This document shows, in pieces, positions 1 through 64,000 of a stretch of 64,000 nt of DNA (the first letter of the stretch is position 1; each line of letters begins with the position of its first letter). This DNA comes from a bacterium. GTDB lineage: Bacteria > Oederibacteriota > CAKKQC01. The notes beneath the pieces were generated by a model that did no database searches, had not been told where the DNA came from, and saw only the letters and a list, made by a program, of their open reading frames with translations. The position numbers and the translations under genes are program-made. Where the stretch lies: assembly GCA_919901855.1 (NCBI GenBank), contig CAKKQC010000028.1, forward strand, positions 62,001-126,000. Direction: 5' to 3'.

Positions 1-2078
1 GCCAGACGACGATCGCGAACGAGGAAGTCCACGAGGGCACGTGCTGGCGGTGCCACTCCGTCGTGGTCCGCCGGGACCTCGAGCAGTGGTTCCTGAAGAT
101 CACGCAGTACGCGGACCGGCTGCTCGACGACCTCACGCTCCTGGACAAGTGGCCGGAGCGGGTCCGGACCATGCAGGAGAACTGGATCGGGCGGAGCGAG
201 GGCGCGCGGGTCGTGTTCCGCGAGCGCGACTCCGGCGCCGAGATGCCCGTCTTCACGACCCGGCCCGACACGCTCTTCGGCGTCACCTTCATGGTCATCG
301 CTCCCGAGCACCCGATGGTTGGCGAGCTGGTGAAGGGACGTCCCGAGGAGCGCGAAGTCCTCGCGTACGTCGAGAAGGCGCTCACCCTCTCCGAGATCGA
401 GCGCACGGGGGCCGACCGGGAGAAGACGGGCGTGCCTACGGGCCGGTTCGCGGTCAACCCCGTGAACGGTGACGCGGTCCCTCTTTTCGTCGCCGACTAC
501 GTGGTCGCCGAGTACGGCTCCGGCATCGTCATGGGCGTGCCCGCGCACGACGATCGCGACTTCGCCTTCGCGCGGAAGCAGGGGTTGCCGGTCAAGGTCG
601 TCATCCAGCCAGGGGCCACGCGGCTGGACGGCGCGACCATGGAGGCCGCTTTCCTCGAGGACGGCGTGCAGGCGAACTCGGGCGCGTTCGACGGCCTGCC
701 GAACCGGGACGGGAAGAAGGCCATCACGGCGCATCTCGAGAAGAAGGGCTGGGGCGGACCGCTGGTAACGTACCGGCTTCGCGACTGGGGCATCTCGCGC
801 CAGCGGTACTGGGGCGCGCCCATCCCGATGGTCACGTGCGCGGCATGCGGCCATGTCCCGGTGCCCGAGGCTGACCTCCCCGTCCTCCTGCCGCGGGACG
901 TGGACTACTCACCCGGCGCGATATCGCCGCTCGAGAAGTCGAAGGAATTCGTCGAGGTTGCCTGCCCGAAGTGCGGCGGACCCGCGCGCCGGGAGACAGA
1001 CACGATGGGCACCTTCATGGATTCCTCGTGGTACTTCTACCGCTACACTTCTCCCCGCGAGGAGAAGGCGGTCTTCAACCGCGAGACCGCCGGATACTGG
1101 ATGCCCGTGGACCAGTACATCGGTGGGATCGAGCACGCCGTCATGCACCTGCTCTACGCGAGGTTCTTCCACAAGTTCTTCCAGGATCTCGGGCTCGTCG
1201 ACACGCCGGAGCCCTTTACCGCGCTCTTCACCCAGGGGCTGGTCCTCAAGGGCGGCGAGATGATGTCGAAGTCCACGGGCAACATCGTCTCGGCGGACGG
1301 GCTCGTGGCGAAGTACGGGTGCGACGTGCCCAGGGCGTATGTCCTATTCATCGCGCCGCCCGACAAGGAAGTCGAGTGGCAGGACGCCGGGATCGAGGGG
1401 ATCGCGAGGTGGTTGCATCGAGTGGGTGGTCTTGTGGATGGCTGGGCTCCCATGGACCTGCCGCCTAGCGACATGGACGTGCGCAAGTATCCTTTTGTCA
1501 ATGGAGAGGTCGTGGACCCGCGGCATCCGCATGCCAAGGAAGTGGTACGGATGACCCATGCCACGGTTCAGAAAGTAACGATGGACACTAGCGCGTCGTT
1601 CCACTTCAATACGGCGATCAGCAGCCTCATGGAGTTCACGAATGTTCTTGCCGGCTACAGTGCGAGGCGCGAGGCGCTTCCGGTCGTCCGGAGCTACCAG
1701 TCAGGAGACTCAACTCCCGACCCCGAGCACGATCCACGGGTGATGAGCTTTGCCCTCAAGCGACTGATCCTTCTGGTGGCGCCCTTCGCACCGCACCTTG
1801 CTGAGGAGTGGTGGAAGCGCTCAGGGGAGAAGCCGTCGGTCTTCGACGCAAGCTGGCCGACATTCGATCCCGCTGCGGCGGCCGAGGACGTGGTCGAAAT
1901 CCCCGTCCAGGTCAACGGAAAACACCGGGCCACGATCCGTGCCGCCAGGGGGGCCTCGGAGGACGCGCTGAAGACGCTCGTCTTGGGGGATGAGAAGATG
2001 AAGGCACAGATGGCGGGCAAGACCGTGCGACGCTGGGTGATAGTGCCGGACCGGCTCGTGAACGTCGTGGTCGGATGA
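1..2078 (+). CDS. leuS: Leucyl-tRNA synthetase, 3' part (5' end outside window)
   Basis: Charges tRNA-Leu with leucine in the cytoplasm (class Ia synthetase). The reading frame is open from the first bases of the window, so the N-terminal HIGH part lies upstream. Visible parts: a zinc-knuckle CWRC near base 43, the CP1 editing domain with TTRPDTLFG near base 256, a second CAAC/CPKC zinc module around 835-980, the catalytic MSKS loop (MMSKSTGN) near 1261, then the anticodon-binding and C-terminal domains ending in VVVG. It overlaps lptE by 4 bases (ATGA), the same leuS-lptE order found in many proteobacteria. The anticodon-binding part (about 1420-1760) has visibly more A/T in third positions than the rest of the gene. 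Confidence 0.97.
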
Positions 2079-2617
2079 GGACCGCGGCGGCCGGGCTCGC
2101 GCTCGTCTTCACGCTGGCGGGGTGCGCGGCCTCGGTCAGGCGCGTGCTGCCGGAGACCGTCCGCACCGTCGCGATCGCGCGGTTCCAGAACACGACGGAC
2201 CAGGAACCCCTGCCCGCGCTGTTCGACGAGGACCTGCGGCGGTCCTTCCGGCTGGACGGACGGCTCACGGTGGTCGAGGATCCGTCCGCCGCGGACGCCG
2301 TGCTCGAGGGCACCATCGGCGGCTACACGCGCCAGCCGTCGCGATTCGCAGCCACCAACGTGGTCCAGGAATACGCGGTCCGCGTCGCGGTCGAGCTGAC
2401 GCTGACCGCGCGGGGGAGCCGCGAGACCCTCTGGATCGATCGTGGCGCGAAGCCGGGGGCGCCGCCGGGGCCGGCGACGCGCCGGCTGGAGACCGACACG
2501 CACTTCGTCGTCGTGCCCGCCTCCGGGCTTCCGGTCGAGACCGAGGAGGATGCCCAGCGGCGTCTCGTTCACGACCTCGCGGAGGCCGCCGTGGTCAGGG
2601 TCCTCGAGGGCTGGTAG
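2075..2617 (+). CDS. lptE: LptE-like LPS-assembly lipoprotein
   Basis: A 180-aa lipoprotein. It has an N-terminal signal with the lipobox LAGC (Cys at residue 18), so it is predicted to be lipidated and anchored at the outer membrane. The body has the [20 protein letters not shown] pattern of the LptE/RlpB family (PF04390), whose members plug the LptD barrel that delivers lipopolysaccharide to the cell surface. Position directly after leuS, with the start codon inside the leuS stop (ATGA), supports the call and suggests translational coupling. LptD itself is not in the window. Family assignment rests on pattern and synteny, since LptE proteins diverge strongly. Confidence 0.8.
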
Positions 2618-2648
2618 TTCTTGCTCCGCCCGCGGGGGGGGCCCGTGG

Positions 2649-2654
2649 GATAAT
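2649..2654 (+). promoter_or_regulatory. Extended -10-like element before the GT-C gene
   Basis: TGGGATAAT matches an extended -10 (TG-N-GATAAT). The GATAAT ends 7 bases before the ATG at 2662. There is no Shine-Dalgarno sequence between them, so the transcript would be leaderless or nearly so. No clear -35 is seen. Confidence 0.4.
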
Positions 2655-2661
2655 TACCCGG

Positions 2662-5004
2662 ATGCGAAGCGGTTTCCCCGGCCCTGCGGTGTCCCTGGCG
2701 GCGCTCCTTCTGGCGCTCGCGGCCCATCTCCAGCATCCCGTCGTGCTCGGCCTCCCGGCCCTCCGTCCCGACCTCCTGCCGATCGCGCCGCTCGCGTGCC
2801 TCATGGGGCTGGCGCGATCCGGCGGTCTCCTCGTCCTCGCCGCCGCCGTGCTCGCGGGGTGGTGGGCGTGGGGGCGGGAGGCGACGCGCTGGCTCGCCCG
2901 GACCCGTTCCGGCTGGCCTTTCGAGCTGGCCGCCGGGCTGATGGCCGGCTCGCTCGCCGCCGGCGGCCTCGGGTTCGCGGGACTCCTGTTCCGGCCGGTG
3001 CTCGGCGCCCTCCTGGTGGCCGCCGTCATCCCGGCCGTCCGGGTCCGGGCATGGCGGGGCCCGGCGCGATGGCTGGGGGCTGCCCGCTGGCCGGCCATAT
3101 GGCCGGCGCTGTGCCTGTTCCCGGCGGTGCCCTGGCTGGTGGTCGCGCCGCTGCTCCCGGTCACGGGTGTCGACATGCTCGAGTACCACGCCGGCTTCCC
3201 CGTGCTCTGGGGGATGCTCCACCGGATCCACTTCGAGGCCGGCAACCTGCTTTGCACGATGCCGCTCGGGTTCGAGCGGCTGGCCGTGCCGCTCTACGTC
3301 CTGGGGGCCGGCGGCGCGGTCGCGTGGACCCAGCTCATCCTCCTTGCGGCGGCGGGGGTGGCGGTCGCGTCGGCCCTCGACGACGCCATGGGCGGCTGGC
3401 TGGTCGCGGGGTTCGGCGCGGCGCTCCTGCTCGCGTGGCAGGGGCATCCCGACATCGGGCTCGTTTTCGCCGCGGCGCTGGCCGTGCGGGCGGCCCGGAC
3501 GGGCCGGCCGGTTGAGACCGGGCTCGCGTGCGCGCTCGCGGCGTTCAGCAAGTATCAGGGCGCCGCGCTCGCGGCGGCCTGTGTGGTCTCGACCGCGCCT
3601 TGGGACGCGGGGCGGCGGCTCCCGCGCTGGCTCCTCGTCGCGTGCGCGGTCGCGGTGGCGCCGAACCTGGCCTGGCTGGCGCGCAACGCCTGGCTGACCG
3701 GGAATCCCGTGTACCCTTTCGCGTCGCATGTCTTCCCGTCCCTCGCGTGGACGGACTGGAATTCGCAGGTGCTCTGGGCGTCGATGCCGAACGCCTCGGT
3801 CGAGATCGACGGCGCCTTCCCCGAGGACCGGGCGCGCCAGCTCGCGATGGCGTTCTGGGCTGGTACGAAATCGGTCTTCTTCAGCCCGTACGCGGCGCTG
3901 GTCTACATCTGCCCCGCCATCCTGTTGGTGCGCGGGGTCCCGCCCCTCGCGCGCCGGCTCGCGGTCCAGGGGCTCGTCTTCGGGCTCGTGTGGCTCCTGC
4001 CGATCCCGAAGTTCGGCCGCTACCTAGTGCCGGGGCTGATCCCCGTGCTCGGGGCGTGGTGGCTGGTCGCGAGGGCGAGCCGGTTCGCGGTCCCGGTCGC
4101 GGCCGTCTGCCTCGGCGTCGAAGCGCTCGTCTTCGTGGTCAATGCCCGCGAGACTCCGATCGCACCCGAGCGCGTGCTGACTGGCACGGCGTCCGCCGCC
4201 GCGTACCGCCGGGCGGCGCTGGGCGGATACCAGGACGCCGTCGACTGGCTGAACGCGAAAGGGTTCGCGTCCTCGCGAACCCTCGTCATAGGCCAGGGGT
4301 ACGGCATGGGACTGTCGTGTCCCTGGTCCGCGAGCAACGAGACGGGCCGGCCCGCGTGGCTGGGCGCGGCCGGGGAGGTAGCGAACCCGGTCCGGATGCG
4401 CGTGCATCTGCGGCAGGCGAACGTCACGACCGTCCTCTACAACCCGATCCGCGCCTACCACCGGCATCCCTACGCACTGGGCTACGATTTGTCCGAGCCG
4501 TGGCTCATGGCTTGGGGACACCTCTGGCGGCGCTGGGCGCGTGTCGAGCGCCCGCCTGATTCGTTCGACTGGACGGGCGCGTGGTGGATCTGGCGGCTCG
4601 ACGCCCGGCCGGGCGCGCCGCTTCCGCAGGCGTGGCTGCCGGGCGCCGAGCGGCTGTACCTCGACGAGACGGCCCTGCGGCGGGGTGAGGCCGACCCCGG
4701 CCGCCTCGCCCTCCAGCGCCGGGTGGCGGGGGACTTTGGTGTCGCGTGGTTCCAGCGGTCGATGCTCACATACCACGGCCGCCACGATGCCCCGCGCGCG
4801 GTTGCGGAGGTGGAGGAGGCGATCCGGCGGGGATTCGTGAGCCCCGGCGCGCTCAACGCCCTCGGAGTGTATCTCGACGCGGACGGCCGGATCGCGGAGG
4901 CCGCCCGACGGTTCCGGGAAGCCCTGGCGCTCGACCCGGGATACGACACGGCCCGCGCGAATCTCACCGAGCTCCTCGCGCGTTCAGCGGCGGGCAAGAG
5001 GTAG
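2662..5004 (+). CDS. Polytopic GT-C-like glycosyltransferase with C-terminal TPR
   Basis: A 780-aa membrane protein. The first ~470 residues are a run of roughly ten or more hydrophobic helices with a periplasmic-type loop carrying VDMLEYHAGFPVLWG, the arrangement of GT-C family lipid-linked sugar transferases (dolichyl-phosphate-mannose-transferase-like). A soluble domain follows, then a tail of about 100 residues with TPR-like repeats (GALNALGVYLDADGRIAEAARRFREALALDPGY). The open frame extends upstream to 2122, but that part runs through lptE in another frame; the ATG at 2662 begins the hydrophobic protein. The donor and acceptor sugars cannot be read from the sequence. Two other genes in the window share this plan (20229-21974 and 32251-34563). 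Confidence 0.75.
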   Translation: MRSGFPGPAVSLAALLLALAAHLQHPVVLGLPALRPDLLPIAPLACLMGLARSGGLLVLAAAVLAGWWAWGREATRWLARTRSGWPFELAAGLMAGSLAAGGLGFAGLLFRPVLGALLVAAVIPAVRVRAWRGPARWLGAARWPAIWPALCLFPAVPWLVVAPLLPVTGVDMLEYHAGFPVLWGMLHRIHFEAGNLLCTMPLGFERLAVPLYVLGAGGAVAWTQLILLAAAGVAVASALDDAMGGWLVAGFGAALLLAWQGHPDIGLVFAAALAVRAARTGRPVETGLACALAAFSKYQGAALAAACVVSTAPWDAGRRLPRWLLVACAVAVAPNLAWLARNAWLTGNPVYPFASHVFPSLAWTDWNSQVLWASMPNASVEIDGAFPEDRARQLAMAFWAGTKSVFFSPYAALVYICPAILLVRGVPPLARRLAVQGLVFGLVWLLPIPKFGRYLVPGLIPVLGAWWLVARASRFAVPVAAVCLGVEALVFVVNARETPIAPERVLTGTASAAAYRRAALGGYQDAVDWLNAKGFASSRTLVIGQGYGMGLSCPWSASNETGRPAWLGAAGEVANPVRMRVHLRQANVTTVLYNPIRAYHRHPYALGYDLSEPWLMAWGHLWRRWARVERPPDSFDWTGAWWIWRLDARPGAPLPQAWLPGAERLYLDETALRRGEADPGRLALQRRVAGDFGVAWFQRSMLTYHGRHDAPRAVAEVEEAIRRGFVSPGALNALGVYLDADGRIAEAARRFREALALDPGYDTARANLTELLARSAAGKR

Positions 5005-5007
5005 AAT
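5002..5007 (+). promoter_or_regulatory. -10-like TAGAAT before the TamB-like gene
   Basis: TAGAAT overlaps the stop codon of the preceding gene and lies 12 bases before the ATG at 5020, with no Shine-Dalgarno sequence between. It could give a short-leader transcript. No -35 is evident. Confidence 0.3.
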
Positions 5008-5019
5008 CGAGTCATCCCC

Positions 5020-8000
5020 ATGTTGGCGCTGGCCCGATCGCACCTGCGTCTGAGCCTGCTCGCCGCCGCGGTCGTCCTCGGCGGAGTGCTCTGGCTCGTG
5101 AACGGGTGGGTGGTCCATCGCATCCTGCCGCCCTTCCTGCACAAGCAGCTCACGCTGGCCCTGCAGCGGGAGGTCGAGTTCGCGGACGTCGACACAAACT
5201 GGTTCACATACTTCGAGGTCAGGGGCGTCTCGGTCGCGAAGTCGGCCGATCCGAAGGACGGCACGCTATTCCGGGCCGGGAAACTGGTCCTTCGCTTCCA
5301 CCTCGTGCGGCTTCTCACGCATCTGAAGTCCAGCAACCCCCTGGCCGGGATCCGCCGGGTGGAGCTCATCGAGCCGTCCGTCGAGATCGCGCTCGAGCAG
5401 TTGAAACCCGCCCTCGAGCCCTCCGCCTCCAAGGCGGCCAAGGCGGCGCCGGCGAGGCCGTCGACGGGCCTGCCGACCCTGCCCCGTACCTACCTCGGGA
5501 TCAAGAGTGGGACGATCGTGCTGACCCGGCGCGGGGTGCCGGTCCTCGAGATACGGCGGTTCAAGGCGGAACTGGACTTGCGGGATCTTCCGCGGATTGG
5601 CGGCAATGTCGGCTTCACTATCGCTCCCGACTCCTCGGTGGCGGTCGACGGGAGCTGTCACTTCAGCCTCAAGCAGTTCAAGGGCAACCTGTCGCTCGAG
5701 CATCTGGACCTGGGCCAGCTCTCGGACTTCGCCCGGATGCTCGATCCTTCCCTCGCCATTCGCGTGGGCGGCCTCTTCGACGCCAAGCTCGAGATCGAGG
5801 GCGGGTTCATGACCACGGCCGAGATCTGGAACGAGACGTTCGGGCGCGGGTCGCTGCGGCTGTCGCGGGGGAGCCTGTCCCTGCGCGGCAGTCCGCTCAT
5901 CACCGACGCCGAGACGACGGGGACGCTCGACGAGCGCCAGCTCACGCTCGAGACGCTCACGGGCCGCGTGCTCTCGGGGGCCTTGTCGGCAGCCGGAAGT
6001 TTCGGCAACCTGGGACTGGGCCGCTGGAAGCTCAAGGGCAAGCTCGAACAGGTTCCGATCCGGGCCCTGCGGGCGCTGTCGCCGGGCCTGCCGCCGACGC
6101 TCGATGGCGTATTCTCATTCGGGTTCTCCGCGAGCGGCACCGGTCATGCGCCAGTCTTCACGGGTCGGATCGCGTCGCCGGCCCTCTGGATCCCGGGCGT
6201 GCGTGTCGAGAACCTCGTCGCCGAGATGACCTACACGATCCGGGACTTGGCGCTCACTAACCTACGGGCGAACCTCTGGGAGGGCGCGATCCACGGGGAG
6301 GGGGCCCTGCGGGGCCTCGACGGAGCCGCTCCCGCGATCCGGCTGAACCTCCAGGGGATCGGGTTCAATGTGGCGCGGACCCCGCTCGGGGACTCGTACG
6401 CGGGGACGGCCGAGGTCGACGCCAACCTCGATGGACCTCTCGACCGGCTCGTGGGGACCCTGTCCGCTAGGCTAAACCAGCTCCGGGCGCGGGGCCTCGC
6501 GGTCGGCGACCTCAAGGCCGCCGCGACGTTCGAGGGTGGGAAGATCCGGATCGACGCGAAGACCGACAAGGGAACGGTGACGGCCGCCGGCACCCTCGTC
6601 CTGTCGCCCGTGCTCGCCCTCGAGAACTGCCGGGTCGACGTGCGGGAGCGCATCCCGGTGCTCATCGCGCTGGCGGGCGTCGACCCGCCGCCGGGCTTCG
6701 ACGGGCGCGTGTCGGGATCGGTGCGGGCCGAGGGGCCCGTCAGCGACCCGGTGGTGACGGCCGAGGCCGTCGCTTCCGCGGTCCGGTTCGGGCGGATCGT
6801 CATCGGCGACATCATCCGCGTGCCCAGGTTTACTTTCCGGAAGATGACGCTCGAGGTTCCCGCGGACGCGCCGGCCGAGCTGGAGTGGACGTCCGAGCAC
6901 ACGACGGTTGCGATGTCCGGTGCCGTGCCCGTCGGGGCCTTCTCGGGCACCGGCAAGGAGGAGCTGCGGTTCCATCTCGAGTGCGCGGGAGGCCGGCTCG
7001 AGCTCCTCAAACGGCTGGACCTTGTCAAGGCCGCCACCGGGTCCTTCGACCTCGTGCTCGACCTGACCGGGACGGCTGCGCAGCCGACGTGGAAGATGCT
7101 CCGGTTGACCAGCTCGGGCAAGCGGCTCGTGCTCAAGGAGCCGGTGTTCGAGAAGGACTTCGACGGCTGGAACCTGAACGTGGTCATGGAGAACGACGAG
7201 GGGCTGATCAAGGACACGTGGCTCGCCATCGACCGGCAGCAGCAGACGTTCAACGGCCGGTTCTCCATGCGCGGCTGGCTGCCGGACGAGGTGGACGTGC
7301 AGACGGCGACGGTCGCGGCGAAGGCCAAGCACCTGCGCGGGCTGCCGTTCGCCGTCGAGGATGTGGCCGAGATCCGGGCCCGGCTCAACGCGCACCTGAT
7401 CATGCGGCCGGGGGAGAAGGAGATCATGCTCACGGGGCCGGACCCGGAAAAGGGCGCGGAGCTGATCCTGTCGAGCGGCGTGATCCGGTACGCGGGGCCG
7501 AAGATGGGAGAGGTCGCGGCGTCTCCAGTGCTGCCGTCGGTCCGTGGCCGGTCGGCACCCGCCGTCGCGACCGCACCGGCGGCACCTGCCGTCGCCGCTG
7601 TAGCGGCGCCCGCCGCGGCGGCCGCTCCGCCGGGTCTCTTCGAACGGTTCTACGCCAACCTCAACTTCATCGGAACGGTCGAGATCGGGTCCAACGTCGA
7701 GTTCGCGCCGCGGACCGTCGTGGGCAAGGCGGGCCAATCGTTCTTCAAACTGTTGACCGGGGACCGGGCGGCGCTGAAGAAGCTGTTCCACCAGTACGCG
7801 ACGAGGGCGGGCTGGATGGAGTTCAGCCGCGACGCCCTCCTGACCTTCGACCTCAAGATCAAGGACGGGAGCCACCTCAAGGTTTCGAAGATGGGCGACG
7901 CCCTCCGGGCCGAGGGTGAGCTCGCGCTCGAGCCCGGGGGCCGCGTAACGCTGGGGCCGCCGGGTCTCGCCGTGGACTTCACCATCGTGGGCGACCCCGG

Positions 8001-8895
8001 ACTCCGGCAGCGGATCGAGTTCCCGGTCAGCGACACGATGATGGCCAACCTGGATCTCGTCGCCGAGGCCGTGCTCTACGACAAGTACCTGCCTACGGAT
8101 TCCGGGGAGTCGGCGATGGTCGATGAACTCAAGGTACGGCTGTTCGTTACGCCGCCGCGTCCCGACGAGCCCCGGAAGGACTCCTTCCTCCAGTTCAACT
8201 TCGACCTGAAGTCGGAGCCGGAGACGGTCGTGGGCGAGGTCGGTGGGGGGCCGGGAGCCGGCGCCGGGCCCGGCTCGGAGGCGGTCGCCCAGTCGCGCAT
8301 GGTGACCGTCAAGCCCGACAAGGGCGCGCTCATGATGTGCCTCTTCGGGCTGGACGCGCTCACGGCCGTTGGTAGTGCGTCCGCGGCCACGGCCGGCGGC
8401 GGGCCGGGGGCGGGGGAGTCGATCAAGCAGACCGGGGCGATGGCGCTGGTCAATGCCGTCCTGGGCTACTTCCGGAAGATGCTGGGCCTGGACGTGCTCT
8501 CGGTCAGGAAGTCCGAGCTGGCGGCCCGCCGCCAGCGGCAGTCGCCGGGATCCACCGCGCCCGCGGCGGGGGCGTCCGCGAGCGTGCTCGACAACACCGA
8601 GCTCACGGCGGGCGTGGCGCTCACCCGGAGCCTGTTCCTGAACCAGCGCGTGGTCCTGCTGGATTCGACCCAGTCGAGTATCCAATCCAGTACGCTGGCG
8701 CCCCAGCGGTCCAACACCACCGGGTTCATCACCGAGATCGAGTTCCGCCGGTCCTCGTACAAGCTCACGACCCGCGGGCGGTGGTTCGGCCTCCCGGACG
8801 ATCCGCGGATCGACCGGCCCTACGAGCTCTACGGCGGCGCGGAAGTCAGCCGGGGCTTCTCGGGCGTCAGCACGCGGGAGCCGTTCAACTGGTGA
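5020..8895 (+). CDS. TamB/AsmA-like envelope protein
   Basis: A 1291-aa protein with one N-terminal transmembrane anchor (about residues 9-28) and a very long, repetitive, beta-strand-rich body. TamB/AsmA-like proteins are periplasmic bridges thought to carry phospholipid, or to help outer-membrane protein insertion, between the two membranes. An Ala/Pro linker (about residues 842-872) separates the long groove-like part from the C-terminal DUF490-type region, which starts near KVRLFVTPPRP and contains LFLNQRVVLL. Its length fits TamB (about 1200-1300 aa). The next gene starts inside its stop codon (GTGA). A tamA partner is not in the window. The family-level call is firm but the exact subfamily is not. 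Confidence 0.8.
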   Translation: MLALARSHLRLSLLAAAVVLGGVLWLVNGWVVHRILPPFLHKQLTLALQREVEFADVDTNWFTYFEVRGVSVAKSADPKDGTLFRAGKLVLRFHLVRLLTHLKSSNPLAGIRRVELIEPSVEIALEQLKPALEPSASKAAKAAPARPSTGLPTLPRTYLGIKSGTIVLTRRGVPVLEIRRFKAELDLRDLPRIGGNVGFTIAPDSSVAVDGSCHFSLKQFKGNLSLEHLDLGQLSDFARMLDPSLAIRVGGLFDAKLEIEGGFMTTAEIWNETFGRGSLRLSRGSLSLRGSPLITDAETTGTLDERQLTLETLTGRVLSGALSAAGSFGNLGLGRWKLKGKLEQVPIRALRALSPGLPPTLDGVFSFGFSASGTGHAPVFTGRIASPALWIPGVRVENLVAEMTYTIRDLALTNLRANLWEGAIHGEGALRGLDGAAPAIRLNLQGIGFNVARTPLGDSYAGTAEVDANLDGPLDRLVGTLSARLNQLRARGLAVGDLKAAATFEGGKIRIDAKTDKGTVTAAGTLVLSPVLALENCRVDVRERIPVLIALAGVDPPPGFDGRVSGSVRAEGPVSDPVVTAEAVASAVRFGRIVIGDIIRVPRFTFRKMTLEVPADAPAELEWTSEHTTVAMSGAVPVGAFSGTGKEELRFHLECAGGRLELLKRLDLVKAATGSFDLVLDLTGTAAQPTWKMLRLTSSGKRLVLKEPVFEKDFDGWNLNVVMENDEGLIKDTWLAIDRQQQTFNGRFSMRGWLPDEVDVQTATVAAKAKHLRGLPFAVEDVAEIRARLNAHLIMRPGEKEIMLTGPDPEKGAELILSSGVIRYAGPKMGEVAASPVLPSVRGRSAPAVATAPAAPAVAAVAAPAAAAAPPGLFERFYANLNFIGTVEIGSNVEFAPRTVVGKAGQSFFKLLTGDRAALKKLFHQYATRAGWMEFSRDALLTFDLKIKDGSHLKVSKMGDALRAEGELALEPGGRVTLGPPGLAVDFTIVGDPGLRQRIEFPVSDTMMANLDLVAEAVLYDKYLPTDSGESAMVDELKVRLFVTPPRPDEPRKDSFLQFNFDLKSEPETVVGEVGGGPGAGAGPGSEAVAQSRMVTVKPDKGALMMCLFGLDALTAVGSASAATAGGGPGAGESIKQTGAMALVNAVLGYFRKMLGLDVLSVRKSELAARRQRQSPGSTAPAAGASASVLDNTELTAGVALTRSLFLNQRVVLLDSTQSSIQSSTLAPQRSNTTGFITEIEFRRSSYKLTTRGRWFGLPDDPRIDRPYELYGGAEVSRGFSGVSTREPFNW

Positions 8896-9914
8896 GCCTG
8901 ATCCTCGCCGCGTGCATCGCGGCGGCATCCTCCGCCGCTCCTTCCGCGGCGGTTCCCCCGGGATTCGAGGTGCGCATCTGCGCGTTGGTCGAGGCCCCGG
9001 CGGCCGCGTGGTCCGGGATCCAGCCGGAGGCGGTCATCGATCCCGCCGCGCTGTCCTGGCGGCGCAAGGCTTTTCTGAGCTCGTCGGCCACGATCCCGGT
9101 CGCGTCACCCGAAGTGCGCCGGGCGCTGTCTGCGGCGCTGGCGTCCGTCCCGTCCGCGTCGCGCTCCCGGACCATCAAGGTGCTCGACGCCGTCGGCGCC
9201 TGGGTGTCCGCGAGCGTGCTCGAGGACCCGGAGCCGCTGAGGACGCCCGGAGACTGGCGCGGCGCCGATGAGGTCATCCGCACGGGACACGGCAACGCCT
9301 TCGAGCGCGTGCGCGTCCTCGTGGCCCTGCTCCGGGCGGCGGGGATCCCGGCCAAACCCGGTTTCAACGGCGTGCCCATGGTCGTCCTATTCGTCGCACC
9401 TGGCAGCGCCTCGCTGCCAGGTGAGTGGACCGTATGGGATCCCCTGCATCCCGCCGGATCGTTCTGCCGTCTCCCGGTCGCGTGGATGCCCCTGCGGGCG
9501 GGGGACGTTCCGCTCGTTGCCACCGCGCCCGCCGGGCTCCCGTGCCGCGTCACGGTCGCCACGCGCCGCTGGGCGGGCCGGGACGACGTCCGTCGCGCCT
9601 GGGAGACCGTGGGCCGGATCGGGGCGTTCCCGTCGAATCCCGCCGAGCCCCTGCCCGTGGGCACGCCCGCGTGGTGGGAGATCTGGATCATCGGGGTGGC
9701 GTTCGACGGGGACCCTGGCGCGGCGACCGTGACGGTCCCCCTGCCGTTCGCGCCGGAGTTGAAGTACGGCACGCGGGACCAGACGGTCTGGGCGTCCGAC
9801 CCCGCCCGGCTGAAGGCCGTGGACCAGTGGAGCGAGACGGACCAGCGGCTCGGCGGCCTCGTCCACGGCCTCCGCATCCGTCTCTCCCGCTCGGCCGCCG
9901 GAGGGGGAAGATAG
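8892..9914 (+). CDS. Exported transglutaminase-like fold protein lacking the catalytic Cys
   Basis: A 340-aa protein starting at a GTG that overlaps the tamB-like stop codon (GTGA). It has an N-terminal hydrophobic signal (SLILAACIAAASSAAPSAA). Residues about 90-190 follow the transglutaminase-like pattern: a helical lead, then GHGNAFERVRVLVALLRAAG, then EWTVWDPLHP. In active family members the first motif reads G-N-C and is followed by a His before the D-P. Here the Cys position is Ala136, the His is not visible, and the terminal Asp183 remains. It is therefore probably a binding or structural protein rather than an enzyme. It sits between a TamB-like gene and mutM, overlapping both. A 27-base hairpin lies in its coding sequence (9397-9423). 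Confidence 0.6.
   Translation: MSLILAACIAAASSAAPSAAVPPGFEVRICALVEAPAAAWSGIQPEAVIDPAALSWRRKAFLSSSATIPVASPEVRRALSAALASVPSASRSRTIKVLDAVGAWVSASVLEDPEPLRTPGDWRGADEVIRTGHGNAFERVRVLVALLRAAGIPAKPGFNGVPMVVLFVAPGSASLPGEWTVWDPLHPAGSFCRLPVAWMPLRAGDVPLVATAPAGLPCRVTVATRRWAGRDDVRRAWETVGRIGAFPSNPAEPLPVGTPAWWEIWIIGVAFDGDPGAATVTVPLPFAPELKYGTRDQTVWASDPARLKAVDQWSETDQRLGGLVHGLRIRLSRSAAGGGR
9397..9423. repeat. Perfect inverted repeat inside a gene (12-bp arms, 3-base loop)
   Basis: CACCTGGCAGCG, loop CCT, then the exact reverse complement. It encodes part of a Gly/Ser/Pro stretch between the two transglutaminase-like motifs, a likely surface loop. Confidence 0.9.
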
Positions 9915-10738
9915 TGGCGGAGCTGCCGGAAGTCGAGACGCTCAGGCGCCAGCTTCTGGCCGCCGTGGTTGGCCTGCGCTGGGACCGGGTGGAGGCCGTC
10001 CCCTCGTCGCTCTTCCGCACGCCCGCGAAGGCGGTGGCGGAGGCGCTCACCGGCGCCCGGCTGGCCCGCGTGGACCGGCGGGGGAAGGTCCTCCTCCTCG
10101 GATTCGACGCCGACCGCGTCCTGCTCGTCCACCTCGGCATGAGCGGGCAGATCCTGCTCGTGCCGCCGGCGGAGCCGGGTCCCCGCCACCAGCACCTCGT
10201 GGCGACGATCGAGGACGGACGGAGGCTCGTCTTCCGCGATCCGCGCCGGTTCGGGTTCCTCAAGCTCGCGCGCGAGGCGGGGTTGGTGGTTGTGAAGGAG
10301 CTGGCCTCGGTCGGGCGCGATCCTCTCGACCCCGCGCAGACGTGGGAAAGGTTCGTGCGCGACTGCGCGGGGCGGGCGGGTGCCGTGAAGCCCCTGCTCC
10401 TGTCGCAGGAGTTCTTCGCCGGGGTGGGCAACATCTATGCCGACGAGATCCTGCACGCGGCGCGCCTGCGCCCCGCGCGGGCCGCGGCGTCCCTGACGCC
10501 GGTCGAGCAGAAGGAGCTCTTCCACGCGGTCCGGGACATCCTGTCTTCCGCCATCGAGTACGGCGGGACCTCGTTCGACGCGGCCTTTACGGATATCTAT
10601 GGCCGCCCCGGGCTGTACGGTGGGCGGCTCAAGGTCTACGGCCGGGACGGCGAGCCGTGCGACCGGTGCCACACGGCGCTCCGGCAGGCTGTGGTCGGCG
10701 GCCGGTCGAGCGTCTTCTGCCCCCACTGCCAGAAGTAG
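9914..10738 (+). CDS. mutM: Formamidopyrimidine-DNA glycosylase
   Basis: A 274-aa base-excision repair glycosylase/AP lyase that removes 8-oxoguanine and formamidopyrimidines. The GTG start shares one base with the preceding stop codon. Recognisable parts: the N-terminal ELPEVETLRRQL, the Lys58 of RRGK (K57 in mature numbering), the H2TH region with LLLSQEFFAGVGNIYADEIL, and a C-terminal zinc finger C-x2-C-x16-C-x2-C. Oddity: the second residue, which becomes the catalytic N-terminus after Met removal, is Ala (GCG) instead of the nearly invariant Pro; the adjacent Glu is kept. A single C-to-G change would explain it. The downstream RND gene ends immediately next to it (TAG|CTA). Confidence 0.93.
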   Translation: MAELPEVETLRRQLLAAVVGLRWDRVEAVPSSLFRTPAKAVAEALTGARLARVDRRGKVLLLGFDADRVLLVHLGMSGQILLVPPAEPGPRHQHLVATIEDGRRLVFRDPRRFGFLKLAREAGLVVVKELASVGRDPLDPAQTWERFVRDCAGRAGAVKPLLLSQEFFAGVGNIYADEILHAARLRPARAAASLTPVEQKELFHAVRDILSSAIEYGGTSFDAAFTDIYGRPGLYGGRLKVYGRDGEPCDRCHTALRQAVVGGRSSVFCPHCQK

Positions 10739-13700
10739 CTAGCGGGACGGCCTCCGTGCTGCGTGTACCGCCGGCTCCGGGGCCCAGCGGTCGTCGAGCC
10801 GGGCGAAGAGGCTGTAGACGCATGGCACGACATACAGGGTAAGCAGGGTCGAGACGAAGACGCCGCCGATCACGGCGATGGCCATTGGAGAACGCGCCTC
10901 GGCGCCCGGCCCGAAGGCGACGGCGGCCGGGATCGCGCCGGCGATGGTCGCAGTCGAGGTCATCAGGATGGGCCGGAGCCGGATCGGACATGCCTCGAGG
11001 AGGCCCTCGCGCACGGTATGCCTGCGGCCCGCGCGTTCACGGACCTTGTTCGTGAAATCCACGAGCAGGATCGAGTTCTTCTTGACCAGCCCCATTAGCA
11101 GGACCAGTCCGATGAAGCTGTAGATGTTGAAGGACCGGCCGGTCACCAGGAGGGCGAGGAACGCACCCGAGAAGCTGAAGGGCAGGGCCATGAGGACCGT
11201 CACGGGATCGATGAAGCTGTTGAACTGCGAGGCGAGGACCATGTAGGCGACAAGAATGCCCAGAACCAGCGCCCATCCCAGGCTCAGGAAGGACTCCTTG
11301 AACGACTGCGACGAGCCGCCCATGGTGCTGTGGTAGCCCGCGGGAAGAAGCTTGGCCGAGACGGCGGTGGCCGCCCGCAGGGCGTCCTGGAGGGAGACGC
11401 CGGGCTTGATGTTCGCGGTCACCTTGATCGCGCGCTCGCGGTTGTACCGGGAAATGAGCTGGAGCGTCGGGACCTTCTCCATCCGGACGACATCGCCCAA
11501 CGGGATGAGCTCGCCGCGGTTGTTCCGGACCGCGATCGTCCGGATCGACGCCTCCGAGAGCCGGTCCTCGGCTTCGAGCTGGAGCCGGACGTCGTACCGG
11601 TGGCCGCCGCTCGAGTATTGGGCGATGTTGGTGCCACCGACACAGGCTTCGACGGTCTGGGCGATCGCCGCGATGCTGACGCCGCGCGCCTGGGCCCTGG
11701 CCCGGTCCGGGTGGATCCTGAGCTCGGGCATTCCGATCCGGTAGTCGGTGTCGATGTCGACCATGAGCCCGGTCCTCGCCAATTCGCCCTTGATCTTCTC
11801 GGAGAGTTCGCCCAGCCTGTCCCAGTCAGGTCCCTGGACAGTGAATTCGACGGGAAAACCGCGCCCTCCGCCGAATCCGCGCGTCGAGGGATCGATGACG
11901 AAGATCCTGGCGTCATCGATCCGGGCCAGGAGCTTCCGGATAAGGACCATGAGCTCGCCCTGGGATAGTTCGTGGTGCAGGACGGGATCCCGTCCCCGGT
12001 GGCCCTTGGGTTTGAGCGAGATGAAGAGGAATCCCTGCGTCGGGTCGTTGCCGCCGAACCCCCCGACCGATGCGTACAGGTTCGCGAGCTCGGGCCGCTC
12101 GAGAATGATCCGCTCGGCTTGGCGCACCTTCCCGTCGGTGAACGACAACGAGGAGCCCACGGGGGTGCGCAGGCGGACCATGAAGAGGCTCGAGTCCTGG
12201 GCCGGCAGGAACTCCTTGCGGAGCGGAACGACGGCGAAGCCCAGGGATATGAAGACCAGCAAGGATGCGCCCAGTACCGCGGCCCGGTGGTGGAGACTCC
12301 AGCCGAGGGTGTGGCGATAGCCCCGGGCCACGCGGGCGAATACCGTGTCGGCGACGCGGCCGATCCGCCCGCGGCGCCTTCCAGCGTCCACGAATTGCGA
12401 GCACCGCATGGGCGTCAGGGTGAGCGCCTCGACCAGGGAAAGGAGGACGGCGGCGGAGATCGTGACGCCGAACTGGAAGAAGAACTTGCCGATGACGCCT
12501 TCCATGAACGCCACGGGGAGGAAGATCGCGACGATGGAGGCCGATGTCGCGATCGCCGCGAACGTGATCTCCCTGGACCCGGAGATGGCCGCGGCCACCC
12601 TGGCTTCGCCGCGCTCCTGGTGCCGGACGATGTTCTCGAGGACCATGATGGCGTCGTCGACCACGATGCCGATCGAGAGCGAGAGCGCGAGGAGGGTGAT
12701 GGTGTTGAGCGTGAACCCGGAGAAATAGAGGACTATGAAGGTGCCGAGCACCGAGGTCGGGATCGCGAGCACGACGTTGAGTGTCGAGCCCCACGAGCCG
12801 AGGAACAGCCAGCACACGAGGCCGGTGAGGAGGGCCGACAGGACGAGCGTGAACTTGAGCTCGCCGACCGACTCCTCGATGAACCGGGTCGCGTCGTTAA
12901 CGATCGAGATCTCGACGTCGGCCGGGACGGTCTTGCGCAGCTCGTCGATCCGCTTGCGGACGTTGCGGGCGACTTCCACGGCGTTGGCGCCGCGCTGTTT
13001 GAGGATTCCGAGCCCGACCGCCGTCCGGCCGCGGGTGCGGCTCAGTCGGCGTACATCGGCGAGCCCGTCCTCGACCCGGGCGACGTCCGAGATCTGAATC
13101 GGCCGGTAGTTCGGGGAGCCGCCACGAGTGTTGATCGAGATCCTCGAGAACTCCGCCGGCGAGAGGGCCTCACCCATGGTCCGGACGTTGAACTCCCGGT
13201 CGCCGGAGTCGATCCAGCCGGCGGGGCGCTCCTGATGCTCGCTCGAGATGGCGTTGATCACGTCGCCCACGGTCAGGGCGTGGGCCCGGAGTTTTGCGCC
13301 CGACACCCAGACGCGCAGGTTGGGCTCGACGTACCCCCCGAGGAAGACGTCGCCGACATCCGAGATCGTCGTGAACTGGTCCTTGAGGGAGTCGCGGACG
13401 TAGAGCATGATCTCGCGGAGCGGCGTCGTCTTCGTGCTGATCGCGACCCAGAGGATCGGTTCATCGTCCGGGTTCGTCTTCGTGATGACGATGGGGTCCA
13501 TCTCGGGCGGCAGGTTCCGCTGGGCCTGGGCCAGTTTCGACTGGACCTCCTGGAGGGCGACGTCGATGTCGCGCCCGAGATCGAACTCGATCGAGACCTG
13601 GGCGGAGCTGTTCCGGGCGGTTGACGACAGCGCGCGCACGCCCTGCACCGCCATGACCGCATTCTCGATCTGGTCCACGATTTCGGTTTCCATGACCGAT

Positions 13701-13867
13701 GGGGCGGCGCCCCGCATCGTGGCGGAGATCGACAGGTAGGGAAGGTCCACGTCCGGGTTCTGGCTGATGCCCATGCGCAGCAGCGAGATGGCGCCGAACA
13801 CGATGAGCCCGGACATGAGCATCCAGGCGAAGACGTGGCGCCGGATCGATAGCTCGGAGATATTCAT
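10739..13867 (-). CDS. RND family efflux transporter (AcrB/MexB-like)
   Basis: A 1042-aa inner-membrane pump driven by proton entry. It begins with the typical MNISELSIRRHVFAWMLMSGLIVFG helix, has twelve predicted transmembrane segments in two halves, and carries the proton-relay pair Asp404-Asp405 in IVVDDAIMVLENI (AcrB D407/D408). The equivalent of AcrB K940 lies in GLVKKNSILLVDF. The porter region with NPDVDLPYLSISATMRGA fits hydrophobic/amphiphilic export rather than metal export, but the substrate is not determined. It is co-directional with and 12 bases downstream of a TolC-like gene. No membrane-fusion adaptor gene is next to them, which is unusual for a tripartite pump. Confidence 0.93.
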   Translation of the reverse strand: MNISELSIRRHVFAWMLMSGLIVFGAISLLRMGISQNPDVDLPYLSISATMRGAAPSVMETEIVDQIENAVMAVQGVRALSSTARNSSAQVSIEFDLGRDIDVALQEVQSKLAQAQRNLPPEMDPIVITKTNPDDEPILWVAISTKTTPLREIMLYVRDSLKDQFTTISDVGDVFLGGYVEPNLRVWVSGAKLRAHALTVGDVINAISSEHQERPAGWIDSGDREFNVRTMGEALSPAEFSRISINTRGGSPNYRPIQISDVARVEDGLADVRRLSRTRGRTAVGLGILKQRGANAVEVARNVRKRIDELRKTVPADVEISIVNDATRFIEESVGELKFTLVLSALLTGLVCWLFLGSWGSTLNVVLAIPTSVLGTFIVLYFSGFTLNTITLLALSLSIGIVVDDAIMVLENIVRHQERGEARVAAAISGSREITFAAIATSASIVAIFLPVAFMEGVIGKFFFQFGVTISAAVLLSLVEALTLTPMRCSQFVDAGRRRGRIGRVADTVFARVARGYRHTLGWSLHHRAAVLGASLLVFISLGFAVVPLRKEFLPAQDSSLFMVRLRTPVGSSLSFTDGKVRQAERIILERPELANLYASVGGFGGNDPTQGFLFISLKPKGHRGRDPVLHHELSQGELMVLIRKLLARIDDARIFVIDPSTRGFGGGRGFPVEFTVQGPDWDRLGELSEKIKGELARTGLMVDIDTDYRIGMPELRIHPDRARAQARGVSIAAIAQTVEACVGGTNIAQYSSGGHRYDVRLQLEAEDRLSEASIRTIAVRNNRGELIPLGDVVRMEKVPTLQLISRYNRERAIKVTANIKPGVSLQDALRAATAVSAKLLPAGYHSTMGGSSQSFKESFLSLGWALVLGILVAYMVLASQFNSFIDPVTVLMALPFSFSGAFLALLVTGRSFNIYSFIGLVLLMGLVKKNSILLVDFTNKVRERAGRRHTVREGLLEACPIRLRPILMTSTATIAGAIPAAVAFGPGAEARSPMAIAVIGGVFVSTLLTLYVVPCVYSLFARLDDRWAPEPAVHAARRPSR

Positions 13868-13879
13868 GAGACCATCCCC

Positions 13880-15241
13880 CTACGGAAGCGGCTCGAGACC
13901 GGATGCCGAATGCGGGATTCCGGCGTCCGCCGATGCCCCGATGTGGCCGCAGGCCGCCGCCAGATGTGCCGAATCGGTCCGGACGAGGAAGCGGCCGCGG
14001 TCGCGGGCGCGGCGCAGGTCCTGAAGCGTGTTCAGGGCCGTCAGGACGTCGAGATTGTTCACGAGCCCCTGCCGGTACTCCTCGACCTGACGGTCGTAGC
14101 TGCTCTGCGCGAGCTCGACGGCCCGGTTCAGGGCCTCCACCTGTCCGCGGTCGGCGTCAAGCCGGTCCCAGAGCGTGCGAATCTCGGCCTCGGCGGACCG
14201 GCGCGCGAGCGAGAGTCCCTGGTCGGCCTGGCGCCGGACCGACCGGGCCTCCCTGACGCGCGACCACGTCTGGCCGCCGGTGAAGATCGGAATCGTGAGC
14301 GCGAGCTGGGCGTCCCAGTGCACGTTCTCGAGGACACCGCCCCGCTTCATGTAGTAATTGCCGACGAGGTCCACGGACGGCAGTATGGCGCCCGTGGCGA
14401 CCCACTCCCCGGCGGCCGCGGCCTCGGCTCGCGCGCGGGCCGCGGCGACGTCGGGCCGGCCCTCGATCGCGGCCAGGCAGGACTCGAGGGACGCCGACGC
14501 CGGCGTCTCGCCCGGCTCGTCGGCCATGGCCGTGTCCACGGGTAGGCCGGTGAGAAACGCCAGCGTTTCCCGGACCTGGGCGAGCGCGCCCCGGACCTGG
14601 ACGTCCTGCGCCTCAAGGCTTGCCCGGGCAGCCCGTGCGGTCAGAACCTCGCTCGGGCGGGACCGGCCGATCGATTCGCGCTCCCGAAGCTCGCCGATGC
14701 GGGAGTCGTAGGCCTTGAGCTGGTCAGCGAGGTTGGCGAGGTCGCGCTCTGCCGAGAGGACGGCGTAGTAGGCCGCGGCCACGTCCTGGTAGAGCCGGAC
14801 TTCGGTCTGCCGTTCGGCGTGCTCCTGCGCCGTCTCGAGCCGGCGCGCGGCGCGAAGCGCCGCGTACTCGCGGCCCCCGCGGAAGAGCGGCTGGGTCGCC
14901 GAGATCCGGGCCGTGGTCTGCGAGGTGGGGGCCAGCGACTTCTGAAGTGCGGTGCCGCCGGGATTCTCCTGCCACTGCCTGCCGATGATGCCGGACAGCG
15001 AAGGCAGGATCGCGCCGCCGGCCTGGCGCACGTGCTCGCGGGCCTGGATGACGAGTTCCCGCTGCTGCGCCACGGCATCGCTGCGCGCGAGGGCGGCGGC
15101 GTAGCAGTCGGTGAGCGTACGCTCCGTCCGGAGCGCGCGCTCCGGACGGAGCGCGCGGACATCCGCGGGCCCACCCGGCGCCTCGGCCGCGAAAAGCCAG
15201 CCTGGCACGAGGAGGGTGGCGATGATGGTCAGGGGAGACAC
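13880..15241 (-). CDS. TolC-like outer-membrane efflux protein
   Basis: A 453-aa outer-membrane efflux protein (OEP family) with a GTG start and a signal peptide ending about FAAEA. Two homologous halves of long amphipathic helices are visible, each with the family pattern (first: ILPSLSGIIGRQW...ATQPLFRGG; second: ILPSVDLVGNYYMKRGG...LTIPIFTGG) followed by coiled-coil helices. It should form the trimeric exit duct for the RND pump encoded directly downstream. Between the signal peptide and the mature fold lies a short duplicated peptide (RALRPER/RALRTER) encoded by a 34-bp perfect DNA palindrome (15120-15153). GATAAT sits 9 bases before the start codon. Confidence 0.9.
   Translation of the reverse strand: MSPLTIIATLLVPGWLFAAEAPGGPADVRALRPERALRTERTLTDCYAAALARSDAVAQQRELVIQAREHVRQAGGAILPSLSGIIGRQWQENPGGTALQKSLAPTSQTTARISATQPLFRGGREYAALRAARRLETAQEHAERQTEVRLYQDVAAAYYAVLSAERDLANLADQLKAYDSRIGELRERESIGRSRPSEVLTARAARASLEAQDVQVRGALAQVRETLAFLTGLPVDTAMADEPGETPASASLESCLAAIEGRPDVAAARARAEAAAAGEWVATGAILPSVDLVGNYYMKRGGVLENVHWDAQLALTIPIFTGGQTWSRVREARSVRRQADQGLSLARRSAEAEIRTLWDRLDADRGQVEALNRAVELAQSSYDRQVEEYRQGLVNNLDVLTALNTLQDLRRARDRGRFLVRTDSAHLAAACGHIGASADAGIPHSASGLEPLP
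15120..15153. repeat. 34-bp perfect palindrome inside the tolC-like gene
   Basis: The left half is CGCTCCGTCCGGAGCGC and the right half is its exact reverse complement, with no spacer. It lies in codons just after the signal peptide, where the peptide RALR(P/T)ER is repeated. The reading frame is kept open. Confidence 0.95.
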
Positions 15242-15250
15242 GGAACGTTG

Positions 15251-15256
15251 ATTATC
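15251..15256 (-). promoter_or_regulatory. Extended -10-like element for the tolC-RND pair
   Basis: On the minus strand TGGGATAAT (TG-N-GATAAT) ends 9 bases before the GTG at 15241. It is the same nonamer as the one upstream of 2662. A convincing -35 at normal spacing is not seen. Confidence 0.4.
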
Positions 15257-15313
15257 CCAGACCTGGGCATATCAATATGACGTACCCGGCCGGCGGATAG
15301 TGTCACGGCGCTG

Positions 15314-18037
15314 TCAGTGGCCGCCGACCTCGTGGGGGGAGGGGGTATCTTCCGATATTTCGAGCGTCCGGATCATCCTTTCCAGTTCGGGCCGGGCGGC
15401 GGGATCGAGCGTGGCGTCCAGCGCCTGCCGGTAGGCGGCGAGCGCGTCCGCGGTCCGGTCATTCGCGCGCAGGAGATCGGCGCCGGCCCGCAGGGCGATG
15501 GCCCGGGTCTCGGGCTCGAGCGCCTGCTCGAGGGCCATGCGCGCGTACCGGTCGGCCTCCTCGTAGTAGCCGCGCGCCGAGGCGGGCGTGTGACGCGTCT
15601 CCTCCTGGACGGCGAGCGCGCGCAGGGCTGCCGCCTTGAGCGCGGGCTCCTGGGCCGACTCGATCGCGGCCTTCCGGGCGCCGTACGCGCCGTCGGTGTC
15701 GCCAGCGAGCTCCAGGCTCCGGGCCCGGTGGAGGTACAACTCGGCGAGGACATCCGGATCCCGCGCTGCCGCGAGCGCTTCCGCGAGGAGGTCGCCGGCC
15801 TCCCGGAGCTTCCCGGCCTCCCGCCGGAGCACCGCGAGCCGGCCGAGCGCCCGGGCCCGGGTGTCCGAGTCCACCGCATCCGAAGCGGATGCTTGCCATG
15901 CGTCGAGCGCGGCGTCGGCGTTCCCGCGCTTGCGTTCCAGGTCACCGAGGTTGAGCTGGACCCGGGCGAGATCCTCCCGGGGTGGGGCGGATGCTCCACC
16001 CCCGGGGGCGTCGCCCCGGACGGCGCGTGCGTACCATTCGGCGGCCTCGTCCAGCCGGCCCCGGGTCTCGGCGAGCAGGCCGAGCGCGGACCGGGCCCGG
16101 CACGCGAGCGCGGGGTCGGCGGCCCCGGCGGAGGCCTGGCGGAGCGCCTCGGCGCTCTCGTCCAGCGCTCCGCGGGCCTGGAGGAGCCGGGCGAGGTTCA
16201 ACTTGATCTCGGGGATCGGCTGGCGCGTCCGGCTTCCGCCCAGGGCGGCGCGCCATGCCATCTCGGCGTCGGTCGCCAGCGCCCGCGCCCCCGCCGCGTC
16301 CCCGGCCGCGAGCCGGACGGCTGCCAGCTCGGCGAGCGCGGCGCCCTGGACGGCGGGGTCGCGCGCGGCACGCCGCGCGTCGCGCAGTGCCTGCGCGGCG
16401 AGCGCGGGCTCGCGCATCTTGCGGAGGAGGGTGCCGAGCTGAAGCCGGATGAGGGCACGGTCGTCGGCATCGGCCGCTTCGGCCGCCGCCTCCTCGAGCC
16501 GGGCCCGCGCCTTCGCGAGGTCGCCCGCGAGATCCGCGATCTCGGCGAGGCCCCGCAGGGCCCGGATCCGGTGGCCGGGATCGGGCGAGGTGGTCGCGAG
16601 GTCTCCGTAGAGCCGGGCGGCGCCCAGAGTGTCGCCGCGGCGAAGGGCGCCGGCCGCGACCTCGAGGGTCGCGGCGGACCGCCACTCCGGGGTCGGGCCG
16701 AACCCGAGGGCCTTCCGGGCCCAGGCCTCGGCGGCGTTCCGGTCGCCCGTCGACCCGGCGATCTGGGCGAGCGCGAGCGCGGCCTCGGCCTGCTCGTCGG
16801 GGGTGACCGCCGCCTTCAGGGCGTCCTCGTACCCTCCGCGGGCCGCGGCAAGGACGGTCGCGGACTCCTCCGGCCGGCCGAGGATCCGCAGGGCCTCGCC
16901 CAGCCCCTTGGCCGCCCGCGCGCGCTTGAGCGGTTCCCGGGTGGCGTCGGCGGCCTCGCGGAAGTAACGCGCGGCCTCCTCGGGCGCGCCGCGCCGCTCC
17001 AGCAGGCCGCCGAGGGCGAGCAGGACGTCCGCTCTGCGCTCTACGTCCGTGTTGAGCGCGAGAGCCTCCCGGTACGAGCTCTCGGCCTCGGTCGCGTGCC
17101 CCTCGAGTTCGAGCACGCGTCCGTACCCGACGAGGCCGCGCGCCCGGGTCTCGCTCCACGTCCGGAGCTTGAGCGCCTCCTCGTACCGCCGGCGCCCCGC
17201 GGCGACGGCGCCGGCCCTTCGGTCGAGGTCGCCGAGGTTCAGGAGCGCGGAGGCCTTCGTGTCGGGCAGTCGGGTGAGTCGCAGCGCGGCTTCCTGTTCG
17301 GGCCGGGCTCCCGCCAGGTCACCGAGGCGCGCGAACAGGAGGCCCAGGTTGATGCGCGCGACGGCCTTCGCCTCGGGTCCGGCCGCCGTGGCGGCGGCCT
17401 CACCGTAGCGGCGCTTCGCGCCGTCGAAGTCTCCCTGGGATTCGAGCAGGACGCCGAGGTTGGCGAGCATCCGGGCGCGGGCGTCCTCGCCGCCCTCGAC
17501 CTGGAGTGCCGCCTCGAACGCCTCCCGAGCGGACCCCAGCCGGCCGCGGCGCCGCTCGAGGTTGCCGAGGCCCTCGAGGAGCGCGGCGCGCGTGGCGGGC
17601 GCGACATCGAGGTCGAGGGCTTCCCGGAAGTGCGCGCCGGCTTCCTCGAGCTTGCCCTCCTTGTCCTTCACGATCGCGAGGTTGAGCAGGGCCTTGGCGT
17701 GGGTCTCCGGGGACTTCGTGGAGAGCGTCGCGGCGGCGTAGAAGGTCTCGGCCTGCGCGTACTCGCCCTGTGCCTCGGCGAGCAGTCCCAGGTTGGCCCA
17801 CGCCGCGGCCTTGAGTTCCAGAGGCGCGTCCGCGCGGTCGAGCACGTGACGGTAGCGGCGGTCGGCCTCCTCGTACCGGCCGGCTTCGTGCGCGCGCACG
17901 CCGGCCCGGAAATCGTCGTCCGCGGGGCCGGCGGTCTCGAAGGGCGGCGGGGCCGTTCGCGCGCCCTCCGCCGCGGCCGGTGCCGCGGAGAGCGGCGCAG
18001 CCAGCGAGAGAAGGACGATCAGCGCGAAGTCCGGCAT
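15314..18037 (-). CDS. Exported 907-aa TPR-repeat protein
   Basis: A signal peptide ([23 protein letters not shown]) is followed by tandem tetratricopeptide repeats over nearly the whole length. Repeating units look like AxAxxNLGxLxxxxGxxxxAxxxYxxAL (for example [28 protein letters not shown]). TPR arrays are scaffolds for protein-protein contacts; this one would act in the periplasm or at the envelope. No enzymatic domain is visible. The ATG at 18037 is preferred; a TTG in frame at 18046 gives three extra residues. It is divergent from uvrB with only 28 bases between the start codons. Function unknown. Confidence 0.8.
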
Positions 18038-18045
18038 CCTTCTCA

Positions 18046-18056
18046 AGGATACAATA
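18046..18056. promoter_or_regulatory. Overlapping divergent -10 boxes between uvrB and the TPR gene
   Basis: Plus strand: TACAAT (18050-18055) lies 10 bases before the uvrB ATG. Minus strand: TATCCT (18051-18046) lies 8 bases before the ATG at 18037. The two hexamers share two bases, so any -35 contacts must fall inside the opposite coding sequence. Neither has a clear -35. Confidence 0.45.
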
Positions 18057-18065
18057 GATCAGCCC

Positions 18066-20183
<2,118 letters not shown>

Positions 20184-20228
20184 TCACCGGTAGCGGTCCG
20201 ACAGGCCCTGTCCCCGGCCCGCTGCGGG

Positions 20229-21974
20229 CTACGGCAGGGCGAGGGCGGATTTGATCCGGGCGAGGTCCTCGGGGATGACGCGCGTGTACGGGAAGCGCAG
20301 CGCCCGGGCGAGCGCGACCCTGGCCTCGGCCCGGTCGCCGGCGTCGTACCACCGCGCCGCGAGCTGGGTCCAAGACGCCGCGGGGGCACCGGCCACCTCG
20401 GCGAACCGCGATTTCGCCGGGTAGGCGGCGAACGCGGACCTCCAGCGGAAGCGGGCCAGGTGCAGGCCGAACGCGGTGGTCCGCGGCAGGGGCGCCTCGG
20501 CGCCCGCGCGCCCGACGCGGAAGCCGGCGCCGTCCGGGAGCAGCCGGAATCCGCCCGCGCACTCGGCGTTCGCGAGGTACGTGAAGACGATCGGACGCTT
20601 GCCGAAGTGCGACCGCAGGAAGATGTTGATCAGGTCCTCGGGAATCACCGTCCGCCCCCAGGGGATGATCGCGGGATCGAGGACCGTGAAACCCGGGTGC
20701 AGGGCCTCGACCTGGGCATGGTGCCAGAGCCGCGTCAGGAACGGGCGGTGGATCACGACGACGTCGAGCCGCTCGCCGAGGACGCGCTGGGCGTAGACGA
20801 CGGGGAAGAAGTCGTCGTCGTGCTGGGTCACGAGGATTCCGTCCCGGGGCGTGCTCGCGAGCAGGTTCCGGCCCCAATCCAGCGCGCCGACGTAGCGGGA
20901 GAGGTCCGCGGCGGGGAGGCTTCGGAGCCCCGCGTGCGCGGCGAGCAGCACGCCCAGGGCCGCGGCTACCGGGGGTCCGGCGCGGCCGGCCGGCCGGGCG
21001 AGGGACCCCGCGGCCAGCAGGGCCAGGAACGCGACCACGGGCAGGAGGTAGTAGCCGACGCCCGCGATCTGGAAGGACGAGACCAGCCAGACCGCGATCC
21101 CCGCTCCGGCGATCCCGGCGACCAGGGGAGAGCGCGCGCGGCACCAAAGTGCGACCCCGCCGAGGAGCGCGAGGACGACGAGCGGCCAGCCGGCCTGCCG
21201 GACCAGCTCGGGCAAGCCGGTCGTGGCGACGCGGAGGAGCTTCTCGCCCGCCGAGTAGGCGGCGAACCGGCCCGAGTACTCCTTCGCGGAGAGATACCGC
21301 TCCAGCATCCGGGCCGAGTCGAGCCGGGCGTACATGAGCGACGGGGTGGCGGAAGAGAGGAGGGGGAGGGCGACGGGCTTGAGCGACACGCCGAGTCCGC
21401 CGAGCAGGCACAGGATCACGAGCCGGCGCCGGTCGATCCAGAGCCGGCGCTGCCATGCGAGCCCGAGCACGGCCGGGGCGAGGTAGAGCGTGGTCATGTG
21501 GTGCGCGAACGAGATTCCGCCCAGGAGCGCGAGGGAGTCCAGCCGTCGCGCCGGGATCTGCCCGGCTCGCCAGCAGAGCCATATGAGCGCGGAGAGGAGA
21601 GCGAGGTTTAGCGGGTACTTGTCCGCGAGCGAGCTCTGGAGCGCCGCCGCGGGCGTCCACGCGAGGGCGAGTCCGCAGCCGGCGGCCGCGAGCCGGCCGG
21701 TCCCGAGACACTCGCGTGCGCAGCCGTAGACGAAGACCGCGGCGAGCGCCGAGCACCCCGCCGAAAGGCACGCGAGCCGGAACCCGGGCGACCCGACGGG
21801 GAGGAGGGCGGCGAGCTTCCCCGCGAGAAGGTACAGCGGGTACCCGGGCGGGTGCGTGAGCGTGAGCGTGACCGCCGCCGTCGCGAACTCCCCGGCGTCC
21901 TCGAGCGCGAGCCCCGGGCCCATGAGCCGGAGCGACACGCCGAACGCGAGGAGGAAGAGGAGGGGGGCCGTCAT
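20229..21974 (-). CDS. DUF2723 (GT-C, family GT117-like) membrane glycosyltransferase
   Basis: A 581-aa protein with about ten hydrophobic helices. The N-terminal signature GLALEDAGEFATAAVTLTLTHPPGYPLYLL matches the DUF2723/TMEM260-like family, where the D-x-GEF motif and the HPPGYPLY loop are conserved and are thought to form the catalytic centre of a polyprenyl-phosphate-sugar-dependent transferase. A soluble periplasmic domain contains LVTQHDDDFFPVVYAQRVLGERLDVVVIH. The C-terminus has one TPR-like pair. It is the last gene of the rimP-to-phosphoesterase operon, 18 bases after the phosphoesterase stop codon. The acceptor is unknown. Confidence 0.8.
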   Translation of the reverse strand: MTAPLLFLLAFGVSLRLMGPGLALEDAGEFATAAVTLTLTHPPGYPLYLLAGKLAALLPVGSPGFRLACLSAGCSALAAVFVYGCARECLGTGRLAAAGCGLALAWTPAAALQSSLADKYPLNLALLSALIWLCWRAGQIPARRLDSLALLGGISFAHHMTTLYLAPAVLGLAWQRRLWIDRRRLVILCLLGGLGVSLKPVALPLLSSATPSLMYARLDSARMLERYLSAKEYSGRFAAYSAGEKLLRVATTGLPELVRQAGWPLVVLALLGGVALWCRARSPLVAGIAGAGIAVWLVSSFQIAGVGYYLLPVVAFLALLAAGSLARPAGRAGPPVAAALGVLLAAHAGLRSLPAADLSRYVGALDWGRNLLASTPRDGILVTQHDDDFFPVVYAQRVLGERLDVVVIHRPFLTRLWHHAQVEALHPGFTVLDPAIIPWGRTVIPEDLINIFLRSHFGKRPIVFTYLANAECAGGFRLLPDGAGFRVGRAGAEAPLPRTTAFGLHLARFRWRSAFAAYPAKSRFAEVAGAPAASWTQLAARWYDAGDRAEARVALARALRFPYTRVIPEDLARIKSALALP

Positions 21975-21992
21975 GCCGGCCCCACGGTCCGT

Positions 21993-22727
21993 CTAGAGCC
22001 CATTCTCCAGCCGGTCGGCCAGGATCGGCGGTAGGCCCGCCTCCCGGATCTTGCGCTGGGCCGCGGACACGTCGTAGGCGACGCGGTGGAGCGCGACCGT
22101 GCCCGCGTCCGTATCGTACACCGCGAAAGCGGCCCGCGTGTCGCCGTCGCGCGGCTGGCCGGTCGAGCCGACGTTCACGAGGTAGCGGTAGCTGGGCTCG
22201 AGGTGCAGGCTCGTGCCGAGGAAGCGGTAGAACTCGTCCTCGCGGTTGACGAGGATCAGTTGCTGGTGCGAGTGGCCGACGAAGATTACGCGGGCCTGCG
22301 TGGCACCGAAGCTCTGGGCGAGGTCCGCCGGGCGCATGCGCGTGTGGACGTAGTGCCAGTGCTCGGGCTCGAAGGGGGAAGAGTGGACGAGGAGGGTGTC
22401 GTTGATGGTCTCCGACGCCGGAAGGCCCCGCAGCCAGGCCTTGTGTTCCTCGCTCAGCCTGTTCATCGTCCACGCCACCGCCGCCCGCGCGTTCGGGTTG
22501 AAGTGGGCGGCGTCCTCGGAGCCCGTGCAGGCGGCATCGTGGTTGCCCAGGATGACGACCTGGGCGGCCTCGCGGACGCGGTCGATGCACTCGCCGGGGT
22601 TGGCGCCGTAGCCGACGACATCGCCGAGGCACCAGAGCCGGTCCATGCCCAGCCGGGCCAGCTCGTCGAGGACGGCGTTGAGCGACTCGATATTACCGTG
22701 CACGTCGGAGAACACGCCGACCTTCAT
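21993..22727 (-). CDS. YfcE/MJ0936-type metallophosphoesterase
   Basis: A 244-aa calcineurin-like phosphoesterase. The metal-binding motifs are all present: D8-V-H10 in FSDVHGN, GDVVGYGANP, GNHD, and the C-terminal VGHSH. The protein opens directly with the MKVGVFSDVHGN strand, so the ATG at 22727 is the right start although the frame stays open further upstream. Its start codon overlaps the nrnA stop codon (ATGA). Such enzymes hydrolyse phosphodiesters or 2',3'-cyclic nucleotides, and the natural substrate here is unknown. The pairing with NrnA suggests a link to nucleotide turnover. Confidence 0.88.
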   Translation of the reverse strand: MKVGVFSDVHGNIESLNAVLDELARLGMDRLWCLGDVVGYGANPGECIDRVREAAQVVILGNHDAACTGSEDAAHFNPNARAAVAWTMNRLSEEHKAWLRGLPASETINDTLLVHSSPFEPEHWHYVHTRMRPADLAQSFGATQARVIFVGHSHQQLILVNREDEFYRFLGTSLHLEPSYRYLVNVGSTGQPRDGDTRAAFAVYDTDAGTVALHRVAYDVSAAQRKIREAGLPPILADRLENGL

Positions 22728-23710
22728 CGCGCCTTTTGCCTGCGCATCGCGGCTCGGAGGGCGGGGGCAAGCTTCCGCCGGGCCTCGGCGATCGTCATGT
22801 GCTCGAGCGTGCAGCCGGCGGCGTACGCATGCCCGCCGCCGCCGAAACGCTGGGCGATCCGGTGCAGGGGCAGGGACATCTTGGCGCGCAGGCTCGCGCG
22901 GACGTCCCCCTGCGGCGTCTCCCGCAGGAACACGGCGACGCAGACGCCGCCGATGGCGCGCGGGTACTCGACGAAATCCTCGGCGTCCACCTCGGTGGCG
23001 CCGAAGTCCGTGAAGTCCTTCCGGGCGAGGGACATCCACGCGACGCCGTCCGCGACCGCGAGGGTGCCCAGGGAGCGGCCGAGGAGCCTGAGCCGGCGGA
23101 CGGGGAAGCACTCGTAGACGGCCTCGCCGACCTCGCGGGGGTTGACCCCGGCCTCGACAAGCCGTGAGGCGAGGTTGAGCACCTCGGCGGTCGTGTTGTT
23201 GTACCGGAAGCCCCCTGTCTCGGTGTAGAGCCCCACGTAGAAGGCGGTCGCGATGTCGCGCGTGAGCGGGACGCCCAGCCGGATCCGGAGCGTCTCGGCC
23301 AGCAGGATCTCGGCGGGCATGGTCGCGTCGACGAGGTTGATGTCGCCGTATCCGCGGTTGCCCAGGTGGTGGTCCATGTTGACGAGCACCTTCGCCCGGC
23401 GGGCGACGGCGCCGCACACGCCGGCCCGCTCGGGGGTCGCGCACTCGAGCGTGAAGGCGAGGTCGAACCGGCGCGGCAGTTCGGCGGCGCCCGTCCGGAT
23501 CCGGCGGGACCAGGGGAGGAACCGGTACCGGGCCGGCACCGGGTCCTCGTTCGCCATCGTGACCTTGAGCCCGAGGCGGGTGCAGGCGATGGCGATGGCG
23601 ATCTGGGAGCCCAGCGCGTCCCCGTCGGGCCGCTGGTGCACCGTCAGGAAGACCGACCGGGACGCGCGGATGGCGCGGACGACTTCGTCGAAGGGCAGGG
23701 GATGGGGCAT
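22724..23710 (-). CDS. nrnA: DHH family oligoribonuclease/pAp phosphatase (NrnA-like)
   Basis: A 328-aa DHH/DHHA1 protein that degrades 2-5-nt RNAs and can dephosphorylate pAp. Motif I HQRPDGDALGS (H25, D29, D31), the DHH motif in VNMDHHLGNRGYGDINLVD, and the DHHA1 glycine loop RFGGGGHAYAAGC at the C-terminus are intact. Its ATG overlaps the rbfA stop codon (ATGA), and its own stop overlaps the phosphoesterase start. An nrnA next to rbfA in the nusA-infB operon is a common arrangement in several phyla, here without truB in between. Confidence 0.92.
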   Translation of the reverse strand: MPHPLPFDEVVRAIRASRSVFLTVHQRPDGDALGSQIAIAIACTRLGLKVTMANEDPVPARYRFLPWSRRIRTGAAELPRRFDLAFTLECATPERAGVCGAVARRAKVLVNMDHHLGNRGYGDINLVDATMPAEILLAETLRIRLGVPLTRDIATAFYVGLYTETGGFRYNNTTAEVLNLASRLVEAGVNPREVGEAVYECFPVRRLRLLGRSLGTLAVADGVAWMSLARKDFTDFGATEVDAEDFVEYPRAIGGVCVAVFLRETPQGDVRASLRAKMSLPLHRIAQRFGGGGHAYAAGCTLEHMTIAEARRKLAPALRAAMRRQKAR

Positions 23711-24132
23711 CAAGGGGCTCCGTCCCCACCGCCCCCGCTGCCGCCATCCCCCGTGCCGCCCGTGGTGGGGCCCCCGGTCCCACGTTCGCGCTTGATCGCG
23801 TTCAGGAGGTCGGTGATGTGTTGGGCGTGGACCAGCCCGTCGTCGTACTCGAACGCGAGCTCGGGAATGGTCTTGAGCCGGAGCCGGAGCTTGAGCTCGC
23901 GATGGATGAATCCCGAAGCGTGTGTCATCCCCGCGATGAGGGCGCCGCGCTTGGGCTCTTCGAGCAGGGTGGAGACGTGGACGTGGGCTCGCGCGAGATC
24001 GGGCGATATACGGACTCGCAGGATCGTGAAGTCCTGGTCGGCGACCCGCGGGTCGTGGACCGTTCTCCGGATGATGTCCGTGAGTTCCTCTCGCAGCTGG
24101 TCGGCCACGCGCAACAGCCGTCGGTTCCCCAT
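23710..24132 (-). CDS. rbfA: Ribosome-binding factor A
   Basis: A 140-aa KH-like 30S maturation factor needed for 16S rRNA 5'-end processing. The core (RVADQLREELTDIIRRTVHDPRV...FTILRVRISPDLARAHVHVS) is typical. The C-terminus adds an unstructured Gly-rich tail of about 22 residues not needed for the fold. The ATG at 24132 starts the conserved part; the frame is open up to 24180. TACAAT lies 13 bases before this ATG inside the short gap after infB, so an internal promoter is possible. Confidence 0.9.
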   Translation of the reverse strand: MGNRRLLRVADQLREELTDIIRRTVHDPRVADQDFTILRVRISPDLARAHVHVSTLLEEPKRGALIAGMTHASGFIHRELKLRLRLKTIPELAFEYDDGLVHAQHITDLLNAIKRERGTGGPTTGGTGDGGSGGGGDGAP

Positions 24133-24145
24133 GATGTCAGGCCCG

Positions 24146-24151
24146 ATTGTA
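24146..24151 (-). promoter_or_regulatory. -10-like TACAAT upstream of rbfA
   Basis: It lies on the minus strand in the gap between infB and rbfA, 13 bases before the rbfA ATG. It is a candidate internal promoter for rbfA-nrnA-phosphoesterase-GT. The -35 is not clear. Confidence 0.3.
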
Positions 24152-24204
24152 GCGTAATTCAGGCGGCCCGGACGGGCCAACGCGCGAACGTGGTGGGCGC
24201 CCCC

Positions 24205-26388
24205 CTAGAGGCGGAGCTTCTCCTGCACGAGGGTCTGCGTGTAGACCTCAAGGACGTCGCCGACCTGGAAGTCGTTGAACCCCTCGGTCGAGAGGCCGCA
24301 TTCGTACCCGGCGCCGACCTCGCGGACGTCCTCCTTGAACCGGCGGAGTCCCGAAATGGTGGCGTCGCGGACGACCGCGCCGCCGCGCATGACGCGGACC
24401 TTCTCGCCCCGGAGAATCTTGCCGGAGGTCACGAAGCATCCGGCCACCGTGCCGCGCGGGGTCCGGAAAGTGGCGCGCACCTCGACCCGGCCCAGTGACA
24501 CGTCCTCGACCTTGGGGGCGAGGAGCCCTTCCATCGCCTTCTTGAGGTCCTCGATCGCGTTGTAGATGATGTCGTAGGTCCGGATCTCGACGCCCTCCTG
24601 GCGGGCGAGGGGTTCGACCTGTGGCTCGATGCCGACGTTGAAGCCGATGATGACCGCGTCCGACGCGGCGGCCAGTGCGATGTCGGAGGCGTTGACCGGG
24701 CCGACGCCCTCGTGGATGGGCCGGAGCTTGACCTGCTCGTTCGTGAGCCGGCCGAAAGCGCCCGAAACGGCCTCGAGCGAGCCCTGGACGTCCGCCTTGA
24801 GGATGAGGTGCAGTTCCTTGGTCTCGCCCGCCTTGACGCTCTGCGAAACGTCCTGGAGCGTGATGTGCTGGCGGCGCAGGCGCTCCGTGTTGACGCGGGT
24901 GAGGTGCGCCTCGGCGAGGTCGCGCGCCTCCCGCTCGTCGGTCACGACGCGCAGGGGGACGCCCGCCTCGGGGACCGCTGAGAGGCCCAGGAGCTCGATC
25001 GGCGTCGACGGCCCGGCCTCCTTCAGGGTGTGCCCCTTGTCGTCGAGCATCTGGCGCACGCGGCCGGACGCGCTGCCCGCCGTCACGATGTCGCCCGCGT
25101 GCAGGGTGCCGTGCTGGATGAGGACGGTGGCCGTGGGGCCGCGGGACTTGTGCATGCGCGCCTCGAGCACGGTCCCCTCGGCCGGTCCGTCCGGGTCCGC
25201 CCGGAGTTCGAGTAGCTCGGCTTCCAGCAGGAGCATCTCGAGCAGCTTGTCGATCCCGGTCTTGGTCCGGGCTGAGACGTCGACCATGATCGTCTTGCCG
25301 CCCCACTCCTCGGGGTTGAGGCCCTTGCCCGAGAGCTCCTGCCGGACGCGCGCCGGGTTGGCCCCGGGCTTGTCCATCTTGTTGACCGCGACGACGATGG
25401 GCACGCCGGCCGCGTTGGCGTGGTCGATCGCCTCGACGGTCTGCGGCATGACGCCGTCGTCCGCCGCGACGACGAGGACGACGACGTCGGTCACCTTGGC
25501 GCCTCGCGCGCGCAGGGCCGTGAAGGCCTCGTGGCCGGGCGTGTCCAGGAACACGACCTCACCGCCCTTGGCCAGGTGCACCTTGAAGGCCGAGATGTGC
25601 TGCGTGATGCCGCCGGCCTCGCCCGAGGCGACGTCGGTGGACCGGATCGCGTCCAGGAGGCTCGTCTTTCCGTGGTCGACGTGCCCCATGATCGTGACCA
25701 CGGGCGCGCGGGTTTTCTGGTTCGCGGAGACCGCACGGGCGGGCCCGGCGGCTGCTCTTGCAGCCGGGGGGTCCGGCACGTCGAACTCGAACTTCTTCGC
25801 GATCATGCGGACGACCTCGAGGTTGATCCGCTGGTTGAGGGTGATCATCTTCATCTCTTTTTCGGTAAGCAGGGCCTTGATGATCTCGGAGGCTTTGAGG
25901 TCGAGCGATCGCGCCAGTTCCACCAGCGTGACCGGCCCCGTGTACTTGTACACCCGTCGGGTGGGCGCGGGCTTGGGGGTCGGCGGCGGTGGTGGGGTAG
26001 AGACGGCAGGTGCGGGTGCGGTCGCGACGGCGGGCTCCGACCGGCCTGGGGCCTTCGCCGGCACCGGATCTGCCGCCGGGGCCAGGGGCGCAGCCACCGT
26101 CGGCTTCGATGCCGGGACGGCGGGGGCCGCGGCCGCAGTCTTCGCTGGCGACGACGCCGGGGCTGCAGCGGCCGCGGGCGCGGCGGCCGGGGCCGTTGGT
26201 GTCGCGGCCGGTGCGGCGGGTGCCTTCACTACCGCGCCGGTGAAGTGTTCGAGCGCCGCATCGTGCTGCGGCTGGGTCAGCGACGCGATCGCGCTCTTCG
26301 CCGGCAGGCCCTTCTCCTTGAGGAAGGCTATGAGCTCCTTGCTCGTGATGCCGAGCTCCTTCGCCAGCTTGAAGACGGCGACGGCCAT
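24205..26388 (-). CDS. infB: Translation initiation factor IF-2
   Basis: A 727-aa GTPase that places fMet-tRNA on the 30S subunit. An N-terminal IF2_N domain ([27 protein letters not shown]) is followed by an Ala/Pro linker (about residues 50-145), a second IF2_N-like module ([21 protein letters not shown]), and then the G domain with G1 GHVDHGKT (residues 235-242), G3 DTPGHEAF and G4 NKMD. Domains II-IV complete the protein. Length is in the short range for IF-2. Its ATG overlaps the nusA stop codon (ATGA). ylxR and rplGA-like genes often found between nusA and infB are absent. Confidence 0.97.
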
Positions 26389-27659
26389 CAGGTGCCCGCC
26401 TTGTCCGGCGACTCTGCGGCCGGGGCCGCCGGAGCGTCAGCAGTCGGCTCCGTCGGGGCTGCGGGCTCCGCGCTCGGCATCGCCGGTTCTGTGGACGGTT
26501 CGACGGGCGCCATCACATCCCCGGCGGCCTCCGTCGGGGCGGCGCCTTCGGCCGGGGCGGCACCTTCCACCGGCGCCGGTACGGACGTGCCGTCGGCCAC
26601 CGTGCCCTCAGCGGGCCCTCCGCGCAGTTCCGCCTCGGTCATGATCTCGACTTTCCAACCCGTGAGCTTCGAGGCGAGCCGCGCGTTCTGCCCTCCGCGG
26701 CCGATCAGGTGGGTGAGCTGGTTGTGGTCCGTGGCCACGGCGATCATGGACCGCGCGGCGTCGTCCTTGACGACGCGCGTGGGCTTCGCGGGCGAGAGCG
26801 CGTTGATCAGGAACGTCTCGGGATCCTCGGCCCACATGACGACGTCCATCTTCTCGCCGTGCAGTTCCTGCACGACGGCCTGAACGCGCATGCCCTTCAT
26901 GCCGATGCAGGCGCCGACGGGGTCCACGTTGCGGTCGTGGGACATGACCGCGACTTTCGACCTGGAGCCGGGCTCGCGCGCGACGGCCTTGATCTCGACG
27001 ACGCCCTGCGCGACCTCGGGGACCTCGGCTTCGAACAGGAAGCGGACGAGTTCCGGGCGGCTCCGGGACGCAATGATGTGGGGGCCGCGCGGCGTCATGG
27101 TGACGTCCGCGACGTAGACCTTGAGGTGCTCGCCGGGCCGGTAGTCCTCCTTCGGGATCTGCTCGCTGCCCGGCAGGACGGACTCGACGTCGCCGAGGTC
27201 GAGGATGACAAGCTTGCCGCGGCGCTGCTTGACGACGCTCGTGACGGCCTTCCCGATCTTGTCCTTGAATTCGCCGTACTGGCTCTCGCGCTCGACCTCT
27301 CGGACGCGCTGGAGCACGATGTGCTTCGCGGTCTGGGCCGCGATGCGCCCGAGATCGTCCATGGGAATCTGGATCGTGACCTCCTCGCCCGCGGCCGCGT
27401 CGGCGCGCGTGCGCTTCGCTTCCACCAGCGAGATCTCGTCCGGCGTGGCCGGTTTGCCCGCCACGACGACGCGCTTGACCGTGACCTTCATGTCGCCGGT
27501 CGCGTCGCTGTAGAGGACTTCGACCCGCTCCGGCGTGACGCCGAGCGTCTTGCGCGCCGCGGAGAGCAGGGCGGATTCCACGATCTCGCGGATGGTCTCG
27601 CGGCTCATGCGCTTGCCGCGCTCGAGCTGCTGGATGGCTTCGATGAAGTTGGGCTTCAC
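26388..27659 (-). CDS. nusA: Transcription elongation/termination factor NusA
   Basis: A 423-aa RNA polymerase-binding factor for pausing, termination and antitermination. Domain order: NTD (residues 1-125), S1 (about 130-200), KH1 with [31 protein letters not shown]2 with [23 protein letters not shown] low-complexity Ala/Pro/Glu tail of about 70 residues (355-423) replaces the acidic repeats of E. coli NusA. GTG start overlapping the rimP stop codon (GTGA). The tail resembles the IF-2 linker in composition. Confidence 0.96.
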
Positions 27660-28129
27660 GACGCGGCCCCCCGGGGCCCGAACGGGACCTCGCGGCGGGC
27701 TTCCAGGACCTCGGTCAGCGGGATCGTGCGGCGGGAGCCGTCCCGGAGCGCGAGCGTGAGCCCGGCCTCGCCGGCATCGGCCAGCGTGCCCGTGACCGCC
27801 CCCGACCGGACGCCCCGCAGGGCCACGCGCAGGGGGTGGCCGACCTGGCGGCGGAAGTCCCGGAGCGTCGTCAGCGGACGGTCGGCCCCCGGCGAGGAGA
27901 CCTCGAGGACATGGCGGAACGGCACCAGGTCCGCCGCGTCAATGGCGGCCTCGACCGCCCGGCTCACGGTCTCGCAGTCGGTGAGCGTGGTCGGGCCGGA
28001 CTCCCGCTCGATCGTGAGCCGGAGCACCTGCCGGCCGCTGTCGCGCACGAGCGTAACGTCGAGCAACTCCGCTCCTTCCGCCCGGCACAGGGGCTGGGCC
28101 ACATCCCGGACCTTCGCGACAATATCCAT
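27656..28129 (-). CDS. rimP: Ribosome maturation factor RimP
   Basis: A 157-aa 30S assembly factor. The family pattern is clear: AELLDVTLVRDSGRQVLRLTIERE in the N-terminal domain, DCETVSRAVEAAID, then FRHVLEVSSPGADRPL, ending in the SH3-like domain with IPLTEVLEARREVPF. The start ATG at 28129 has a Shine-Dalgarno-like AAAGGAT 9-10 bases upstream; the frame remains open to 28252 but that stretch is the mRNA leader. First gene of the rimP-nusA-infB-rbfA-nrnA operon. Confidence 0.93.
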   Translation of the reverse strand: MDIVAKVRDVAQPLCRAEGAELLDVTLVRDSGRQVLRLTIERESGPTTLTDCETVSRAVEAAIDAADLVPFRHVLEVSSPGADRPLTTLRDFRRQVGHPLRVALRGVRSGAVTGTLADAGEAGLTLALRDGSRRTIPLTEVLEARREVPFGPRGAAS

Positions 28130-28190
28130 GGTCTGGTCATCCTTTCGGCACGCCCCGGCGGCCGGACCTTCGAGGGGCCCCGAACAGCAT

Positions 28191-28218
28191 GAAGAGTGGG
28201 GGACTGCCCCCACTCTTC
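28191..28218 (-). promoter_or_regulatory. Strong hairpin in the rimP-nusA-infB mRNA leader
   Basis: A perfect 12-bp stem (GAAGAGTGGGGG and its complement) with a 4-base loop. It lies about 5 bases after the predicted transcription start and ends about 60 bases before the rimP ATG. There is no T-run after it on either strand, so it is not a plain intrinsic terminator. It could stabilise the mRNA 5' end or bind a regulator. Confidence 0.6.
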
Positions 28219-28229
28219 CGCCTCCATGG

Positions 28230-28259
28230 ATTAGAACATGTGTTATCCGCACTTATCAA
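28230..28259 (-). promoter_or_regulatory. Sigma-70 promoter of the rimP operon
   Basis: On the minus strand TTGATA (28259-28254) and TCTAAT (28235-28230) are separated by 18 bases; each matches consensus at 5 of 6 positions. They sit in the only clearly A/T-rich stretch of this region. Predicted start near 28223, giving a leader of about 95 bases. Confidence 0.65.
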
Positions 28260-28331
28260 CCCGTCAATTAAATGTATGACCCGTCTGCGTTTCAGAATGG
28301 GACGCGAGAGGTGTGGCCATGTCTCGCATCC

Positions 28332-28361
28332 TTGACAACCGTCAGTGCGCTCCCGTATCCT
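28332..28361 (+). promoter_or_regulatory. Sigma-70 promoter of the exported-protein cluster
   Basis: TTGACA (28332-28337, perfect -35) and TATCCT (28356-28361) are separated by 18 bases. Predicted start near 28368, giving a leader of about 90 bases before the ATG at 28458. Bases 28262-28331 upstream hold no other feature I can support. Confidence 0.65.
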
Positions 28362-28457
28362 CACCGTTATGGGGCCTGTGAGGTCCCGGAGAGACGGTCT
28401 TCTCGTGAGTTCTGGGTTTGGAAGAGTCAATGGTCAAAGCTACAAGGAGGCAAGGCA

Positions 28458-29150
28458 ATGCGCAAAACCGTAGCAATCCTGCTCGTCGCCGTGTGTGCGG
28501 TGGCGGCGGGCGGTCAGGTCGCGAAGGCGGCGGACCGGGCAGGGGTCGGCCTCGAATGGTCGATCGGTCCGGCGATGTCGCTCAGCGGCTTCGACATGAA
28601 GATGGGCCAGCAGTTCACGCTCAGCTGGAAGGTGTCAGAGAGCTTCTCGGTCGGGGTGTGGAATGGGAACGGGCTCTTCCGTGGGGAGAAGACGTACACG
28701 GACAACACGGCCGTTCCGTTGAAGCACACGCTCGTGACGCAGGGCACGACTTCGTCGAACGGCATCACGCTTTTGACGACGTTCCCCGGGATCTCGCTTC
28801 TCGATCTGGGTATCAACGTCGGCGTCGAGACCTTCACCGGCGGTGCCGCAACCGAGAATGTGCACACTGACGGGAGTGCGGGAGTTCCCGGACACTTCGG
28901 TGCTCCGGTGGCCCTGACCACCACGGCTGCCGTCCTCGGGATCGCGGCCAAGATTCACCTGATCAAGGCCGAAACCAAGACCGTGATGACGGACATCGGC
29001 ATCCTGGCTGGCCTCAACTTCGTCGAGTTTGCGGACACGGCCGTGTTCGGGACCCAGCAAGCCGTGGGCACCGTTCCATTGAAGAACATCGACTCCGTGG
29101 GTAGCTATAACAACCTCACGGTGATGATCAACGCGGCTCTCTGGTTCTGA
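28458..29150 (+). CDS. Exported barrel-like protein of unknown function
   Basis: A 230-aa protein with a clear signal peptide (MRKTVAILLVAVCAVAAGGQVAKA). The mature part is rich in alternating hydrophobic/polar strands and Gly, and ends in ALWF. A C-terminal aromatic residue after alternating residues is the usual recognition signal for outer-membrane beta-barrels, so it is probably a small barrel protein. The start is set by a strong AAGGAGG 7 bases before the ATG and by the signal peptide. Lower GC and strong ribosome binding compared with neighbours suggest high expression. I do not recognise the family. Confidence 0.75.
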   Translation: MRKTVAILLVAVCAVAAGGQVAKAADRAGVGLEWSIGPAMSLSGFDMKMGQQFTLSWKVSESFSVGVWNGNGLFRGEKTYTDNTAVPLKHTLVTQGTTSSNGITLLTTFPGISLLDLGINVGVETFTGGAATENVHTDGSAGVPGHFGAPVALTTTAAVLGIAAKIHLIKAETKTVMTDIGILAGLNFVEFADTAVFGTQQAVGTVPLKNIDSVGSYNNLTVMINAALWF

Positions 29151-29181
29151 TACGATCACTACAAGAGGAGACAAGAACACT

Positions 29182-29673
29182 ATGAAGAAGCTCTTTGCGG
29201 TGGCAGTGGTGCTTTCGCTGGCGGGGACGGCTTCGGCGGCGAGTGTCGCATTCGACTTCGGAACCAACTTCTACCACCCGACGGCCTCGGGCTATCTGAC
29301 CCAGAACGGCCAGAACTTCCTGGTGAGCTGGAATCTGGACAACGACCTAGGCCTCGGCGTTTACACCGAGCTCAGCAACTGGAGCAACGTCACGGGAACC
29401 GGCACGCTGGCGGTCTCGGCGATCTCGATTGCCAAGGGTGTCGTGAAGAACGTCGCGGTGGGTCTGAACCTCGGTTCCGGCACGACGGCTACCAACACGC
29501 GGCCGCTCGCGGACATCTTCGGGGTGGTGAACATCCTGTCGGGGTCGGGCGAGAAGGTCTCTGGTGCGCTTCGGGCCACGGCCTCGGCGCGGTTCTGCCA
29601 GGCGCAGTTGCAGGCGGCGGGACAGGTTGCTGACGGCTACAGCGTCGGGCTCTCGGTCCAGGTTGGGTTCTGA
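29182..29673 (+). CDS. Small exported barrel-like protein
   Basis: A 163-aa protein with signal peptide MKKLFAVAVVLSLAGTASA. The mature part has alternating strands (FLVSWNLDNDLGLGVYTEL) and ends in SVQVGF, a C-terminal Phe as in outer-membrane barrels. AGAGGAG precedes the ATG by 11 bases. It follows the 28458 gene by 31 bases, so both are likely on one transcript ended by the terminator at 29707-29756. The strand pattern (gene 1 has QFTLSWKVSESFSVGVW, this one has NFLVSWNLDNDLGLGVY) suggests the two are distant paralogues. Confidence 0.7.
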   Translation: MKKLFAVAVVLSLAGTASAASVAFDFGTNFYHPTASGYLTQNGQNFLVSWNLDNDLGLGVYTELSNWSNVTGTGTLAVSAISIAKGVVKNVAVGLNLGSGTTATNTRPLADIFGVVNILSGSGEKVSGALRATASARFCQAQLQAAGQVADGYSVGLSVQVGF

Positions 29674-29706
29674 GCTGACGGTATAGGAACGTTTCGATCG
29701 TGTTTC

Positions 29707-29756
29707 GGGAGGCCTCCGGCGCCGGTTCCGGTGAAGGGGGCCTCCCTGTCTTTTTT
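29707..29756 (+). terminator. Intrinsic terminator after the first two exported-protein genes
   Basis: GGGAGGCC (29707-29714) pairs with GGCCTCCC (29739-29746), with smaller CCGG pairings in the loop. The stem is followed by TGTCTTTTTT. It sits only 10 bases before the ATG of the next gene. Confidence 0.8.
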
Positions 29757-29765
29757 CATTCCTTC

Positions 29766-30299
29766 ATGACGTTCTTCCTGGTTCTGGCCATCGCATTGCC
29801 CGCGGCCGCGATGACGCCGACCGTGAGCATGACCACCGAGGATCCTCAGGGGACGACGGACGTTCACCAGCAGGCGTCGGGTTCGGCATTGCCGGTGCAG
29901 GTCCCGGCCCGAGCGCAGACGTTCGGGGCGACATTCCCGATGGTGGGCAACTTCCAGGCCGGTTTCCTGCACCGTGACTCGGTCGCGATCGTGGGCGGCA
30001 ACCGGTTCACGATGCGTACGAACGCGGTTTCGATCCTGCAGGGATTCAACAACGACCGCGTGGGGCTGACCATGAACTTCGGATGGGCGCAGGCCTACGG
30101 GGCGGCCATGGCGACGCTCAAGTCCGCGTGGGTCGCGGAGCCCGGAATTGTCGTCTACGCGCTGGCGAACGGCATGGTCGGCGTCTCGCTCTCCCGCGAA
30201 CTCGTAATCACGAACGGCGGCTATGCCTGGACCACCCTCATCGGTCTCCGGATCCGGGGGCCCGAGATGTTCCGGTCTTCGTCCAAGAGCAAGAAGTAG
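29766..30299 (+). CDS. Exported protein of unknown function
   Basis: A 177-aa protein beginning with a hydrophobic signal (MTFFLVLAIALPAAA). The rest contains Gly/Ala-rich amphipathic strands (TLIGLRIRG) and a basic end (SSSKSKK). The start is uncertain. The ATG at 29766 begins the signal peptide but has no Shine-Dalgarno sequence and lies just after an intrinsic terminator. A GTG at 29700 in the same frame would place the terminator inside the coding sequence. Expression would need read-through of that terminator or a promoter I cannot see. Not recognised. Confidence 0.55.
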   Translation: MTFFLVLAIALPAAAMTPTVSMTTEDPQGTTDVHQQASGSALPVQVPARAQTFGATFPMVGNFQAGFLHRDSVAIVGGNRFTMRTNAVSILQGFNNDRVGLTMNFGWAQAYGAAMATLKSAWVAEPGIVVYALANGMVGVSLSRELVITNGGYAWTTLIGLRIRGPEMFRSSSKSKK

Positions 30300-30356
30300 G
30301 CAGGCGTGCCCGCCCGGGCGCGTGAGCATTTCGCCCATCCGTCAGGAGGAACCCGT

Positions 30357-31124
30357 ATGACCCCACGCCGCTTGATCCCCCTCGTCCTGCTGGCCATGGT
30401 CGCCACGCGCGCGGCGGCCGACACCTGGAGCCTCGGGTACGCGGTGACCCCCGTGACCTACTACTTCTGCATCGACGACGCGAACGACGCCGGCGGGGTC
30501 GACAAGCAGGGCAAGGACTCGTTCTCCCTCGGCCAGCTCGCGCTGCTGTACGACCACGACCGCAAGGTCTCGGACGCCATGCACCTCTCGCTCGTGACCG
30601 GGATCGGGTTCCCCGTCGGCACGGGCAAGCACGACGCTACGTCCGAGTACATCAACCCGGCCGCGAACACGAGCAAGAACACGCTCAATACCGACGACTC
30701 GATCGAAATCTCGGCGCTGACGGTGCCGGTCCTGCTCGGGGTCAAGTACGCGATGCCCGCGGGGGAGAACGCGATGTCGCTGGGGCTGATGGCGGGCGCG
30801 CTGATCGTGGGCGGGGAGATGACGGACACGCAGACGTCGTGGTCGGGCACGGCGCCCACCCAGGCGGTCTCGGGCACCGTGGTCACCTACAACCGGTACG
30901 TGGTGCCGACATGGGAGATCCTGGCGTCCTTCGGGTACCACATGCGGCAGGGCGAGGGGCAGGCGCTGAGCCTGATCGCGCAGATCGGCATGATCGGGGA
31001 GGCGCGGCTGGACACCGAGACGGCGAACACGAATCCCGGGAACAGCATCACCCCCCAGCGCGTGGGCGGCGTCGTCGGGGGATTGACCTTCGGCGTGAAT
31101 ATCGGCTGGAGCAAGAGCTTCTGA
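30357..31124 (+). CDS. Exported barrel-like protein of unknown function
   Basis: A 255-aa protein with a signal peptide (TPRRLIPLVLLAMVATRAAA). The mature part starts with DTWSLGYAVTPVTYYF and continues in alternating strands; it ends in NIGWSKSF with a terminal Phe. CAGGAGGA 6-7 bases before the ATG fixes the start. Strands such as ALTVPVLLGVKYAMPAG and GALIVGGEM match the gene at 31183 in spacing (VATVPVLAAIRYSQPSE, GAGILFMGV), so these two are probably paralogues. Predicted outer-membrane barrel; substrate or role unknown. Confidence 0.7.
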   Translation: MTPRRLIPLVLLAMVATRAAADTWSLGYAVTPVTYYFCIDDANDAGGVDKQGKDSFSLGQLALLYDHDRKVSDAMHLSLVTGIGFPVGTGKHDATSEYINPAANTSKNTLNTDDSIEISALTVPVLLGVKYAMPAGENAMSLGLMAGALIVGGEMTDTQTSWSGTAPTQAVSGTVVTYNRYVVPTWEILASFGYHMRQGEGQALSLIAQIGMIGEARLDTETANTNPGNSITPQRVGGVVGGLTFGVNIGWSKSF

Positions 31125-31169
31125 GGGAGTCGCGGCGGGTGCCGGGCTGACCTCCCGCATTCGGCGCGG

Positions 31170-31175
31170 TATGAT
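31170..31175 (+). promoter_or_regulatory. -10 box for a leaderless transcript
   Basis: TATGAT ends 7 bases before the ATG at 31183. CTGACC (31147-31152), 17 bases further up, matches TTGACA at 4 of 6 positions. Confidence 0.45.
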
Positions 31176-31182
31176 TGGGGAG

Positions 31183-31944
31183 ATGAGACTACGGGTCCTG
31201 CTCCCCGCTGCGCTCTTCGCTCTCGCGGCCGGCCGCGCTGGCGCCGTCGAATACGGCCTGACCTACCTCTCGGTGCCCGGCCGGATCGATTTCGTGCAGA
31301 CGGACCTCCCGACGGGTGACGCGGCGCCCCAGACCGACACCACGAGCTTCGGCGCGTTCGGGTTCGTGGCGGTCGTCCCGATCCCGGGCGCCATCGGCCC
31401 GTTCTCGCCCGCGGTCGAGACCGGATTCGCGCTGCCCGCCGGAGACCAGGCGTTCGACCACCGCGAGCTCGCCCGGAACTCGGGCGGGTCCACGCACAAC
31501 GCCCGGCACGACGGGGATTTCACCTCGTGGAGCGTCGCCACGGTCCCGGTGCTGGCGGCGATCCGGTACTCGCAGCCCTCGGAGAATGTCACGTTCGGGG
31601 GCGAGGTGGGGGCGGGCATCCTGTTCATGGGCGTGTCGACCGAGCGGACCCTGACGACGTACGATGCATCGGACACGACGGTCATCGCGCATGATACCCG
31701 CCGGAGCCAGACGGTACAGCTAGCGCTCGCCGTGCAGGCCGCCGCCGGGCTCGTGGTCCCCGCGACCGAGGGGGTGGACCTGCGCCTCTACGGCGGGCTG
31801 ATCTGGATCGGGGACGTGCCCTCGACCACGACCAGCGATGTCGCGAGCCCCATCCTCGTTTACGGCGAGGACCGGAACTCGCCGGGGCTCACGATCGGCG
31901 GGCTCGGGTTCATGCTCCGGCTCGCCCTGAACGTCTCCCTGTAA
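31183..31944 (+). CDS. Exported barrel-like protein of unknown function
   Basis: A 253-aa protein with signal peptide MRLRVLLPAALFALAAGRAGA. The mature part is strand-rich (EYGLTYLSVPGRIDFV, FVAVVPIP) and ends in LRLALNVSL, compatible with a barrel. It shares strand order with the 30357 gene. An in-frame ATG at 31171 is possible, but it lies inside the TATGAT -10-like box; the ATG at 31183 fits the signal peptide and the 7-base spacing better. Not recognised. Confidence 0.68.
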   Translation: MRLRVLLPAALFALAAGRAGAVEYGLTYLSVPGRIDFVQTDLPTGDAAPQTDTTSFGAFGFVAVVPIPGAIGPFSPAVETGFALPAGDQAFDHRELARNSGGSTHNARHDGDFTSWSVATVPVLAAIRYSQPSENVTFGGEVGAGILFMGVSTERTLTTYDASDTTVIAHDTRRSQTVQLALAVQAAAGLVVPATEGVDLRLYGGLIWIGDVPSTTTSDVASPILVYGEDRNSPGLTIGGLGFMLRLALNVSL

Positions 31945-31950
31945 CCGCCT

Positions 31951-32241
31951 TTAGGGCCGGGCCGGGGGCGGCGCCGCCGGTGCGGCCGGGGACGCGAGCG
32001 CGCGTACGTATCTGGCCTGGAGATCCCGAAGCACGGAATCGATGACGCGCTCCTCCTCCGGGCTCAACCGGCCCGTCGTCCGCTTCTTGAGGCTCGTGAG
32101 CATGTCGATCGTGCCCCGCGAGGCGTGCAGCCGCTCGTTGCGCTCGTCGGTTCCGGCCCGGGCCACCCCGTCCAGCCGGCGGGACGCCATGGTGCCCAGC
32201 AGCAGGATCAGGTTCAGGAAGGCGAGGTCGTCGTCCGCCAT
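31951..32241 (-). CDS. DUF1844 family protein
   Basis: A 96-aa protein matching DUF1844: FLNLILLLGTMASRRLDG at the start, then IDMLTSLKKRTTGRLSPEEERVIDSVLRDLQARYV. This is a short helical cytoplasmic protein found in diderm phyla such as Acidobacteriota and Deltaproteobacteria-related groups. Its role is unknown. It follows the TPR-tailed membrane glycosyltransferase by 9 bases and converges with the 31183 gene. The Pro/Ala-rich C-terminus is likely disordered. Confidence 0.8.
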   Translation of the reverse strand: MADDDLAFLNLILLLGTMASRRLDGVARAGTDERNERLHASRGTIDMLTSLKKRTTGRLSPEEERVIDSVLRDLQARYVRALASPAAPAAPPPARP

Positions 32242-32247
32242 ACCCCT

Positions 32248-32253
32248 ATCCTA
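32248..32253 (-). promoter_or_regulatory. -10-like or ribosome-binding element before the DUF1844 gene
   Basis: Minus-strand TAGGAT lies 6 bases before the ATG at 32241 and includes the stop codon of the upstream gene. The internal AGGA at 7 bases from the ATG could equally act as a Shine-Dalgarno sequence; the two readings cannot be separated here. Confidence 0.25.
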
Positions 32254-34563
32254 CTCGCCGAGGGCCTTGAGGTAGGCCGTCGCGTCCGCGTGGCCGGGGC
32301 GGAGGACGAGCGCCTGGCGCCAGGCGGCCCGGGCGGCCCCGAGGTCGCCGAGCCGGTAGTGCGCGAGGCCGAGGGCCGCCATCGTGTCCGCGTTCCGGGG
32401 GTCCAGCGCGAGCGCCTGCCGGAGGGGTTCCAAGGCTTCCTTCGCCCGGCCGTCGGCGACGAGGACCGCGCCGAGGTTGTGCAGGAGACGCGGGTCCGCT
32501 GGCGTCAGCGCCAGCGCCCGGCGGTAGCAGACCAGCGCGTCCGCGGCGTGCCCCGCGCGGTAGCACGCGTTGCCGGCCCGGCGCATGGCGTCCGCTGCCC
32601 CCGCGCGATCGCCCGCCGCGTAGAGCCGGTCAGCGAGCAGGCGGAGCGCATCGGCTAGCGCGGGGTCGGGCGGGAGGCCCGCGGCGTCGCGCTCCTCCCC
32701 GGCGCGGATCGCATCCGCGAGCAACCGGCCCGCGGCGTCGTCGTCGCCGGCCATGATCGATAGTCGCGCGTCCGCGAGGCGGGGTGCCGCACCCCCCGGG
32801 TCCGCCCGCCGGGCGAGCCGCACGAGGTCGGCGGCCCGGGCGCGGTCGTCCTGCGCGACCGCGACGTCGAAGGCGGTGAGGAGCACGGGCACGATGCCCG
32901 GCGCCCGGGCCACCGCCTCCCGGGCGGCGGTGGCCGCTTCCTGGAGGCGGCCCTGGGACAGGAGCAGGCGCGCCTTCGCCATCCACGGCCGTGCGGCATC
33001 CGGCGCCTCGCCGATGGCGCGGTCGAGTTCGGCCAGGGCCCGGGTCGAAGCGACCCCCGGAGTTTCCCCGGACGGGGAAATTCCGACGGCGGCTACGCCA
33101 GATTCGGGGTGGAATGCCGCGTACCGGTGGGACCTCATCCAGGCGGCTTCGGTGGACGACCGCCGGACGTATATGAGGCAGGTGTCGTCCCAGTACGCGA
33201 GCGCGAGCGCCGGGTCCGCCGCGAGCCGGGGCCCCACCTTCGCGCCGTAGCCGAGGACGAAGACGTCGGGTGGCAGGAGCCGGAGCAGGATCGGGGCCTC
33301 CGCCGTGTTCTCGAGGATCCGGTAGTAGTCGGCGAACAGCTCGCGCCCGAAGACGAGCTGGCGGCCGTCGATGAACGTCTTGAATCGCGGGGGCAGGAAC
33401 CATTCGAGGTAGCCGCCCCACCGGTGAAGGGAATAGACGCGGACATCGCGGCCTCGCGCGAGGGGGGCGTCCCGGAGGACGGCCAGCGCGCCCTGGGGGT
33501 AAAGGTCCTGGCGGATTCCGGACCCCAGGGCCTCGCCGTGGAAAGCGGCCCAGCCGACCGAGCAGGCGGTCGCGGCGACCGAGACCGCGGCCGCAAGCCG
33601 AAGGTTCGTCGCGGGCAAGAGTGCGGCGAGGGCGCGGGCGGCCGGCGGCGTGAGCGCGAGCACGGCCAGCGGGACATGCCGCCGCGACAGCAGCGAGAGG
33701 CCCGCGAGGACGGCGCCCGTAAGGAGCGCCGGGATCGAGTGCCGCCGCGGCGTGAGCCCGACGAGGACGACGGCGACTGCGAGCCAGAGGAAGAACTCGG
33801 GCTGGTCCCGGAACGAGGGCGGCAGCCATTCGAGCACATTGGCCATGTACATCCGGTCGGTCATCGTTTCCAGTGGATACAGGAAGAGCTTGGGGCCGGC
33901 GGGATTGACCATGACGGCCGCGAGCATGGCGAGTCCCGGAGGCAGCGCCGCCCGGTGGATGGCCACGAGCCGCCGGGTCGAGATCGCCTGCCCCAGGGTC
34001 CACACGGCGAAGAGGCCGGGGCCCAGGAGCGCTGAGCCGCCGTGCAGGTTCGCCCAGAGCGCGGTCAGCGGCACGAGCCACCATGGGGACCGTGCGGACT
34101 CGAGGAGCAGGAGTTCGAGCGCCACGAACCCGTACGTCAGGATCTGCGGCCGCTCGACGAGGTGCCAGCGCATGACGTAGGCTCCCCAGGCGGCTGCGCC
34201 GGCCGAAATCCAGGCGAGGGAGGCCGGCGCAGCCGTCGTCGAAGCCGGTGGGACCGGCTTCGACGGCGCGCTCGAACGCTTCCAAACGAGCCACAGGATC
34301 GCCCCGGCGACCAGGGCCTTGACCGCCGTTACGGCGACGAGCCCACCCACGCGCCACAGTCCGTACCCGAGGACCTGGCTGAGCCACTCCTGCGTGTCCC
34401 ACGGCCGGTCCGCGGCCGTCCAGGAGAAGAGGTCCGTTGCGGGCAGCCGGCCCAGCCCGGCGATGGCCCGCCCGCACGCGAGCTGGAACCACACGTCGTA
34501 GTCCCAGACGCGGCTCCAGGCCATGCACACCCCGGCAGCGAACGCGAGGAGGGCGGGGCCCAC
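32251..34563 (-). CDS. Polytopic GT-C-like protein with long C-terminal TPR array
   Basis: A 770-aa protein. About twelve hydrophobic helices occupy the N-terminal half. The first loop, WDYDVWFQLACGRAIAGLGRLPATDLFSW, matches the 'D-x-W-x-x-x-x-G' loop of bacterial GT-C-like membrane proteins. The second half (about residues 490-770) is TPR repeats (AGHAADALVCYRRALALTPADPRLLHNLG and following). The frame stays open upstream into the DUF1015 gene; a GTG at 34563, 13 bases after that gene's stop codon and directly before the first helix, is the likely start. Glycan transfer at the periplasmic face is inferred from the fold only. Two inverted repeats lie in the coding sequence (33063-33080 and 34237-34265). 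Confidence 0.7.
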   Translation of the reverse strand: MGPALLAFAAGVCMAWSRVWDYDVWFQLACGRAIAGLGRLPATDLFSWTAADRPWDTQEWLSQVLGYGLWRVGGLVAVTAVKALVAGAILWLVWKRSSAPSKPVPPASTTAAPASLAWISAGAAAWGAYVMRWHLVERPQILTYGFVALELLLLESARSPWWLVPLTALWANLHGGSALLGPGLFAVWTLGQAISTRRLVAIHRAALPPGLAMLAAVMVNPAGPKLFLYPLETMTDRMYMANVLEWLPPSFRDQPEFFLWLAVAVVLVGLTPRRHSIPALLTGAVLAGLSLLSRRHVPLAVLALTPPAARALAALLPATNLRLAAAVSVAATACSVGWAAFHGEALGSGIRQDLYPQGALAVLRDAPLARGRDVRVYSLHRWGGYLEWFLPPRFKTFIDGRQLVFGRELFADYYRILENTAEAPILLRLLPPDVFVLGYGAKVGPRLAADPALALAYWDDTCLIYVRRSSTEAAWMRSHRYAAFHPESGVAAVGISPSGETPGVASTRALAELDRAIGEAPDAARPWMAKARLLLSQGRLQEAATAAREAVARAPGIVPVLLTAFDVAVAQDDRARAADLVRLARRADPGGAAPRLADARLSIMAGDDDAAGRLLADAIRAGEERDAAGLPPDPALADALRLLADRLYAAGDRAGAADAMRRAGNACYRAGHAADALVCYRRALALTPADPRLLHNLGAVLVADGRAKEALEPLRQALALDPRNADTMAALGLAHYRLGDLGAARAAWRQALVLRPGHADATAYLKALGE
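33063..33080. repeat. Inverted repeat inside a gene (8-bp arms, 2-base centre)
   Basis: TTTCCCCG, GA, then the exact complement. It lies in the region linking the membrane part and the TPR array. Confidence 0.8.
34237..34265. repeat. Perfect inverted repeat inside a gene (13-bp arms, 3-base loop)
   Basis: CGTCGAAGCCGGT, loop GGG, then the exact complement. It encodes a Lys/Pro/Ala/Ser-rich loop between predicted transmembrane helices of the GT-C-like protein. Confidence 0.9.
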
Positions 34564-34576
34564 GGGGTTGGCCTCG

Positions 34577-35770
34577 CTAGAAGAGCCGGAGTAGGAGGCC
34601 GGAGGCCGGCTTGGGGAGGAAGAACGTCGACTTCTGGGGCAGGGTCTCGCCGTCGAACGCGATCTGCGTGATCTGCGCCGACGAGGGTGCCGGCAGGCAG
34701 CAGGCGAGCACGTGCGGCGAGCGTAGAGCGGCCTGGACGGCCTCGGCGGCATCCCGCGTGAAGTCGACGGCCTTCACCCGCACGAGCTGCGGGAGGAGGT
34801 CGTGCAGCCGCGCGACCTCGAGCTGGCCGCGGGGCGCCGTGCCGGCCGGGAGCGGCGGCAGGTGCAGGAGCCAGGCGCCCGCGGCCCGGGAGCTGAACCC
34901 GAGCACGCCGCGCGCGGGCGCGGCGAGGGCAGCGCCGGCGCTCCGGCCCAGCTTCTCGACCTTACCGAACCGCCCGCAGTCCTGCGGCAGGGACGCGGGC
35001 ACGGGCGCCTCGCAGGTGACGATGCGGTGATACGGCAGGATCTTGAGGCCCCGCTGCTCCGTGTTCGCGATGAGCGAGAGCATCCACTGGGCGTCGCGGT
35101 TGCGCCGGTGCCGGGCGCGGTAGAGCCAGGCCGAGTGGTAGCGGTGATGGCCGTCGGCGATGAAGAACGGCAGGCGGCGGACCGTGCGCTGGATCCGGGC
35201 CCGCGTCCGGGGCGCGTCGAGCGTCCAGAGCCGGTGGCGGCTCCCGGTCGCGTCGGCGGCCGCGATCGACGGAGGCTGGGCCTCGAGGCTCTCGAAAAGC
35301 AGGTTCATGGGGTCCGATGGAGAGCGGTAGAGCGAGATGATGGGCTCGAGGTTCGCGCGGGTGCCCTCCATGATCTTGAGCCGGTCCTCGACCGGGCCGG
35401 CGTGCACGGCCTCGTGCGGGAAGATCATGCCGGCCCCGAACGGCTCGAGCCGCAGGAGCCCGAGCACGCCCCAGAACTTCTGGACCGTTCCCTCGTGGAC
35501 GAACTCCTGGCAGTACGCGTAGAAGGCGGGTTGGGGATCCTGGACGAGCACGCCTTCGTGAATCCACCGCCGCAGGCGCGCGCCGATGCCGGGGTAGTCG
35601 CGGCGGCGGCCGGGCGTGCCCAGCGTGAGGTGGACGATGTTGTGCGCGTGGAGCGCCGCGAGCCGTTCGTGGTCAGCCGGGCTGATGATGTCGTACGGCG
35701 GCGCGAGCAGGTCGGGCAGGGCCCGGCTCGGGGGGAAGTGGACGCCCGGAAACGGCGCGATCATCGCCAT
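34577..35770 (-). CDS. DUF1015 family protein
   Basis: A 397-aa cytoplasmic protein of the DUF1015 family. Diagnostic parts are the N-terminal IAPFPGVHFPPSRALPDLLAPPYDIISPADHERL, the middle EDRLKIMEGTRANLEPIISLY, and FFIADGHHRYHSAWLYR. Some relatives in archaea act as free-serine kinases, but most members have no assigned reaction, so none is claimed here. The start is one of two ATGs (35770 or 35764); the frame extends further up into the radical SAM gene. It lies 7 bases after that gene's stop codon. A TACAAT lies 9 bases before the ATG. Confidence 0.82.
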   Translation of the reverse strand: MAMIAPFPGVHFPPSRALPDLLAPPYDIISPADHERLAALHAHNIVHLTLGTPGRRRDYPGIGARLRRWIHEGVLVQDPQPAFYAYCQEFVHEGTVQKFWGVLGLLRLEPFGAGMIFPHEAVHAGPVEDRLKIMEGTRANLEPIISLYRSPSDPMNLLFESLEAQPPSIAAADATGSRHRLWTLDAPRTRARIQRTVRRLPFFIADGHHRYHSAWLYRARHRRNRDAQWMLSLIANTEQRGLKILPYHRIVTCEAPVPASLPQDCGRFGKVEKLGRSAGAALAAPARGVLGFSSRAAGAWLLHLPPLPAGTAPRGQLEVARLHDLLPQLVRVKAVDFTRDAAEAVQAALRSPHVLACCLPAPSSAQITQIAFDGETLPQKSTFFLPKPASGLLLRLF

Positions 35771-35777
35771 CGTTGGG

Positions 35778-37229
35778 CTATTGTAGGCCCTGCGCAGGAC
35801 CCCGTGTGCGGGAACGCGCACGCGATGCGAGGAGTACGAGGCCGCCGCGGACCATCTGGATCACGTGCTCCAGCCGCCGGATGCGGGCCAGGTACCGCCA
35901 GATGATGCGCGGGCGCAGGTAGAACGCGCGGTAGGCGCGCGCGGCCCACGTTCGCAGGGCCTCCGCCGTGAAGCCGCGGGGGACGAAGACGGGGTTCAGG
36001 AGGTTCATCTTCCGCCAGTCGTCGTCGAGCGTGCCATAGCGGAGCAGGTCCGCGGCGACGGCCGTGCCCGGCAGGGGCGTGAAGAAGCAGGTCTGGAAGT
36101 CCGACAGCGGGAGCCGGCAGGCGAAGTCGATCGTGCGCTGAACCGTCTCCGGAGTCTCGCCCGGCAGGCCCATCATGAAGAAGCCCTTGACCCGTATTCC
36201 GGCCTCGTCCGTGAGCCGGACCGCCCGCTCGATGTCCGGGAGCTTCGTCCGCTTCGCGATCCGGTCCAGGATGTCCTGGTCGCCGGACTCGATCCCATAG
36301 CCGATCTGCCAGCACCCGGCCGCCTTCATGGCGCGGAGGGCCTCGGGGTCGGCGTAGTTCACGCGGGAGTTGCACGACCAGGTTAGGTCGAGCCCGCGCT
36401 CGCGGATGAGCTCGCAGATGCGCAGGAGCCGTGGCTTCGCGAGCGGGAAGATGTCGTCGTAAATCGTGAGGTCCCGGACGCCGAACCGGCGGACGAGGAA
36501 CTCCATCTGGTTCACAACGTACTCGGCGGAGAACCCGCGCACGGCGTTCCCGAAGACGCTCCGGTCGCAAAATACGCAGAGCTCGGGACAGCCCCGGGCC
36601 GTGAACAGGGTGGCGGCCGGGAGGCGCCGGTACGTGTGCGCGGCGGGCCGGACCCGCCCGGGGAAGCCGGGCAGGAGGTCCCACGCCGGGAACGGCAGGC
36701 GGTCGAGGTCCCGGATCGGGGCGGGGCGCGCGGTCTCGGCGAACGTATCCCCGCGGCGCAGGACGAGGCCGGGCAGGTCCTCGGGGCGGCCGCCGTCGAG
36801 GAGCGACCGGAAGACCGGCACGATCGTGTCGTCGGCCTCGCCCACGACGCCGAGGTCGAACGCCGGGAACCGCCGCAGGGTGTCCGCGGGGAGTGCCGAA
36901 AGGTGGGGGCCCCCGAGGGCGATAGGGCGCGCGGGGTGCCGGTCCTTGAGGATCCCGGCCATCTCGGCGGCGTTGAAGATCGACGGCGTGAACGCGGTCA
37001 TCCCCACGGCGTCGGGCGCGAAGGCCTCGGCCTCGCGGGCCGCCTCCGCGTACCCGAGCTGGCGGGAAGGCGCGTCGATGACGGCGACCGCGAACCCGGC
37101 GTCGCGCAGGATCGCGGCGAGCCCGGCGAGCCCGAGGGAGGGCATCGTGTTGCCCACTCCCTTGAAGCGTCCGTACCGCTCCTCGAGGCTGTGCGGGGGA
37201 TTGACGAGCGCGACCCGGGGCTGACGCAT
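35778..37229 (-). CDS. B12-binding radical SAM protein
   Basis: A 483-aa enzyme. Residues 1-140 form a cobalamin-binding-like Rossmann domain (VALVNPP...SLGLAGLAAILRDAG...ALGGPHLSALP). It is followed by a radical SAM core with C214-x3-C218-x2-C221 (GCPELCVFC) that holds a [4Fe-4S] cluster. Later core motifs GIESGDQDIL and VKGFFMMGLPGETPETV are present. The His of the usual D-x-H-x-x-G B12 motif is not evident, so cobalamin may not be bound. Relatives modify lipids, hopanoids, porphyrins or antibiotics; the substrate cannot be deduced. It is divergent from the 37320 gene. Confidence 0.85.
   Translation of the reverse strand: MRQPRVALVNPPHSLEERYGRFKGVGNTMPSLGLAGLAAILRDAGFAVAVIDAPSRQLGYAEAAREAEAFAPDAVGMTAFTPSIFNAAEMAGILKDRHPARPIALGGPHLSALPADTLRRFPAFDLGVVGEADDTIVPVFRSLLDGGRPEDLPGLVLRRGDTFAETARPAPIRDLDRLPFPAWDLLPGFPGRVRPAAHTYRRLPAATLFTARGCPELCVFCDRSVFGNAVRGFSAEYVVNQMEFLVRRFGVRDLTIYDDIFPLAKPRLLRICELIRERGLDLTWSCNSRVNYADPEALRAMKAAGCWQIGYGIESGDQDILDRIAKRTKLPDIERAVRLTDEAGIRVKGFFMMGLPGETPETVQRTIDFACRLPLSDFQTCFFTPLPGTAVAADLLRYGTLDDDWRKMNLLNPVFVPRGFTAEALRTWAARAYRAFYLRPRIIWRYLARIRRLEHVIQMVRGGLVLLASRARSRTRGPAQGLQ
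35780..35785 (-). promoter_or_regulatory. -10-like TACAAT before the DUF1015 gene
   Basis: Minus-strand TACAAT ends 9 bases before the ATG at 35770 and overlaps the stop codon of the radical SAM gene. It is a candidate internal promoter giving a leaderless mRNA. No -35 is recognised. Confidence 0.35.
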
Positions 37230-37235
37230 CCTTCT

Positions 37236-37241
37236 GTTATA
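37236..37241 (-). promoter_or_regulatory. -10-like TATAAC before the radical SAM gene
   Basis: Minus-strand TATAAC ends 6 bases before the ATG at 37229. The surrounding GTTATAAC is itself palindromic. No -35 is clear. Confidence 0.35.
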
Positions 37242-37282
37242 ACGGCCTCAGGTCGGCCTTTGCCGGACGTTGCCACCGAAGC

Positions 37283-37307
37283 GGTGGTACCACCCGGGGG
37301 ATATAAT
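37283..37307 (+). promoter_or_regulatory. Promoter with consensus TATAAT and a palindromic operator candidate
   Basis: TATAAT (37302-37307) matches consensus and lies 12 bases before the ATG at 37320. GGTGGTACCACC (37283-37294) is a perfect 12-bp palindrome occupying the -35 area; no good -35 hexamer is present. A second small hairpin (CCACCG-AAG-CGGTGG, 37273-37287) overlaps it. The arrangement looks like an activator or repressor site. Confidence 0.5.
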
Positions 37308-37319
37308 GCGCGCAGACGC

Positions 37320-38021
37320 ATGACCCCGGCCGTCCTGCTGCTCCTGATCGCCGCTGCCCGTGCCGACGAGGCCGGGCTCTCCGGCGTGTCGATCGCGCCC
37401 GAAACCCCGCGGGCGATCTCCGCCCAGGTCGTCCGCGACGTGCGCGCCGATTTCCAGGCCGAGACCGACAAGGCCATGCGCGGGGCGTGGGCCTGGGCCA
37501 CGGTGACGTTGAGCTCCGGGATCTACGCCGGGGTCGTGCTCGCGGGACACGGCGGCAACGATCCCGCGCTCAAGTACCTGTCTTTCGTCGGCGTCCTCGC
37601 CGGGCTCGTGGGCACCTTGCGCTCCGGCGCCCGGGCCCACACCATGGGAGCGCTCGGGGCCGGGCTGGACGAGGGGCTCAACGCTTCCGCCGGGGAGTCG
37701 TCGGTCCGGCTTTCCCCCGGGTTGGTGATGGACGCGAATGCGGAACTGCACCACCGGCGGAACCAACTGCGGAACGCTTCCCGCGGGGCCCTGCGCGCCG
37801 GCTGTGTCCTGCCCGTTCTGCTAGGCGGAATCGGGTTTTATGGACTCACCGTCAGCAGCGCGGGGGGTGACGAGCTGGCGGGGGTGGGGCTGGGCGGCGC
37901 CATAGTGATCGGGGGCCCGGCCATGCTAAGTTACTTTGGCCTTCAGGAGCGTCTGAAGCGGACCGAACGATTGGTGGACCGCTGGGATAACGCGCTTCTG
38001 GGTCAGGAGATGACGCAATGA
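37320..38021 (+). CDS. Unknown membrane protein coupled to hppA
   Basis: A 233-aa protein. It opens with a hydrophobic segment (MTPAVLLLLIAAARA), possibly a signal peptide. A soluble stretch is followed by at least three hydrophobic segments (GAWAWATVTLSSGIYAGVVLAG, YLSFVGVLAGLVGTL, and VLPVLLGGIGFYGLTV with GVGLGGAIVIGGPAML) and a charged C-terminal helix. The hppA start codon lies inside its stop (ATGA), so the two are co-translated and may work together at the membrane. The frame is open far upstream, but only the part from this ATG fits the promoter and the hydrophobic start. Family not recognised. Confidence 0.65.
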   Translation: MTPAVLLLLIAAARADEAGLSGVSIAPETPRAISAQVVRDVRADFQAETDKAMRGAWAWATVTLSSGIYAGVVLAGHGGNDPALKYLSFVGVLAGLVGTLRSGARAHTMGALGAGLDEGLNASAGESSVRLSPGLVMDANAELHHRRNQLRNASRGALRAGCVLPVLLGGIGFYGLTVSSAGGDELAGVGLGGAIVIGGPAMLSYFGLQERLKRTERLVDRWDNALLGQEMTQ

Positions 38022-40348
38022 GTGAAGCGAAGATCGTGCTGCCGGCCCTCCAGGGGCTGGAGCTGAACCTTCTTTACTGGGTCCTGGCCTCCGCCGGACT
38101 GGCGCTGGCCTACGGACTCTACCTGGCGATCAAGGTCCAGAGGGCGGACGCCGGACCGGAAAAAATGCAGGTCGTCGCCCGCGCCATCCGCGAAGGGGCG
38201 CTGGCGTACCTCAAGCGCCAGTTCAAGGTGATGGGGATTTTCGTGGTCGCGCTGGCGGCCGTCCTGTTCGCCCTCTACTGGCAGAACTACACCCCGGCTG
38301 ACGGCCTGAAACCGGACGAGCTCGAGGCGGCCCTGCACCTGCGCATGCTCCTCTCGTGGGGCGTCGCCGGGGCCTTCCTCGCCGGCTGCGCGGCCTCCTA
38401 CGGGGCCGGCTATGTCGGCATGACCTTCGCGGTCAAGGGCAACGTGCGCGCGGCGGCCCGGGCCCTCACGAGCCCGGCGGGCGCCATGACCGTCGCCTTC
38501 GACGCCGGCACGGTGTCGGGCATGTTCACGGTCGGGTTCGGCCTCCTCGGGGCCACGATCATCTTCCTCATCTTCAAGCAGGACGCGATGAAGATCCTGG
38601 TCGGGTTCGGGTTCGGCGGCTCGCTCGTCGCGCTGTTCATGCGCGTCGGCGGCGGCATCTACACCAAGGCCGCGGACGTCGGGGCGGACCTCGTGGGCAA
38701 GGTCGAGAAGAACATCCCCGAGGACGATCCCCGCAACGCGGCGACGATCGCGGACAACGTCGGAGACAACGTCGGGGACTGCGCCGGGATGGCGGCCGAC
38801 GTGTTCGAGTCGTACGAGGTGACCCTGGTCGCGGCGATCATTCTCGCGGCGGCGACCCAGCTCGACACCGCGTTCCTTCAGATATTCCGGGACGCCCTGG
38901 GTCCGAAAGCCCCGCAGGCGGCGGTGGAGCAGGCGGCGTCCATGTACGCTCTCAAGCTCGTCGTGTTCGCGCTGCTGATCCGCGCGGTCGGCGTCGTGGC
39001 CTCGATCCTCGGGGTCTGGGCCGTGCGTCCCACCAAGGAGTCGATGAAGAATCCGATGCGCCCGATCAACACCGGGTACACGGTGGCCGTGGTCGTGGCC
39101 GGTCTCGGGATTTGGCTGTTGAACAAGTATTACCTGATTAACCCCGTGACGGGCCTGCCCGACTACCGGTTCACGTATGCGGGCATCAGCGGGCTCGTGC
39201 TCGCGTTCGTCACGCTGTGGCTCACGAACTACTTCGTGCACCCCGAGTACCGGCCGGTGCGTGAGGTGACGCAGGCGACCCGGTCCGGGGCGGCCCCGAT
39301 GCTCATCGCGGGGCTGGCCGAGGGCATGGAATCGAGCGTCTGGGCGGCTCTCGTGATCGCGGGCACGATCATGACGTCGATCCTGCTCTTCCCCGAAAGC
39401 CAGGCGCTGGCGGCCTTCGGCATCGCGGTCGCCGGTCTCGGGCTCCTGTCCACGACCGGGTTCATCCTGGCGATGGACACCTTCGGGCCGATCACGGACA
39501 ACGCGCACGGCATCTTCGAGATGTCGGGCGTGAAGAATGCGACGGCGAGCAAGTCGCTGGCCTGGATGGACGCCATCGGGAACACGACCAAGGCGCTCAC
39601 GAAGGGTCTCGCGATCGCGACCGCGGTCATCGCGGCCATCTCCCTGTTCCGGTCGTTCATCGACGAGGCCGGGCTGGGAGCCATCGGCATCCAGGTCAAC
39701 CTGCCGGACGTGTTCATCGGGGTCCTGATCGGCGGCGCGGTTCCGTTCCTGTTCTCCGCGTTCGCCCTGAAGGCCGTCGGCCGCGCGGCGTTCTTCGTCG
39801 TCGCCGAGGTCCGCCGGCAGTTCAAGCAGTTCCCCGGGATCATGAAGGGCACGCAGAAGCCCGACTACGCCGCGTGCGTGGACATCGTCACGGCGGCGGC
39901 GCAGAAGGAGCTCGTGGGTCCCGGCCTGGTCGCGATCGCGGCTCCCGTCTTCACGGGATTCCTGCTCGGGCCCGCCGCGCTCGGCGGCTTCCTGTGCGGG
40001 GCCATCCTGACGGGCCAGTTGCTCGCCGTGTTCATGGCGAACACGGGCGGGATCTGGGACAACGCCAAGAAGACGATCGAGGACGGCCTCTTCGGCGGCA
40101 AGGGCACGCCGGAGCACAAGGCCGCGGTCGTCGGGGACACGGTCGGGGATCCGTTCAAGGACACGGCCGGCCCGGCGCTCAACCCGCTCATCAAGGTCAT
40201 GAACCTCGTCGCGTTGCTCATCATCCCCGTGGTGATGAAGTTCAACAAGACGCCGACGGGCTACGGGGTGGCGGCGGTGATGGCCGTGCTCGTGGTCGTG
40301 GCGGTCATGATGAACCGCTCCGGGAGCCTCGGAGGGAAGAAGAAGTAG
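38018..40348 (+). CDS. hppA: Membrane-bound proton-translocating pyrophosphatase
   Basis: A 776-aa integral membrane enzyme (about 16 helices) that couples PPi hydrolysis to ion pumping. The substrate-binding motifs are intact: DDPRNAATIADNVGDNVGDCAGM (residues about 235-260) and GDTVGDPFKDTAGP (about 705-718). The diagnostic GNTTKA has Lys525, the residue that marks K+-independent family members (K+-dependent ones have Ala); these usually pump protons. AGGAG 9-10 bases upstream of the ATG and a 4-base overlap with the preceding gene suggest coupled translation. A 12-bp-stem hairpin follows the stop codon. Confidence 0.96.
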   Translation: MSEAKIVLPALQGLELNLLYWVLASAGLALAYGLYLAIKVQRADAGPEKMQVVARAIREGALAYLKRQFKVMGIFVVALAAVLFALYWQNYTPADGLKPDELEAALHLRMLLSWGVAGAFLAGCAASYGAGYVGMTFAVKGNVRAAARALTSPAGAMTVAFDAGTVSGMFTVGFGLLGATIIFLIFKQDAMKILVGFGFGGSLVALFMRVGGGIYTKAADVGADLVGKVEKNIPEDDPRNAATIADNVGDNVGDCAGMAADVFESYEVTLVAAIILAAATQLDTAFLQIFRDALGPKAPQAAVEQAASMYALKLVVFALLIRAVGVVASILGVWAVRPTKESMKNPMRPINTGYTVAVVVAGLGIWLLNKYYLINPVTGLPDYRFTYAGISGLVLAFVTLWLTNYFVHPEYRPVREVTQATRSGAAPMLIAGLAEGMESSVWAALVIAGTIMTSILLFPESQALAAFGIAVAGLGLLSTTGFILAMDTFGPITDNAHGIFEMSGVKNATASKSLAWMDAIGNTTKALTKGLAIATAVIAAISLFRSFIDEAGLGAIGIQVNLPDVFIGVLIGGAVPFLFSAFALKAVGRAAFFVVAEVRRQFKQFPGIMKGTQKPDYAACVDIVTAAAQKELVGPGLVAIAAPVFTGFLLGPAALGGFLCGAILTGQLLAVFMANTGGIWDNAKKTIEDGLFGGKGTPEHKAAVVGDTVGDPFKDTAGPALNPLIKVMNLVALLIIPVVMKFNKTPTGYGVAAVMAVLVVVAVMMNRSGSLGGKKK

Positions 40349-40374
40349 CCTCCTGCTCAACTTGCCGGGCCAGC

Positions 40375-40403
40375 AGGCCGGGATGCGCGTTGCATCCCGG
40401 CCT
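40375..40403. terminator. Hairpin after hppA (12-bp stem, 5-base loop)
   Basis: AGGCCGGGATGC, loop GCGTT, then the exact complement, 27 bases after the hppA stop codon. The following GACTGTGTCC is not a T-run, so it may act as an mRNA-stabilising or weak terminator structure. Confidence 0.5.
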
Positions 40404-40448
40404 GACTGTGTCCTGACGGGGGTCGTCGCCACGGGCCGCCGCATCGGC

Positions 40449-40454
40449 TACCAT
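40449..40454 (+). promoter_or_regulatory. -10 box for a leaderless transcript
   Basis: TACCAT ends exactly 7 bases before the ATG at 40462. TCGCCA (40426-40431), 17 bases further up, matches TTGACA at 4 of 6 positions. No Shine-Dalgarno sequence is present. Confidence 0.45.
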
Positions 40455-40461
40455 ATCGGGC

Positions 40462-41322
40462 ATGGCTGACATCGCCTTCCTCGGTCTCGGGGTCATGGGC
40501 GCGCCCATGGCCGGCCACCTCCTCGACGCGGGCCACCGGGTCGCGGTCTGGAACCGCACGCTCGCCAAGGCCGCGCCGTTCGGCGCCCGCGGCGCCCGGC
40601 TGGCGGAGTCACCCGCGGACGCGGCGCGGGGCAGCGAGGCCGTCTTCCTCTGCGTGGGCGACACGCCCGACGTCGAGGCCGTGCTCTTCGGGGAGGCCGG
40701 CGTCGCGCACGGGCTCGAGACGAACGCCCTCGTCGTCGACCACTCGACGATCTCGCCCGCGGGGGAGGCGGGGTTCGCCGACAAGATCCGGCGGCTGGGC
40801 GGCCGCTTCCTCGACGCGCCGGTGACGGGCGGGCAGAAGGGCGCGATCGCGGGCACGCTCTCGTTCATGGTCGGCGGCGAGGAGGCCGACCTCGAGCGCG
40901 CGAAGCCCTTCCTGCTCGCGATGGGAAAGAAGGTCTTCCACGCCGGCCCGGTCGGGTTCGGCCAGAAATTGAAGCTCGTGAATCAGCTCGTCTGCGCCGT
41001 CCACCTCGTGGCCATGAGCGAGGCTCTAACTTTCGCGAAGGCGCAGGGGCTGGACCTCAAGCAGACGCGCGAGCTCCTGATCAGCGGGGCGGCGGGGTCC
41101 TGGGCCCTCGACGTCTACGGCGAGAAGGTCCTGAACGACGACTACGCGCCCGGGTTCTTCCTCAAGTGGCAGGCGAAGGACATCCGCATCGCCATGGACG
41201 CGGCTGGTGAGCTCGGGCTCGCCCTGCCCGGCCTCGAGCTCAGCCACGAGCGCCTGCAGGCGGCCCTCGCCCGCGGGCTTGGGGACGAGGGGTCGCACGC
41301 CGTGTACAAGCTCTACTCGTGA
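40462..41322 (+). CDS. NAD(P)-dependent beta-hydroxyacid dehydrogenase (6PGDH fold)
   Basis: A 286-aa oxidoreductase of the 3-hydroxyisobutyrate/glyoxylate-reductase group. The Rossmann motif GLGVMGAPMAGHLL lies near the N-terminus with NRT after the second strand, which hints at NADP preference. The substrate motif DAPVTGGQKGAIAGTLSFMVGG and the catalytic Lys171 in KLVNQLV are present. Length fits the family (about 290 aa). Substrate not resolved; relatives reduce succinic semialdehyde, glyoxylate or tartronate semialdehyde. The next gene starts inside its stop codon (GTGA), so the pair is probably coupled. Confidence 0.88.
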   Translation: MADIAFLGLGVMGAPMAGHLLDAGHRVAVWNRTLAKAAPFGARGARLAESPADAARGSEAVFLCVGDTPDVEAVLFGEAGVAHGLETNALVVDHSTISPAGEAGFADKIRRLGGRFLDAPVTGGQKGAIAGTLSFMVGGEEADLERAKPFLLAMGKKVFHAGPVGFGQKLKLVNQLVCAVHLVAMSEALTFAKAQGLDLKQTRELLISGAAGSWALDVYGEKVLNDDYAPGFFLKWQAKDIRIAMDAAGELGLALPGLELSHERLQAALARGLGDEGSHAVYKLYS

Positions 41323-43109
41323 CGCCCGTGGATCGACTGGCGCGCTGGCGTGGGCCCGTCCGCATGATCCAGCCGAACCTCCGGATGACGGACGCGCGCG
41401 GCCTCGACGGGCGCGCCCTGGTCCGGCAGTGCGTGTCCCACGGCGCCAACGCGATCCTGGCCAACGGCGGCGGGATCGTGGCCTGGTACCCGACCGGCCT
41501 GCCCTGGCACTGGCACAACCCGCTTCTGGAACGGGACTATGTCGGGGAGGTCACGGCCGAGGCCCGTCGGCGGGACGTCCGGGTCCTGCTCCGCATGGAC
41601 TGGAGCTGCCTCGTTCCCGAGATCGGCCGCAAGCACCGGGACTGGCTCGCGCTCGACGCGGATGGGCGACCCCGGGTCGAATGGCCCGGCACGTCCCGGC
41701 CTCTCCTGCGCACGTGCCCGAACCGCCCGTACTGGCGCCGGATCGCGTTCCGCGGCCTCGAGGAGCTCATGAGCCGGTACCCGTTCGACGGGTTCTTCTT
41801 CAACGCCTGGGACCTGCCCGACTGCCGGTGCCCCGAGTGCCAGGCCGAATGCCGCAAGGCCTTGGGAGAGCCGATCCCGCGCCGGATCGACTGGGGGTCC
41901 GCGTTCGGCCGCGCGTATCTCGTATTGCGGGCCACGCGGCACGCGGCGTTCACGAAGGACCTCGCGGCGCGGATCCGCCGTTTCTCCCCGGCGACGCTCC
42001 TCTCCGTCGACTTCCATCTGACCAACGACAACCCGCACCACCTCGGCCGGGCGGCCTGGGACGGCGCCCTGCTCGCGGATGCCGTGGACCTCGTCACGGT
42101 CGAGGCCTTCAACTTCCTCAACCGGCCCCGGCCGCACTGGGGGCACTGGGCCGACGAGGAGGCGAAGATGATCCGAAGCTTTCCGTCCGGAAAGCCCGGG
42201 ATCGTCCTGCTCTCCGGTTCCGAGCGCGGCATGGGCCGCCGGCCCGCCCAGCCGCCGGAAGCGATCGCGAGGGATATCCTCGCGATCGCCGACCATGGGG
42301 CGATTCCCTGCGTCGCGGTCTCCGGCGATTTCCGGCAGGAGGACCCGGCGGTCTTTCCGGCGACCAAGCGGGTGTTTCGCGCCCTCGCCCGCCGGCCCGC
42401 GTCCGCCCATCCGCCGTCGACGCGGGCAATAGTGGCGGTCGTCTATGGCCAGCGGACCATGGACCTTTACGGCGGCGAGGCGAGCCGGGAGCGCGCGCTC
42501 TTTCACTACCGCGGCTGGTATGAGGCGCTCGACGCCGCAGGCGTCGCGTTCACGGCGATTCACGACGGCGTCCTGGCCGAGGTTCTGGGCACCCGGAAAG
42601 GCCTCCGCGTCCTCGTCCTGCCCAACGTCGCGTGCCTGTCGGACGCCGACTGCCGGGCCGTGGACACCTGGGTGCGCGCGGGCGGGACCCTCGTCGCGGA
42701 CTTCGAGACATCGCGGTTCGACGAGTCCGGCCGCCGCCGTGGCAGGTTCGGGCTGCGGTGCCTGGGCCGCCGGCCGGGGAAGGTTGCCAGATTCGGCGGG
42801 TCATGGTTCGCCGTCGAGGGCGCCGCCGCGCGGCAGTGGGTTCCGGGCCGCGCGAGCATCTTCCCCGTCGCGGGCGAGTTCCTCGAGACGCGGGGCCCGC
42901 GGCGCGGCGTGCTCAACCTCCTCGAGTGGTCGTACAACAACAAGCCCGAGTGGTCCCAGCCCGATCGCGCGACGGACCAGGACGGCCTCTACGTGTCGCG
43001 ATTCGGCCGCGGGCGCGTGCGGTATCTCCCGTGGACGCCCGGCAAGCTCTACCACCTCTGCGGCAGTCCCGCGCACGCGCGCCTGATGTATCGCCTCGCG
43101 CGCGCCTGA
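41319..43109 (+). CDS. Putative glycoside hydrolase with beta-galactosidase-trimerisation-like domain
   Basis: A 596-aa protein without a signal peptide. The N-terminal ~360 residues look like a TIM-barrel glycosidase of the 'hypothetical glycosyl hydrolase 6' type: ANAILANGGGIVAWYPT, DVRVLLRMDWS, YPFDGFFFNAWDLPDCRCPECQAECRKA, VDLVTVEAFNFLN. The CxC-P-E-C cluster may bind zinc. Residues ~385-500 resemble the class-I amidotransferase-like domain used for trimerisation in GH42 beta-galactosidases (IVAVVYGQRT...ALDAAGVAFTAIHDGVL...VRAGGTLVADFET). The GTG start overlaps the preceding stop codon. The sugar specificity is unknown. A 29-base inverted repeat lies at 42261-42289. Confidence 0.65.
   Translation: MTPVDRLARWRGPVRMIQPNLRMTDARGLDGRALVRQCVSHGANAILANGGGIVAWYPTGLPWHWHNPLLERDYVGEVTAEARRRDVRVLLRMDWSCLVPEIGRKHRDWLALDADGRPRVEWPGTSRPLLRTCPNRPYWRRIAFRGLEELMSRYPFDGFFFNAWDLPDCRCPECQAECRKALGEPIPRRIDWGSAFGRAYLVLRATRHAAFTKDLAARIRRFSPATLLSVDFHLTNDNPHHLGRAAWDGALLADAVDLVTVEAFNFLNRPRPHWGHWADEEAKMIRSFPSGKPGIVLLSGSERGMGRRPAQPPEAIARDILAIADHGAIPCVAVSGDFRQEDPAVFPATKRVFRALARRPASAHPPSTRAIVAVVYGQRTMDLYGGEASRERALFHYRGWYEALDAAGVAFTAIHDGVLAEVLGTRKGLRVLVLPNVACLSDADCRAVDTWVRAGGTLVADFETSRFDESGRRRGRFGLRCLGRRPGKVARFGGSWFAVEGAAARQWVPGRASIFPVAGEFLETRGPRRGVLNLLEWSYNNKPEWSQPDRATDQDGLYVSRFGRGRVRYLPWTPGKLYHLCGSPAHARLMYRLARA
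42261..42289. repeat. Perfect inverted repeat inside a gene (12-bp arms, 5-base loop)
   Basis: GCGATCGCGAGG, loop GATAT, then the exact complement. Both arms contain the octamer GCGATCGC. It lies in the TIM-barrel part of the glycosidase-like gene. Confidence 0.9.
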
Positions 43110-43117
43110 CGGGGCCA

Positions 43118-43167
43118 TTCAAGCCCCACGGACGACCGTGTTAAGATGGATTTCGCCCCGAAGGAGG
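43118..43167 (+). promoter_or_regulatory. Possible promoter and strong ribosome-binding site of mreB
   Basis: AAGGAGG (43161-43167) is a full Shine-Dalgarno sequence 12 bases before the mreB ATG. Upstream, TTCAAG (43118-43123) and TTAAGA (43141-43146) are 17 bases apart, a weak match to -35/-10. The Shine-Dalgarno call is firm and the promoter call is tentative. Confidence 0.4.
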
Positions 43168-43179
43168 ATGTTTTAAGCC

Positions 43180-44232
43180 ATGCTGTTGGACGCAATTGCC
43201 GGCCTTTTCTCCAGCGACATCGCGGTGGACCTGGGCACCGCGACGACGCTGGTCTACGTCAAGGGCGAGGGGATCGTCCTCATCGAGCCCACCGTGGTCG
43301 CCATGTCGAGGACCACGGGCTACATCCAGGCCGTCGGCAACGAGGCCAAGGCCATGATCGGCAAGGCCCCGGGCTCGATCGCGGTCATCCGCCCGCTCAA
43401 GGACGGCGTCATCTCGCACCTGCCTGCTGCCGAGTACCTGCTCCGCCACTTCATCGAGCGCGTGCATAAGCGCCGGACCCTCGTTCGCCCCCGCGCCATC
43501 GTCTGCGTTCCCTCCGGCATCCGCGACCCCGAGCGCCGGGCCGTCCGGGACGCGGTCGAGCAGGCGGGCGCCCGCCGCGTGTACCTCGTCGAGGAGCCGC
43601 GGGCGGCTGCCCTCGGGGCGGGGCTGCCGATCGAGGAGCCGTCGGGGAACATGATCGTGGACATCGGGGGCGGCACGACCGAGGTCGCGGTCATCTCGAT
43701 GGGCCAGACGGTCGCGGGCCACTCCGAGCGCGTCGGCGGCGACGAGCTGGACGAGGCCATCGTCGACTACCTCCGCCGCTCTTACAACGTCCTCATCGGC
43801 TACTCGTCCGCGGAGCAGGTCAAGGTCCAGATCGGCTCCGCCTACCCGCTCAAGGAGGAGCTCCGGATGACGGTCAAGGGGCGCGACCTCGTGACGGGCC
43901 TGCCGCGCACGATCGAAATCTCGTCGCAGGAGATCCGGCAGGCGCTCGAGGAGCCCCTGCTCTCGATCGTGGGCGCGATCCGGGGCACGCTCGAGCGCAC
44001 GCCGCCCGAGCTCTCGGCCGACCTCACGGACCGCGGGATCGTGCTCGCGGGCGGCGGGTCGATGCTCCGCAACCTGGACCTCCGGATAGCGGAGGAGACC
44101 GGGGTCGCCGTCCACCGGGTCGAGGACCCCGTGAGCTGCGTCGTGCGCGGGGCGGGCAAGCTCCTCGACGGCCGGGGCGACCTCCTCGAGCTCATGGCCC
44201 TCGAAGACCACGAATTCCCAGAATATACGTGA
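43180..44232 (+). CDS. mreB: Rod-shape determining protein MreB
   Basis: A 350-aa bacterial actin that forms membrane-bound filaments directing lateral cell-wall synthesis. Phosphate-1 DLGTATTLVYVKG, phosphate-2 VDIGGGTTEVAVIS and the adenosine motif GIVLAGGGSMLRNL are present, together with the N-terminal amphipathic start MLLDAIAGLFSSD. First gene of mreBCD-mrdA-rodA-rng, and the only one of the operon with a strong Shine-Dalgarno sequence. Length is typical. Confidence 0.98.
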   Translation: MLLDAIAGLFSSDIAVDLGTATTLVYVKGEGIVLIEPTVVAMSRTTGYIQAVGNEAKAMIGKAPGSIAVIRPLKDGVISHLPAAEYLLRHFIERVHKRRTLVRPRAIVCVPSGIRDPERRAVRDAVEQAGARRVYLVEEPRAAALGAGLPIEEPSGNMIVDIGGGTTEVAVISMGQTVAGHSERVGGDELDEAIVDYLRRSYNVLIGYSSAEQVKVQIGSAYPLKEELRMTVKGRDLVTGLPRTIEISSQEIRQALEEPLLSIVGAIRGTLERTPPELSADLTDRGIVLAGGGSMLRNLDLRIAEETGVAVHRVEDPVSCVVRGAGKLLDGRGDLLELMALEDHEFPEYT

Positions 44233-44255
44233 GGTGTTCCCTGGAAGGCTGACCG

Positions 44256-45152
44256 GTGAGATTGGGACGGCATAATCGTCCCCGGCTCCTGCCCGGGATT
44301 TCCCGCCGGCGGCGGCTCCGGGGGCGTGGCACCCGCGAGGCCCTGGGCCAAATCTGGCAGAGCGGCGGCCTCCTCATCCTCGGGATTCTCGCAGCCGGCA
44401 TGACCGCCTTTCCCAACGAGACCCTGACCGCATTGCGGCCGATCGCGTCGCTGGCCGGGTTCGGCTGGCGCCTCGGGCTCGGCGGCGTCCAGGCGGTCCA
44501 GGACGCGACGGCCGCGGGCGCCCGCGGGCTACGCAGCCTCTCGTCGCTGGCGCGCGAGGCCCGCGAACTCGAGCACCAGCTCCAGTCGCTGGAGCAGCGC
44601 ACGGTGCTGAAGGAGGAGCAGCAGCGGGAGCTGGTGCGGCTCCGCCGACTCCTGATGCTCAAGGACGAGACGGGAAGCCCTACGATCACGGCCCGCGTGA
44701 TCGGCGGCGACCCGAGCTCGTTCTTCTCGTCGCTCGTGCTCGACGTGGGCGCCGAGGACGGCGTGCGCGAGGGCCAGGCGGTCGTCGCGCCCGCTGGCGC
44801 GGTCGGCCGGATCCTGAGCGTCGGCCCCGCCTCCTCCGTCGCGCTCTGGCTCTGCGACCCCCGCAGCCGCGTCACCGCGTACGTCCAGCGCGGCCGGGTC
44901 AAGGGCGTCCTCGCGGGCACGGGCACCGGGTGCGTGGTCCGGTATCTGGCGGCCGGCGACGACGTCAAGGTCGGGGACCGCGTGCTCACGGCGGGAGGGG
45001 ACAGCGCGTTCCCCAAGGGCATCCTCATCGGCGTGGTGAAGGAGGTCCGCCGGGACGGCATCCTGCTCGCCGCGGAGCTGGTCCCCGCGGTCAGCGTCCG
45101 GCGGCTCGAGGAAGTGCTGGTGCTGACGCGGGGCGCCGCGCAGGCGCCCTGA
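44256..45152 (+). CDS. mreC: Rod-shape determining protein MreC
   Basis: A 298-aa bitopic protein with a basic cytoplasmic head (residues 1-35), one transmembrane helix, a coiled coil (about 95-135: ARELEHQLQSLEQRTVLKEEQQRELVRLRRLL), and the MreC beta-barrel core with VIGGDPSSFFSSLVLDVGAEDGVREGQAVV and GDRVLTAGGDSAFPKGILIGVV. It links MreB filaments to PBP2 in the periplasm. GTG start. 23 bases after mreB. Confidence 0.95.
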   Translation: MRLGRHNRPRLLPGISRRRRLRGRGTREALGQIWQSGGLLILGILAAGMTAFPNETLTALRPIASLAGFGWRLGLGGVQAVQDATAAGARGLRSLSSLAREARELEHQLQSLEQRTVLKEEQQRELVRLRRLLMLKDETGSPTITARVIGGDPSSFFSSLVLDVGAEDGVREGQAVVAPAGAVGRILSVGPASSVALWLCDPRSRVTAYVQRGRVKGVLAGTGTGCVVRYLAAGDDVKVGDRVLTAGGDSAFPKGILIGVVKEVRRDGILLAAELVPAVSVRRLEEVLVLTRGAAQAP

Positions 45153-45156
45153 ACCG

Positions 45157-45639
45157 GTGAAGCTTCTCGCGCAGGCGGCGCTTCTCGCCATCGCCCTCAT
45201 CGTGGACGCGTCGCTCGCGCTGACCCTGCCCCTGCCCGGCGGCCGGCCCCTCCTCTTCGCGGCGTTCGCGACCGCGGTGGCCCTGCGCGAGGGCGCGCTC
45301 GCCGGCGGCGCGTGGGGCTTCGGGGGCGGCCTCGGACTGGGCCTGCTCTTCGCCGACGGGCGGATCGGCGCCCGCGCGCTCGGCGGCCTCCTCGCCGGCA
45401 GCGTGCCGATCTGGTTCCGGCGGATCGTGTTTGTGCACCGCTGGACCGGCCAGCTCGCGATCGGCGTCGTCTCGGGCGGCCTCTACGGCGCCACGCTCCT
45501 CGCGGTTTCGTGGGCCCGGGGCGACGTCACGGGGGTCGTCTTCCCGCTGCTCCCGTGGCTCGCGCTGGATGCGGTCCTGACCGGCGTCGCGGCCCCCGTG
45601 TTCGTCCGCCTCCTCGACGTCGTCGAGCGGCGGGTCTAG
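45157..45639 (+). CDS. mreD: Rod-shape determining protein MreD
   Basis: A 160-aa polytopic protein with about five hydrophobic segments. Position between mreC and mrdA, size, and the pattern FAAFATAVALREGALAGGAWGFGGGLGLGLL fit MreD; the sequence family itself is poorly conserved. GTG start 4 bases after the mreC stop codon. Confidence 0.85.
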   Translation: MKLLAQAALLAIALIVDASLALTLPLPGGRPLLFAAFATAVALREGALAGGAWGFGGGLGLGLLFADGRIGARALGGLLAGSVPIWFRRIVFVHRWTGQLAIGVVSGGLYGATLLAVSWARGDVTGVVFPLLPWLALDAVLTGVAAPVFVRLLDVVERRV

Positions 45640-45649
45640 GGGGCCCGGA

Positions 45650-47482
45650 GTGCGAACGCGTTCCTGGCACCTGCGCATCAACGTCGTGGCCTACGCGATC
45701 GGCCTCGGACTATTCCTGCTCCTGCTCCGGTTCGGGTTCCTGCAGATCGTGGAGGCGGGCCGGTACCGGACGGCCGCGGACGAGAACAGCATCAGACTCT
45801 ACCCGCTGGCGGCGCCACGGGGCGAGATCACGGACCGGCACGGCGACGTGCTGGCGACCAGCCGTCCCTCGTTCCGCGCCTCGCTCGTGCCCCGGCAGCT
45901 CCCCGAGGACGAGACCGAGCGCGAGGCGGCGGTGGCCGCGTACGTGCGCGCGCTGGAGCTGGACGCCGACTGGCTGGCGGGCCGGCTGGCGGAGTCGTGG
46001 GAAACGCCGATCACGCCGATCCGGCTCGCCGGCGGCCTGTCCACGGAGATGATCGCGCGGCTCGAGGAGCGGCGGCGCCAGCTTCCCGGGCTCGTGATCG
46101 AGGAGGAGCCCCTGCGCGTGTACCCTTACGGCAACCTGGCAGCGCACATGCTCGGCTACATCGGCGAGGTCAGCCTGGCCGAGCTCCAGGAGATGGGCGG
46201 CCGGTACGTGCCCGGCGACCTCGTGGGCAAGTTCGGCGTCGAGGTCATGGCCGAGCGGTTCCTCAAGGGCGACAACGGCGGCCTCGAGGTGGAGGTGGAC
46301 GCGCGCGGGCGCCAGGTGGTCCTGCGCGGGCGGCGTCCGCCCCGGTCCGGGATGAAGGTCGTGCTCACGATCGACCGGCGGCTGCAGGCGCGCGCGGAGG
46401 AGCTGCTCGGCGACCGGAAGGGCGCCGTGATCGCGATGGAGGCCCAGACGGGCGAGATCCTGGCGATGGCCGTGAACCCGCGGTTCGACCCGAACTGGTT
46501 CGCGACGGGCCGGATATCCATGGCGCGCTGGCAGGCGGTCCTGAACGATCCCGGCACGCCGCTTCAGAACCGCGCCATCCAGGCCCTCTACGCGCCGGGG
46601 TCGATCTTCAAGATCGTGACCACGTCCGCCGGGCTGGAGACGGGGGAGCTCAACGAGGAGAAGACCTACGAGTGCGGAGGCATCTTCTGGATCAAGACCT
46701 GGTCGTACAAGTGCTGGAACGAGGCCGGGCACGGCTGGCTCAACGTCGAGCAGGCGCTCGTGCATTCGTGCGACATCTTCTTCTACAAGAGCGGCCTCTC
46801 GCTGACCGTCGACTCGCTGGCGAAGTACGCCGAGCTCTACGGGTTCGGCGAGCCGACGGGGATCGACCTGCCGAGCGAGAAGGGCGGGCACGTCCCGACG
46901 CGGGCCTGGAAGGAGCGGCTCTTTCACCTGCCCTGGTTCCCGGGGAACACGGTGCAGATGGCCATCGGCCAGAGCTACCTCCTGTGCACCCCGCTCCAGC
47001 TCGTCCAGCTCCTGGACCTCGTGGCGCTGGAGGGCCGGGCGGTGCGCCCCCACGTGGTGCGGCGGGTGGAGGACTCCGGTGGCCGGGTCGTGCAGGAGGT
47101 GCGGCCCCAGATCTCGCGGCGGCTCTCGATCGCGCCCCAGACGTGGGCCCTGCTCAAGCGCGGACTCTGGGGCGCCGTCAACTACTCCTCCGGCACCGGG
47201 TTCCGCGCGCACCTCCCGCGGCTGTCCGTCTCCGGCAAGACGTCGACGATCCAGAACCCGCACGGCGAGAACCATGCCGCCTTCGCCGGCTACGCGCCGT
47301 CGGACCAGCCCGAGATCGTGGTCGCGACCTTCATCGAGCACGGGCTCGCGGGCGGGACGCTCGCGGCGCTCATCACCCGGTCCGTGATCTCGGCCTGGGA
47401 CGACCTCCGGCGGGGGGTCGAACCGGAGGCCGACATGCCGGCGCTTCCGGTGACCCCTCCCGGGGCGCCGACGGGAGACTGA
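45650..47482 (+). CDS. mrdA: Penicillin-binding protein 2 (elongasome transpeptidase)
   Basis: A 610-aa class B PBP that cross-links peptidoglycan with RodA. An N-terminal transmembrane helix is followed by the pedestal domain (SIRLYPLAAPRGEITDRHGDVLATSRPSFRASL) and the transpeptidase domain. The active-site Ser318 lies in APGSIFKI (SxxK). The second motif reads SCD, as in many PBP2s. The third reads K530-T-S (SGKTSTIQN) where K-T/S-G is expected, a notable Gly-to-Ser change. GTG start. Mid-operon, 10 bases after mreD. Confidence 0.95.
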   Translation: MRTRSWHLRINVVAYAIGLGLFLLLLRFGFLQIVEAGRYRTAADENSIRLYPLAAPRGEITDRHGDVLATSRPSFRASLVPRQLPEDETEREAAVAAYVRALELDADWLAGRLAESWETPITPIRLAGGLSTEMIARLEERRRQLPGLVIEEEPLRVYPYGNLAAHMLGYIGEVSLAELQEMGGRYVPGDLVGKFGVEVMAERFLKGDNGGLEVEVDARGRQVVLRGRRPPRSGMKVVLTIDRRLQARAEELLGDRKGAVIAMEAQTGEILAMAVNPRFDPNWFATGRISMARWQAVLNDPGTPLQNRAIQALYAPGSIFKIVTTSAGLETGELNEEKTYECGGIFWIKTWSYKCWNEAGHGWLNVEQALVHSCDIFFYKSGLSLTVDSLAKYAELYGFGEPTGIDLPSEKGGHVPTRAWKERLFHLPWFPGNTVQMAIGQSYLLCTPLQLVQLLDLVALEGRAVRPHVVRRVEDSGGRVVQEVRPQISRRLSIAPQTWALLKRGLWGAVNYSSGTGFRAHLPRLSVSGKTSTIQNPHGENHAAFAGYAPSDQPEIVVATFIEHGLAGGTLAALITRSVISAWDDLRRGVEPEADMPALPVTPPGAPTGD

Positions 47483-47483
47483 C

Positions 47484-48611
47484 GTGTGGTACCGCGTCCG
47501 CCGGTTCGCCGCGAGCCTCAACTGGCTCCTCCTCGCGTGCCTCCTCACGCTCATGGCCGCGGGGTGGGCGCTTGTGCTGTCGGCCACCCTGCCCTCGGGC
47601 CAGGATGGCCCCTGGCCCGTGCCCGCGTTCGCGCTCCGGCAGGCGGTCTGGGCGACGCTCGGACTGGGTGCGCTGGTGGCCGGGGCGATGGTGGACTACC
47701 ACGTGCTCCTGCGGCTCGGCCCCTGGATCTACGGCGTGGGCGTAATGCTGCTCACGCTCGTGCTCGCCGTGGGCCACACGAGCTTCGGGGCCCGCCGGTG
47801 GTTCGCGATGCGCGGGGTGTTCATGCAGCCGGGGGAGTTCACGAAGGTCGGCGTGCTGCTCGTCCTCGTGCGGCTGGCGGCGGGGGGCGGGCGCGACCCG
47901 AATCCGCTGCGCCCCCGGTTCATCCCGCGGTGGCTTCCCGTGAGCCTGATCGCCCTGGCGCTCCCCGTCGCGCTCATCCTGGGCCAGCCGAACCTCGGGA
48001 CCGCGCTCCTGCTCGTCCTCTCTGCCCTCGCGGTCTGGCTCGTCGCCGGGCTGCCGTGGTCGCTCATCGCCGGCAGCATTGCGGCGGCCGCCGGCACCGC
48101 GCCCGTGGTCTGGTCGTTCCTCAAGGACTACCAGCGCGCGCGCATCCTCAACTTCCTGAACCCGTACCGCGATCCGCTGGGCGGCGGCTACACGGTCATC
48201 CAGGCCGTGACCGCGATCGGCTCCGGCGGTCTGACGGGCCGGGGCTTCATGGAGGGGCCGCAGAACCGGCTCCGGTTCATCCCCAAGCACCACACCGACT
48301 TCATCGTGTCCGTGCTGGGCGAGGAGCTCGGGTGGGTCGGCTGCCTCACGCTCGTGTTCGTGTACCTCCTCCTGTACCTCGAGGGCCTCCGGATCGCGCA
48401 CCGCGCCCGCGACTACGTGGGGATGCTCCTCGCGGTCGGCATCGTGTCCCTGCTCGCGTCGCAGACGATCATCAACCTCGGGATGAACGTCGGCGTCGTG
48501 CCCGTGACCGGCCTGCCCCTGCCCCTGTTTTCCTACGGCGGCTCGTCGATGTTGATGGCCTGCTGGCTGCTGGGTATACTGCTCAACGTCGGCCGCCAGC
48601 GCCGGCGATAA
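47484..48611 (+). CDS. rodA: SEDS peptidoglycan polymerase RodA
   Basis: A 375-aa polytopic (about 10 helices) lipid II glycosyltransferase of the elongasome. Family motifs: GARRWFAMRGVFMQPGEFTKVGVLLVL, the catalytic-loop region RILNFLNPYRDPLGGGYTVIQAVTAIGSGGLTGRGFMEGPQN, FIPKHHTDFIVSVLGEELG, and the C-terminal TGLPLPLFSYGGSSML. It starts with GTG one base after the mrdA stop codon and works in complex with PBP2. Confidence 0.97.
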   Translation: MWYRVRRFAASLNWLLLACLLTLMAAGWALVLSATLPSGQDGPWPVPAFALRQAVWATLGLGALVAGAMVDYHVLLRLGPWIYGVGVMLLTLVLAVGHTSFGARRWFAMRGVFMQPGEFTKVGVLLVLVRLAAGGGRDPNPLRPRFIPRWLPVSLIALALPVALILGQPNLGTALLLVLSALAVWLVAGLPWSLIAGSIAAAAGTAPVVWSFLKDYQRARILNFLNPYRDPLGGGYTVIQAVTAIGSGGLTGRGFMEGPQNRLRFIPKHHTDFIVSVLGEELGWVGCLTLVFVYLLLYLEGLRIAHRARDYVGMLLAVGIVSLLASQTIINLGMNVGVVPVTGLPLPLFSYGGSSMLMACWLLGILLNVGRQRRR

Positions 48612-48615
48612 TCCG

Positions 48616-50040
48616 ATGGCCAGCCAGGAAGTCCTCATCGAGATCGAGCCCTGGGAGGAGCGCGTCGCGATCCGCGAGGCGGGCGTGCTCTCCGAATTCG
48701 CGCTCGAGCGCCCCGGCGACGTCCCCCGCGTGGGGAGCGTCTACCGGGGCCGCATCGTCGGGTTGCTGACCAGCGTGGGCGCGGCCCTCGTCGACATCGG
48801 GGAGGGGGACTCCGCGTTCCTCCCCTTGAGGAACTCCGAGACGGAGGAGGTCCAGGCCGCTCATCGCGGCGATGCCGTGCTCGTCCAGGTCACGAAGCGC
48901 CCGCTCGGGGGCAAGCGCGCGCAGGTCACGCGCCAGATCAGCCTCGCCGGTCGGTACGTCGTCCTCATGCCCGGGGGCTCGCCGCTCAAGATCTCGCGCC
49001 GGATCGCGGACGAGGCCGAGCGCGCGAGGCTGGAGGCCGTGCTGGCGTCCCTGCGGCCGCCGGACGCCGGGCTCGTGGCGCGCACGGCCGCGCTGGGTCG
49101 CACCGCCGAGATGATCGCCCCGGACCTCAAGGCCCTCCAGGTGGAGTGGGAGCGTATCGCGAAACTCGCCATCGACGCGCCCGTGCCCTCGTGCCTGCGC
49201 GTCGCCCCGCCGCTCCGGGTGCGCGCCCTGCGCGACATGTGCGGCCCCGGCGTCGAGCGCATCCGGCTCTCGGGCGACGACGGGGGGGCGCTCCTGGCGT
49301 TCGCCCGCGACCGCTACCCGGACCTCGCGGGCGCGATCGAGCGGGACCCGCAAGGCGGCCTGTTCTGGCGGACGGGGCTCGAGGCCGAGCTGGAACAGCT
49401 CTTCGAGCGCCGGGTCTTCCTGAAGTCGGGCGGGAGCCTCGTCTTCGACTTCACCGAGGCACTGACGGTCGTGGACGTCAACTCGGGCCGGCCCTTCGAG
49501 GAGGGCTCGCCCGAGGAGACCGCCCTGCGCACGAACCTCGAGGCCGCGCAGGAGATCCCGCGCCAGCTCAAGCTGCGCGGCATCGGCGGCATCATCGTCG
49601 TGGACTTCATCGACATGCCGAACCCCGAGCACCAGAAGCAGATGATGGAGGTCCTGGAGGCCGCGCTCCGGCACGACCGCGTCAAGACCCAGGTCGCCGT
49701 CCTTTCGCCTCTCGGGGTCGTCGAGATGACCCGCAAGCGCGTGGACGACACCCCGTACCACCACCTGACCGAGATGTGCCCGACCTGCGGGGGTCGCGGC
49801 CGCACGCTCGCCCCGGCGACGCTCGTGATCCAGGTGGCGCGCAAGGTGCTCCGGCTCATCCGCGAGGGCGGCCGCGAGCCCGTGACCGTGCGGGTACACC
49901 CGCGGCTCGGCGTCCTCCTGCGCGAGGACTCGCACCTGCTGGAGGCGAGCCTCCACGACCAGGGCCGGGCGAATATCGTGATCGCGGACGACGCGTCCCT
50001 GCCCTACGAGCAGTTCCGGGTCACCGCCGCGGAGGGCTAG
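48616..50040 (+). CDS. rng: Ribonuclease G
   Basis: A 474-aa RNase E/G family endoribonuclease that matures 16S rRNA and cuts mRNAs. An S1 domain (GSVYRGRIVGLLTSVGAALVDIGEGDSAFLPL) is interleaved with the RNase H-like fold. The Mg-binding acidic residues are in TVVDVNSGRPFEEG and GIIVVDFIDM. The zinc-link CPTCGGRGR is at the C-terminus. It is the short RNase G form without the RNase E scaffold tail. Position at the end of the mre operon matches proteobacterial gene order. Its stop codon overlaps the convergent URO-D gene in a shared CTAG. Confidence 0.95.
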   Translation: MASQEVLIEIEPWEERVAIREAGVLSEFALERPGDVPRVGSVYRGRIVGLLTSVGAALVDIGEGDSAFLPLRNSETEEVQAAHRGDAVLVQVTKRPLGGKRAQVTRQISLAGRYVVLMPGGSPLKISRRIADEAERARLEAVLASLRPPDAGLVARTAALGRTAEMIAPDLKALQVEWERIAKLAIDAPVPSCLRVAPPLRVRALRDMCGPGVERIRLSGDDGGALLAFARDRYPDLAGAIERDPQGGLFWRTGLEAELEQLFERRVFLKSGGSLVFDFTEALTVVDVNSGRPFEEGSPEETALRTNLEAAQEIPRQLKLRGIGGIIVVDFIDMPNPEHQKQMMEVLEAALRHDRVKTQVAVLSPLGVVEMTRKRVDDTPYHHLTEMCPTCGGRGRTLAPATLVIQVARKVLRLIREGGREPVTVRVHPRLGVLLREDSHLLEASLHDQGRANIVIADDASLPYEQFRVTAAEG

Positions 50041-51119
50041 AGCTTCCGCCCCTCGTCGAGCATGGCGAGGTAGTTGTCCAGGGGGATGTAGTTCGCGACC
50101 GTGTTGCCGGTCCCGAGGCAGAACCCGCCGCCGGGCTGGCAGGTCTTCACCGTCTCCCGCACCCGGGAGCGGATCCTCTCCTCGTCGGCCCGGATCAGGA
50201 AGTCGAGGTCGAGCCCGCCGAGCAGGGAGAGCCGGTGCCCGTACGCGACCTTGGCGTCCGTGATCTTCTCGATCGTGTCCTCCCACGAGTGGATTCCGTC
50301 CAGCTTCACGTCCTCGATCAGGTCCTCGAGAATCGCGGCGCGGCAGCCGCACGCGTGCAGGATGTACGGGTGGCCCGCGGCGTGCGACATCGCGGCCAGC
50401 CGCTTGTGGCCGGGCAGGACGAACTCGCGCATGTCCTTGGGGCTGAACAGGAGCTGGGTTTTGAACCCGAGGTCGTCGGACGCCCACGTGATCTTGACCC
50501 GCTTCGACTGGAGCATGACCTTGAGCCAGGCTTCCTCGCGTTCGACCACGCGCTTCGTGATCTCGGCGAGCAGGGGACGGTCCTCGTGGAGGGCGATGCA
50601 CAGGGTCTCGTACCCCATGAGCCAGCAGAGGTACTCGCAGAAGTGCCCCTGCCGCGCGACGATGCACATGTCGTCCGGCAGGTGCTTCTCGAACCACTCG
50701 AGCGCGCGGGTGTCCGCCTCGCCGACCTTCGGCCACGGGTACTTCTCGAGCTCCTCCCAGTTCGTGATGAGCCCCTTGTCCTCGTGGATCCATTTCCGCT
50801 CCCCGCGCTTCTGGCCGGCTTCCGTCGTGTCCTCGGCCTTCAGTCCCTCGCCGGTGTCCAGCCCGCCGACGGAGGTGCCTACCCACTCGTAGCCGAGGAA
50901 CCGCTGCATCGCGATCGACCGCTTCCAGCCGAAGTCGGGTGCCGACCGGTCGAGCCCCCTGGTCACGCCGTACCGCTGGTCGACGGCCTCCTCGATCTCC
51001 CAGTCCTGGAAGAGTTCGATATTGAAGACCCGCGACGGGGTGCCCTGCCGGCGGATGTTGCGGACGAGGGCTTCCCAGTCGAGCTTGTGAACCTCGGTGA
51101 ACGGTTTGAAGTCGCGCAT
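50037..51119 (-). CDS. URO-D-fold protein (corrinoid methyltransferase-like)
   Basis: A 360-aa protein of the uroporphyrinogen decarboxylase superfamily. The C-terminal half shows GHPYILHACGCRAAILEDLIEDVKLDGIHSWED and LSLLGGLDLDFLIRADEERIRSRVRETVKTCQPGGGFCLGTGNTVANYIPLDNYLAM, as in MtaA/MtbA-like methyltransferases and related enzymes. The HemE N-terminal signature (R-x-P-V-W-x-M-R-Q-A-G-R) is absent, so it is unlikely to make coproporphyrinogen. The start is ATG 51119 or 51128. It follows the GlpD-like gene almost directly, preceded by AAGGAG. Natural substrate unknown. Confidence 0.8.
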   Translation of the reverse strand: MRDFKPFTEVHKLDWEALVRNIRRQGTPSRVFNIELFQDWEIEEAVDQRYGVTRGLDRSAPDFGWKRSIAMQRFLGYEWVGTSVGGLDTGEGLKAEDTTEAGQKRGERKWIHEDKGLITNWEELEKYPWPKVGEADTRALEWFEKHLPDDMCIVARQGHFCEYLCWLMGYETLCIALHEDRPLLAEITKRVVEREEAWLKVMLQSKRVKITWASDDLGFKTQLLFSPKDMREFVLPGHKRLAAMSHAAGHPYILHACGCRAAILEDLIEDVKLDGIHSWEDTIEKITDAKVAYGHRLSLLGGLDLDFLIRADEERIRSRVRETVKTCQPGGGFCLGTGNTVANYIPLDNYLAMLDEGRKL

Positions 51120-51129
51120 GGGCGTCATC

Positions 51130-52752
51130 TTACTCCTTCAGCGGCTTCCATCGCAGCCGGTAGCCCTCGACTTCCCGGGCCCGGCGGGCGTCGTCCCAGC
51201 CCAGCAGCGGTGCCGCGACGGCGGCCGCGGCTTCGGCGGCGTCGGTGCCCCGGCAGACGCACGTGTGCGTGATCCCGAGCCGCCGGACGAGCAGGTCCTC
51301 GAGGTCCCCGGCCATCTCCGCGCGGATCGCGTGCACGATCTCGCCCCGGATATGCCACGTGTGCGGACAGAGGGGGTCGAGTCCGCCCGGTATACTGCCC
51401 GCGGCCTCGAGCACCTGCGTCGTCCGGGCTCCGTAGCGGGCGAGGAGTCGTTCCCACGACGGGGGACGAGTTTCGACGTCCGGAGAAACTCGTAAGACAC
51501 CCGTTTCGGGTGTCCCAAGGCCAGGCGGAGGAGGGGCCGACGCGACGGCTCCCGGCAGGGGCAGGTTCGCCGTCGGGCACGGCGTCCTCTTCCTGCCCAG
51601 CAGGTCCTCGATCCGGTCGGTCGCCTGCTCGGCCATCTCGCGGTAGGTCGTGAACTTGCCGCCGAGCACGGAGAGGAGCCCCGGCGGCTGTTCCCTGATC
51701 GAGTGCTCGCGCGAGCTCGCGGACGGGTGAAGCGCGCTTCCCGCCAGCAGCGGACGCACGCCCGCGAACGCGGAGACGACGCGATCGGGATGGATCCGCA
51801 GGGCAGGCAGGGCCGCGGCCGCCGCGTCGAGCAGGTACTGGATCTCCGTCGGCTCCGGCTCGGCCTTCCCGGGATCGCCGGCGAAGTCCGTGTCCGTTGT
51901 GCCGATGAGCGTGAGGCCGTTCCACGGCAGGATGAAGAAGACGCGGTGATCGATCTGCGTTCGCAGGATCATGGCCGTGTCCACGAGCCGGTCGCCGTAG
52001 ACGACGTGGACGCCCTTGGTCGGTCGCAGCACGGGCCGGCCGGCCCTGCCCGCGAGGCCGAGCACGGCGTCCCCCCACGGACCCGCTGCATTGACCACGA
52101 GGCGGGCCGCGACCTCGAAGTCGCGCCCGTCGGCCCGGATCCTGGCGCCGGTCACGCGGCCCGCCGCGTCCCTCGTGAACGCCGCGACTTCGGCGTGGTT
52201 GACCACGACCGCGCCCGCTTCGGCCGCCGCTATCGCGTTCTCGAGCGTGATCCGGGTGTCGTCCATCTGGCCGTCGTAGTAGAGGGCGCCGCCGACGAGC
52301 TTGCGGCCCACGAGCCCGGGCTCCTTCCTGATCAACTCGGCCGCGGAGAGGAACCGGTGGCTCCGGATCCGGTTCCGCCCCGCGAACGCATCGTACAGGA
52401 AGAGCCCGATCCGGAGCATCCACATGAACGGCGGCCAGCCGTTCCCGCGCTCGTAGGGCAGGAGGAACGGGTAGGGGCGGACGAGGTGCGAGGCGAGCCG
52501 CAGGAGGCGCTCGCGCTCGCGGACGGATTCCATGACCAGTCCGAGGCGTCCCTGCTCGAGGTACCGCAGGCCCCCGTGGGCGAGCTTGCTCGTCCGGCTC
52601 GACGTTCCCGCGGCGAAGTCGTCGCGCTCGACGAGGGCGACGCGGAGTCCGCGCAGGGCGGCATCCCGGGCGATCGAACACCCGACGATCCCGCCCCCGA
52701 CGATGAGAACGTCGAAGGGTGTGCCTCCCAGCGCTTCCGGCTCCCGGCGCAT
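51130..52752 (-). CDS. glpD: FAD-dependent glycerol-3-phosphate dehydrogenase (GlpD/GlpA-like)
   Basis: A 540-aa flavoprotein that oxidises glycerol-3-phosphate to dihydroxyacetone phosphate and passes electrons to quinone. The dinucleotide motif VLIVGGGIVGCSIARDAALRG is followed by family motifs GTSSRTSKLAHGGLRYLEQG, KGVHVVY, and IGTTDTDFAGDP. The C-terminal DAO_C domain (ICxC-type helical, with HTWHIRGEIVHAIRAEMAGDLEDLLVRRLGITHT) is present. The linker between domains (GTPETGVLRVSPDVETRPP) is encoded by two neighbouring inverted repeats. Start codons of this gene and the 52776 gene are 23 bases apart with overlapping -10 boxes. Confidence 0.9.
   Translation of the reverse strand: MRREPEALGGTPFDVLIVGGGIVGCSIARDAALRGLRVALVERDDFAAGTSSRTSKLAHGGLRYLEQGRLGLVMESVRERERLLRLASHLVRPYPFLLPYERGNGWPPFMWMLRIGLFLYDAFAGRNRIRSHRFLSAAELIRKEPGLVGRKLVGGALYYDGQMDDTRITLENAIAAAEAGAVVVNHAEVAAFTRDAAGRVTGARIRADGRDFEVAARLVVNAAGPWGDAVLGLAGRAGRPVLRPTKGVHVVYGDRLVDTAMILRTQIDHRVFFILPWNGLTLIGTTDTDFAGDPGKAEPEPTEIQYLLDAAAAALPALRIHPDRVVSAFAGVRPLLAGSALHPSASSREHSIREQPPGLLSVLGGKFTTYREMAEQATDRIEDLLGRKRTPCPTANLPLPGAVASAPPPPGLGTPETGVLRVSPDVETRPPSWERLLARYGARTTQVLEAAGSIPGGLDPLCPHTWHIRGEIVHAIRAEMAGDLEDLLVRRLGITHTCVCRGTDAAEAAAAVAAPLLGWDDARRAREVEGYRLRWKPLKE
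51466..51514. repeat. Two adjacent inverted repeats inside glpD
   Basis: ACGAGTTT (51466-51473) pairs with AAACTCGT (51486-51493). GACACCCG (51496-51503) pairs with CGGGTGTC (51507-51514) across a TTT loop. Both lie in the interdomain linker. Confidence 0.85.
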
Positions 52753-52758
52753 GGGTCC

Positions 52759-52768
52759 ATCATATAAT
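52759..52768. promoter_or_regulatory. Overlapping divergent -10 boxes between glpD and the 52776 gene
   Basis: Plus strand: consensus TATAAT (52763-52768) ends 7 bases before the ATG at 52776. Minus strand: TATGAT (52764-52759) ends 6 bases before the glpD ATG. The whole gap is 23 bases with no Shine-Dalgarno sequence for either gene, so both mRNAs would be leaderless and the two promoters should exclude each other. Confidence 0.55.
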
Positions 52769-52775
52769 CAGAGGG

Positions 52776-53621
52776 ATGCGTCTCGTTGCCTGCCTCCTTG
52801 GCCTGATCCTCGCGCGACCGGCGGCCGCGGACGGGGCCACCGACCCCGGGGGGGCGCTGGGCTCGACCAGCACCCGGCTGATGGGCGTCGTCACCGTCTT
52901 CGCCGGGTACGCGGGGACGTCCATGGGCAAGGTGAGGGCGGCCTTCGACGACAGCTACGGCGCGAGCGTCCGGGCGGCGCGGGACGCCGGCGGGTCCGGC
53001 ACGGCCTCGATCAGGACACCCGGGTTCTTCCAGTGGGGGGCGGAGGCCGGGATCGGGGCGACGGAGAATCCGGCCGGGTTCCTGGTGCGGTTCGTCTCGT
53101 ACGCGCCGGCGACCCTCACCGCCAAGATGGAGTACCAGCTCGGCGTGTTCTCGGTGCACGAGGAGACGAACGTGGATCTTTCCCTCGTGGCCGGGCTGGT
53201 CGGGCCCTGGGTCAACATCCGGGCGGGCGGGTTCAACATCCGGGGCACGGCACTCGCGGGTCTCGCCCGGCTGACCGGCACCTGGAAGATCGCGGGCGCC
53301 TCCACGTTCGACTTCAGCCCGTTCGGGATCTTCACTTCCACCTGGGGCGGAGACATCCCCGTGGAGGGGACCGACATGACCTGGGAGGTGGATCTCGAGG
53401 TCACGCGCGAGGTCGCGAGGAACGTCGAGGCCTTCGCCGGTCTCGGCTACGGCGGGGCCTCGATCGGCACGGTCAAGGTCAGCTCTAACCGGGACCTCGA
53501 CGGCGACGGGATTGCCGAGTACCCGGCCGGCATGGTCATGATCCGGGATGCGGAGGGCCGGCCGGTGCCCTTCGAGCTGGGCGGCATCCGCGCCCGCGCC
53601 GGCCTCCTCTTCCGGCTGTAG
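52776..53621 (+). CDS. Exported barrel-like protein of unknown function
   Basis: A 281-aa protein with signal peptide MRLVACLLGLILARPAAA. The mature part is Gly-rich with alternating strands (FLVRFVSYAPATLTAKMEYQLGVFSV, LAGLARLTGTWKI) and ends in IRARAGLLFRL, a terminal hydrophobic residue as in outer-membrane barrels. It resembles in plan, not clearly in sequence, the exported proteins at 28458-31944. The ATG at 52776 is supported by the signal peptide and by the TATAAT 7 bases upstream; the frame is open a little further up. Not recognised. Confidence 0.68.
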   Translation: MRLVACLLGLILARPAAADGATDPGGALGSTSTRLMGVVTVFAGYAGTSMGKVRAAFDDSYGASVRAARDAGGSGTASIRTPGFFQWGAEAGIGATENPAGFLVRFVSYAPATLTAKMEYQLGVFSVHEETNVDLSLVAGLVGPWVNIRAGGFNIRGTALAGLARLTGTWKIAGASTFDFSPFGIFTSTWGGDIPVEGTDMTWEVDLEVTREVARNVEAFAGLGYGGASIGTVKVSSNRDLDGDGIAEYPAGMVMIRDAEGRPVPFELGGIRARAGLLFRL

Positions 53622-53643
53622 CTCCCCACGGCTTCCCGCATGC

Positions 53644-53649
53644 TATGCT
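53644..53649 (+). promoter_or_regulatory. -10-like TATGCT before the HEAT-repeat gene
   Basis: TATGCT ends exactly 7 bases before the ATG at 53657. There is no Shine-Dalgarno sequence and no clear -35. Confidence 0.35.
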
Positions 53650-53656
53650 GGGCCCG

Positions 53657-55633
53657 ATGCACCGCATAGCCGTCCTCTGCCTGGCGGGTCTCCTCCTTGC
53701 CCGGCCCGCCGCCGCGGCGCCGTCCCTCTCCTCCGCCGACCCCGAAGAGGTCAAGCGCGCCGTCGCGAAGTTCCAGAAACTCGAGAAGGTCGAGCAGGAC
53801 CAGAAGCTCTCGGATCTCATCGACCGGCTCGGCCACGCCGACGAGGCGAAGCAGGTCGAGGCCGAGACCGCCCTCCGGAACCTCGGCGACCTCGCCGTCC
53901 CCGCGCTCGTGGGCGCCCTCAAGGTCCGTCGCGGCCGCCCGCCGCAGCGCGCCCGCATGGTCGCCGTCCTCGGTACGTCCGCCGGCCGCGGCTCCCCGGC
54001 GACACAAGCCGCCGTCCTCGATGCCCTCGCCTGGGTCCTGACCGAGGAGGCCCCCGTCGGCTCCGCGGCGGGGGAGGAGCTGTTCAAGGCCGGGGAGGCC
54101 GCCGTCCCGCTCCTCGCGAAGAAGGTCGAGGCCGGCGCCGACGGCGAGAAGGTCGAGTCGCTCAAACTCCTCGGCCGGCTCGGGGCCGCCGCTAGCCCAG
54201 CGATCCCGGCCATGACCGGGCTCCTGACCTCGTCCGCGGCGTCCGCGACCGCCAAGGACCAGGCTCTCGCAGTCCTCGAGCCGCTCTGGGGCGCGGAGAT
54301 GACCGTGCCGAAGGAGCTCTGCGACGGGCTCCAGGACCCCGCCTCGCGCTCCCGGCTCCTGCGGTTCTACGAGACCCGGAACCCCGGCGAGTGCCTCGAG
54401 CCGCTCGCCCGCCTCCTGCCGGCCGCCGAGCCCGCGGACCAGGTCCGAATTCTACGATCACTGGGCAAGGCGGGCGCCCCCGGCTTGGCGTTCGTCCTCG
54501 ACATGGACAAGGTCGCGACCGCCTCCGCCGCCCCCGCGGTCGCCTCCGAGGCCGCCAAGACGATCCAGTGGCTGATGGGGCAGGCCGGCGCGCCGGAGCT
54601 TCCGCTCGTCGCCGACGCCTTGCAGAAGGGGACCCCGCCGACGCGGAAGGAGGCCGCCGCCGCCGCGGGCCGGATCGGGGCCGCCGCGGCCGGCCTCGTC
54701 GCGCGCCTCGTCGCGAACCTCAAGCCCGGGAACGAGGCCCTCGAGACCGAGGTGCTCAAGAGCCTGGAGGCGATCGGGACGACGGCCGCCGTGGACGCCG
54801 CGAAGACCTACCTCGGCCGGCAGGAGATCCAGAAGAACATCGCCCTGCTCGCCTCCCCGAACCGCGCCGAGGTCCTGGGCGCGGTGCAGGGGCTCTTGCC
54901 CCACGGCAAGGCCGCCTGGGCCGCCGTTCCGGCCCTCGAGGCCCTGTTCGCCGGCGACGACTCCGCGGTGTCGCGGGAGGACACGGCCGCCCTCTACGGC
55001 GCCCTCGCCCGGACCCTCCGGGCCATCGGGACCAGGGACGCCCTCGCCGTCCTCAAGAAGTACCGCAAGGCCGTCATCTTCTACGAGGCCGAGATCCTGG
55101 ACTCGGACAAGCTGGCCCGGCTCAAGCGCGACCTCTGGGAGCAGAAGGCGTACGGGGAGGGCACCCTCTGGTCGTTCATGGAGCAGAAGGACGACACCTA
55201 CCGGGCGCTCTCGGAGTTCGAGAAGAAGCGGTTCCGGACCACCCACGGCGCCGAGATCGCCCGGCGGCAGGCGGAGGGCCGGTCCGCCTCCTGGGCCGTC
55301 GTCATCCCGGTCAAATTCGAGGACGCCAAGTACAGCTTCAAGGAGAAGCGCTTCAACCTCGACGCCTTCGAGGAGCTGACCTGGGGCGAGGACACGGTCC
55401 GGTTCGACCGGACCGTCACCATCCCGCCCGTTCTCGCGGACGAGACGGACGCCGAGGAGCTCGTCAAGGGCGGCAGGGAAGCCACCGTCACCGTCGTCTT
55501 CCGCAAGGCCCGGTACTACTCCCGCGCCGTCCCCAAGGGCCCCGCGGTCTCGGGCGTCACCGGCGAGGTGATCGCCGTCCGCTGCGAGATCCCCGGCCGC
55601 CCCCCCTCCGTCCGCTACTTCGGCGCGGACTAA
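53657..55633 (+). CDS. Exported HEAT-repeat protein
   Basis: A 658-aa protein with signal peptide MHRIAVLCLAGLLLARPAAA. Residues ~30-470 are HEAT-like helical repeats (LSDLIDRLGHADEAKQVEAETALRNLGDLAVPALVGAL and similar ..AVPLLAKKVEAG.., ..SPAIPAMTGLL..), a curved scaffold for protein contacts. The last ~150 residues form a different, charged, strand-rich domain (WAVVIPVKFEDAKYSFKEKRFNLDAFEELTW...TVTVVFRKARYYSRAV). An in-frame ATG at 53645 lies inside the TATGCT element; 53657 is preferred. The gene follows the 52776 exported protein by 35 bases. Function unknown. Confidence 0.7.
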   Translation: MHRIAVLCLAGLLLARPAAAAPSLSSADPEEVKRAVAKFQKLEKVEQDQKLSDLIDRLGHADEAKQVEAETALRNLGDLAVPALVGALKVRRGRPPQRARMVAVLGTSAGRGSPATQAAVLDALAWVLTEEAPVGSAAGEELFKAGEAAVPLLAKKVEAGADGEKVESLKLLGRLGAAASPAIPAMTGLLTSSAASATAKDQALAVLEPLWGAEMTVPKELCDGLQDPASRSRLLRFYETRNPGECLEPLARLLPAAEPADQVRILRSLGKAGAPGLAFVLDMDKVATASAAPAVASEAAKTIQWLMGQAGAPELPLVADALQKGTPPTRKEAAAAAGRIGAAAAGLVARLVANLKPGNEALETEVLKSLEAIGTTAAVDAAKTYLGRQEIQKNIALLASPNRAEVLGAVQGLLPHGKAAWAAVPALEALFAGDDSAVSREDTAALYGALARTLRAIGTRDALAVLKKYRKAVIFYEAEILDSDKLARLKRDLWEQKAYGEGTLWSFMEQKDDTYRALSEFEKKRFRTTHGAEIARRQAEGRSASWAVVIPVKFEDAKYSFKEKRFNLDAFEELTWGEDTVRFDRTVTIPPVLADETDAEELVKGGREATVTVVFRKARYYSRAVPKGPAVSGVTGEVIAVRCEIPGRPPSVRYFGAD

Positions 55634-55688
55634 CGCGCCGCTGGCCTCCGCCTCGGCCCCTGACGCCCCCTCCCGCGCCGACAGAGAC

Positions 55689-55714
55689 CGCTTTGCCCAG
55701 CATCAGGCAAAGCG
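55689..55714. terminator. Hairpin at the left edge of the accessory island
   Basis: CGCTTTGCC (55689-55697) pairs with GGCAAAGCG (55706-55714) across an 8-base loop. It lies between the HEAT gene and the methyltransferase gene, where base composition begins to drop. It has no T-run. Confidence 0.4.
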
Positions 55715-55762
55715 TCGAATCTCGGCCTTTCCGACTCACGGCCGCTGAGCGAACAATAGTGC

Positions 55763-57148
55763 ATGGACAGGGAACTGTCGGAACCGCTCGGTTTGGTAGA
55801 ATGCACGCCAACGGTGGATAGGCTGCGACCAATAGGCATCGATCTGTTTGCGGGCGCCGGGGGGATGAGTCTCGGCTTCGAGCAAGCCGGTTTCGATGTC
55901 GTTGCGGCGGTGGAAATCGATCCAGTGCATGCGGCCGTTCACAAGTTCAACTTCCCCGCCTGTGCCATGCTGACTAGCTCGGCGATAGGGCTTACCGGAG
56001 CCGAGATCCGGAGGGCGGCCGGCATCGGGGCGCGGCGAGTCGACGTGGTATTCGGAGGCGCGCCGTGCCAGGGCTTCTCCCTGATCGGGCACCGCGCAAT
56101 GGACGATCCGCGCAATTCGCTCGTCGGCGAGTTCGTGAGAATCGTGTCCGAGCTCGAGGCGAGGTACTTCGTCTTCGAGAACGTGAGAGGCCTGACTCTC
56201 GGCCCTCATCGACAGTTCCTGGAAGAGGTCATCGAAGCCTTCCGAGTCGCGGGCTATCGGGTTCGCGTTCCTTGGCACGTCTTGGACGCGAGCGCCTATG
56301 GCGTTCCGCAACATCGCGAACGATTGATCCTTCTGGGCGCCCGAAAGGGTTGCCGAGTGCCGGAATACCCCCTACCCACGACGTTGGCTGCAGGAGGAGC
56401 GCCCACGCTTCCGCGCTTGCGAGTCGGCCCCACGTGTCGAGATGCACTCGGCGATCTGCCGGATGTGGACGCCTTCGAGGAGCTCTGGGAACGCGACGAG
56501 GTGAAGGCGGGCGAGTGGGGAAGACCCTCCCGCTATGGAGTGGAACTCCGATGCCTGAAGGGACTCGGATGGCACTTCGGCTATCGGAGGAAGATGGAAC
56601 CCGGGATTCTCACTTCTAGCATACGGACGAGGCATTCGGACATTTCGCGTCGCCGCTTTTCGGAGACTGCCGGCGGAGAGACCGAGCCGATCTCGCGTTT
56701 CTACAGGCTCCCTGCCGACGGAATCTGCAACACTCTTCGGGCCGGCACGGACGCTGCTCGCGGAGCATTCACCAGTCCGCGTCCCATTCATTACGCATTT
56801 CCTCGTTGCATCACGGTTCGGGAAATGGCTCGGTTGCACGGCTTCCCGGATTGGTTCCGATTGCACGAAACGAAGTGGCACGGCGCGCGCCAGGTCGGCA
56901 ACGCCGTACCCCCTCCGCTGGCACGGGCGATTGCGACTGTCGTGATGTCGGCGCTCGGGGTGCGGCCCAGCCGGCCGAGGGATACTATTGTGCTCGGAGA
57001 AACGTCCCTCCTGCGAATGGATACATCGCACGCCGCGGCCTACTGGGGCGTGCCGAATCCCATCGGCAAGCGAGACAGAAAGAGCGGCGCGAGGAAGCGG
57101 AAACAAGAGGAGATCGAAGTCGAGCGCCTTCAGGCGGTGCATGCGTAA
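55763..57148 (+). CDS. C5-cytosine DNA methyltransferase (type II)
   Basis: A 461-aa protein with all key C5-MTase motifs in order: I (D27-LFAGAGGMSLGFEQAGF) for SAM, IV with the catalytic Cys102 (GGAPCQGFSL), VI (FENVRG), VIII (QHRERLILLGAR), a target-recognition region (about 215-330), IX (REMARLHGFPDWF) and X (RQVGNAVPPPLA). It methylates cytosine in a short DNA target, unknown here, protecting it from the partner nuclease. The start may be ATG 55763 or GTG 55814; the latter has TAGAAT 11 bases upstream. GC is clearly lower than in flanking genes, suggesting transfer. The following gene begins on the last base of its stop codon (TAATG). Confidence 0.95.
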   Translation: MDRELSEPLGLVECTPTVDRLRPIGIDLFAGAGGMSLGFEQAGFDVVAAVEIDPVHAAVHKFNFPACAMLTSSAIGLTGAEIRRAAGIGARRVDVVFGGAPCQGFSLIGHRAMDDPRNSLVGEFVRIVSELEARYFVFENVRGLTLGPHRQFLEEVIEAFRVAGYRVRVPWHVLDASAYGVPQHRERLILLGARKGCRVPEYPLPTTLAAGGAPTLPRLRVGPTCRDALGDLPDVDAFEELWERDEVKAGEWGRPSRYGVELRCLKGLGWHFGYRRKMEPGILTSSIRTRHSDISRRRFSETAGGETEPISRFYRLPADGICNTLRAGTDAARGAFTSPRPIHYAFPRCITVREMARLHGFPDWFRLHETKWHGARQVGNAVPPPLARAIATVVMSALGVRPSRPRDTIVLGETSLLRMDTSHAAAYWGVPNPIGKRDRKSGARKRKQEEIEVERLQAVHA

Positions 57149-57957
57149 TGGCGGGAGCCAAGCAGCAGGGGCGCTACGGCGCTCTCGTTGCCAAGCTGTT
57201 CAAGGATCGGTATCGACCGGGTAAGACGCACGTGCCGTTCACGCGCGACGATCTGAGAACGGCAGCCAACGCGCTCCGCATCGTTCTGCCGAAGAACTTG
57301 GGCGACGTCGTGTATTCGGTGCGATACCGGGCCGATCTGCCCGATGCAATCGTGAAGACGGAGCATGGCGGCAGGAAATGGATGATCCTCGGCGAAGGAA
57401 TCGCGAAATACGCGTTCAGACTCATGAAACTCGAACCAATCGTGCCGAATCCTGGCATGTCGGTCGTCAAGATACCCGACGCCACTCCCGAGATCGTGGC
57501 ACGCTACGCACAGAGCGACGAGCAGGCGCTTCTCTCCAAGGTTCGATACAACCGGATCATCGACATCTTTCTGGGCATTGCCACCTTCTCCCTGCAGAAT
57601 CACCTGCGAACGACGGTGGAGGGCATCGGCCAGGTCGAGCTGGACGAACTATACGTGGGAGTGGACCGGCGAGGCCGGCAATACGTGATACCCGTACAGG
57701 CGAAGGGGGGGAGCGACAAGCACTCGCCCGTCCAGACGCTGCAGGATATCGCATGCTGTCGCGAGAAATTCGATGGCCTCGTTTGTCGTCCCATTTCCGC
57801 CCAGTTTATGGACAACGAGACCATAGCCATCTTCGAGCTGACGGAAGAGCAGGACTCCGTGAGGATCGTCGAGGAGAAGCACTACAAGCTCGTGCCGGCG
57901 AGCCAAATCAGCAAGAAGGATCTGGAGGCCTACGGCAGAGCTCGGCCGGATCTCTAG
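57148..57957 (+). CDS. Putative type II restriction endonuclease
   Basis: A 269-aa protein immediately after the methyltransferase (TAATG overlap), the usual place of the cognate nuclease. A PD-(D/E)xK-like core is visible: E164-x-D166-E167, D173 in GVDRRGRQYVIPV, then Q184-A-K186 as a Q-x-K variant of the E-x-K motif, followed by a helix (SPVQTLQDIACC). The N-terminal part includes a basic stretch (LFKDRYRPGKTHVPFTRDDLR). I do not recognise the exact restriction family or target site. Its stop codon overlaps the convergent vsr stop codon (CTAG). Confidence 0.72.
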   Translation: MAGAKQQGRYGALVAKLFKDRYRPGKTHVPFTRDDLRTAANALRIVLPKNLGDVVYSVRYRADLPDAIVKTEHGGRKWMILGEGIAKYAFRLMKLEPIVPNPGMSVVKIPDATPEIVARYAQSDEQALLSKVRYNRIIDIFLGIATFSLQNHLRTTVEGIGQVELDELYVGVDRRGRQYVIPVQAKGGSDKHSPVQTLQDIACCREKFDGLVCRPISAQFMDNETIAIFELTEEQDSVRIVEEKHYKLVPASQISKKDLEAYGRARPDL

Positions 57958-58385
57958 CGCTTCGTAGCCGGCCCCAGGAACGCACCGACTTTTGCGGCTA
58001 GGTCCCCGGGATGCCGTCTCAACTGGCACTGCCAGACGGTCAGGACGGTCCATCCTCTTCTGCGTAGCCGCACTCGCGTCCTGCGGTCTCGTTCCCTGTT
58101 CTCTCTCCGTTTTGCACTCCAGAAGGCCCGATGCGACTTGGGAGCTCTGCCGTATCGGCACTTATGTGCGTGCCAGAAACAGCCATGCACGAGGATGACT
58201 CGTCTTCGTGCAGGAAAGGCCACGTCGGGCGTGCCCGGAAGGCTATGCGGATGCAGGATGTAGTCCTTTCGATAGCGATAGCCACCGGCAGAGAGGAGGC
58301 GCCGCATGAGCAGCTCGGGGCCGGTGTTCTTACCCCGGACACGGCGCATTAGCGCGCTCCGCCTCCGGACGCTAAGCCGATCCAT
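57954..58385 (-). CDS. vsr: Very short patch repair endonuclease
   Basis: A 143-aa nuclease that nicks T:G mismatches arising from deamination of 5-methylcytosine, normally accompanying a C5 methyltransferase. Conserved elements: MRRVRGKNTGPELLMRRLL, the catalytic D54 in LPGTPDVAF, and the zinc/active-site HGCFWHAHKC with Trp71. FWSAKRRENRERDRR and GWTVLTVWQCQL follow; the usual VWEC is VWQC here. It is convergent to the restriction gene. The combination of methyltransferase, nuclease and Vsr makes a complete restriction-modification and repair cassette. Confidence 0.93.
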   Translation of the reverse strand: MDRLSVRRRSALMRRVRGKNTGPELLMRRLLSAGGYRYRKDYILHPHSLPGTPDVAFPARRRVILVHGCFWHAHKCRYGRAPKSHRAFWSAKRRENRERDRRTRVRLRRRGWTVLTVWQCQLRRHPGDLAAKVGAFLGPATKR

Positions 58386-58480
58386 GAGACCATTACATCA
58401 AGCTGGTGGGTGCGAATACGAATCGCGGTGCGGATCCGGAGAACGCTTGGCTCTCCGCGCTCTCCGGGAGCCAGACGGCA
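58386..58480. other. Intergenic segment upstream of vsr
   Basis: These bases hold no ORF with protein-like composition. They should contain the vsr promoter on the minus strand, but I see no convincing -35/-10 pair. Confidence 0.3.
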
Positions 58481-58774
58481 CTACCCGCCAGTTGGGGCCT
58501 TATCGTGTTCGTGTTGCGGTTCGTACCACCAGAAGTTGATGGGCTGCTTCGGGTTGTACGTCCGAAGGCCCTTCGATGAAGGGAGCAATGCTCCGAGGCT
58601 CGCCTTGACTTGATGTGCTCAAGAACATTGAGATCGAACCGCTGTCGAGCAGGCCCGAGACTGACGCGCCTTCTCGACTCCGGGCCACCGGGACTTGACT
58701 GGCTCATCCATATTCGGACAGAGCATCCAGACTTCGATGTGCTTGACACGTCCGTCGCTCCATGCCAGCATCAT
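58481..58774 (-). pseudogene. Possible decayed gene upstream of vsr
   Basis: Reading the minus strand from ATG 58774, one frame gives 51 codons with protein-like content (LAWSDGRVKHIEVWMLCPNM), then an in-frame TGA (58621-58619), then 45 codons ending at 58481 with TYNPKQPINFWWYEPQHEHD. In the middle, a neighbouring frame reads more naturally (QRFDLNVLEHIKSRRASEHC), as expected from two compensating frameshifts. It may be a broken gene of the same cassette, or chance. No family is recognised. Confidence 0.3.
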
Positions 58775-58791
58775 GCGGGAAGGGGGTGTAG

Positions 58792-61488
58792 ATGCCGTAT
58801 ATCTGTGACGATTGCGTTCGACCGAGCGAGGAGCGCGTCATCCTCGAGGGGCAAGCGGTGCGATGCTCTGGATGCGGCAAGCGCTTCCACCCAGACTGCT
58901 TCTTGGCTCACAATGGGCAGCGACACAACGGCAAGGCAACGTCCTCACCGCTTAGAGAACTAGGCGACCCCGGCGGCAATCGGGGCTCTGACAAGTTCCA
59001 GGAGATGGCGGATGCATCTGAGTTGCGAGGGGCCATTCTCGAGGCCCAAGAGGAAGACCAAGTCGTCTGGGCTCTCGTAAAATCCTGCGCGGTCTTCGGT
59101 TTTGAAAACGCCCGGTACTATGATGCCAACTATGATCGTCTCGCCAAGGAATACGGGTACACGCTGCGTGCCGCCTCCCGGACCTATGCTGGGGCTCCGG
59201 TCGGCTTTACGATATACAGGGCCACCATCTCGGATGCGGCAATTAAGTCGCGCGAGCCAGCGTGGGAAACTTATGATGAAGCCCATGCCGATCTGCTGAA
59301 GCGCGAATGGATCAACAAGCTGGAACTCCAGGGGCAGGGCTGGGTCGACATTCCCATACACTCCGGCGCGCGGCTGGTTGGTCTCTGGGCAATGGATCGT
59401 AAGAGCGCGCGCAAGCTCACAGGGACGGAAAGGCATCACCTGCGAGAGACGGCCTCACTTGCCGCCCTCAAAGTTGACGGACTTCGGGAGCGATGGATAT
59501 GTTCGGTCATGGATCGCCTGGTAGGGAGATCGACGGCGCAGGATGACTGCAAGGCGGAATCGGCCCATTCCTCGGACTCGTTCATGAGGTCGCTATGCTT
59601 GGACCTGAACGCGGTATTCGGTTCCCTCTTCTTGTTCGATCCTGTTCGGGGAAGGATCGCGAAGAAGGTCGAGTTCCTCAACGATGGCGTGGGGGCTTCG
59701 GAAGTCAGCGCGCCGTGGGATAGGGAGTACCGCCTCGGCCAGTGCCTAACTGGCAAGGCGTTCGTGGACAGCCGGCTGCGGTTCATCCCCGATGTAGGTC
59801 GACTGAAGAGCGAGGAACCGGACCTCATCGAAAGTAGATCTGAAGACTGGCACGTGCTTGAGGGGCGCGAGCCGTTGAGGACCATCATGTATGGGAAGCT
59901 TATCGTTCCCCCAGACGCATCTGCTCTACTTCGGTTCATCAACAGGACGGATAGGCCAACACTCCCATTTACGCCAGCCCACGAAGCGCTCATGGATCGT
60001 GCCGCCCTCTGTCTATCGCAAGTCTTGGCGCTTGAGCATGCCTCGCAGAGACTGCGCTCAGTGTGGCAGGGGTTCTCTTTCGCTTTGGGTAGGCCCTACC
60101 AGGGATCCGCAAACTACGCCGCCATCGCGCGGGCCGCTGCGGATATCGGGTACCCGGTCTTCCTCATCACGATCTGGCAGGATGACGGAGTGCTCAGTGC
60201 ATCATGGGCCAACGATAAGGAACTGAGCTCCGAGATGAAGCCTCTTGAGGGGGCGGCTGAGTGGCCCGAGATTCATGGACTCGGCCCGCCAGGCACCAAG
60301 AGCCTCGGTGCAATACCACGAGCCTTGCGTAATGTGCTTGAGAGGCGAGGGGTTCGAAGGATCTATGTTGTGCCGACATCATCAGGGAGGATGGAGGCGG
60401 CCATTCGGGAGCATACGGTTTCCATCATCCCCATCCGGATTGACGACGCGGAGAACGCGGAAGCTGAGGAACAGCGTTCTCCGGATGCCATACCGGATTC
60501 GCACCTTTCCCTGGATGTTCTGGGGGGCTTGGTGGGCAGCATCCGAACCATTGCTCACAATCGGGATCTACTGCTTTCGGCTGACGAGGCGATCGGCACG
60601 ATTGCGCACGAGATGAACACGCCTTCCAGTGCGCTTGTGACGATGGCGGGGGTAATGGCTGACCAGTTGAGGGAGCTTTCATCGGCCATTCCTGATGAGG
60701 TGCATTCGGAGCTCGGCTATCAGGAAGTCATGGACAATGGGCATTTTAGGTGGCTCCGCGCTGTCGGGAGGAGGCAGATCGGAGCCTATCTCGAAACTAT
60801 TGATCGCAGGATCGACCATTACGCCGTCTACGTGCAGAAAGTTGTCGGCGATGCGCTCGTTTGGGCGAGGATGGGAGACAAGCAGATCGAGATGGACTTC
60901 ACCGACGTCAACATCCTCGACCTCCTCAAGTTGGTGGTTCACGAAGCCAAGAAACGGCTAGATGAGAAAGAGGCCGAGATCAGAGCTCCTTTCCGCGTGA
61001 AGATGGGCGAGAACGTCTCGAAAGTGGGATCTCTGGTTGCGGACCTTGTCCTCCTCCACAAGATGTTCGCCAACCTGCTCGACAACGCGATCAAGTACTC
61101 CCACTCCAGGCCAGGCTTCGACAATGTCATCGTGATCAGCGCGGAACGTCAGACGGGCCTAGTAGACGTCGCATTCACTAACTGGGGGCTCGGCATCGAC
61201 GAATCCGACTACGAGAACATCTTCGACAGGTTCTACCGGAGTTCGGTGCGGGATCGAAGGCATACCGTGAGAGGTGTCGGTCTGGGACTGGCGACCTGCA
61301 AGAAGATTGCGCTACTTCATGGGGGGACCATACGGGTTCAGTCCAGCCCGACGCTTGATGACCCCGATCGTGTAAAGGCAAAGGAGGGATATGAAACGAC
61401 GTTCACGGTTCGCCTCTCCACCAACCTGAAGAGGGGTCGCAAGGACATCATGGGGGCGGGAGTGCCATCTCATGGGGGCGACAAGTAG
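58792..61488 (+). CDS. Soluble histidine kinase with N-terminal RING/treble-clef-like zinc finger and GAF-like sensor region
   Basis: An 898-aa protein without transmembrane segments. Residues 5-45 have zinc-ligand spacing C5-x2-C8, C25-x2-C28, H33-x2-C36, H40/H45, like small prokaryotic RING/PHD-type fingers. Two or three GAF-like sensor domains follow (about 75-235, with GWVDIPIHSGARLVGLWAMDRKS; 240-415; 420-560). The kinase core has the H-box HEMNTP (H606), N-box NLLDNAIKYS (N761), NWGLGIDESD in place of the usual DxGxG, F-box IFDRFYR and G2 GVGLGLATCKKIALLHGG. AAGGGGG precedes the ATG. The receiver gene follows after 2 bases. The combination of zinc finger and kinase beside a restriction cassette is unusual; signal and output are unknown. 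Confidence 0.85.
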   Translation: MPYICDDCVRPSEERVILEGQAVRCSGCGKRFHPDCFLAHNGQRHNGKATSSPLRELGDPGGNRGSDKFQEMADASELRGAILEAQEEDQVVWALVKSCAVFGFENARYYDANYDRLAKEYGYTLRAASRTYAGAPVGFTIYRATISDAAIKSREPAWETYDEAHADLLKREWINKLELQGQGWVDIPIHSGARLVGLWAMDRKSARKLTGTERHHLRETASLAALKVDGLRERWICSVMDRLVGRSTAQDDCKAESAHSSDSFMRSLCLDLNAVFGSLFLFDPVRGRIAKKVEFLNDGVGASEVSAPWDREYRLGQCLTGKAFVDSRLRFIPDVGRLKSEEPDLIESRSEDWHVLEGREPLRTIMYGKLIVPPDASALLRFINRTDRPTLPFTPAHEALMDRAALCLSQVLALEHASQRLRSVWQGFSFALGRPYQGSANYAAIARAAADIGYPVFLITIWQDDGVLSASWANDKELSSEMKPLEGAAEWPEIHGLGPPGTKSLGAIPRALRNVLERRGVRRIYVVPTSSGRMEAAIREHTVSIIPIRIDDAENAEAEEQRSPDAIPDSHLSLDVLGGLVGSIRTIAHNRDLLLSADEAIGTIAHEMNTPSSALVTMAGVMADQLRELSSAIPDEVHSELGYQEVMDNGHFRWLRAVGRRQIGAYLETIDRRIDHYAVYVQKVVGDALVWARMGDKQIEMDFTDVNILDLLKLVVHEAKKRLDEKEAEIRAPFRVKMGENVSKVGSLVADLVLLHKMFANLLDNAIKYSHSRPGFDNVIVISAERQTGLVDVAFTNWGLGIDESDYENIFDRFYRSSVRDRRHTVRGVGLGLATCKKIALLHGGTIRVQSSPTLDDPDRVKAKEGYETTFTVRLSTNLKRGRKDIMGAGVPSHGGDK

Positions 61489-61490
61489 CG

Positions 61491-62249
61491 ATGCGCATCC
61501 TCTGGCTTGAGGACGTCCCGGAGGAGGTCGGGCGCGTAACGCGCTCGCTCATGCGAGCTTCACATGAGCTGCGGGTGGCAAGGAGCTTCGACGAAGCCGT
61601 CGCGTATGTCGCGGAATCCGTTGCGGCGGGTGAGTACTATGACCTTGTGCTTCTCGATGCTCGCCTGGAGGAGCAGCACAAAGGTTCAATACTCTTTGGC
61701 CAGATGAGAAGGGGAGAGCACGGCTCGTGGGGCAAGGAAGTATGGGTGATTTTTCTGACCAAGTATAAGGAGAGCATCGTAGGCCAGATCCGTGGGATCG
61801 AGCCACCTCCGCTGGGGGTGATCAGGAAACCTCTGAGCATGGAGGAGGTGAGAGATTGCTTCGGGAAGATCGGTGTTTCACTTTCGGAGACAGCCGTGAC
61901 CGTTAGCGTTCCTCCAATCCAAGTGAATCCGTCTGCTCCTGGTGTTCCCCCGGCGCTTGTTCAATCGACCGTGAGGATCACCCTCTTCCCCAAAGATCTT
62001 GCGGAGCTTGATGCGGTCGTGAGAGAACTCACCGCGAGTACAGCAATGGAGATTGAGTTGGCGGGCCACCATGTTGCAAGGATCCTAGATAGCTCGGACG
62101 AGAATGGCCGTCTTGAATGCATAAAGAGATTCAGGGATGGTCTGGCCAAGGCTCCAGTCGCGATCAGAGAGGCACTCCGCGTCTCCGCAGCGGGGCGCGG
62201 GGCCGGCGGATCGGCGATGGAGTTCCTGCGAAGTCTAGCTGGTATGTGA
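61491..62249 (+). CDS. Response-regulator receiver protein with unrecognised C-terminal domain
   Basis: A 252-aa protein. Residues 1-125 form a receiver domain: acidic pair E7-D8 (WLEDVPEE), phosphoacceptor D56 in LVLLDARL, Thr in VIFLTKY, and Lys in VIRKPLS. The loop around residues 60-80 is longer than usual. A Pro-rich linker (about 136-152) leads to a ~95-residue, mostly helical C-terminal domain (FPKDLAELDAVVRELTASTA...RFRDGLAKAPVAIREAL). This matches no DNA-binding output domain I know (no OmpR-, NarL- or NtrC-type helix pattern). It is almost certainly the partner of the upstream kinase, being 2 bases downstream. Confidence 0.8.
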   Translation: MRILWLEDVPEEVGRVTRSLMRASHELRVARSFDEAVAYVAESVAAGEYYDLVLLDARLEEQHKGSILFGQMRRGEHGSWGKEVWVIFLTKYKESIVGQIRGIEPPPLGVIRKPLSMEEVRDCFGKIGVSLSETAVTVSVPPIQVNPSAPGVPPALVQSTVRITLFPKDLAELDAVVRELTASTAMEIELAGHHVARILDSSDENGRLECIKRFRDGLAKAPVAIREALRVSAAGRGAGGSAMEFLRSLAGM

Positions 62250-62545
62250 GCGCAGGCATATGGTCCGAGCCGAATACTGAGGTCTATCTGCCCTAGATAA
62301 TCGGAACTGACTCACCGTAGAGTGGCTGCCGCCATCCTCACCTCAGCTCATCCCGATCGAGTTACTGTGGGGCCATCTGGACAACACGACACACGCCAAC
62401 ACGCCGGCAGAGAACCGGACTCTCCTGGGGCGACGAACGCGACGCGGGATCTCGCGGGTTCAGGCGAAGCCGTCCATTGGTCGCGGCTTCCTGTCACACA
62501 CCGGCTTGTTCACGTACTGATGTAACTCTATTGCGCGAGCCCCAA
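62250..62545. other. Non-coding right edge of the accessory island
   Basis: These 296 bases lie between the receiver gene and the convergent ABC permease gene. Short open frames here lack codon bias or ribosome-binding sites. No tRNA, integrase or attachment-site repeat is evident. GC rises to the genomic level at 62546. Confidence 0.4.
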
Positions 62546-63658
62546 TCAGTTCAGCGTCTGCCGGAACCGCTTGACAGCTAGCCACGCTGCGCATATCGCG
62601 AGCGCGGCCATGGCGGCGAGGTTGGGCCAGACGACCTCCGGCGAGCCGCCCTTGAGGATGATGTTGCGGAGGAGCGTGACGAAGTAGCGGAGCGGGTTGA
62701 AGTACGTGATCCAGTAGACGGCCGAGGGCATGTTCTCGAGGGGGAAGAAGACGCCCGAGAGCATCATGCCCGGGAGCATGAACAGGAAGCCGCCGATCAT
62801 GGCCTGCTGCTGGTTGCGGGCGAGCGACGAGATCAGGGTGCCGATGCTCGAGGTCGCGATGGCGAAGACGAAAGCCGAGAGGGCGACCATCCAGACGGCC
62901 CCGCGGAACGGGACTTCGAACCACAGGATGCCGCCGGCGAGGACGATCGGCGTGTTCACGAAGGCCATGAGGACGTAGGGAATCGTCTTGCCGGCCAGGA
63001 TCTCCCACCGGCTCACGGGGGCGGAGAGGAGCATCTCCATCGTGCCGAGCTCCTTCTCGCGGGCCAGCCCCATCGCGGTCAGGATGACCATGAGCGAGAG
63101 CACGAGGACGGCCAGCGCGGGGATCATGAAGATCGACGACTCCATCGTGGGGTTGTACAGGACGCGGACGTCGAACCGGACCGGTCCGGCGGGGGGCGCC
63201 GTCCCGGCGGCGTCCCCGAGCACGCCCGCCGCGATGCCGGTGAGGTACCCCTCGACGGCGCGGGCGCGGACGGCGTTCGTGGCGTCGACGAGGAGTTGGG
63301 CTCGCCCGGCCCCTCGGCCGATCGCGCGGGTGAACCCGTGGGGTGGAGCGACAAGCACGGCGTCGGCACGCCCGGCGGCGAGGTCCTCGTAAGGGTCGGC
63401 GCGGTCGACCTTGGCGGGCAGGAAGTAGCCGGAGGCGTACGCCCGCTCGGCGATGCGGGCCGCGATCCGGTCGCCCGGGGCGGCCACCACGCCCAGCCGG
63501 ATGTTCTTGATGTCGGTCCGCAGGGCGTAACCGAAGAGGGTCATCTGGACGACGGGGGCGATGAAGAGCAGGCCCACCATGCGCCGGTCGCGGAAGGCCT
63601 GGCTCAACTCCTTGCGGATGAACCCGAGGATGACGGGGTTCGGCCGGATCCGGATCAC
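62546..63658 (-). CDS. ABC-2 type transporter permease
   Basis: A 370-aa membrane component of an ABC exporter (YbhR/YhhJ-like). An N-terminal cytoplasmic stretch (GFIRKELSQAFRDRRM) is followed by one helix (GLLFIAPVVQMTLFGYAL), a large periplasmic loop, and then five helices. Family motifs LAREKELGTMEMLLSAPVSRWEILAGKTIPY and MLSGVFFPLENMPSAVYWITYFNPLRYF are present. The GTG start overlaps the stop codon of the upstream permease gene (GTGA). Such pairs usually work with an upstream ATPase and a HlyD-type adaptor, both outside the window. Substrate unknown; drugs or lipids are typical. Confidence 0.9.
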   Translation of the reverse strand: MIRIRPNPVILGFIRKELSQAFRDRRMVGLLFIAPVVQMTLFGYALRTDIKNIRLGVVAAPGDRIAARIAERAYASGYFLPAKVDRADPYEDLAAGRADAVLVAPPHGFTRAIGRGAGRAQLLVDATNAVRARAVEGYLTGIAAGVLGDAAGTAPPAGPVRFDVRVLYNPTMESSIFMIPALAVLVLSLMVILTAMGLAREKELGTMEMLLSAPVSRWEILAGKTIPYVLMAFVNTPIVLAGGILWFEVPFRGAVWMVALSAFVFAIATSSIGTLISSLARNQQQAMIGGFLFMLPGMMLSGVFFPLENMPSAVYWITYFNPLRYFVTLLRNIILKGGSPEVVWPNLAAMAALAICAAWLAVKRFRQTLN

Positions 63659-64000
63659 GGCTCGAGATCCACCTTGAACCGGCGGACGGTCACGTTGACG
63701 AGCACGAACCCGATAACGAGTAGGGCGGCCATGGGACCCGCGAGCTCGCCCAGTCCCGCGTCCTTGAGGAAGATCCCCCGGCAGATCTGCATGAACCAGC
63801 GGGCGGGGAGGACGGCGGACAGGTAGTGGAAGAACGCGGGCATGCTCTCGATCGGGAAGATGAACCCCGAGAGCAGCATCGCGGGGAGCAGGCTCGAGAT
63901 CAGCCCCACCTGGATGGCGACGGCCTGCGCCCGGAGGGTGGTCGAGATCAGGAGGCCCTGGGCGAGCAGGGGCACGAGGAAGAGGAGGCACGAAACGGCA
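63655..64000 (-). CDS. ABC-2 type transporter permease, 3' part (5' end outside window)
   Basis: The frame is open to the window edge (115 codons seen, starting with a hydrophobic AVSCLLFLVPLLAQGLLIS). The pattern MLLSGFIFPIESMPAFFHYLSAVLPARWFMQICRGIFLKDAG and a final helix ending VRRFKVDLEP are the C-terminal end of a YbhS/YhhJ-like ABC-2 permease. It partners the downstream permease at 62546-63658, with which it overlaps by 4 bases. Confidence 0.88.
   Translation of the reverse strand, partial: AVSCLLFLVPLLAQGLLISTTLRAQAVAIQVGLISSLLPAMLLSGFIFPIESMPAFFHYLSAVLPARWFMQICRGIFLKDAGLGELAGPMAALLVIGFVLVNVTVRRFKVDLEP

What the first reader, a model, noticed from the sequence alone, without database searches (positions are those of the whole stretch)
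2649..53659. Many genes carry TANNNT 6-10 bases before the start codon: a leaderless-mRNA style
Exact TANNNT boxes precede nine starts: uvrB (TACAAT, 10 bases), the TPR gene at 18037 (TATCCT, 8), 31183 (TATGAT, 7), 32241 (TAGGAT, 6), 35770 (TACAAT, 9), 40462 (TACCAT, 7), glpD 52752 (TATGAT, 6), 52776 (TATAAT, 7) and 53657 (TATGCT, 7). Near matches precede 2662, 15241 and 37229, and boxes at 11-13 bases precede 5020, 24132, 37320 and 55814. At about 70% GC, T, A and T at the three fixed positions fall in any given five-offset window in roughly 2% of cases, so this is far above chance for about 20 non-internal starts. None except 32241 has a plausible Shine-Dalgarno sequence. Leaderless transcription of this kind is known in Deinococcus-Thermus and Actinobacteria; here it appears in an LPS-type diderm. 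A clear -35 is missing for most.
Basis: partly seen in the sequence, partly recalled or inferred. Interest (0 to 1): 0.75.

Follow-up and report, generated by a model that had tools for sequence, protein, structure and literature searches.

The report
Genes starting zero or three bases in
In this uncultured high-GC bacterium about one in five promoter-proximal genes has its -10 promoter box so close to the start codon that the messenger must begin either exactly at the start codon or, it appears, exactly three bases before it, almost never one or two; the first kind of start is known from Mycobacterium and Deinococcus, the second has not been described as a class in the papers we could search.

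Summary
The boxes behave as promoters: 27% are extended -10 elements (5% control), -35 boxes are mostly missing, SD motifs are depleted, and a pyrimidine-purine initiator lies at the start codon. 'Leaderless' is only half of it. Box-to-start spacing has two humps, 6-7 and 9-10, with a dip at 8, in this genome and in another genus of its family, counted without gene calls. The second hump repeats the first shifted by 3, and in this genome its initiator lies 3 nt before the ATG. A mixture model gives about 116 leaderless genes, 77 with 3-nt leaders, and 10, 2, 2 and 1 with 1, 2, 4 and 5 nt. Deinococcus, Thermus and Rhodococcus plasmid DNA shows only the first hump; other families of the phylum show weak or no signal. 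Seven divergent gene pairs, two in the window, share one overlapping -10. No RNA 5' end has been mapped; all of this is sequence inference.

The parts
18046..18055 (.). Shared bidirectional -10, AGGATACAAT: TATCCT (-, 18046-18051) for the TPR gene 18037- (gap 8) and TACAAT (+, 18050-18055) for uvrB 18066+ (gap 10)
52759..52768 (.). Shared bidirectional -10, ATCATATAAT: TATGAT (-, 52759-52764) for glpD-like 52752- (gap 6) and TATAAT (+, 52763-52768) for 52776+ (gap 7); the two ATGs are 23 bp apart
31170..31175 (+). -10 TATGAT, gap 7 to ATG 31183 (an in-frame ATG also lies at 31171)
32248..32253 (-). -10 TAGGAT, gap 6 to ATG 32241 (DUF1844 protein), 9 nt from the upstream gene
35780..35785 (-). 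-10 TACAAT, gap 9 to ATG 35770 (DUF1015 protein); member of the 3-nt-leader spacing class
40449..40454 (+). -10 TACCAT, gap 7 to ATG 40462 (3-hydroxyisobutyrate dehydrogenase-like)
53644..53649 (+). -10 TATGCT, gap 7 to ATG 53657 (an in-frame ATG also lies at 53645)
2649..2654 (+). Near match GATAAT, gap 7 to ATG 2662
15251..15256 (-). Near match GATAAT, gap 9 to GTG 15241
37236..37241 (-). Near match TATAAC, gap 6 to ATG 37229
37302..37307 (+). TATAAT, gap 12 to ATG 37320; outside the enriched spacings, unsupported as a short-leader promoter
24146..24151 (-). TACAAT, gap 13 to ATG 24132 (RbfA); outside the enriched spacings
5002..5007 (+). TAGAAT, gap 12 to ATG 5020; outside the enriched spacings
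55797..55802 (+). TAGAAT, gap 11 to GTG 55814 (C5 cytosine methylase); outside the enriched spacings

Best explanation
[quoted passage not shown] box 6-8 bases away) or exactly one triplet upstream of it (3-nt leader; box 9-10 bases away). These mRNAs lack room for a Shine-Dalgarno sequence and are presumably initiated by 5'-end-dependent (70S) recognition of the AUG, while operon-internal genes use SD with a normal anti-SD. Shown from sequence: the spacing peak, promoter features, SD depletion, the two humps 3 bases apart, the initiator at 0 and at -3 in this genome, and restriction to one family. Inferred: real 5' ends, 70S initiation, and the reason for the rule, most simply that ribosomes loading at the 5' end keep the reading frame with a 0- or 3-nt leader (the extra triplet filling the E site) but lose it with 1 or 2 nt.
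For: Peak in called starts, strongest at divergent genes and lowest operon-internally (222/1025 against 27.6, and 35/764). Initiator YR step: gap 6 at the ATG 74%, gap 7 at the ATG 73% (offset 7 only 13%; background 24%), gap 8 at the ATG 52%, gap 9 at -3 55%, gap 10 at -3 64%. Purine right after the box: gaps 6/9 87/88%, 7/10 67/73%, 8/11 45/64%, i.e. the same promoter geometry with the ATG moved by 3. EM leader lengths: 116 at 0 and 77 at 3; 10, 2, 2, 1 at 1, 2, 4, 5; bootstrap 61-90 for 3, and at most 26 for any of 1, 2, 4, 5. Whole-genome TAYNAT-Nk-ATG counts without gene calls, k = 6,7,8,9,10,11,20: own 105,120,44,88,59,27,21; other genus of the family 69,50,26,59,40,16,7; k9 > k8 P = 8e-5 and 2e-4. 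Comparators pooled: 31,16,6,4,4 at gaps 6-10, gap 9 against 6+7 Fisher P = 1.6e-4. ATG is 81-100% of starts at gaps 6-10. TGn 27% against 5%; SD 9% in boxed against 29% in unboxed starts. Anti-SD intact in the 16S.
Against: No 5'-end data. In the second genus the -3 base is a purine in only 47% of raw gap-9 hits (YR 36%, background about 24%), so there the 3-nt leader rests mainly on spacing. Leader triplets are slightly enriched for codons one step from ATG (21% against 14%, P = 0.02), so some may be decayed or non-standard start codons. Orthologue comparison was too small and diverged (52 reciprocal pairs, median 56% identity) to show conservation of leader class; one short-spacing pair was boxed in both genomes at gaps 9 and 8. 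Comparators are plasmids with few boxes.
Confidence: 0.72

Rival explanations
1. Ordinary leaderless promoters only: gap 9-10 genes also start transcription on the ATG, with a longer stretch between box and start site, or are leadered noise.
For: Leaderless -10 boxes at 6-7 bases are well known (PMC3160421, PMC12340547, PMC3898074); a pyrimidine at -1 is also frequent at gap 9 (67%; unboxed ATG genes 56%); the purine at -3 is weak in the second genus.
Against: A start 10 bases past the box is outside the usual range; in this genome the initiator is at -3 for gap 9 and 10; spacing dips at 8 in two genera; Deinococcus, Thermus and Rhodococcus DNA has no second hump.
Confidence: 0.15
2. The gap-9/10 genes really begin at the triplet before the ATG, a non-standard first codon at the 5' end of a leaderless mRNA, or that triplet is a decayed former start codon.
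For: Triplets one mutation from ATG are modestly enriched (21% against 14%, P = 0.02), ACG the commonest; 3 nt is exactly one codon.
Against: Most triplets (GCC, ACC, GAC, AAC) are not near-cognate; ATG is 86-93% of starts at gap 9-10, so the ATG is under selection; start migration by decay should also give leaders of 6 and 9 and appear in other leaderless clades.
Confidence: 0.1
3. The TANNNT signal is a translation signal (AU-rich or S1 site) or a composition artefact of AT-rich starts, not a promoter.
For: AU-rich stretches upstream of starts are ambiguous in some phyla (PMC5397173).
Against: Exact spacing with a dip, TGn extension, initiator step, near absence at operon-internal genes, depletion of SD, flat counts at other offsets.
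Confidence: 0.03

Closest known systems
TA-led leaderless genes of Actinobacteria and Deinococcus-Thermus (Zheng 2011, PMC3160421; Cortes 2013, PMC3898074; Zhong 2025, PMC12340547)
   Same: TANNNT -10 a few bases before ATG/GTG, no conserved -35, no SD, pyrimidine-purine start on the ATG, mixed with SD-led genes
   Different: There the motif sits mainly 6-7 bp away (Deinococcus); here a second class sits 9-10 away with an inferred 3-nt leader. TGn is 27% here, 7% in M. tuberculosis.
Short 1-10 nt leaders in Corynebacterium glutamicum (PMC3890552) and 1-5 nt in Haloferax volcanii (PMC4983044)
   Same: Transcripts with a few bases before the start codon and no room for an SD
   Different: Minor tails there (80 against 707 at zero; 317 against more than 1,000) with no 3-nt peak mentioned in the text read; here 3 nt is about 40% of the short-leader set.
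Mammalian mitochondrial mRNAs (PMC4099522)
   Same: Leaders of at most 3 nt
   Different: There 3 extra nucleotides make initiation very inefficient in vitro; here 3 is a favoured length.
Bidirectional promoters with a symmetric -10 (Warman 2026, PMC12825309)
   Same: Overlapping -10 hexamers on the two strands; ATG-to-ATG distances of 18-28 bp near their start-site separations of 18 and 23 bp
   Different: Here both products appear to be short-leader genes, so the shared box is almost the whole intergenic region.

Membership tests
TA-led leaderless genes | TANNNT peak about 10 bp upstream of starts, genome-wide | tested here: met
[quoted passage not shown]
   met for gaps 6-8; not for gaps 9-10
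TA-led leaderless genes | Boxed starts lack SD while other genes keep it | tested here: met
   SD 9% in boxed, 29% in unboxed starts
TA-led leaderless genes | Mapped 5' end at the A of ATG | not testable with these tools
   needs dRNA-seq
TA-led leaderless genes | A single spacing hump at 6-7 bases, as in comparator DNA | tested here: not met
   second hump at 9-10 in two genera; absent from comparators
Symmetric-10 bidirectional promoter | Overlapping opposed -10 hexamers | tested here: met
   7 of 166 divergent pairs
Symmetric-10 bidirectional promoter | Transcription in both directions | not testable with these tools
   no RNA data

The most novel reading that the evidence does not exclude
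A bacterial lineage in which 5'-end-dependent translation has a phase rule: leaders of exactly 0 or 3 nt are both standard and 1, 2, 4 and 5 nt are avoided, meaning that ribosomes load at the 5' terminus in codon register, a second initiation configuration (AUG in the P site with one leader codon in the E site) not described as a natural gene class.
Probability: 0.45. Interest if true: 0.82.

Novelty: new variant of a known kind. Interest (0 to 1): 0.66.

Why it matters
Leaderless initiation is usually treated as one case, AUG at the 5' end, with added bases as loss of function. A lineage that uses 0- and 3-nt leaders in comparable numbers and avoids 1-2 gives a natural test of how ribosomes set the frame at a free 5' end. 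Because the habit is strong in one family and weak or absent in the rest of its small phylum, it also allows the gain of leaderless expression to be traced. Practically, gene finders that model a single -10 spacing will misplace starts in such genomes.

Tried and rejected
Orthologue comparison of leader class was inconclusive. Boxes at 11-13 bases as a further class: rejected, near background. Codon adaptation of 0- and 3-nt classes: only a small difference (medians 0.412 and 0.439, P = 0.03); not pursued. Paper searches for 3-nt leaders in bacteria found no description; the library is open-access only.

Full report
The finding says that many genes in this window carry TANNNT 6-10 bases before the start codon and reads this as leaderless transcription. 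Its 16S has the standard EUB338 site and an intact anti-SD (CCTCCTT), and the rRNA operon is preceded by a classical TTGACA-18-TACAAT promoter.

The observation. All nine exact boxes and the near matches are at the stated positions. uvrB is the gene at 18066. To avoid circularity I called genes from codon usage alone (1,836 genes in 2.29 Mb) and then looked upstream. TANNNT peaks at 6-10 bases in every context: divergent genes 33% (spacing 5-10) against 3-7% at control offsets, same-strand genes 20-59 nt downstream of a neighbour 21%, 60 nt or more 15%, and operon-internal genes only 4.7%. Overall 222 of 1,025 non-internal starts have a box at 6-10 bases against 27.6 expected. In the window 5 of 22 do under my start calls (P = 2.5e-4).

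They are promoters. A quarter (27%) are extended -10 elements (TGnTANNNT, 5% at control offsets); 5-6 of 6 matches to TTGACA occur in 5.7% against 1.1% for permuted consensus, so the -35 is indeed missing for most. SD-like motifs occur in 9% of boxed and 29% of unboxed starts.

Two classes. The spacing is not one peak. Without any gene calling, TAYNAT-N(k)-ATG occurs 105, 120, 44, 88, 59, 27 times for k = 6 to 11 and 21 times for k = 20 in this genome, and 69, 50, 26, 59, 40, 16 and 7 times in the only other held genus of the family. The dip at 8 is significant in both (P = 1e-8 and 2e-4 against its neighbours). In this genome the pyrimidine-purine initiator step is on the ATG for gaps 6, 7 and 8 (74, 73, 52%) but 3 nt upstream of it for gaps 9 and 10 (55, 64%; background 24%), and it is avoided at the position that would give a 1-nt leader at gap 7 (13%). 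The base after the box is a purine in 87/88% at gaps 6/9, 67/73% at 7/10 and 45/64% at 8/11: the second hump is the first with the start codon moved by three. An EM mixture over start position and leader length gives 116 genes with leader 0, 77 with leader 3, and 10, 2, 2 and 1 with leaders 1, 2, 4 and 5. The 0:3 ratio is similar at divergent, distal and operon-internal starts.

How special is it? The same gene caller on Deinococcus deserti plasmid 1 (300 kb), Thermus pTT27 (200 kb) and Rhodococcus pRHL1 (450 kb) gives 31, 16, 6, 4, 4 boxes at gaps 6-10: the classical hump only (gap 9 against 6+7, Fisher P = 1.6e-4). Within the phylum, enrichment of k = 6 over k = 20 is 5- to 10-fold in the window's family and weak or absent elsewhere. 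Published leaderless maps describe zero-length leaders with small tails (PMC3890552, PMC4983044, PMC3898074), and in mitochondria three extra nucleotides impair initiation (PMC4099522); I found no account of a 3-nt class, in an open-access library only.

Caveats. There is no RNA evidence. In the second genus the base at -3 is a purine in only 47% of raw gap-9 hits, so there the 3-nt leader rests on spacing. A slight excess of near-ATG triplets in the leader leaves room for decayed or unusual first codons. Half the genome was read, and the comparators are small. Two of the nine cited sites have individually ambiguous start points: uvrB (gap 10) and 35770 (gap 9), whose sequences do not show a clean pyrimidine-purine step at -3.

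Divergent pairs. Twenty-seven of 166 divergent pairs have boxes on both sides and seven share overlapping hexamers. Two are in the window: 52752-/52776+ share ATCATATAAT with 23 bp between their ATGs, and 18037-/18066+ (TPR gene and uvrB) share AGGATACAAT. This matches the geometry of symmetric-10 bidirectional promoters (PMC12825309).

Mechanism proposed. RNA polymerase starts about 7-8 bases past the box. If that base is the A of ATG the mRNA is leaderless; if the ATG lies one codon further it has a 3-nt leader. Ribosomes that load at the 5' end in codon register would keep frame in both cases and lose it with 1-2 nt, which would explain the gap in leader lengths. The register step is inference.

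Noticed in passing
window 55814-58385: Lower-GC (about 61%) island with a C5 cytosine methylase (PF00145), a 269-aa protein without a Pfam match that may be the partner restriction enzyme, and on the minus strand (57954-58385) a Vsr-like mismatch endonuclease by eye: a type II restriction-modification island, followed by a histidine-kinase-type ATPase gene (58792-61488).
   Followed up: partly
window 23710-27659 (-): nusA-infB-rbfA operon; IF-2 is of ordinary domain layout (IF2_N, GTPase, EF-G_D2, IF-2), so nothing in IF-2 itself explains the short-leader habit.
   Followed up: partly
L121:1380-1501 (G000:C22): rRNA operon promoter TTGACA-18-TACAAT: the housekeeping sigma factor does use a -35 here, unlike at the short-leader promoters.
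   Followed up: no
G000 contigs C11, C20, C26, C36: Four short contigs read entirely as N.
   Followed up: no
Phylum families f6 and f10 (G019, G024-G028): Weak excess of TAYNAT at 6 and sometimes 9 bases before ATG (G028 65/40/58/35 for k=6/8/9/20): possible intermediate stages of the habit.
   Followed up: no

Follow-up and report, generated by a model that had tools for sequence, protein, structure and literature searches.

A cytosolic histidine kinase with a predicted zinc finger and a receiver protein with an orphan, predicted-helical domain, encoded side by side in an island of foreign composition

The window, a 64,000-nucleotide stretch of bacterial DNA, encodes a real kinase/receiver pair, consisting of a cytosolic histidine kinase and a receiver protein, within an island of foreign composition that also carries a restriction-modification (RM) cassette. 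The pair is a rare variant within a known kind of signalling system. On balance, we lean towards reading it as a horizontally acquired cytosolic two-component pair in which a finger/GAF front end would sense a cue, phosphate would pass from H606 of the kinase to D56 of the receiver, and a helical domain would deliver the output by binding protein. A zinc-finger sensor, as predicted here, coupled to a family-less and apparently non-DNA-binding output is unusual among two-component systems, and one that shares its island with RM genes can reasonably be put forward as a candidate for a signalling output or effector of a new type. The pair is a single copy without relatives, and is thus a lead, not yet a discovered system.

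Both open reading frames were confirmed at the coordinates in Table 1, are uninterrupted, and together stay open across 3.4 kb. Their GC contents at codon positions 1/2/3 are of coding type (0.62/0.44/0.69 for the kinase gene and 0.65/0.46/0.64 for the receiver gene). The gap between the two genes is 2 bp, which suggests that they form a single operon. In agreement with the earlier note, which had placed the pair beside an RM cassette in lower-GC DNA, the genes for the C5 methyltransferase, the restriction enzyme, Vsr, the kinase and the receiver have a GC3 of 0.64-0.77, compared with 0.89-0.96 in the genes that flank the island to left and right. Because of this contrast, and of an IS630-type remnant near the right edge, the region at about 55.7-62.5 kb has a foreign composition and bears a mobile-element scar.

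Table 1. Coordinates (window positions) and supporting evidence for the features of the island.
Feature	Position	Strand	Evidence or remarks
C5-cytosine DNA methyltransferase	55763..57148	+	PADLOC PDLC03326 E 2e-171; DNA_methylase E 2e-61
Type II restriction endonuclease	57148..57957	+	PADLOC PDLC03404 E 9e-117; plasmid relatives 53-57% identical
Vsr mismatch endonuclease	57954..58385	-	TIGR00632 E 3e-38
Cytosolic histidine kinase, 898 aa	58792..61488	+	Intact ORF; HATPase_c E 2e-19; HK853-like core; no TM segment
Predicted treble-clef-type zinc finger, kinase residues 1-47	58792..58932	+	Ligand spacing; sub-threshold C1/RING-like/PHD matches
GAF-like sensor domain (weak), kinase residues about 101-226	59092..59469	+	GAF E 0.0086, GAF_3 E 0.04 (fragment)
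No recognisable domain, kinase residues 234-593	59491..60570	+	Two overlapping Pfam fragments
DHp and HATPase core: H606, N-box, G1 box with N797, F-box, G2 box	60583..61419	+	Pfam and 3dge alignment
Receiver protein, 252 aa	61491..62249	+	Intact ORF, downstream of kinase gene
Receiver domain (E7/D8, D56, T90, K113)	61491..61878	+	Response_reg E 1.6e-4; residues checked
Putative orphan helical output domain, receiver residues 148-252	61932..62246	+	After Pro-rich linker; no Pfam match
IS630-type transposase C-terminus remnant	62311..62517	+	DDE_3 E 1.5e-4; between receiver and ABC transporter genes

In the synteny comparison for an empty site, no relative in the phylum spanned the full length of the left flanking protein, and on the right the ABC transporter gene was multi-copy. 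The gap of about 400 bp between the Vsr and kinase genes (58386-58791) holds no intact gene, only interrupted frames without a family match; a second transposase remnant suspected there was searched for and gave no match. We note that the window, otherwise 70% GC, has another dip, to about 62%, at 28001-30000.

The histidine kinase part of the first protein starts at about residue 598. Its core matches T. maritima HK853 (PDB 3dge) at E 1e-14, with H606 aligned to the H-box histidine (H-E-L-R-T-P), which we take to be H260 in literature numbering. The N-box, F-box and G2 box are intact, and the G1 box reads T-N-W-G-L-G-I at residues 796-802, so that N797 replaces the usual Asp of D-x-G-x-G. That motif is a usual, not an absolute, feature of the G1 box; its substitution here could weaken ATP binding. 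The complete HisKA/HATPase core claimed in the earlier note therefore stands in respect of the HATPase_c match (E 2e-19 in Pfam) and the aligned H606, but is qualified by the G1-box Asn and by HisKA, which matched on a kinase fragment only and below the Pfam cut-off (E 0.027). No hydrophobic segment attains transmembrane strength (highest 19-residue mean, 1.49), as anticipated for a kinase said to have no membrane segment.

At its front end, the kinase is predicted to carry a treble-clef-type finger, to which no single class is assigned. The candidate ligands are C5, C8, C25, C28, H33, C36, H40 and H45, and five of the 12 Cys residues of the kinase fall within residues 1-36. Ligands 1-6 agree in order and spacing with the PHD/RING/C1 treble-clef group; viewed as an eight-ligand cross-brace, six ligands are PHD-like in spacing and the final pair, H40/H45, is uncertain. 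The PHD-like spacing C-x2-C-x(9-21)-C-x(2-4)-C-x(4-5)-H-x2-C, a pattern picked post hoc, occurred in none of 200,000 shuffles of the kinase. Searched alone against Pfam, the N-terminal segment matched C1_1 (E 3e-4), zf-RING-like (E 5e-4) and PHD (5e-3), all under the cut-offs. The ligands and these sub-threshold matches are in line with the RING/treble-clef-like finger proposed earlier for the kinase start, whereas the GAF-like sensor domains, given there in the plural, are reduced to one weak match at about residues 101-226, with no GAF detected by Pfam in residues 234-430 or 424-593, two overlapping fragments. A match to Glyco_trans_4_4 within residues 234-593 (E 0.02) lies far under the Pfam cut-off and is not credible.

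The receiver domain proper (residues 4-121) is diverged, its Response_reg match of E 1.6e-4 falling under the Pfam cut-off, and has kept its active-site residues: the acidic pair E7/D8, the phospho-acceptor D56, T90 and K113. Two-component membership is thus visible on both sides, the kinase having a HATPase domain and the phospho-acceptor His H606, and the receiver having the acidic pair, phospho-acceptor Asp, Thr/Ser and Lys. In the C-terminal part, region 138-252 has no Pfam family even at E 10, the domain has no PDB sequence match with E below 0.6, and Foldseek matched its model to nothing below E 0.2; for these reasons it is, by sequence, an orphan domain. Among viral structures, Foldseek ranked a Streptomyces phage immunity repressor best, at an E of 0.26, which is too weak to interpret. 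Modelled alone with single-sequence AlphaFold2, the domain was predicted with low confidence to form five helices, at a mean pLDDT of 61 (the whole receiver protein, modelled without an alignment, had a mean pLDDT of 40), so the unclassified helical C-terminal domain described in the earlier note is supported as a prediction.

As to what this domain does, the transcriptional-regulator test found no recognisable C-terminal DNA-binding domain in the receiver protein (no family at E up to 10), and the net charge over the domain's roughly 100 residues is about 0. We favour protein contact over DNA binding, as the domain is not basic and shows no detectable match to a DNA-binding family, and the output is probably of that type; given the low-confidence model, a novel fold that binds DNA or RNA is possible.

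We then searched for relatives of the parts that are specific to the pair. For the N-terminal two thirds of the kinase, only its own genome matched among about 965 distinct genomes (sets of 384, 3, 398, 184 and 4), and the receiver C-terminal domain had no relative in about 670 genomes (sets of 288 and 384, the latter apparently containing an earlier 59-genome set). Non-self matches of the receiver protein had E values of 2e-5 or worse and were essentially confined to the receiver domain; those followed up in other genomes all lacked the C-terminal domain and proved to be either chance matches or ordinary receivers, of the OmpR type or otherwise. A kinase-only scan of genome contigs likewise returned generic HATPase relatives only. 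Plasmid records, searched up to E 10, yielded nothing for the specific parts; the best two matches of the kinase core on plasmids, one in an unannotated record and the second in a kinase amid housekeeping genes, had the generic core alone in common with it. In phage records the receiver had no match up to E 10, and viral contigs held nothing for the pair when searched with short exact peptide patterns, which detect close relatives only. The pair is thus rare at this search sensitivity, not proven unique, in a small and sparsely sampled phylum, and its orphan status leaves it without conservation support for being functional.

The RM cassette next door has a different distribution. Its methyltransferase and restriction endonuclease genes overlap by one base, and relatives of the endonuclease occur in 65 plasmid records, the best of them 53-57% identical; many of the small plasmids among these, from Paracoccus, Klebsiella and Salmonella, are predicted to be mobilizable. 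A Paracoccus plasmid carries the Vsr, methyltransferase and endonuclease genes, a Cryobacterium plasmid the methyltransferase and endonuclease genes, and a 4.2-kb Klebsiella plasmid the endonuclease gene; no kinase or receiver gene is annotated on these three in the stretches shown, for which the gene table is incomplete. Long endonuclease relatives were also found in six other genomes, with methyltransferase and Vsr matches beside two of them, and neither half of the kinase nor the receiver was found near any of the six at E 0.01, in stretches of up to about 8 kb per side, less at contig ends. Since its relatives occur elsewhere without the kinase or receiver in the contexts examined, the cassette is an independent mobile module, and adjacency is therefore weak evidence for a function common to the pair and the cassette. 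In a genome of the same family, an endonuclease relative near a contig end has one stop counted inside the match, and is possibly a decaying copy.

In the reading that we prefer, an internal cue would be sensed through the N-terminal zinc finger and GAF-like domain and would control autophosphorylation of the kinase on H606; the phosphate would be passed to D56, and the phosphorylated receiver would use its small C-terminal domain, predicted to be helical, most likely to bind another protein rather than DNA, while the pair would travel in the island together with the independent mobile cassette. Cue-controlled His autophosphorylation and transfer to a receiver Asp are established two-component biochemistry; for this pair we infer the phosphotransfer, the cue, the protein-contact output and any benefit to the host. 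Counting for this explanation are the 2-bp spacing, the catalytic and receiver residues, the lack of transmembrane segments, the GC3 contrast and the IS630-type remnant, together with a C-terminal domain that has no DNA-binding family, carries a net charge of 0 and is predicted to be helical. Furthermore, RM relatives occur without the pair, and its specific parts have no relatives. Against it count the G1-box Asn, HisKA and receiver matches below cut-off, the low confidence of the output-domain model, and the orphan status.

Receiver proteins of this size are mostly transcriptional, and a C-terminal domain predicted to be helical would suit an ordinary accessory two-component system that controls genes of the island or of the host through a DNA-binding domain, either diverged or new. 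As the C-terminal domain matches no HTH family up to E 10, has a net charge of 0 and has neither a PDB sequence nor a fold relative, we regard this as unlikely. The pair could instead have come in with the island and now be an inactive, decaying passenger; both frames, however, run uninterrupted across 3.4 kb, their composition is of coding type, and the receiver active-site residues are intact, so that even with an IS remnant nearby, an Asn in the kinase G1 box and no conservation available for the pair, it seems to us very improbable.

The earlier note had put forward a role in phage defence. By analogy with Detocs, which sets the precedent of two-component signalling used in defence (PMC11249213), the kinase might detect infection by phage or plasmid and the receiver C-terminal domain might be, or recruit, a toxic effector, as would be allowed by a cytosolic pair that has a non-standard output and shares its island with an RM cassette. 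Adjacency was the sole link to defence, and it is weakened because RM relatives occur elsewhere without the pair; in addition, no known effector is similar to the output domain, no relatives turned up in the phage records and viral contigs searched, and neither protein matched PADLOC models beyond the generic HATPase region, the receiver having no match at all. (A PDC-M43B match to the kinase, E 2e-7, covers the HATPase region only, is superfamily-level and was rejected.) We consider this reading doubtful, and the defence role is not supported by these results. Bolder still, and decidedly improbable in our estimation, is a new cytosolic immunity module in which the treble-clef/GAF kinase would sense an invader- or damage-derived ligand and signal through the receiver to a novel helical effector that limits infection.

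Finally, the pair and its surroundings can be set beside known systems. Detocs is a family of defensive two-component systems with three genes, and in its best-described member the effector is a PNP (PMC11249213); the likeness, by analogy, lies in two-component signalling with a non-transcriptional-looking output. Here, however, there are two genes, not three, with Vsr on the opposite strand upstream of the kinase and the IS remnant followed by the ABC transporter gene downstream of the receiver; neither a PNP nor another known effector is fused to the receiver, and no defence-database model is matched. The pair shows no Detocs hallmark, and we rejected Detocs membership on these grounds. Plasmid p12374 of Paracoccus seriniphilus (NZ_CP067133.1) has the same methyltransferase, endonuclease and Vsr genes, with the endonuclease 57.5% identical, but no annotated kinase or receiver in the stretch shown, so this likeness concerns the neighbouring cassette and not the pair. 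With prokaryotic RING/PHD/C1-type treble-clef fingers, the kinase finger has the C4-H-C order and the spacing of the first six ligands in common, whereas it is sub-threshold to every Pfam finger family and its last ligand pair would, putatively, be His/His. With HK853-type kinases (3dge), the kinase shares the phospho-acceptor His in H-E-x-x-T-P, the N-box, the F-box and the G2 box; unlike them, it has Asn at the G1-box Asp and a longer stretch from the H606 helix to the second DHp helix, and in place of a membrane sensor it has a predicted zinc finger and a GAF-like front end.
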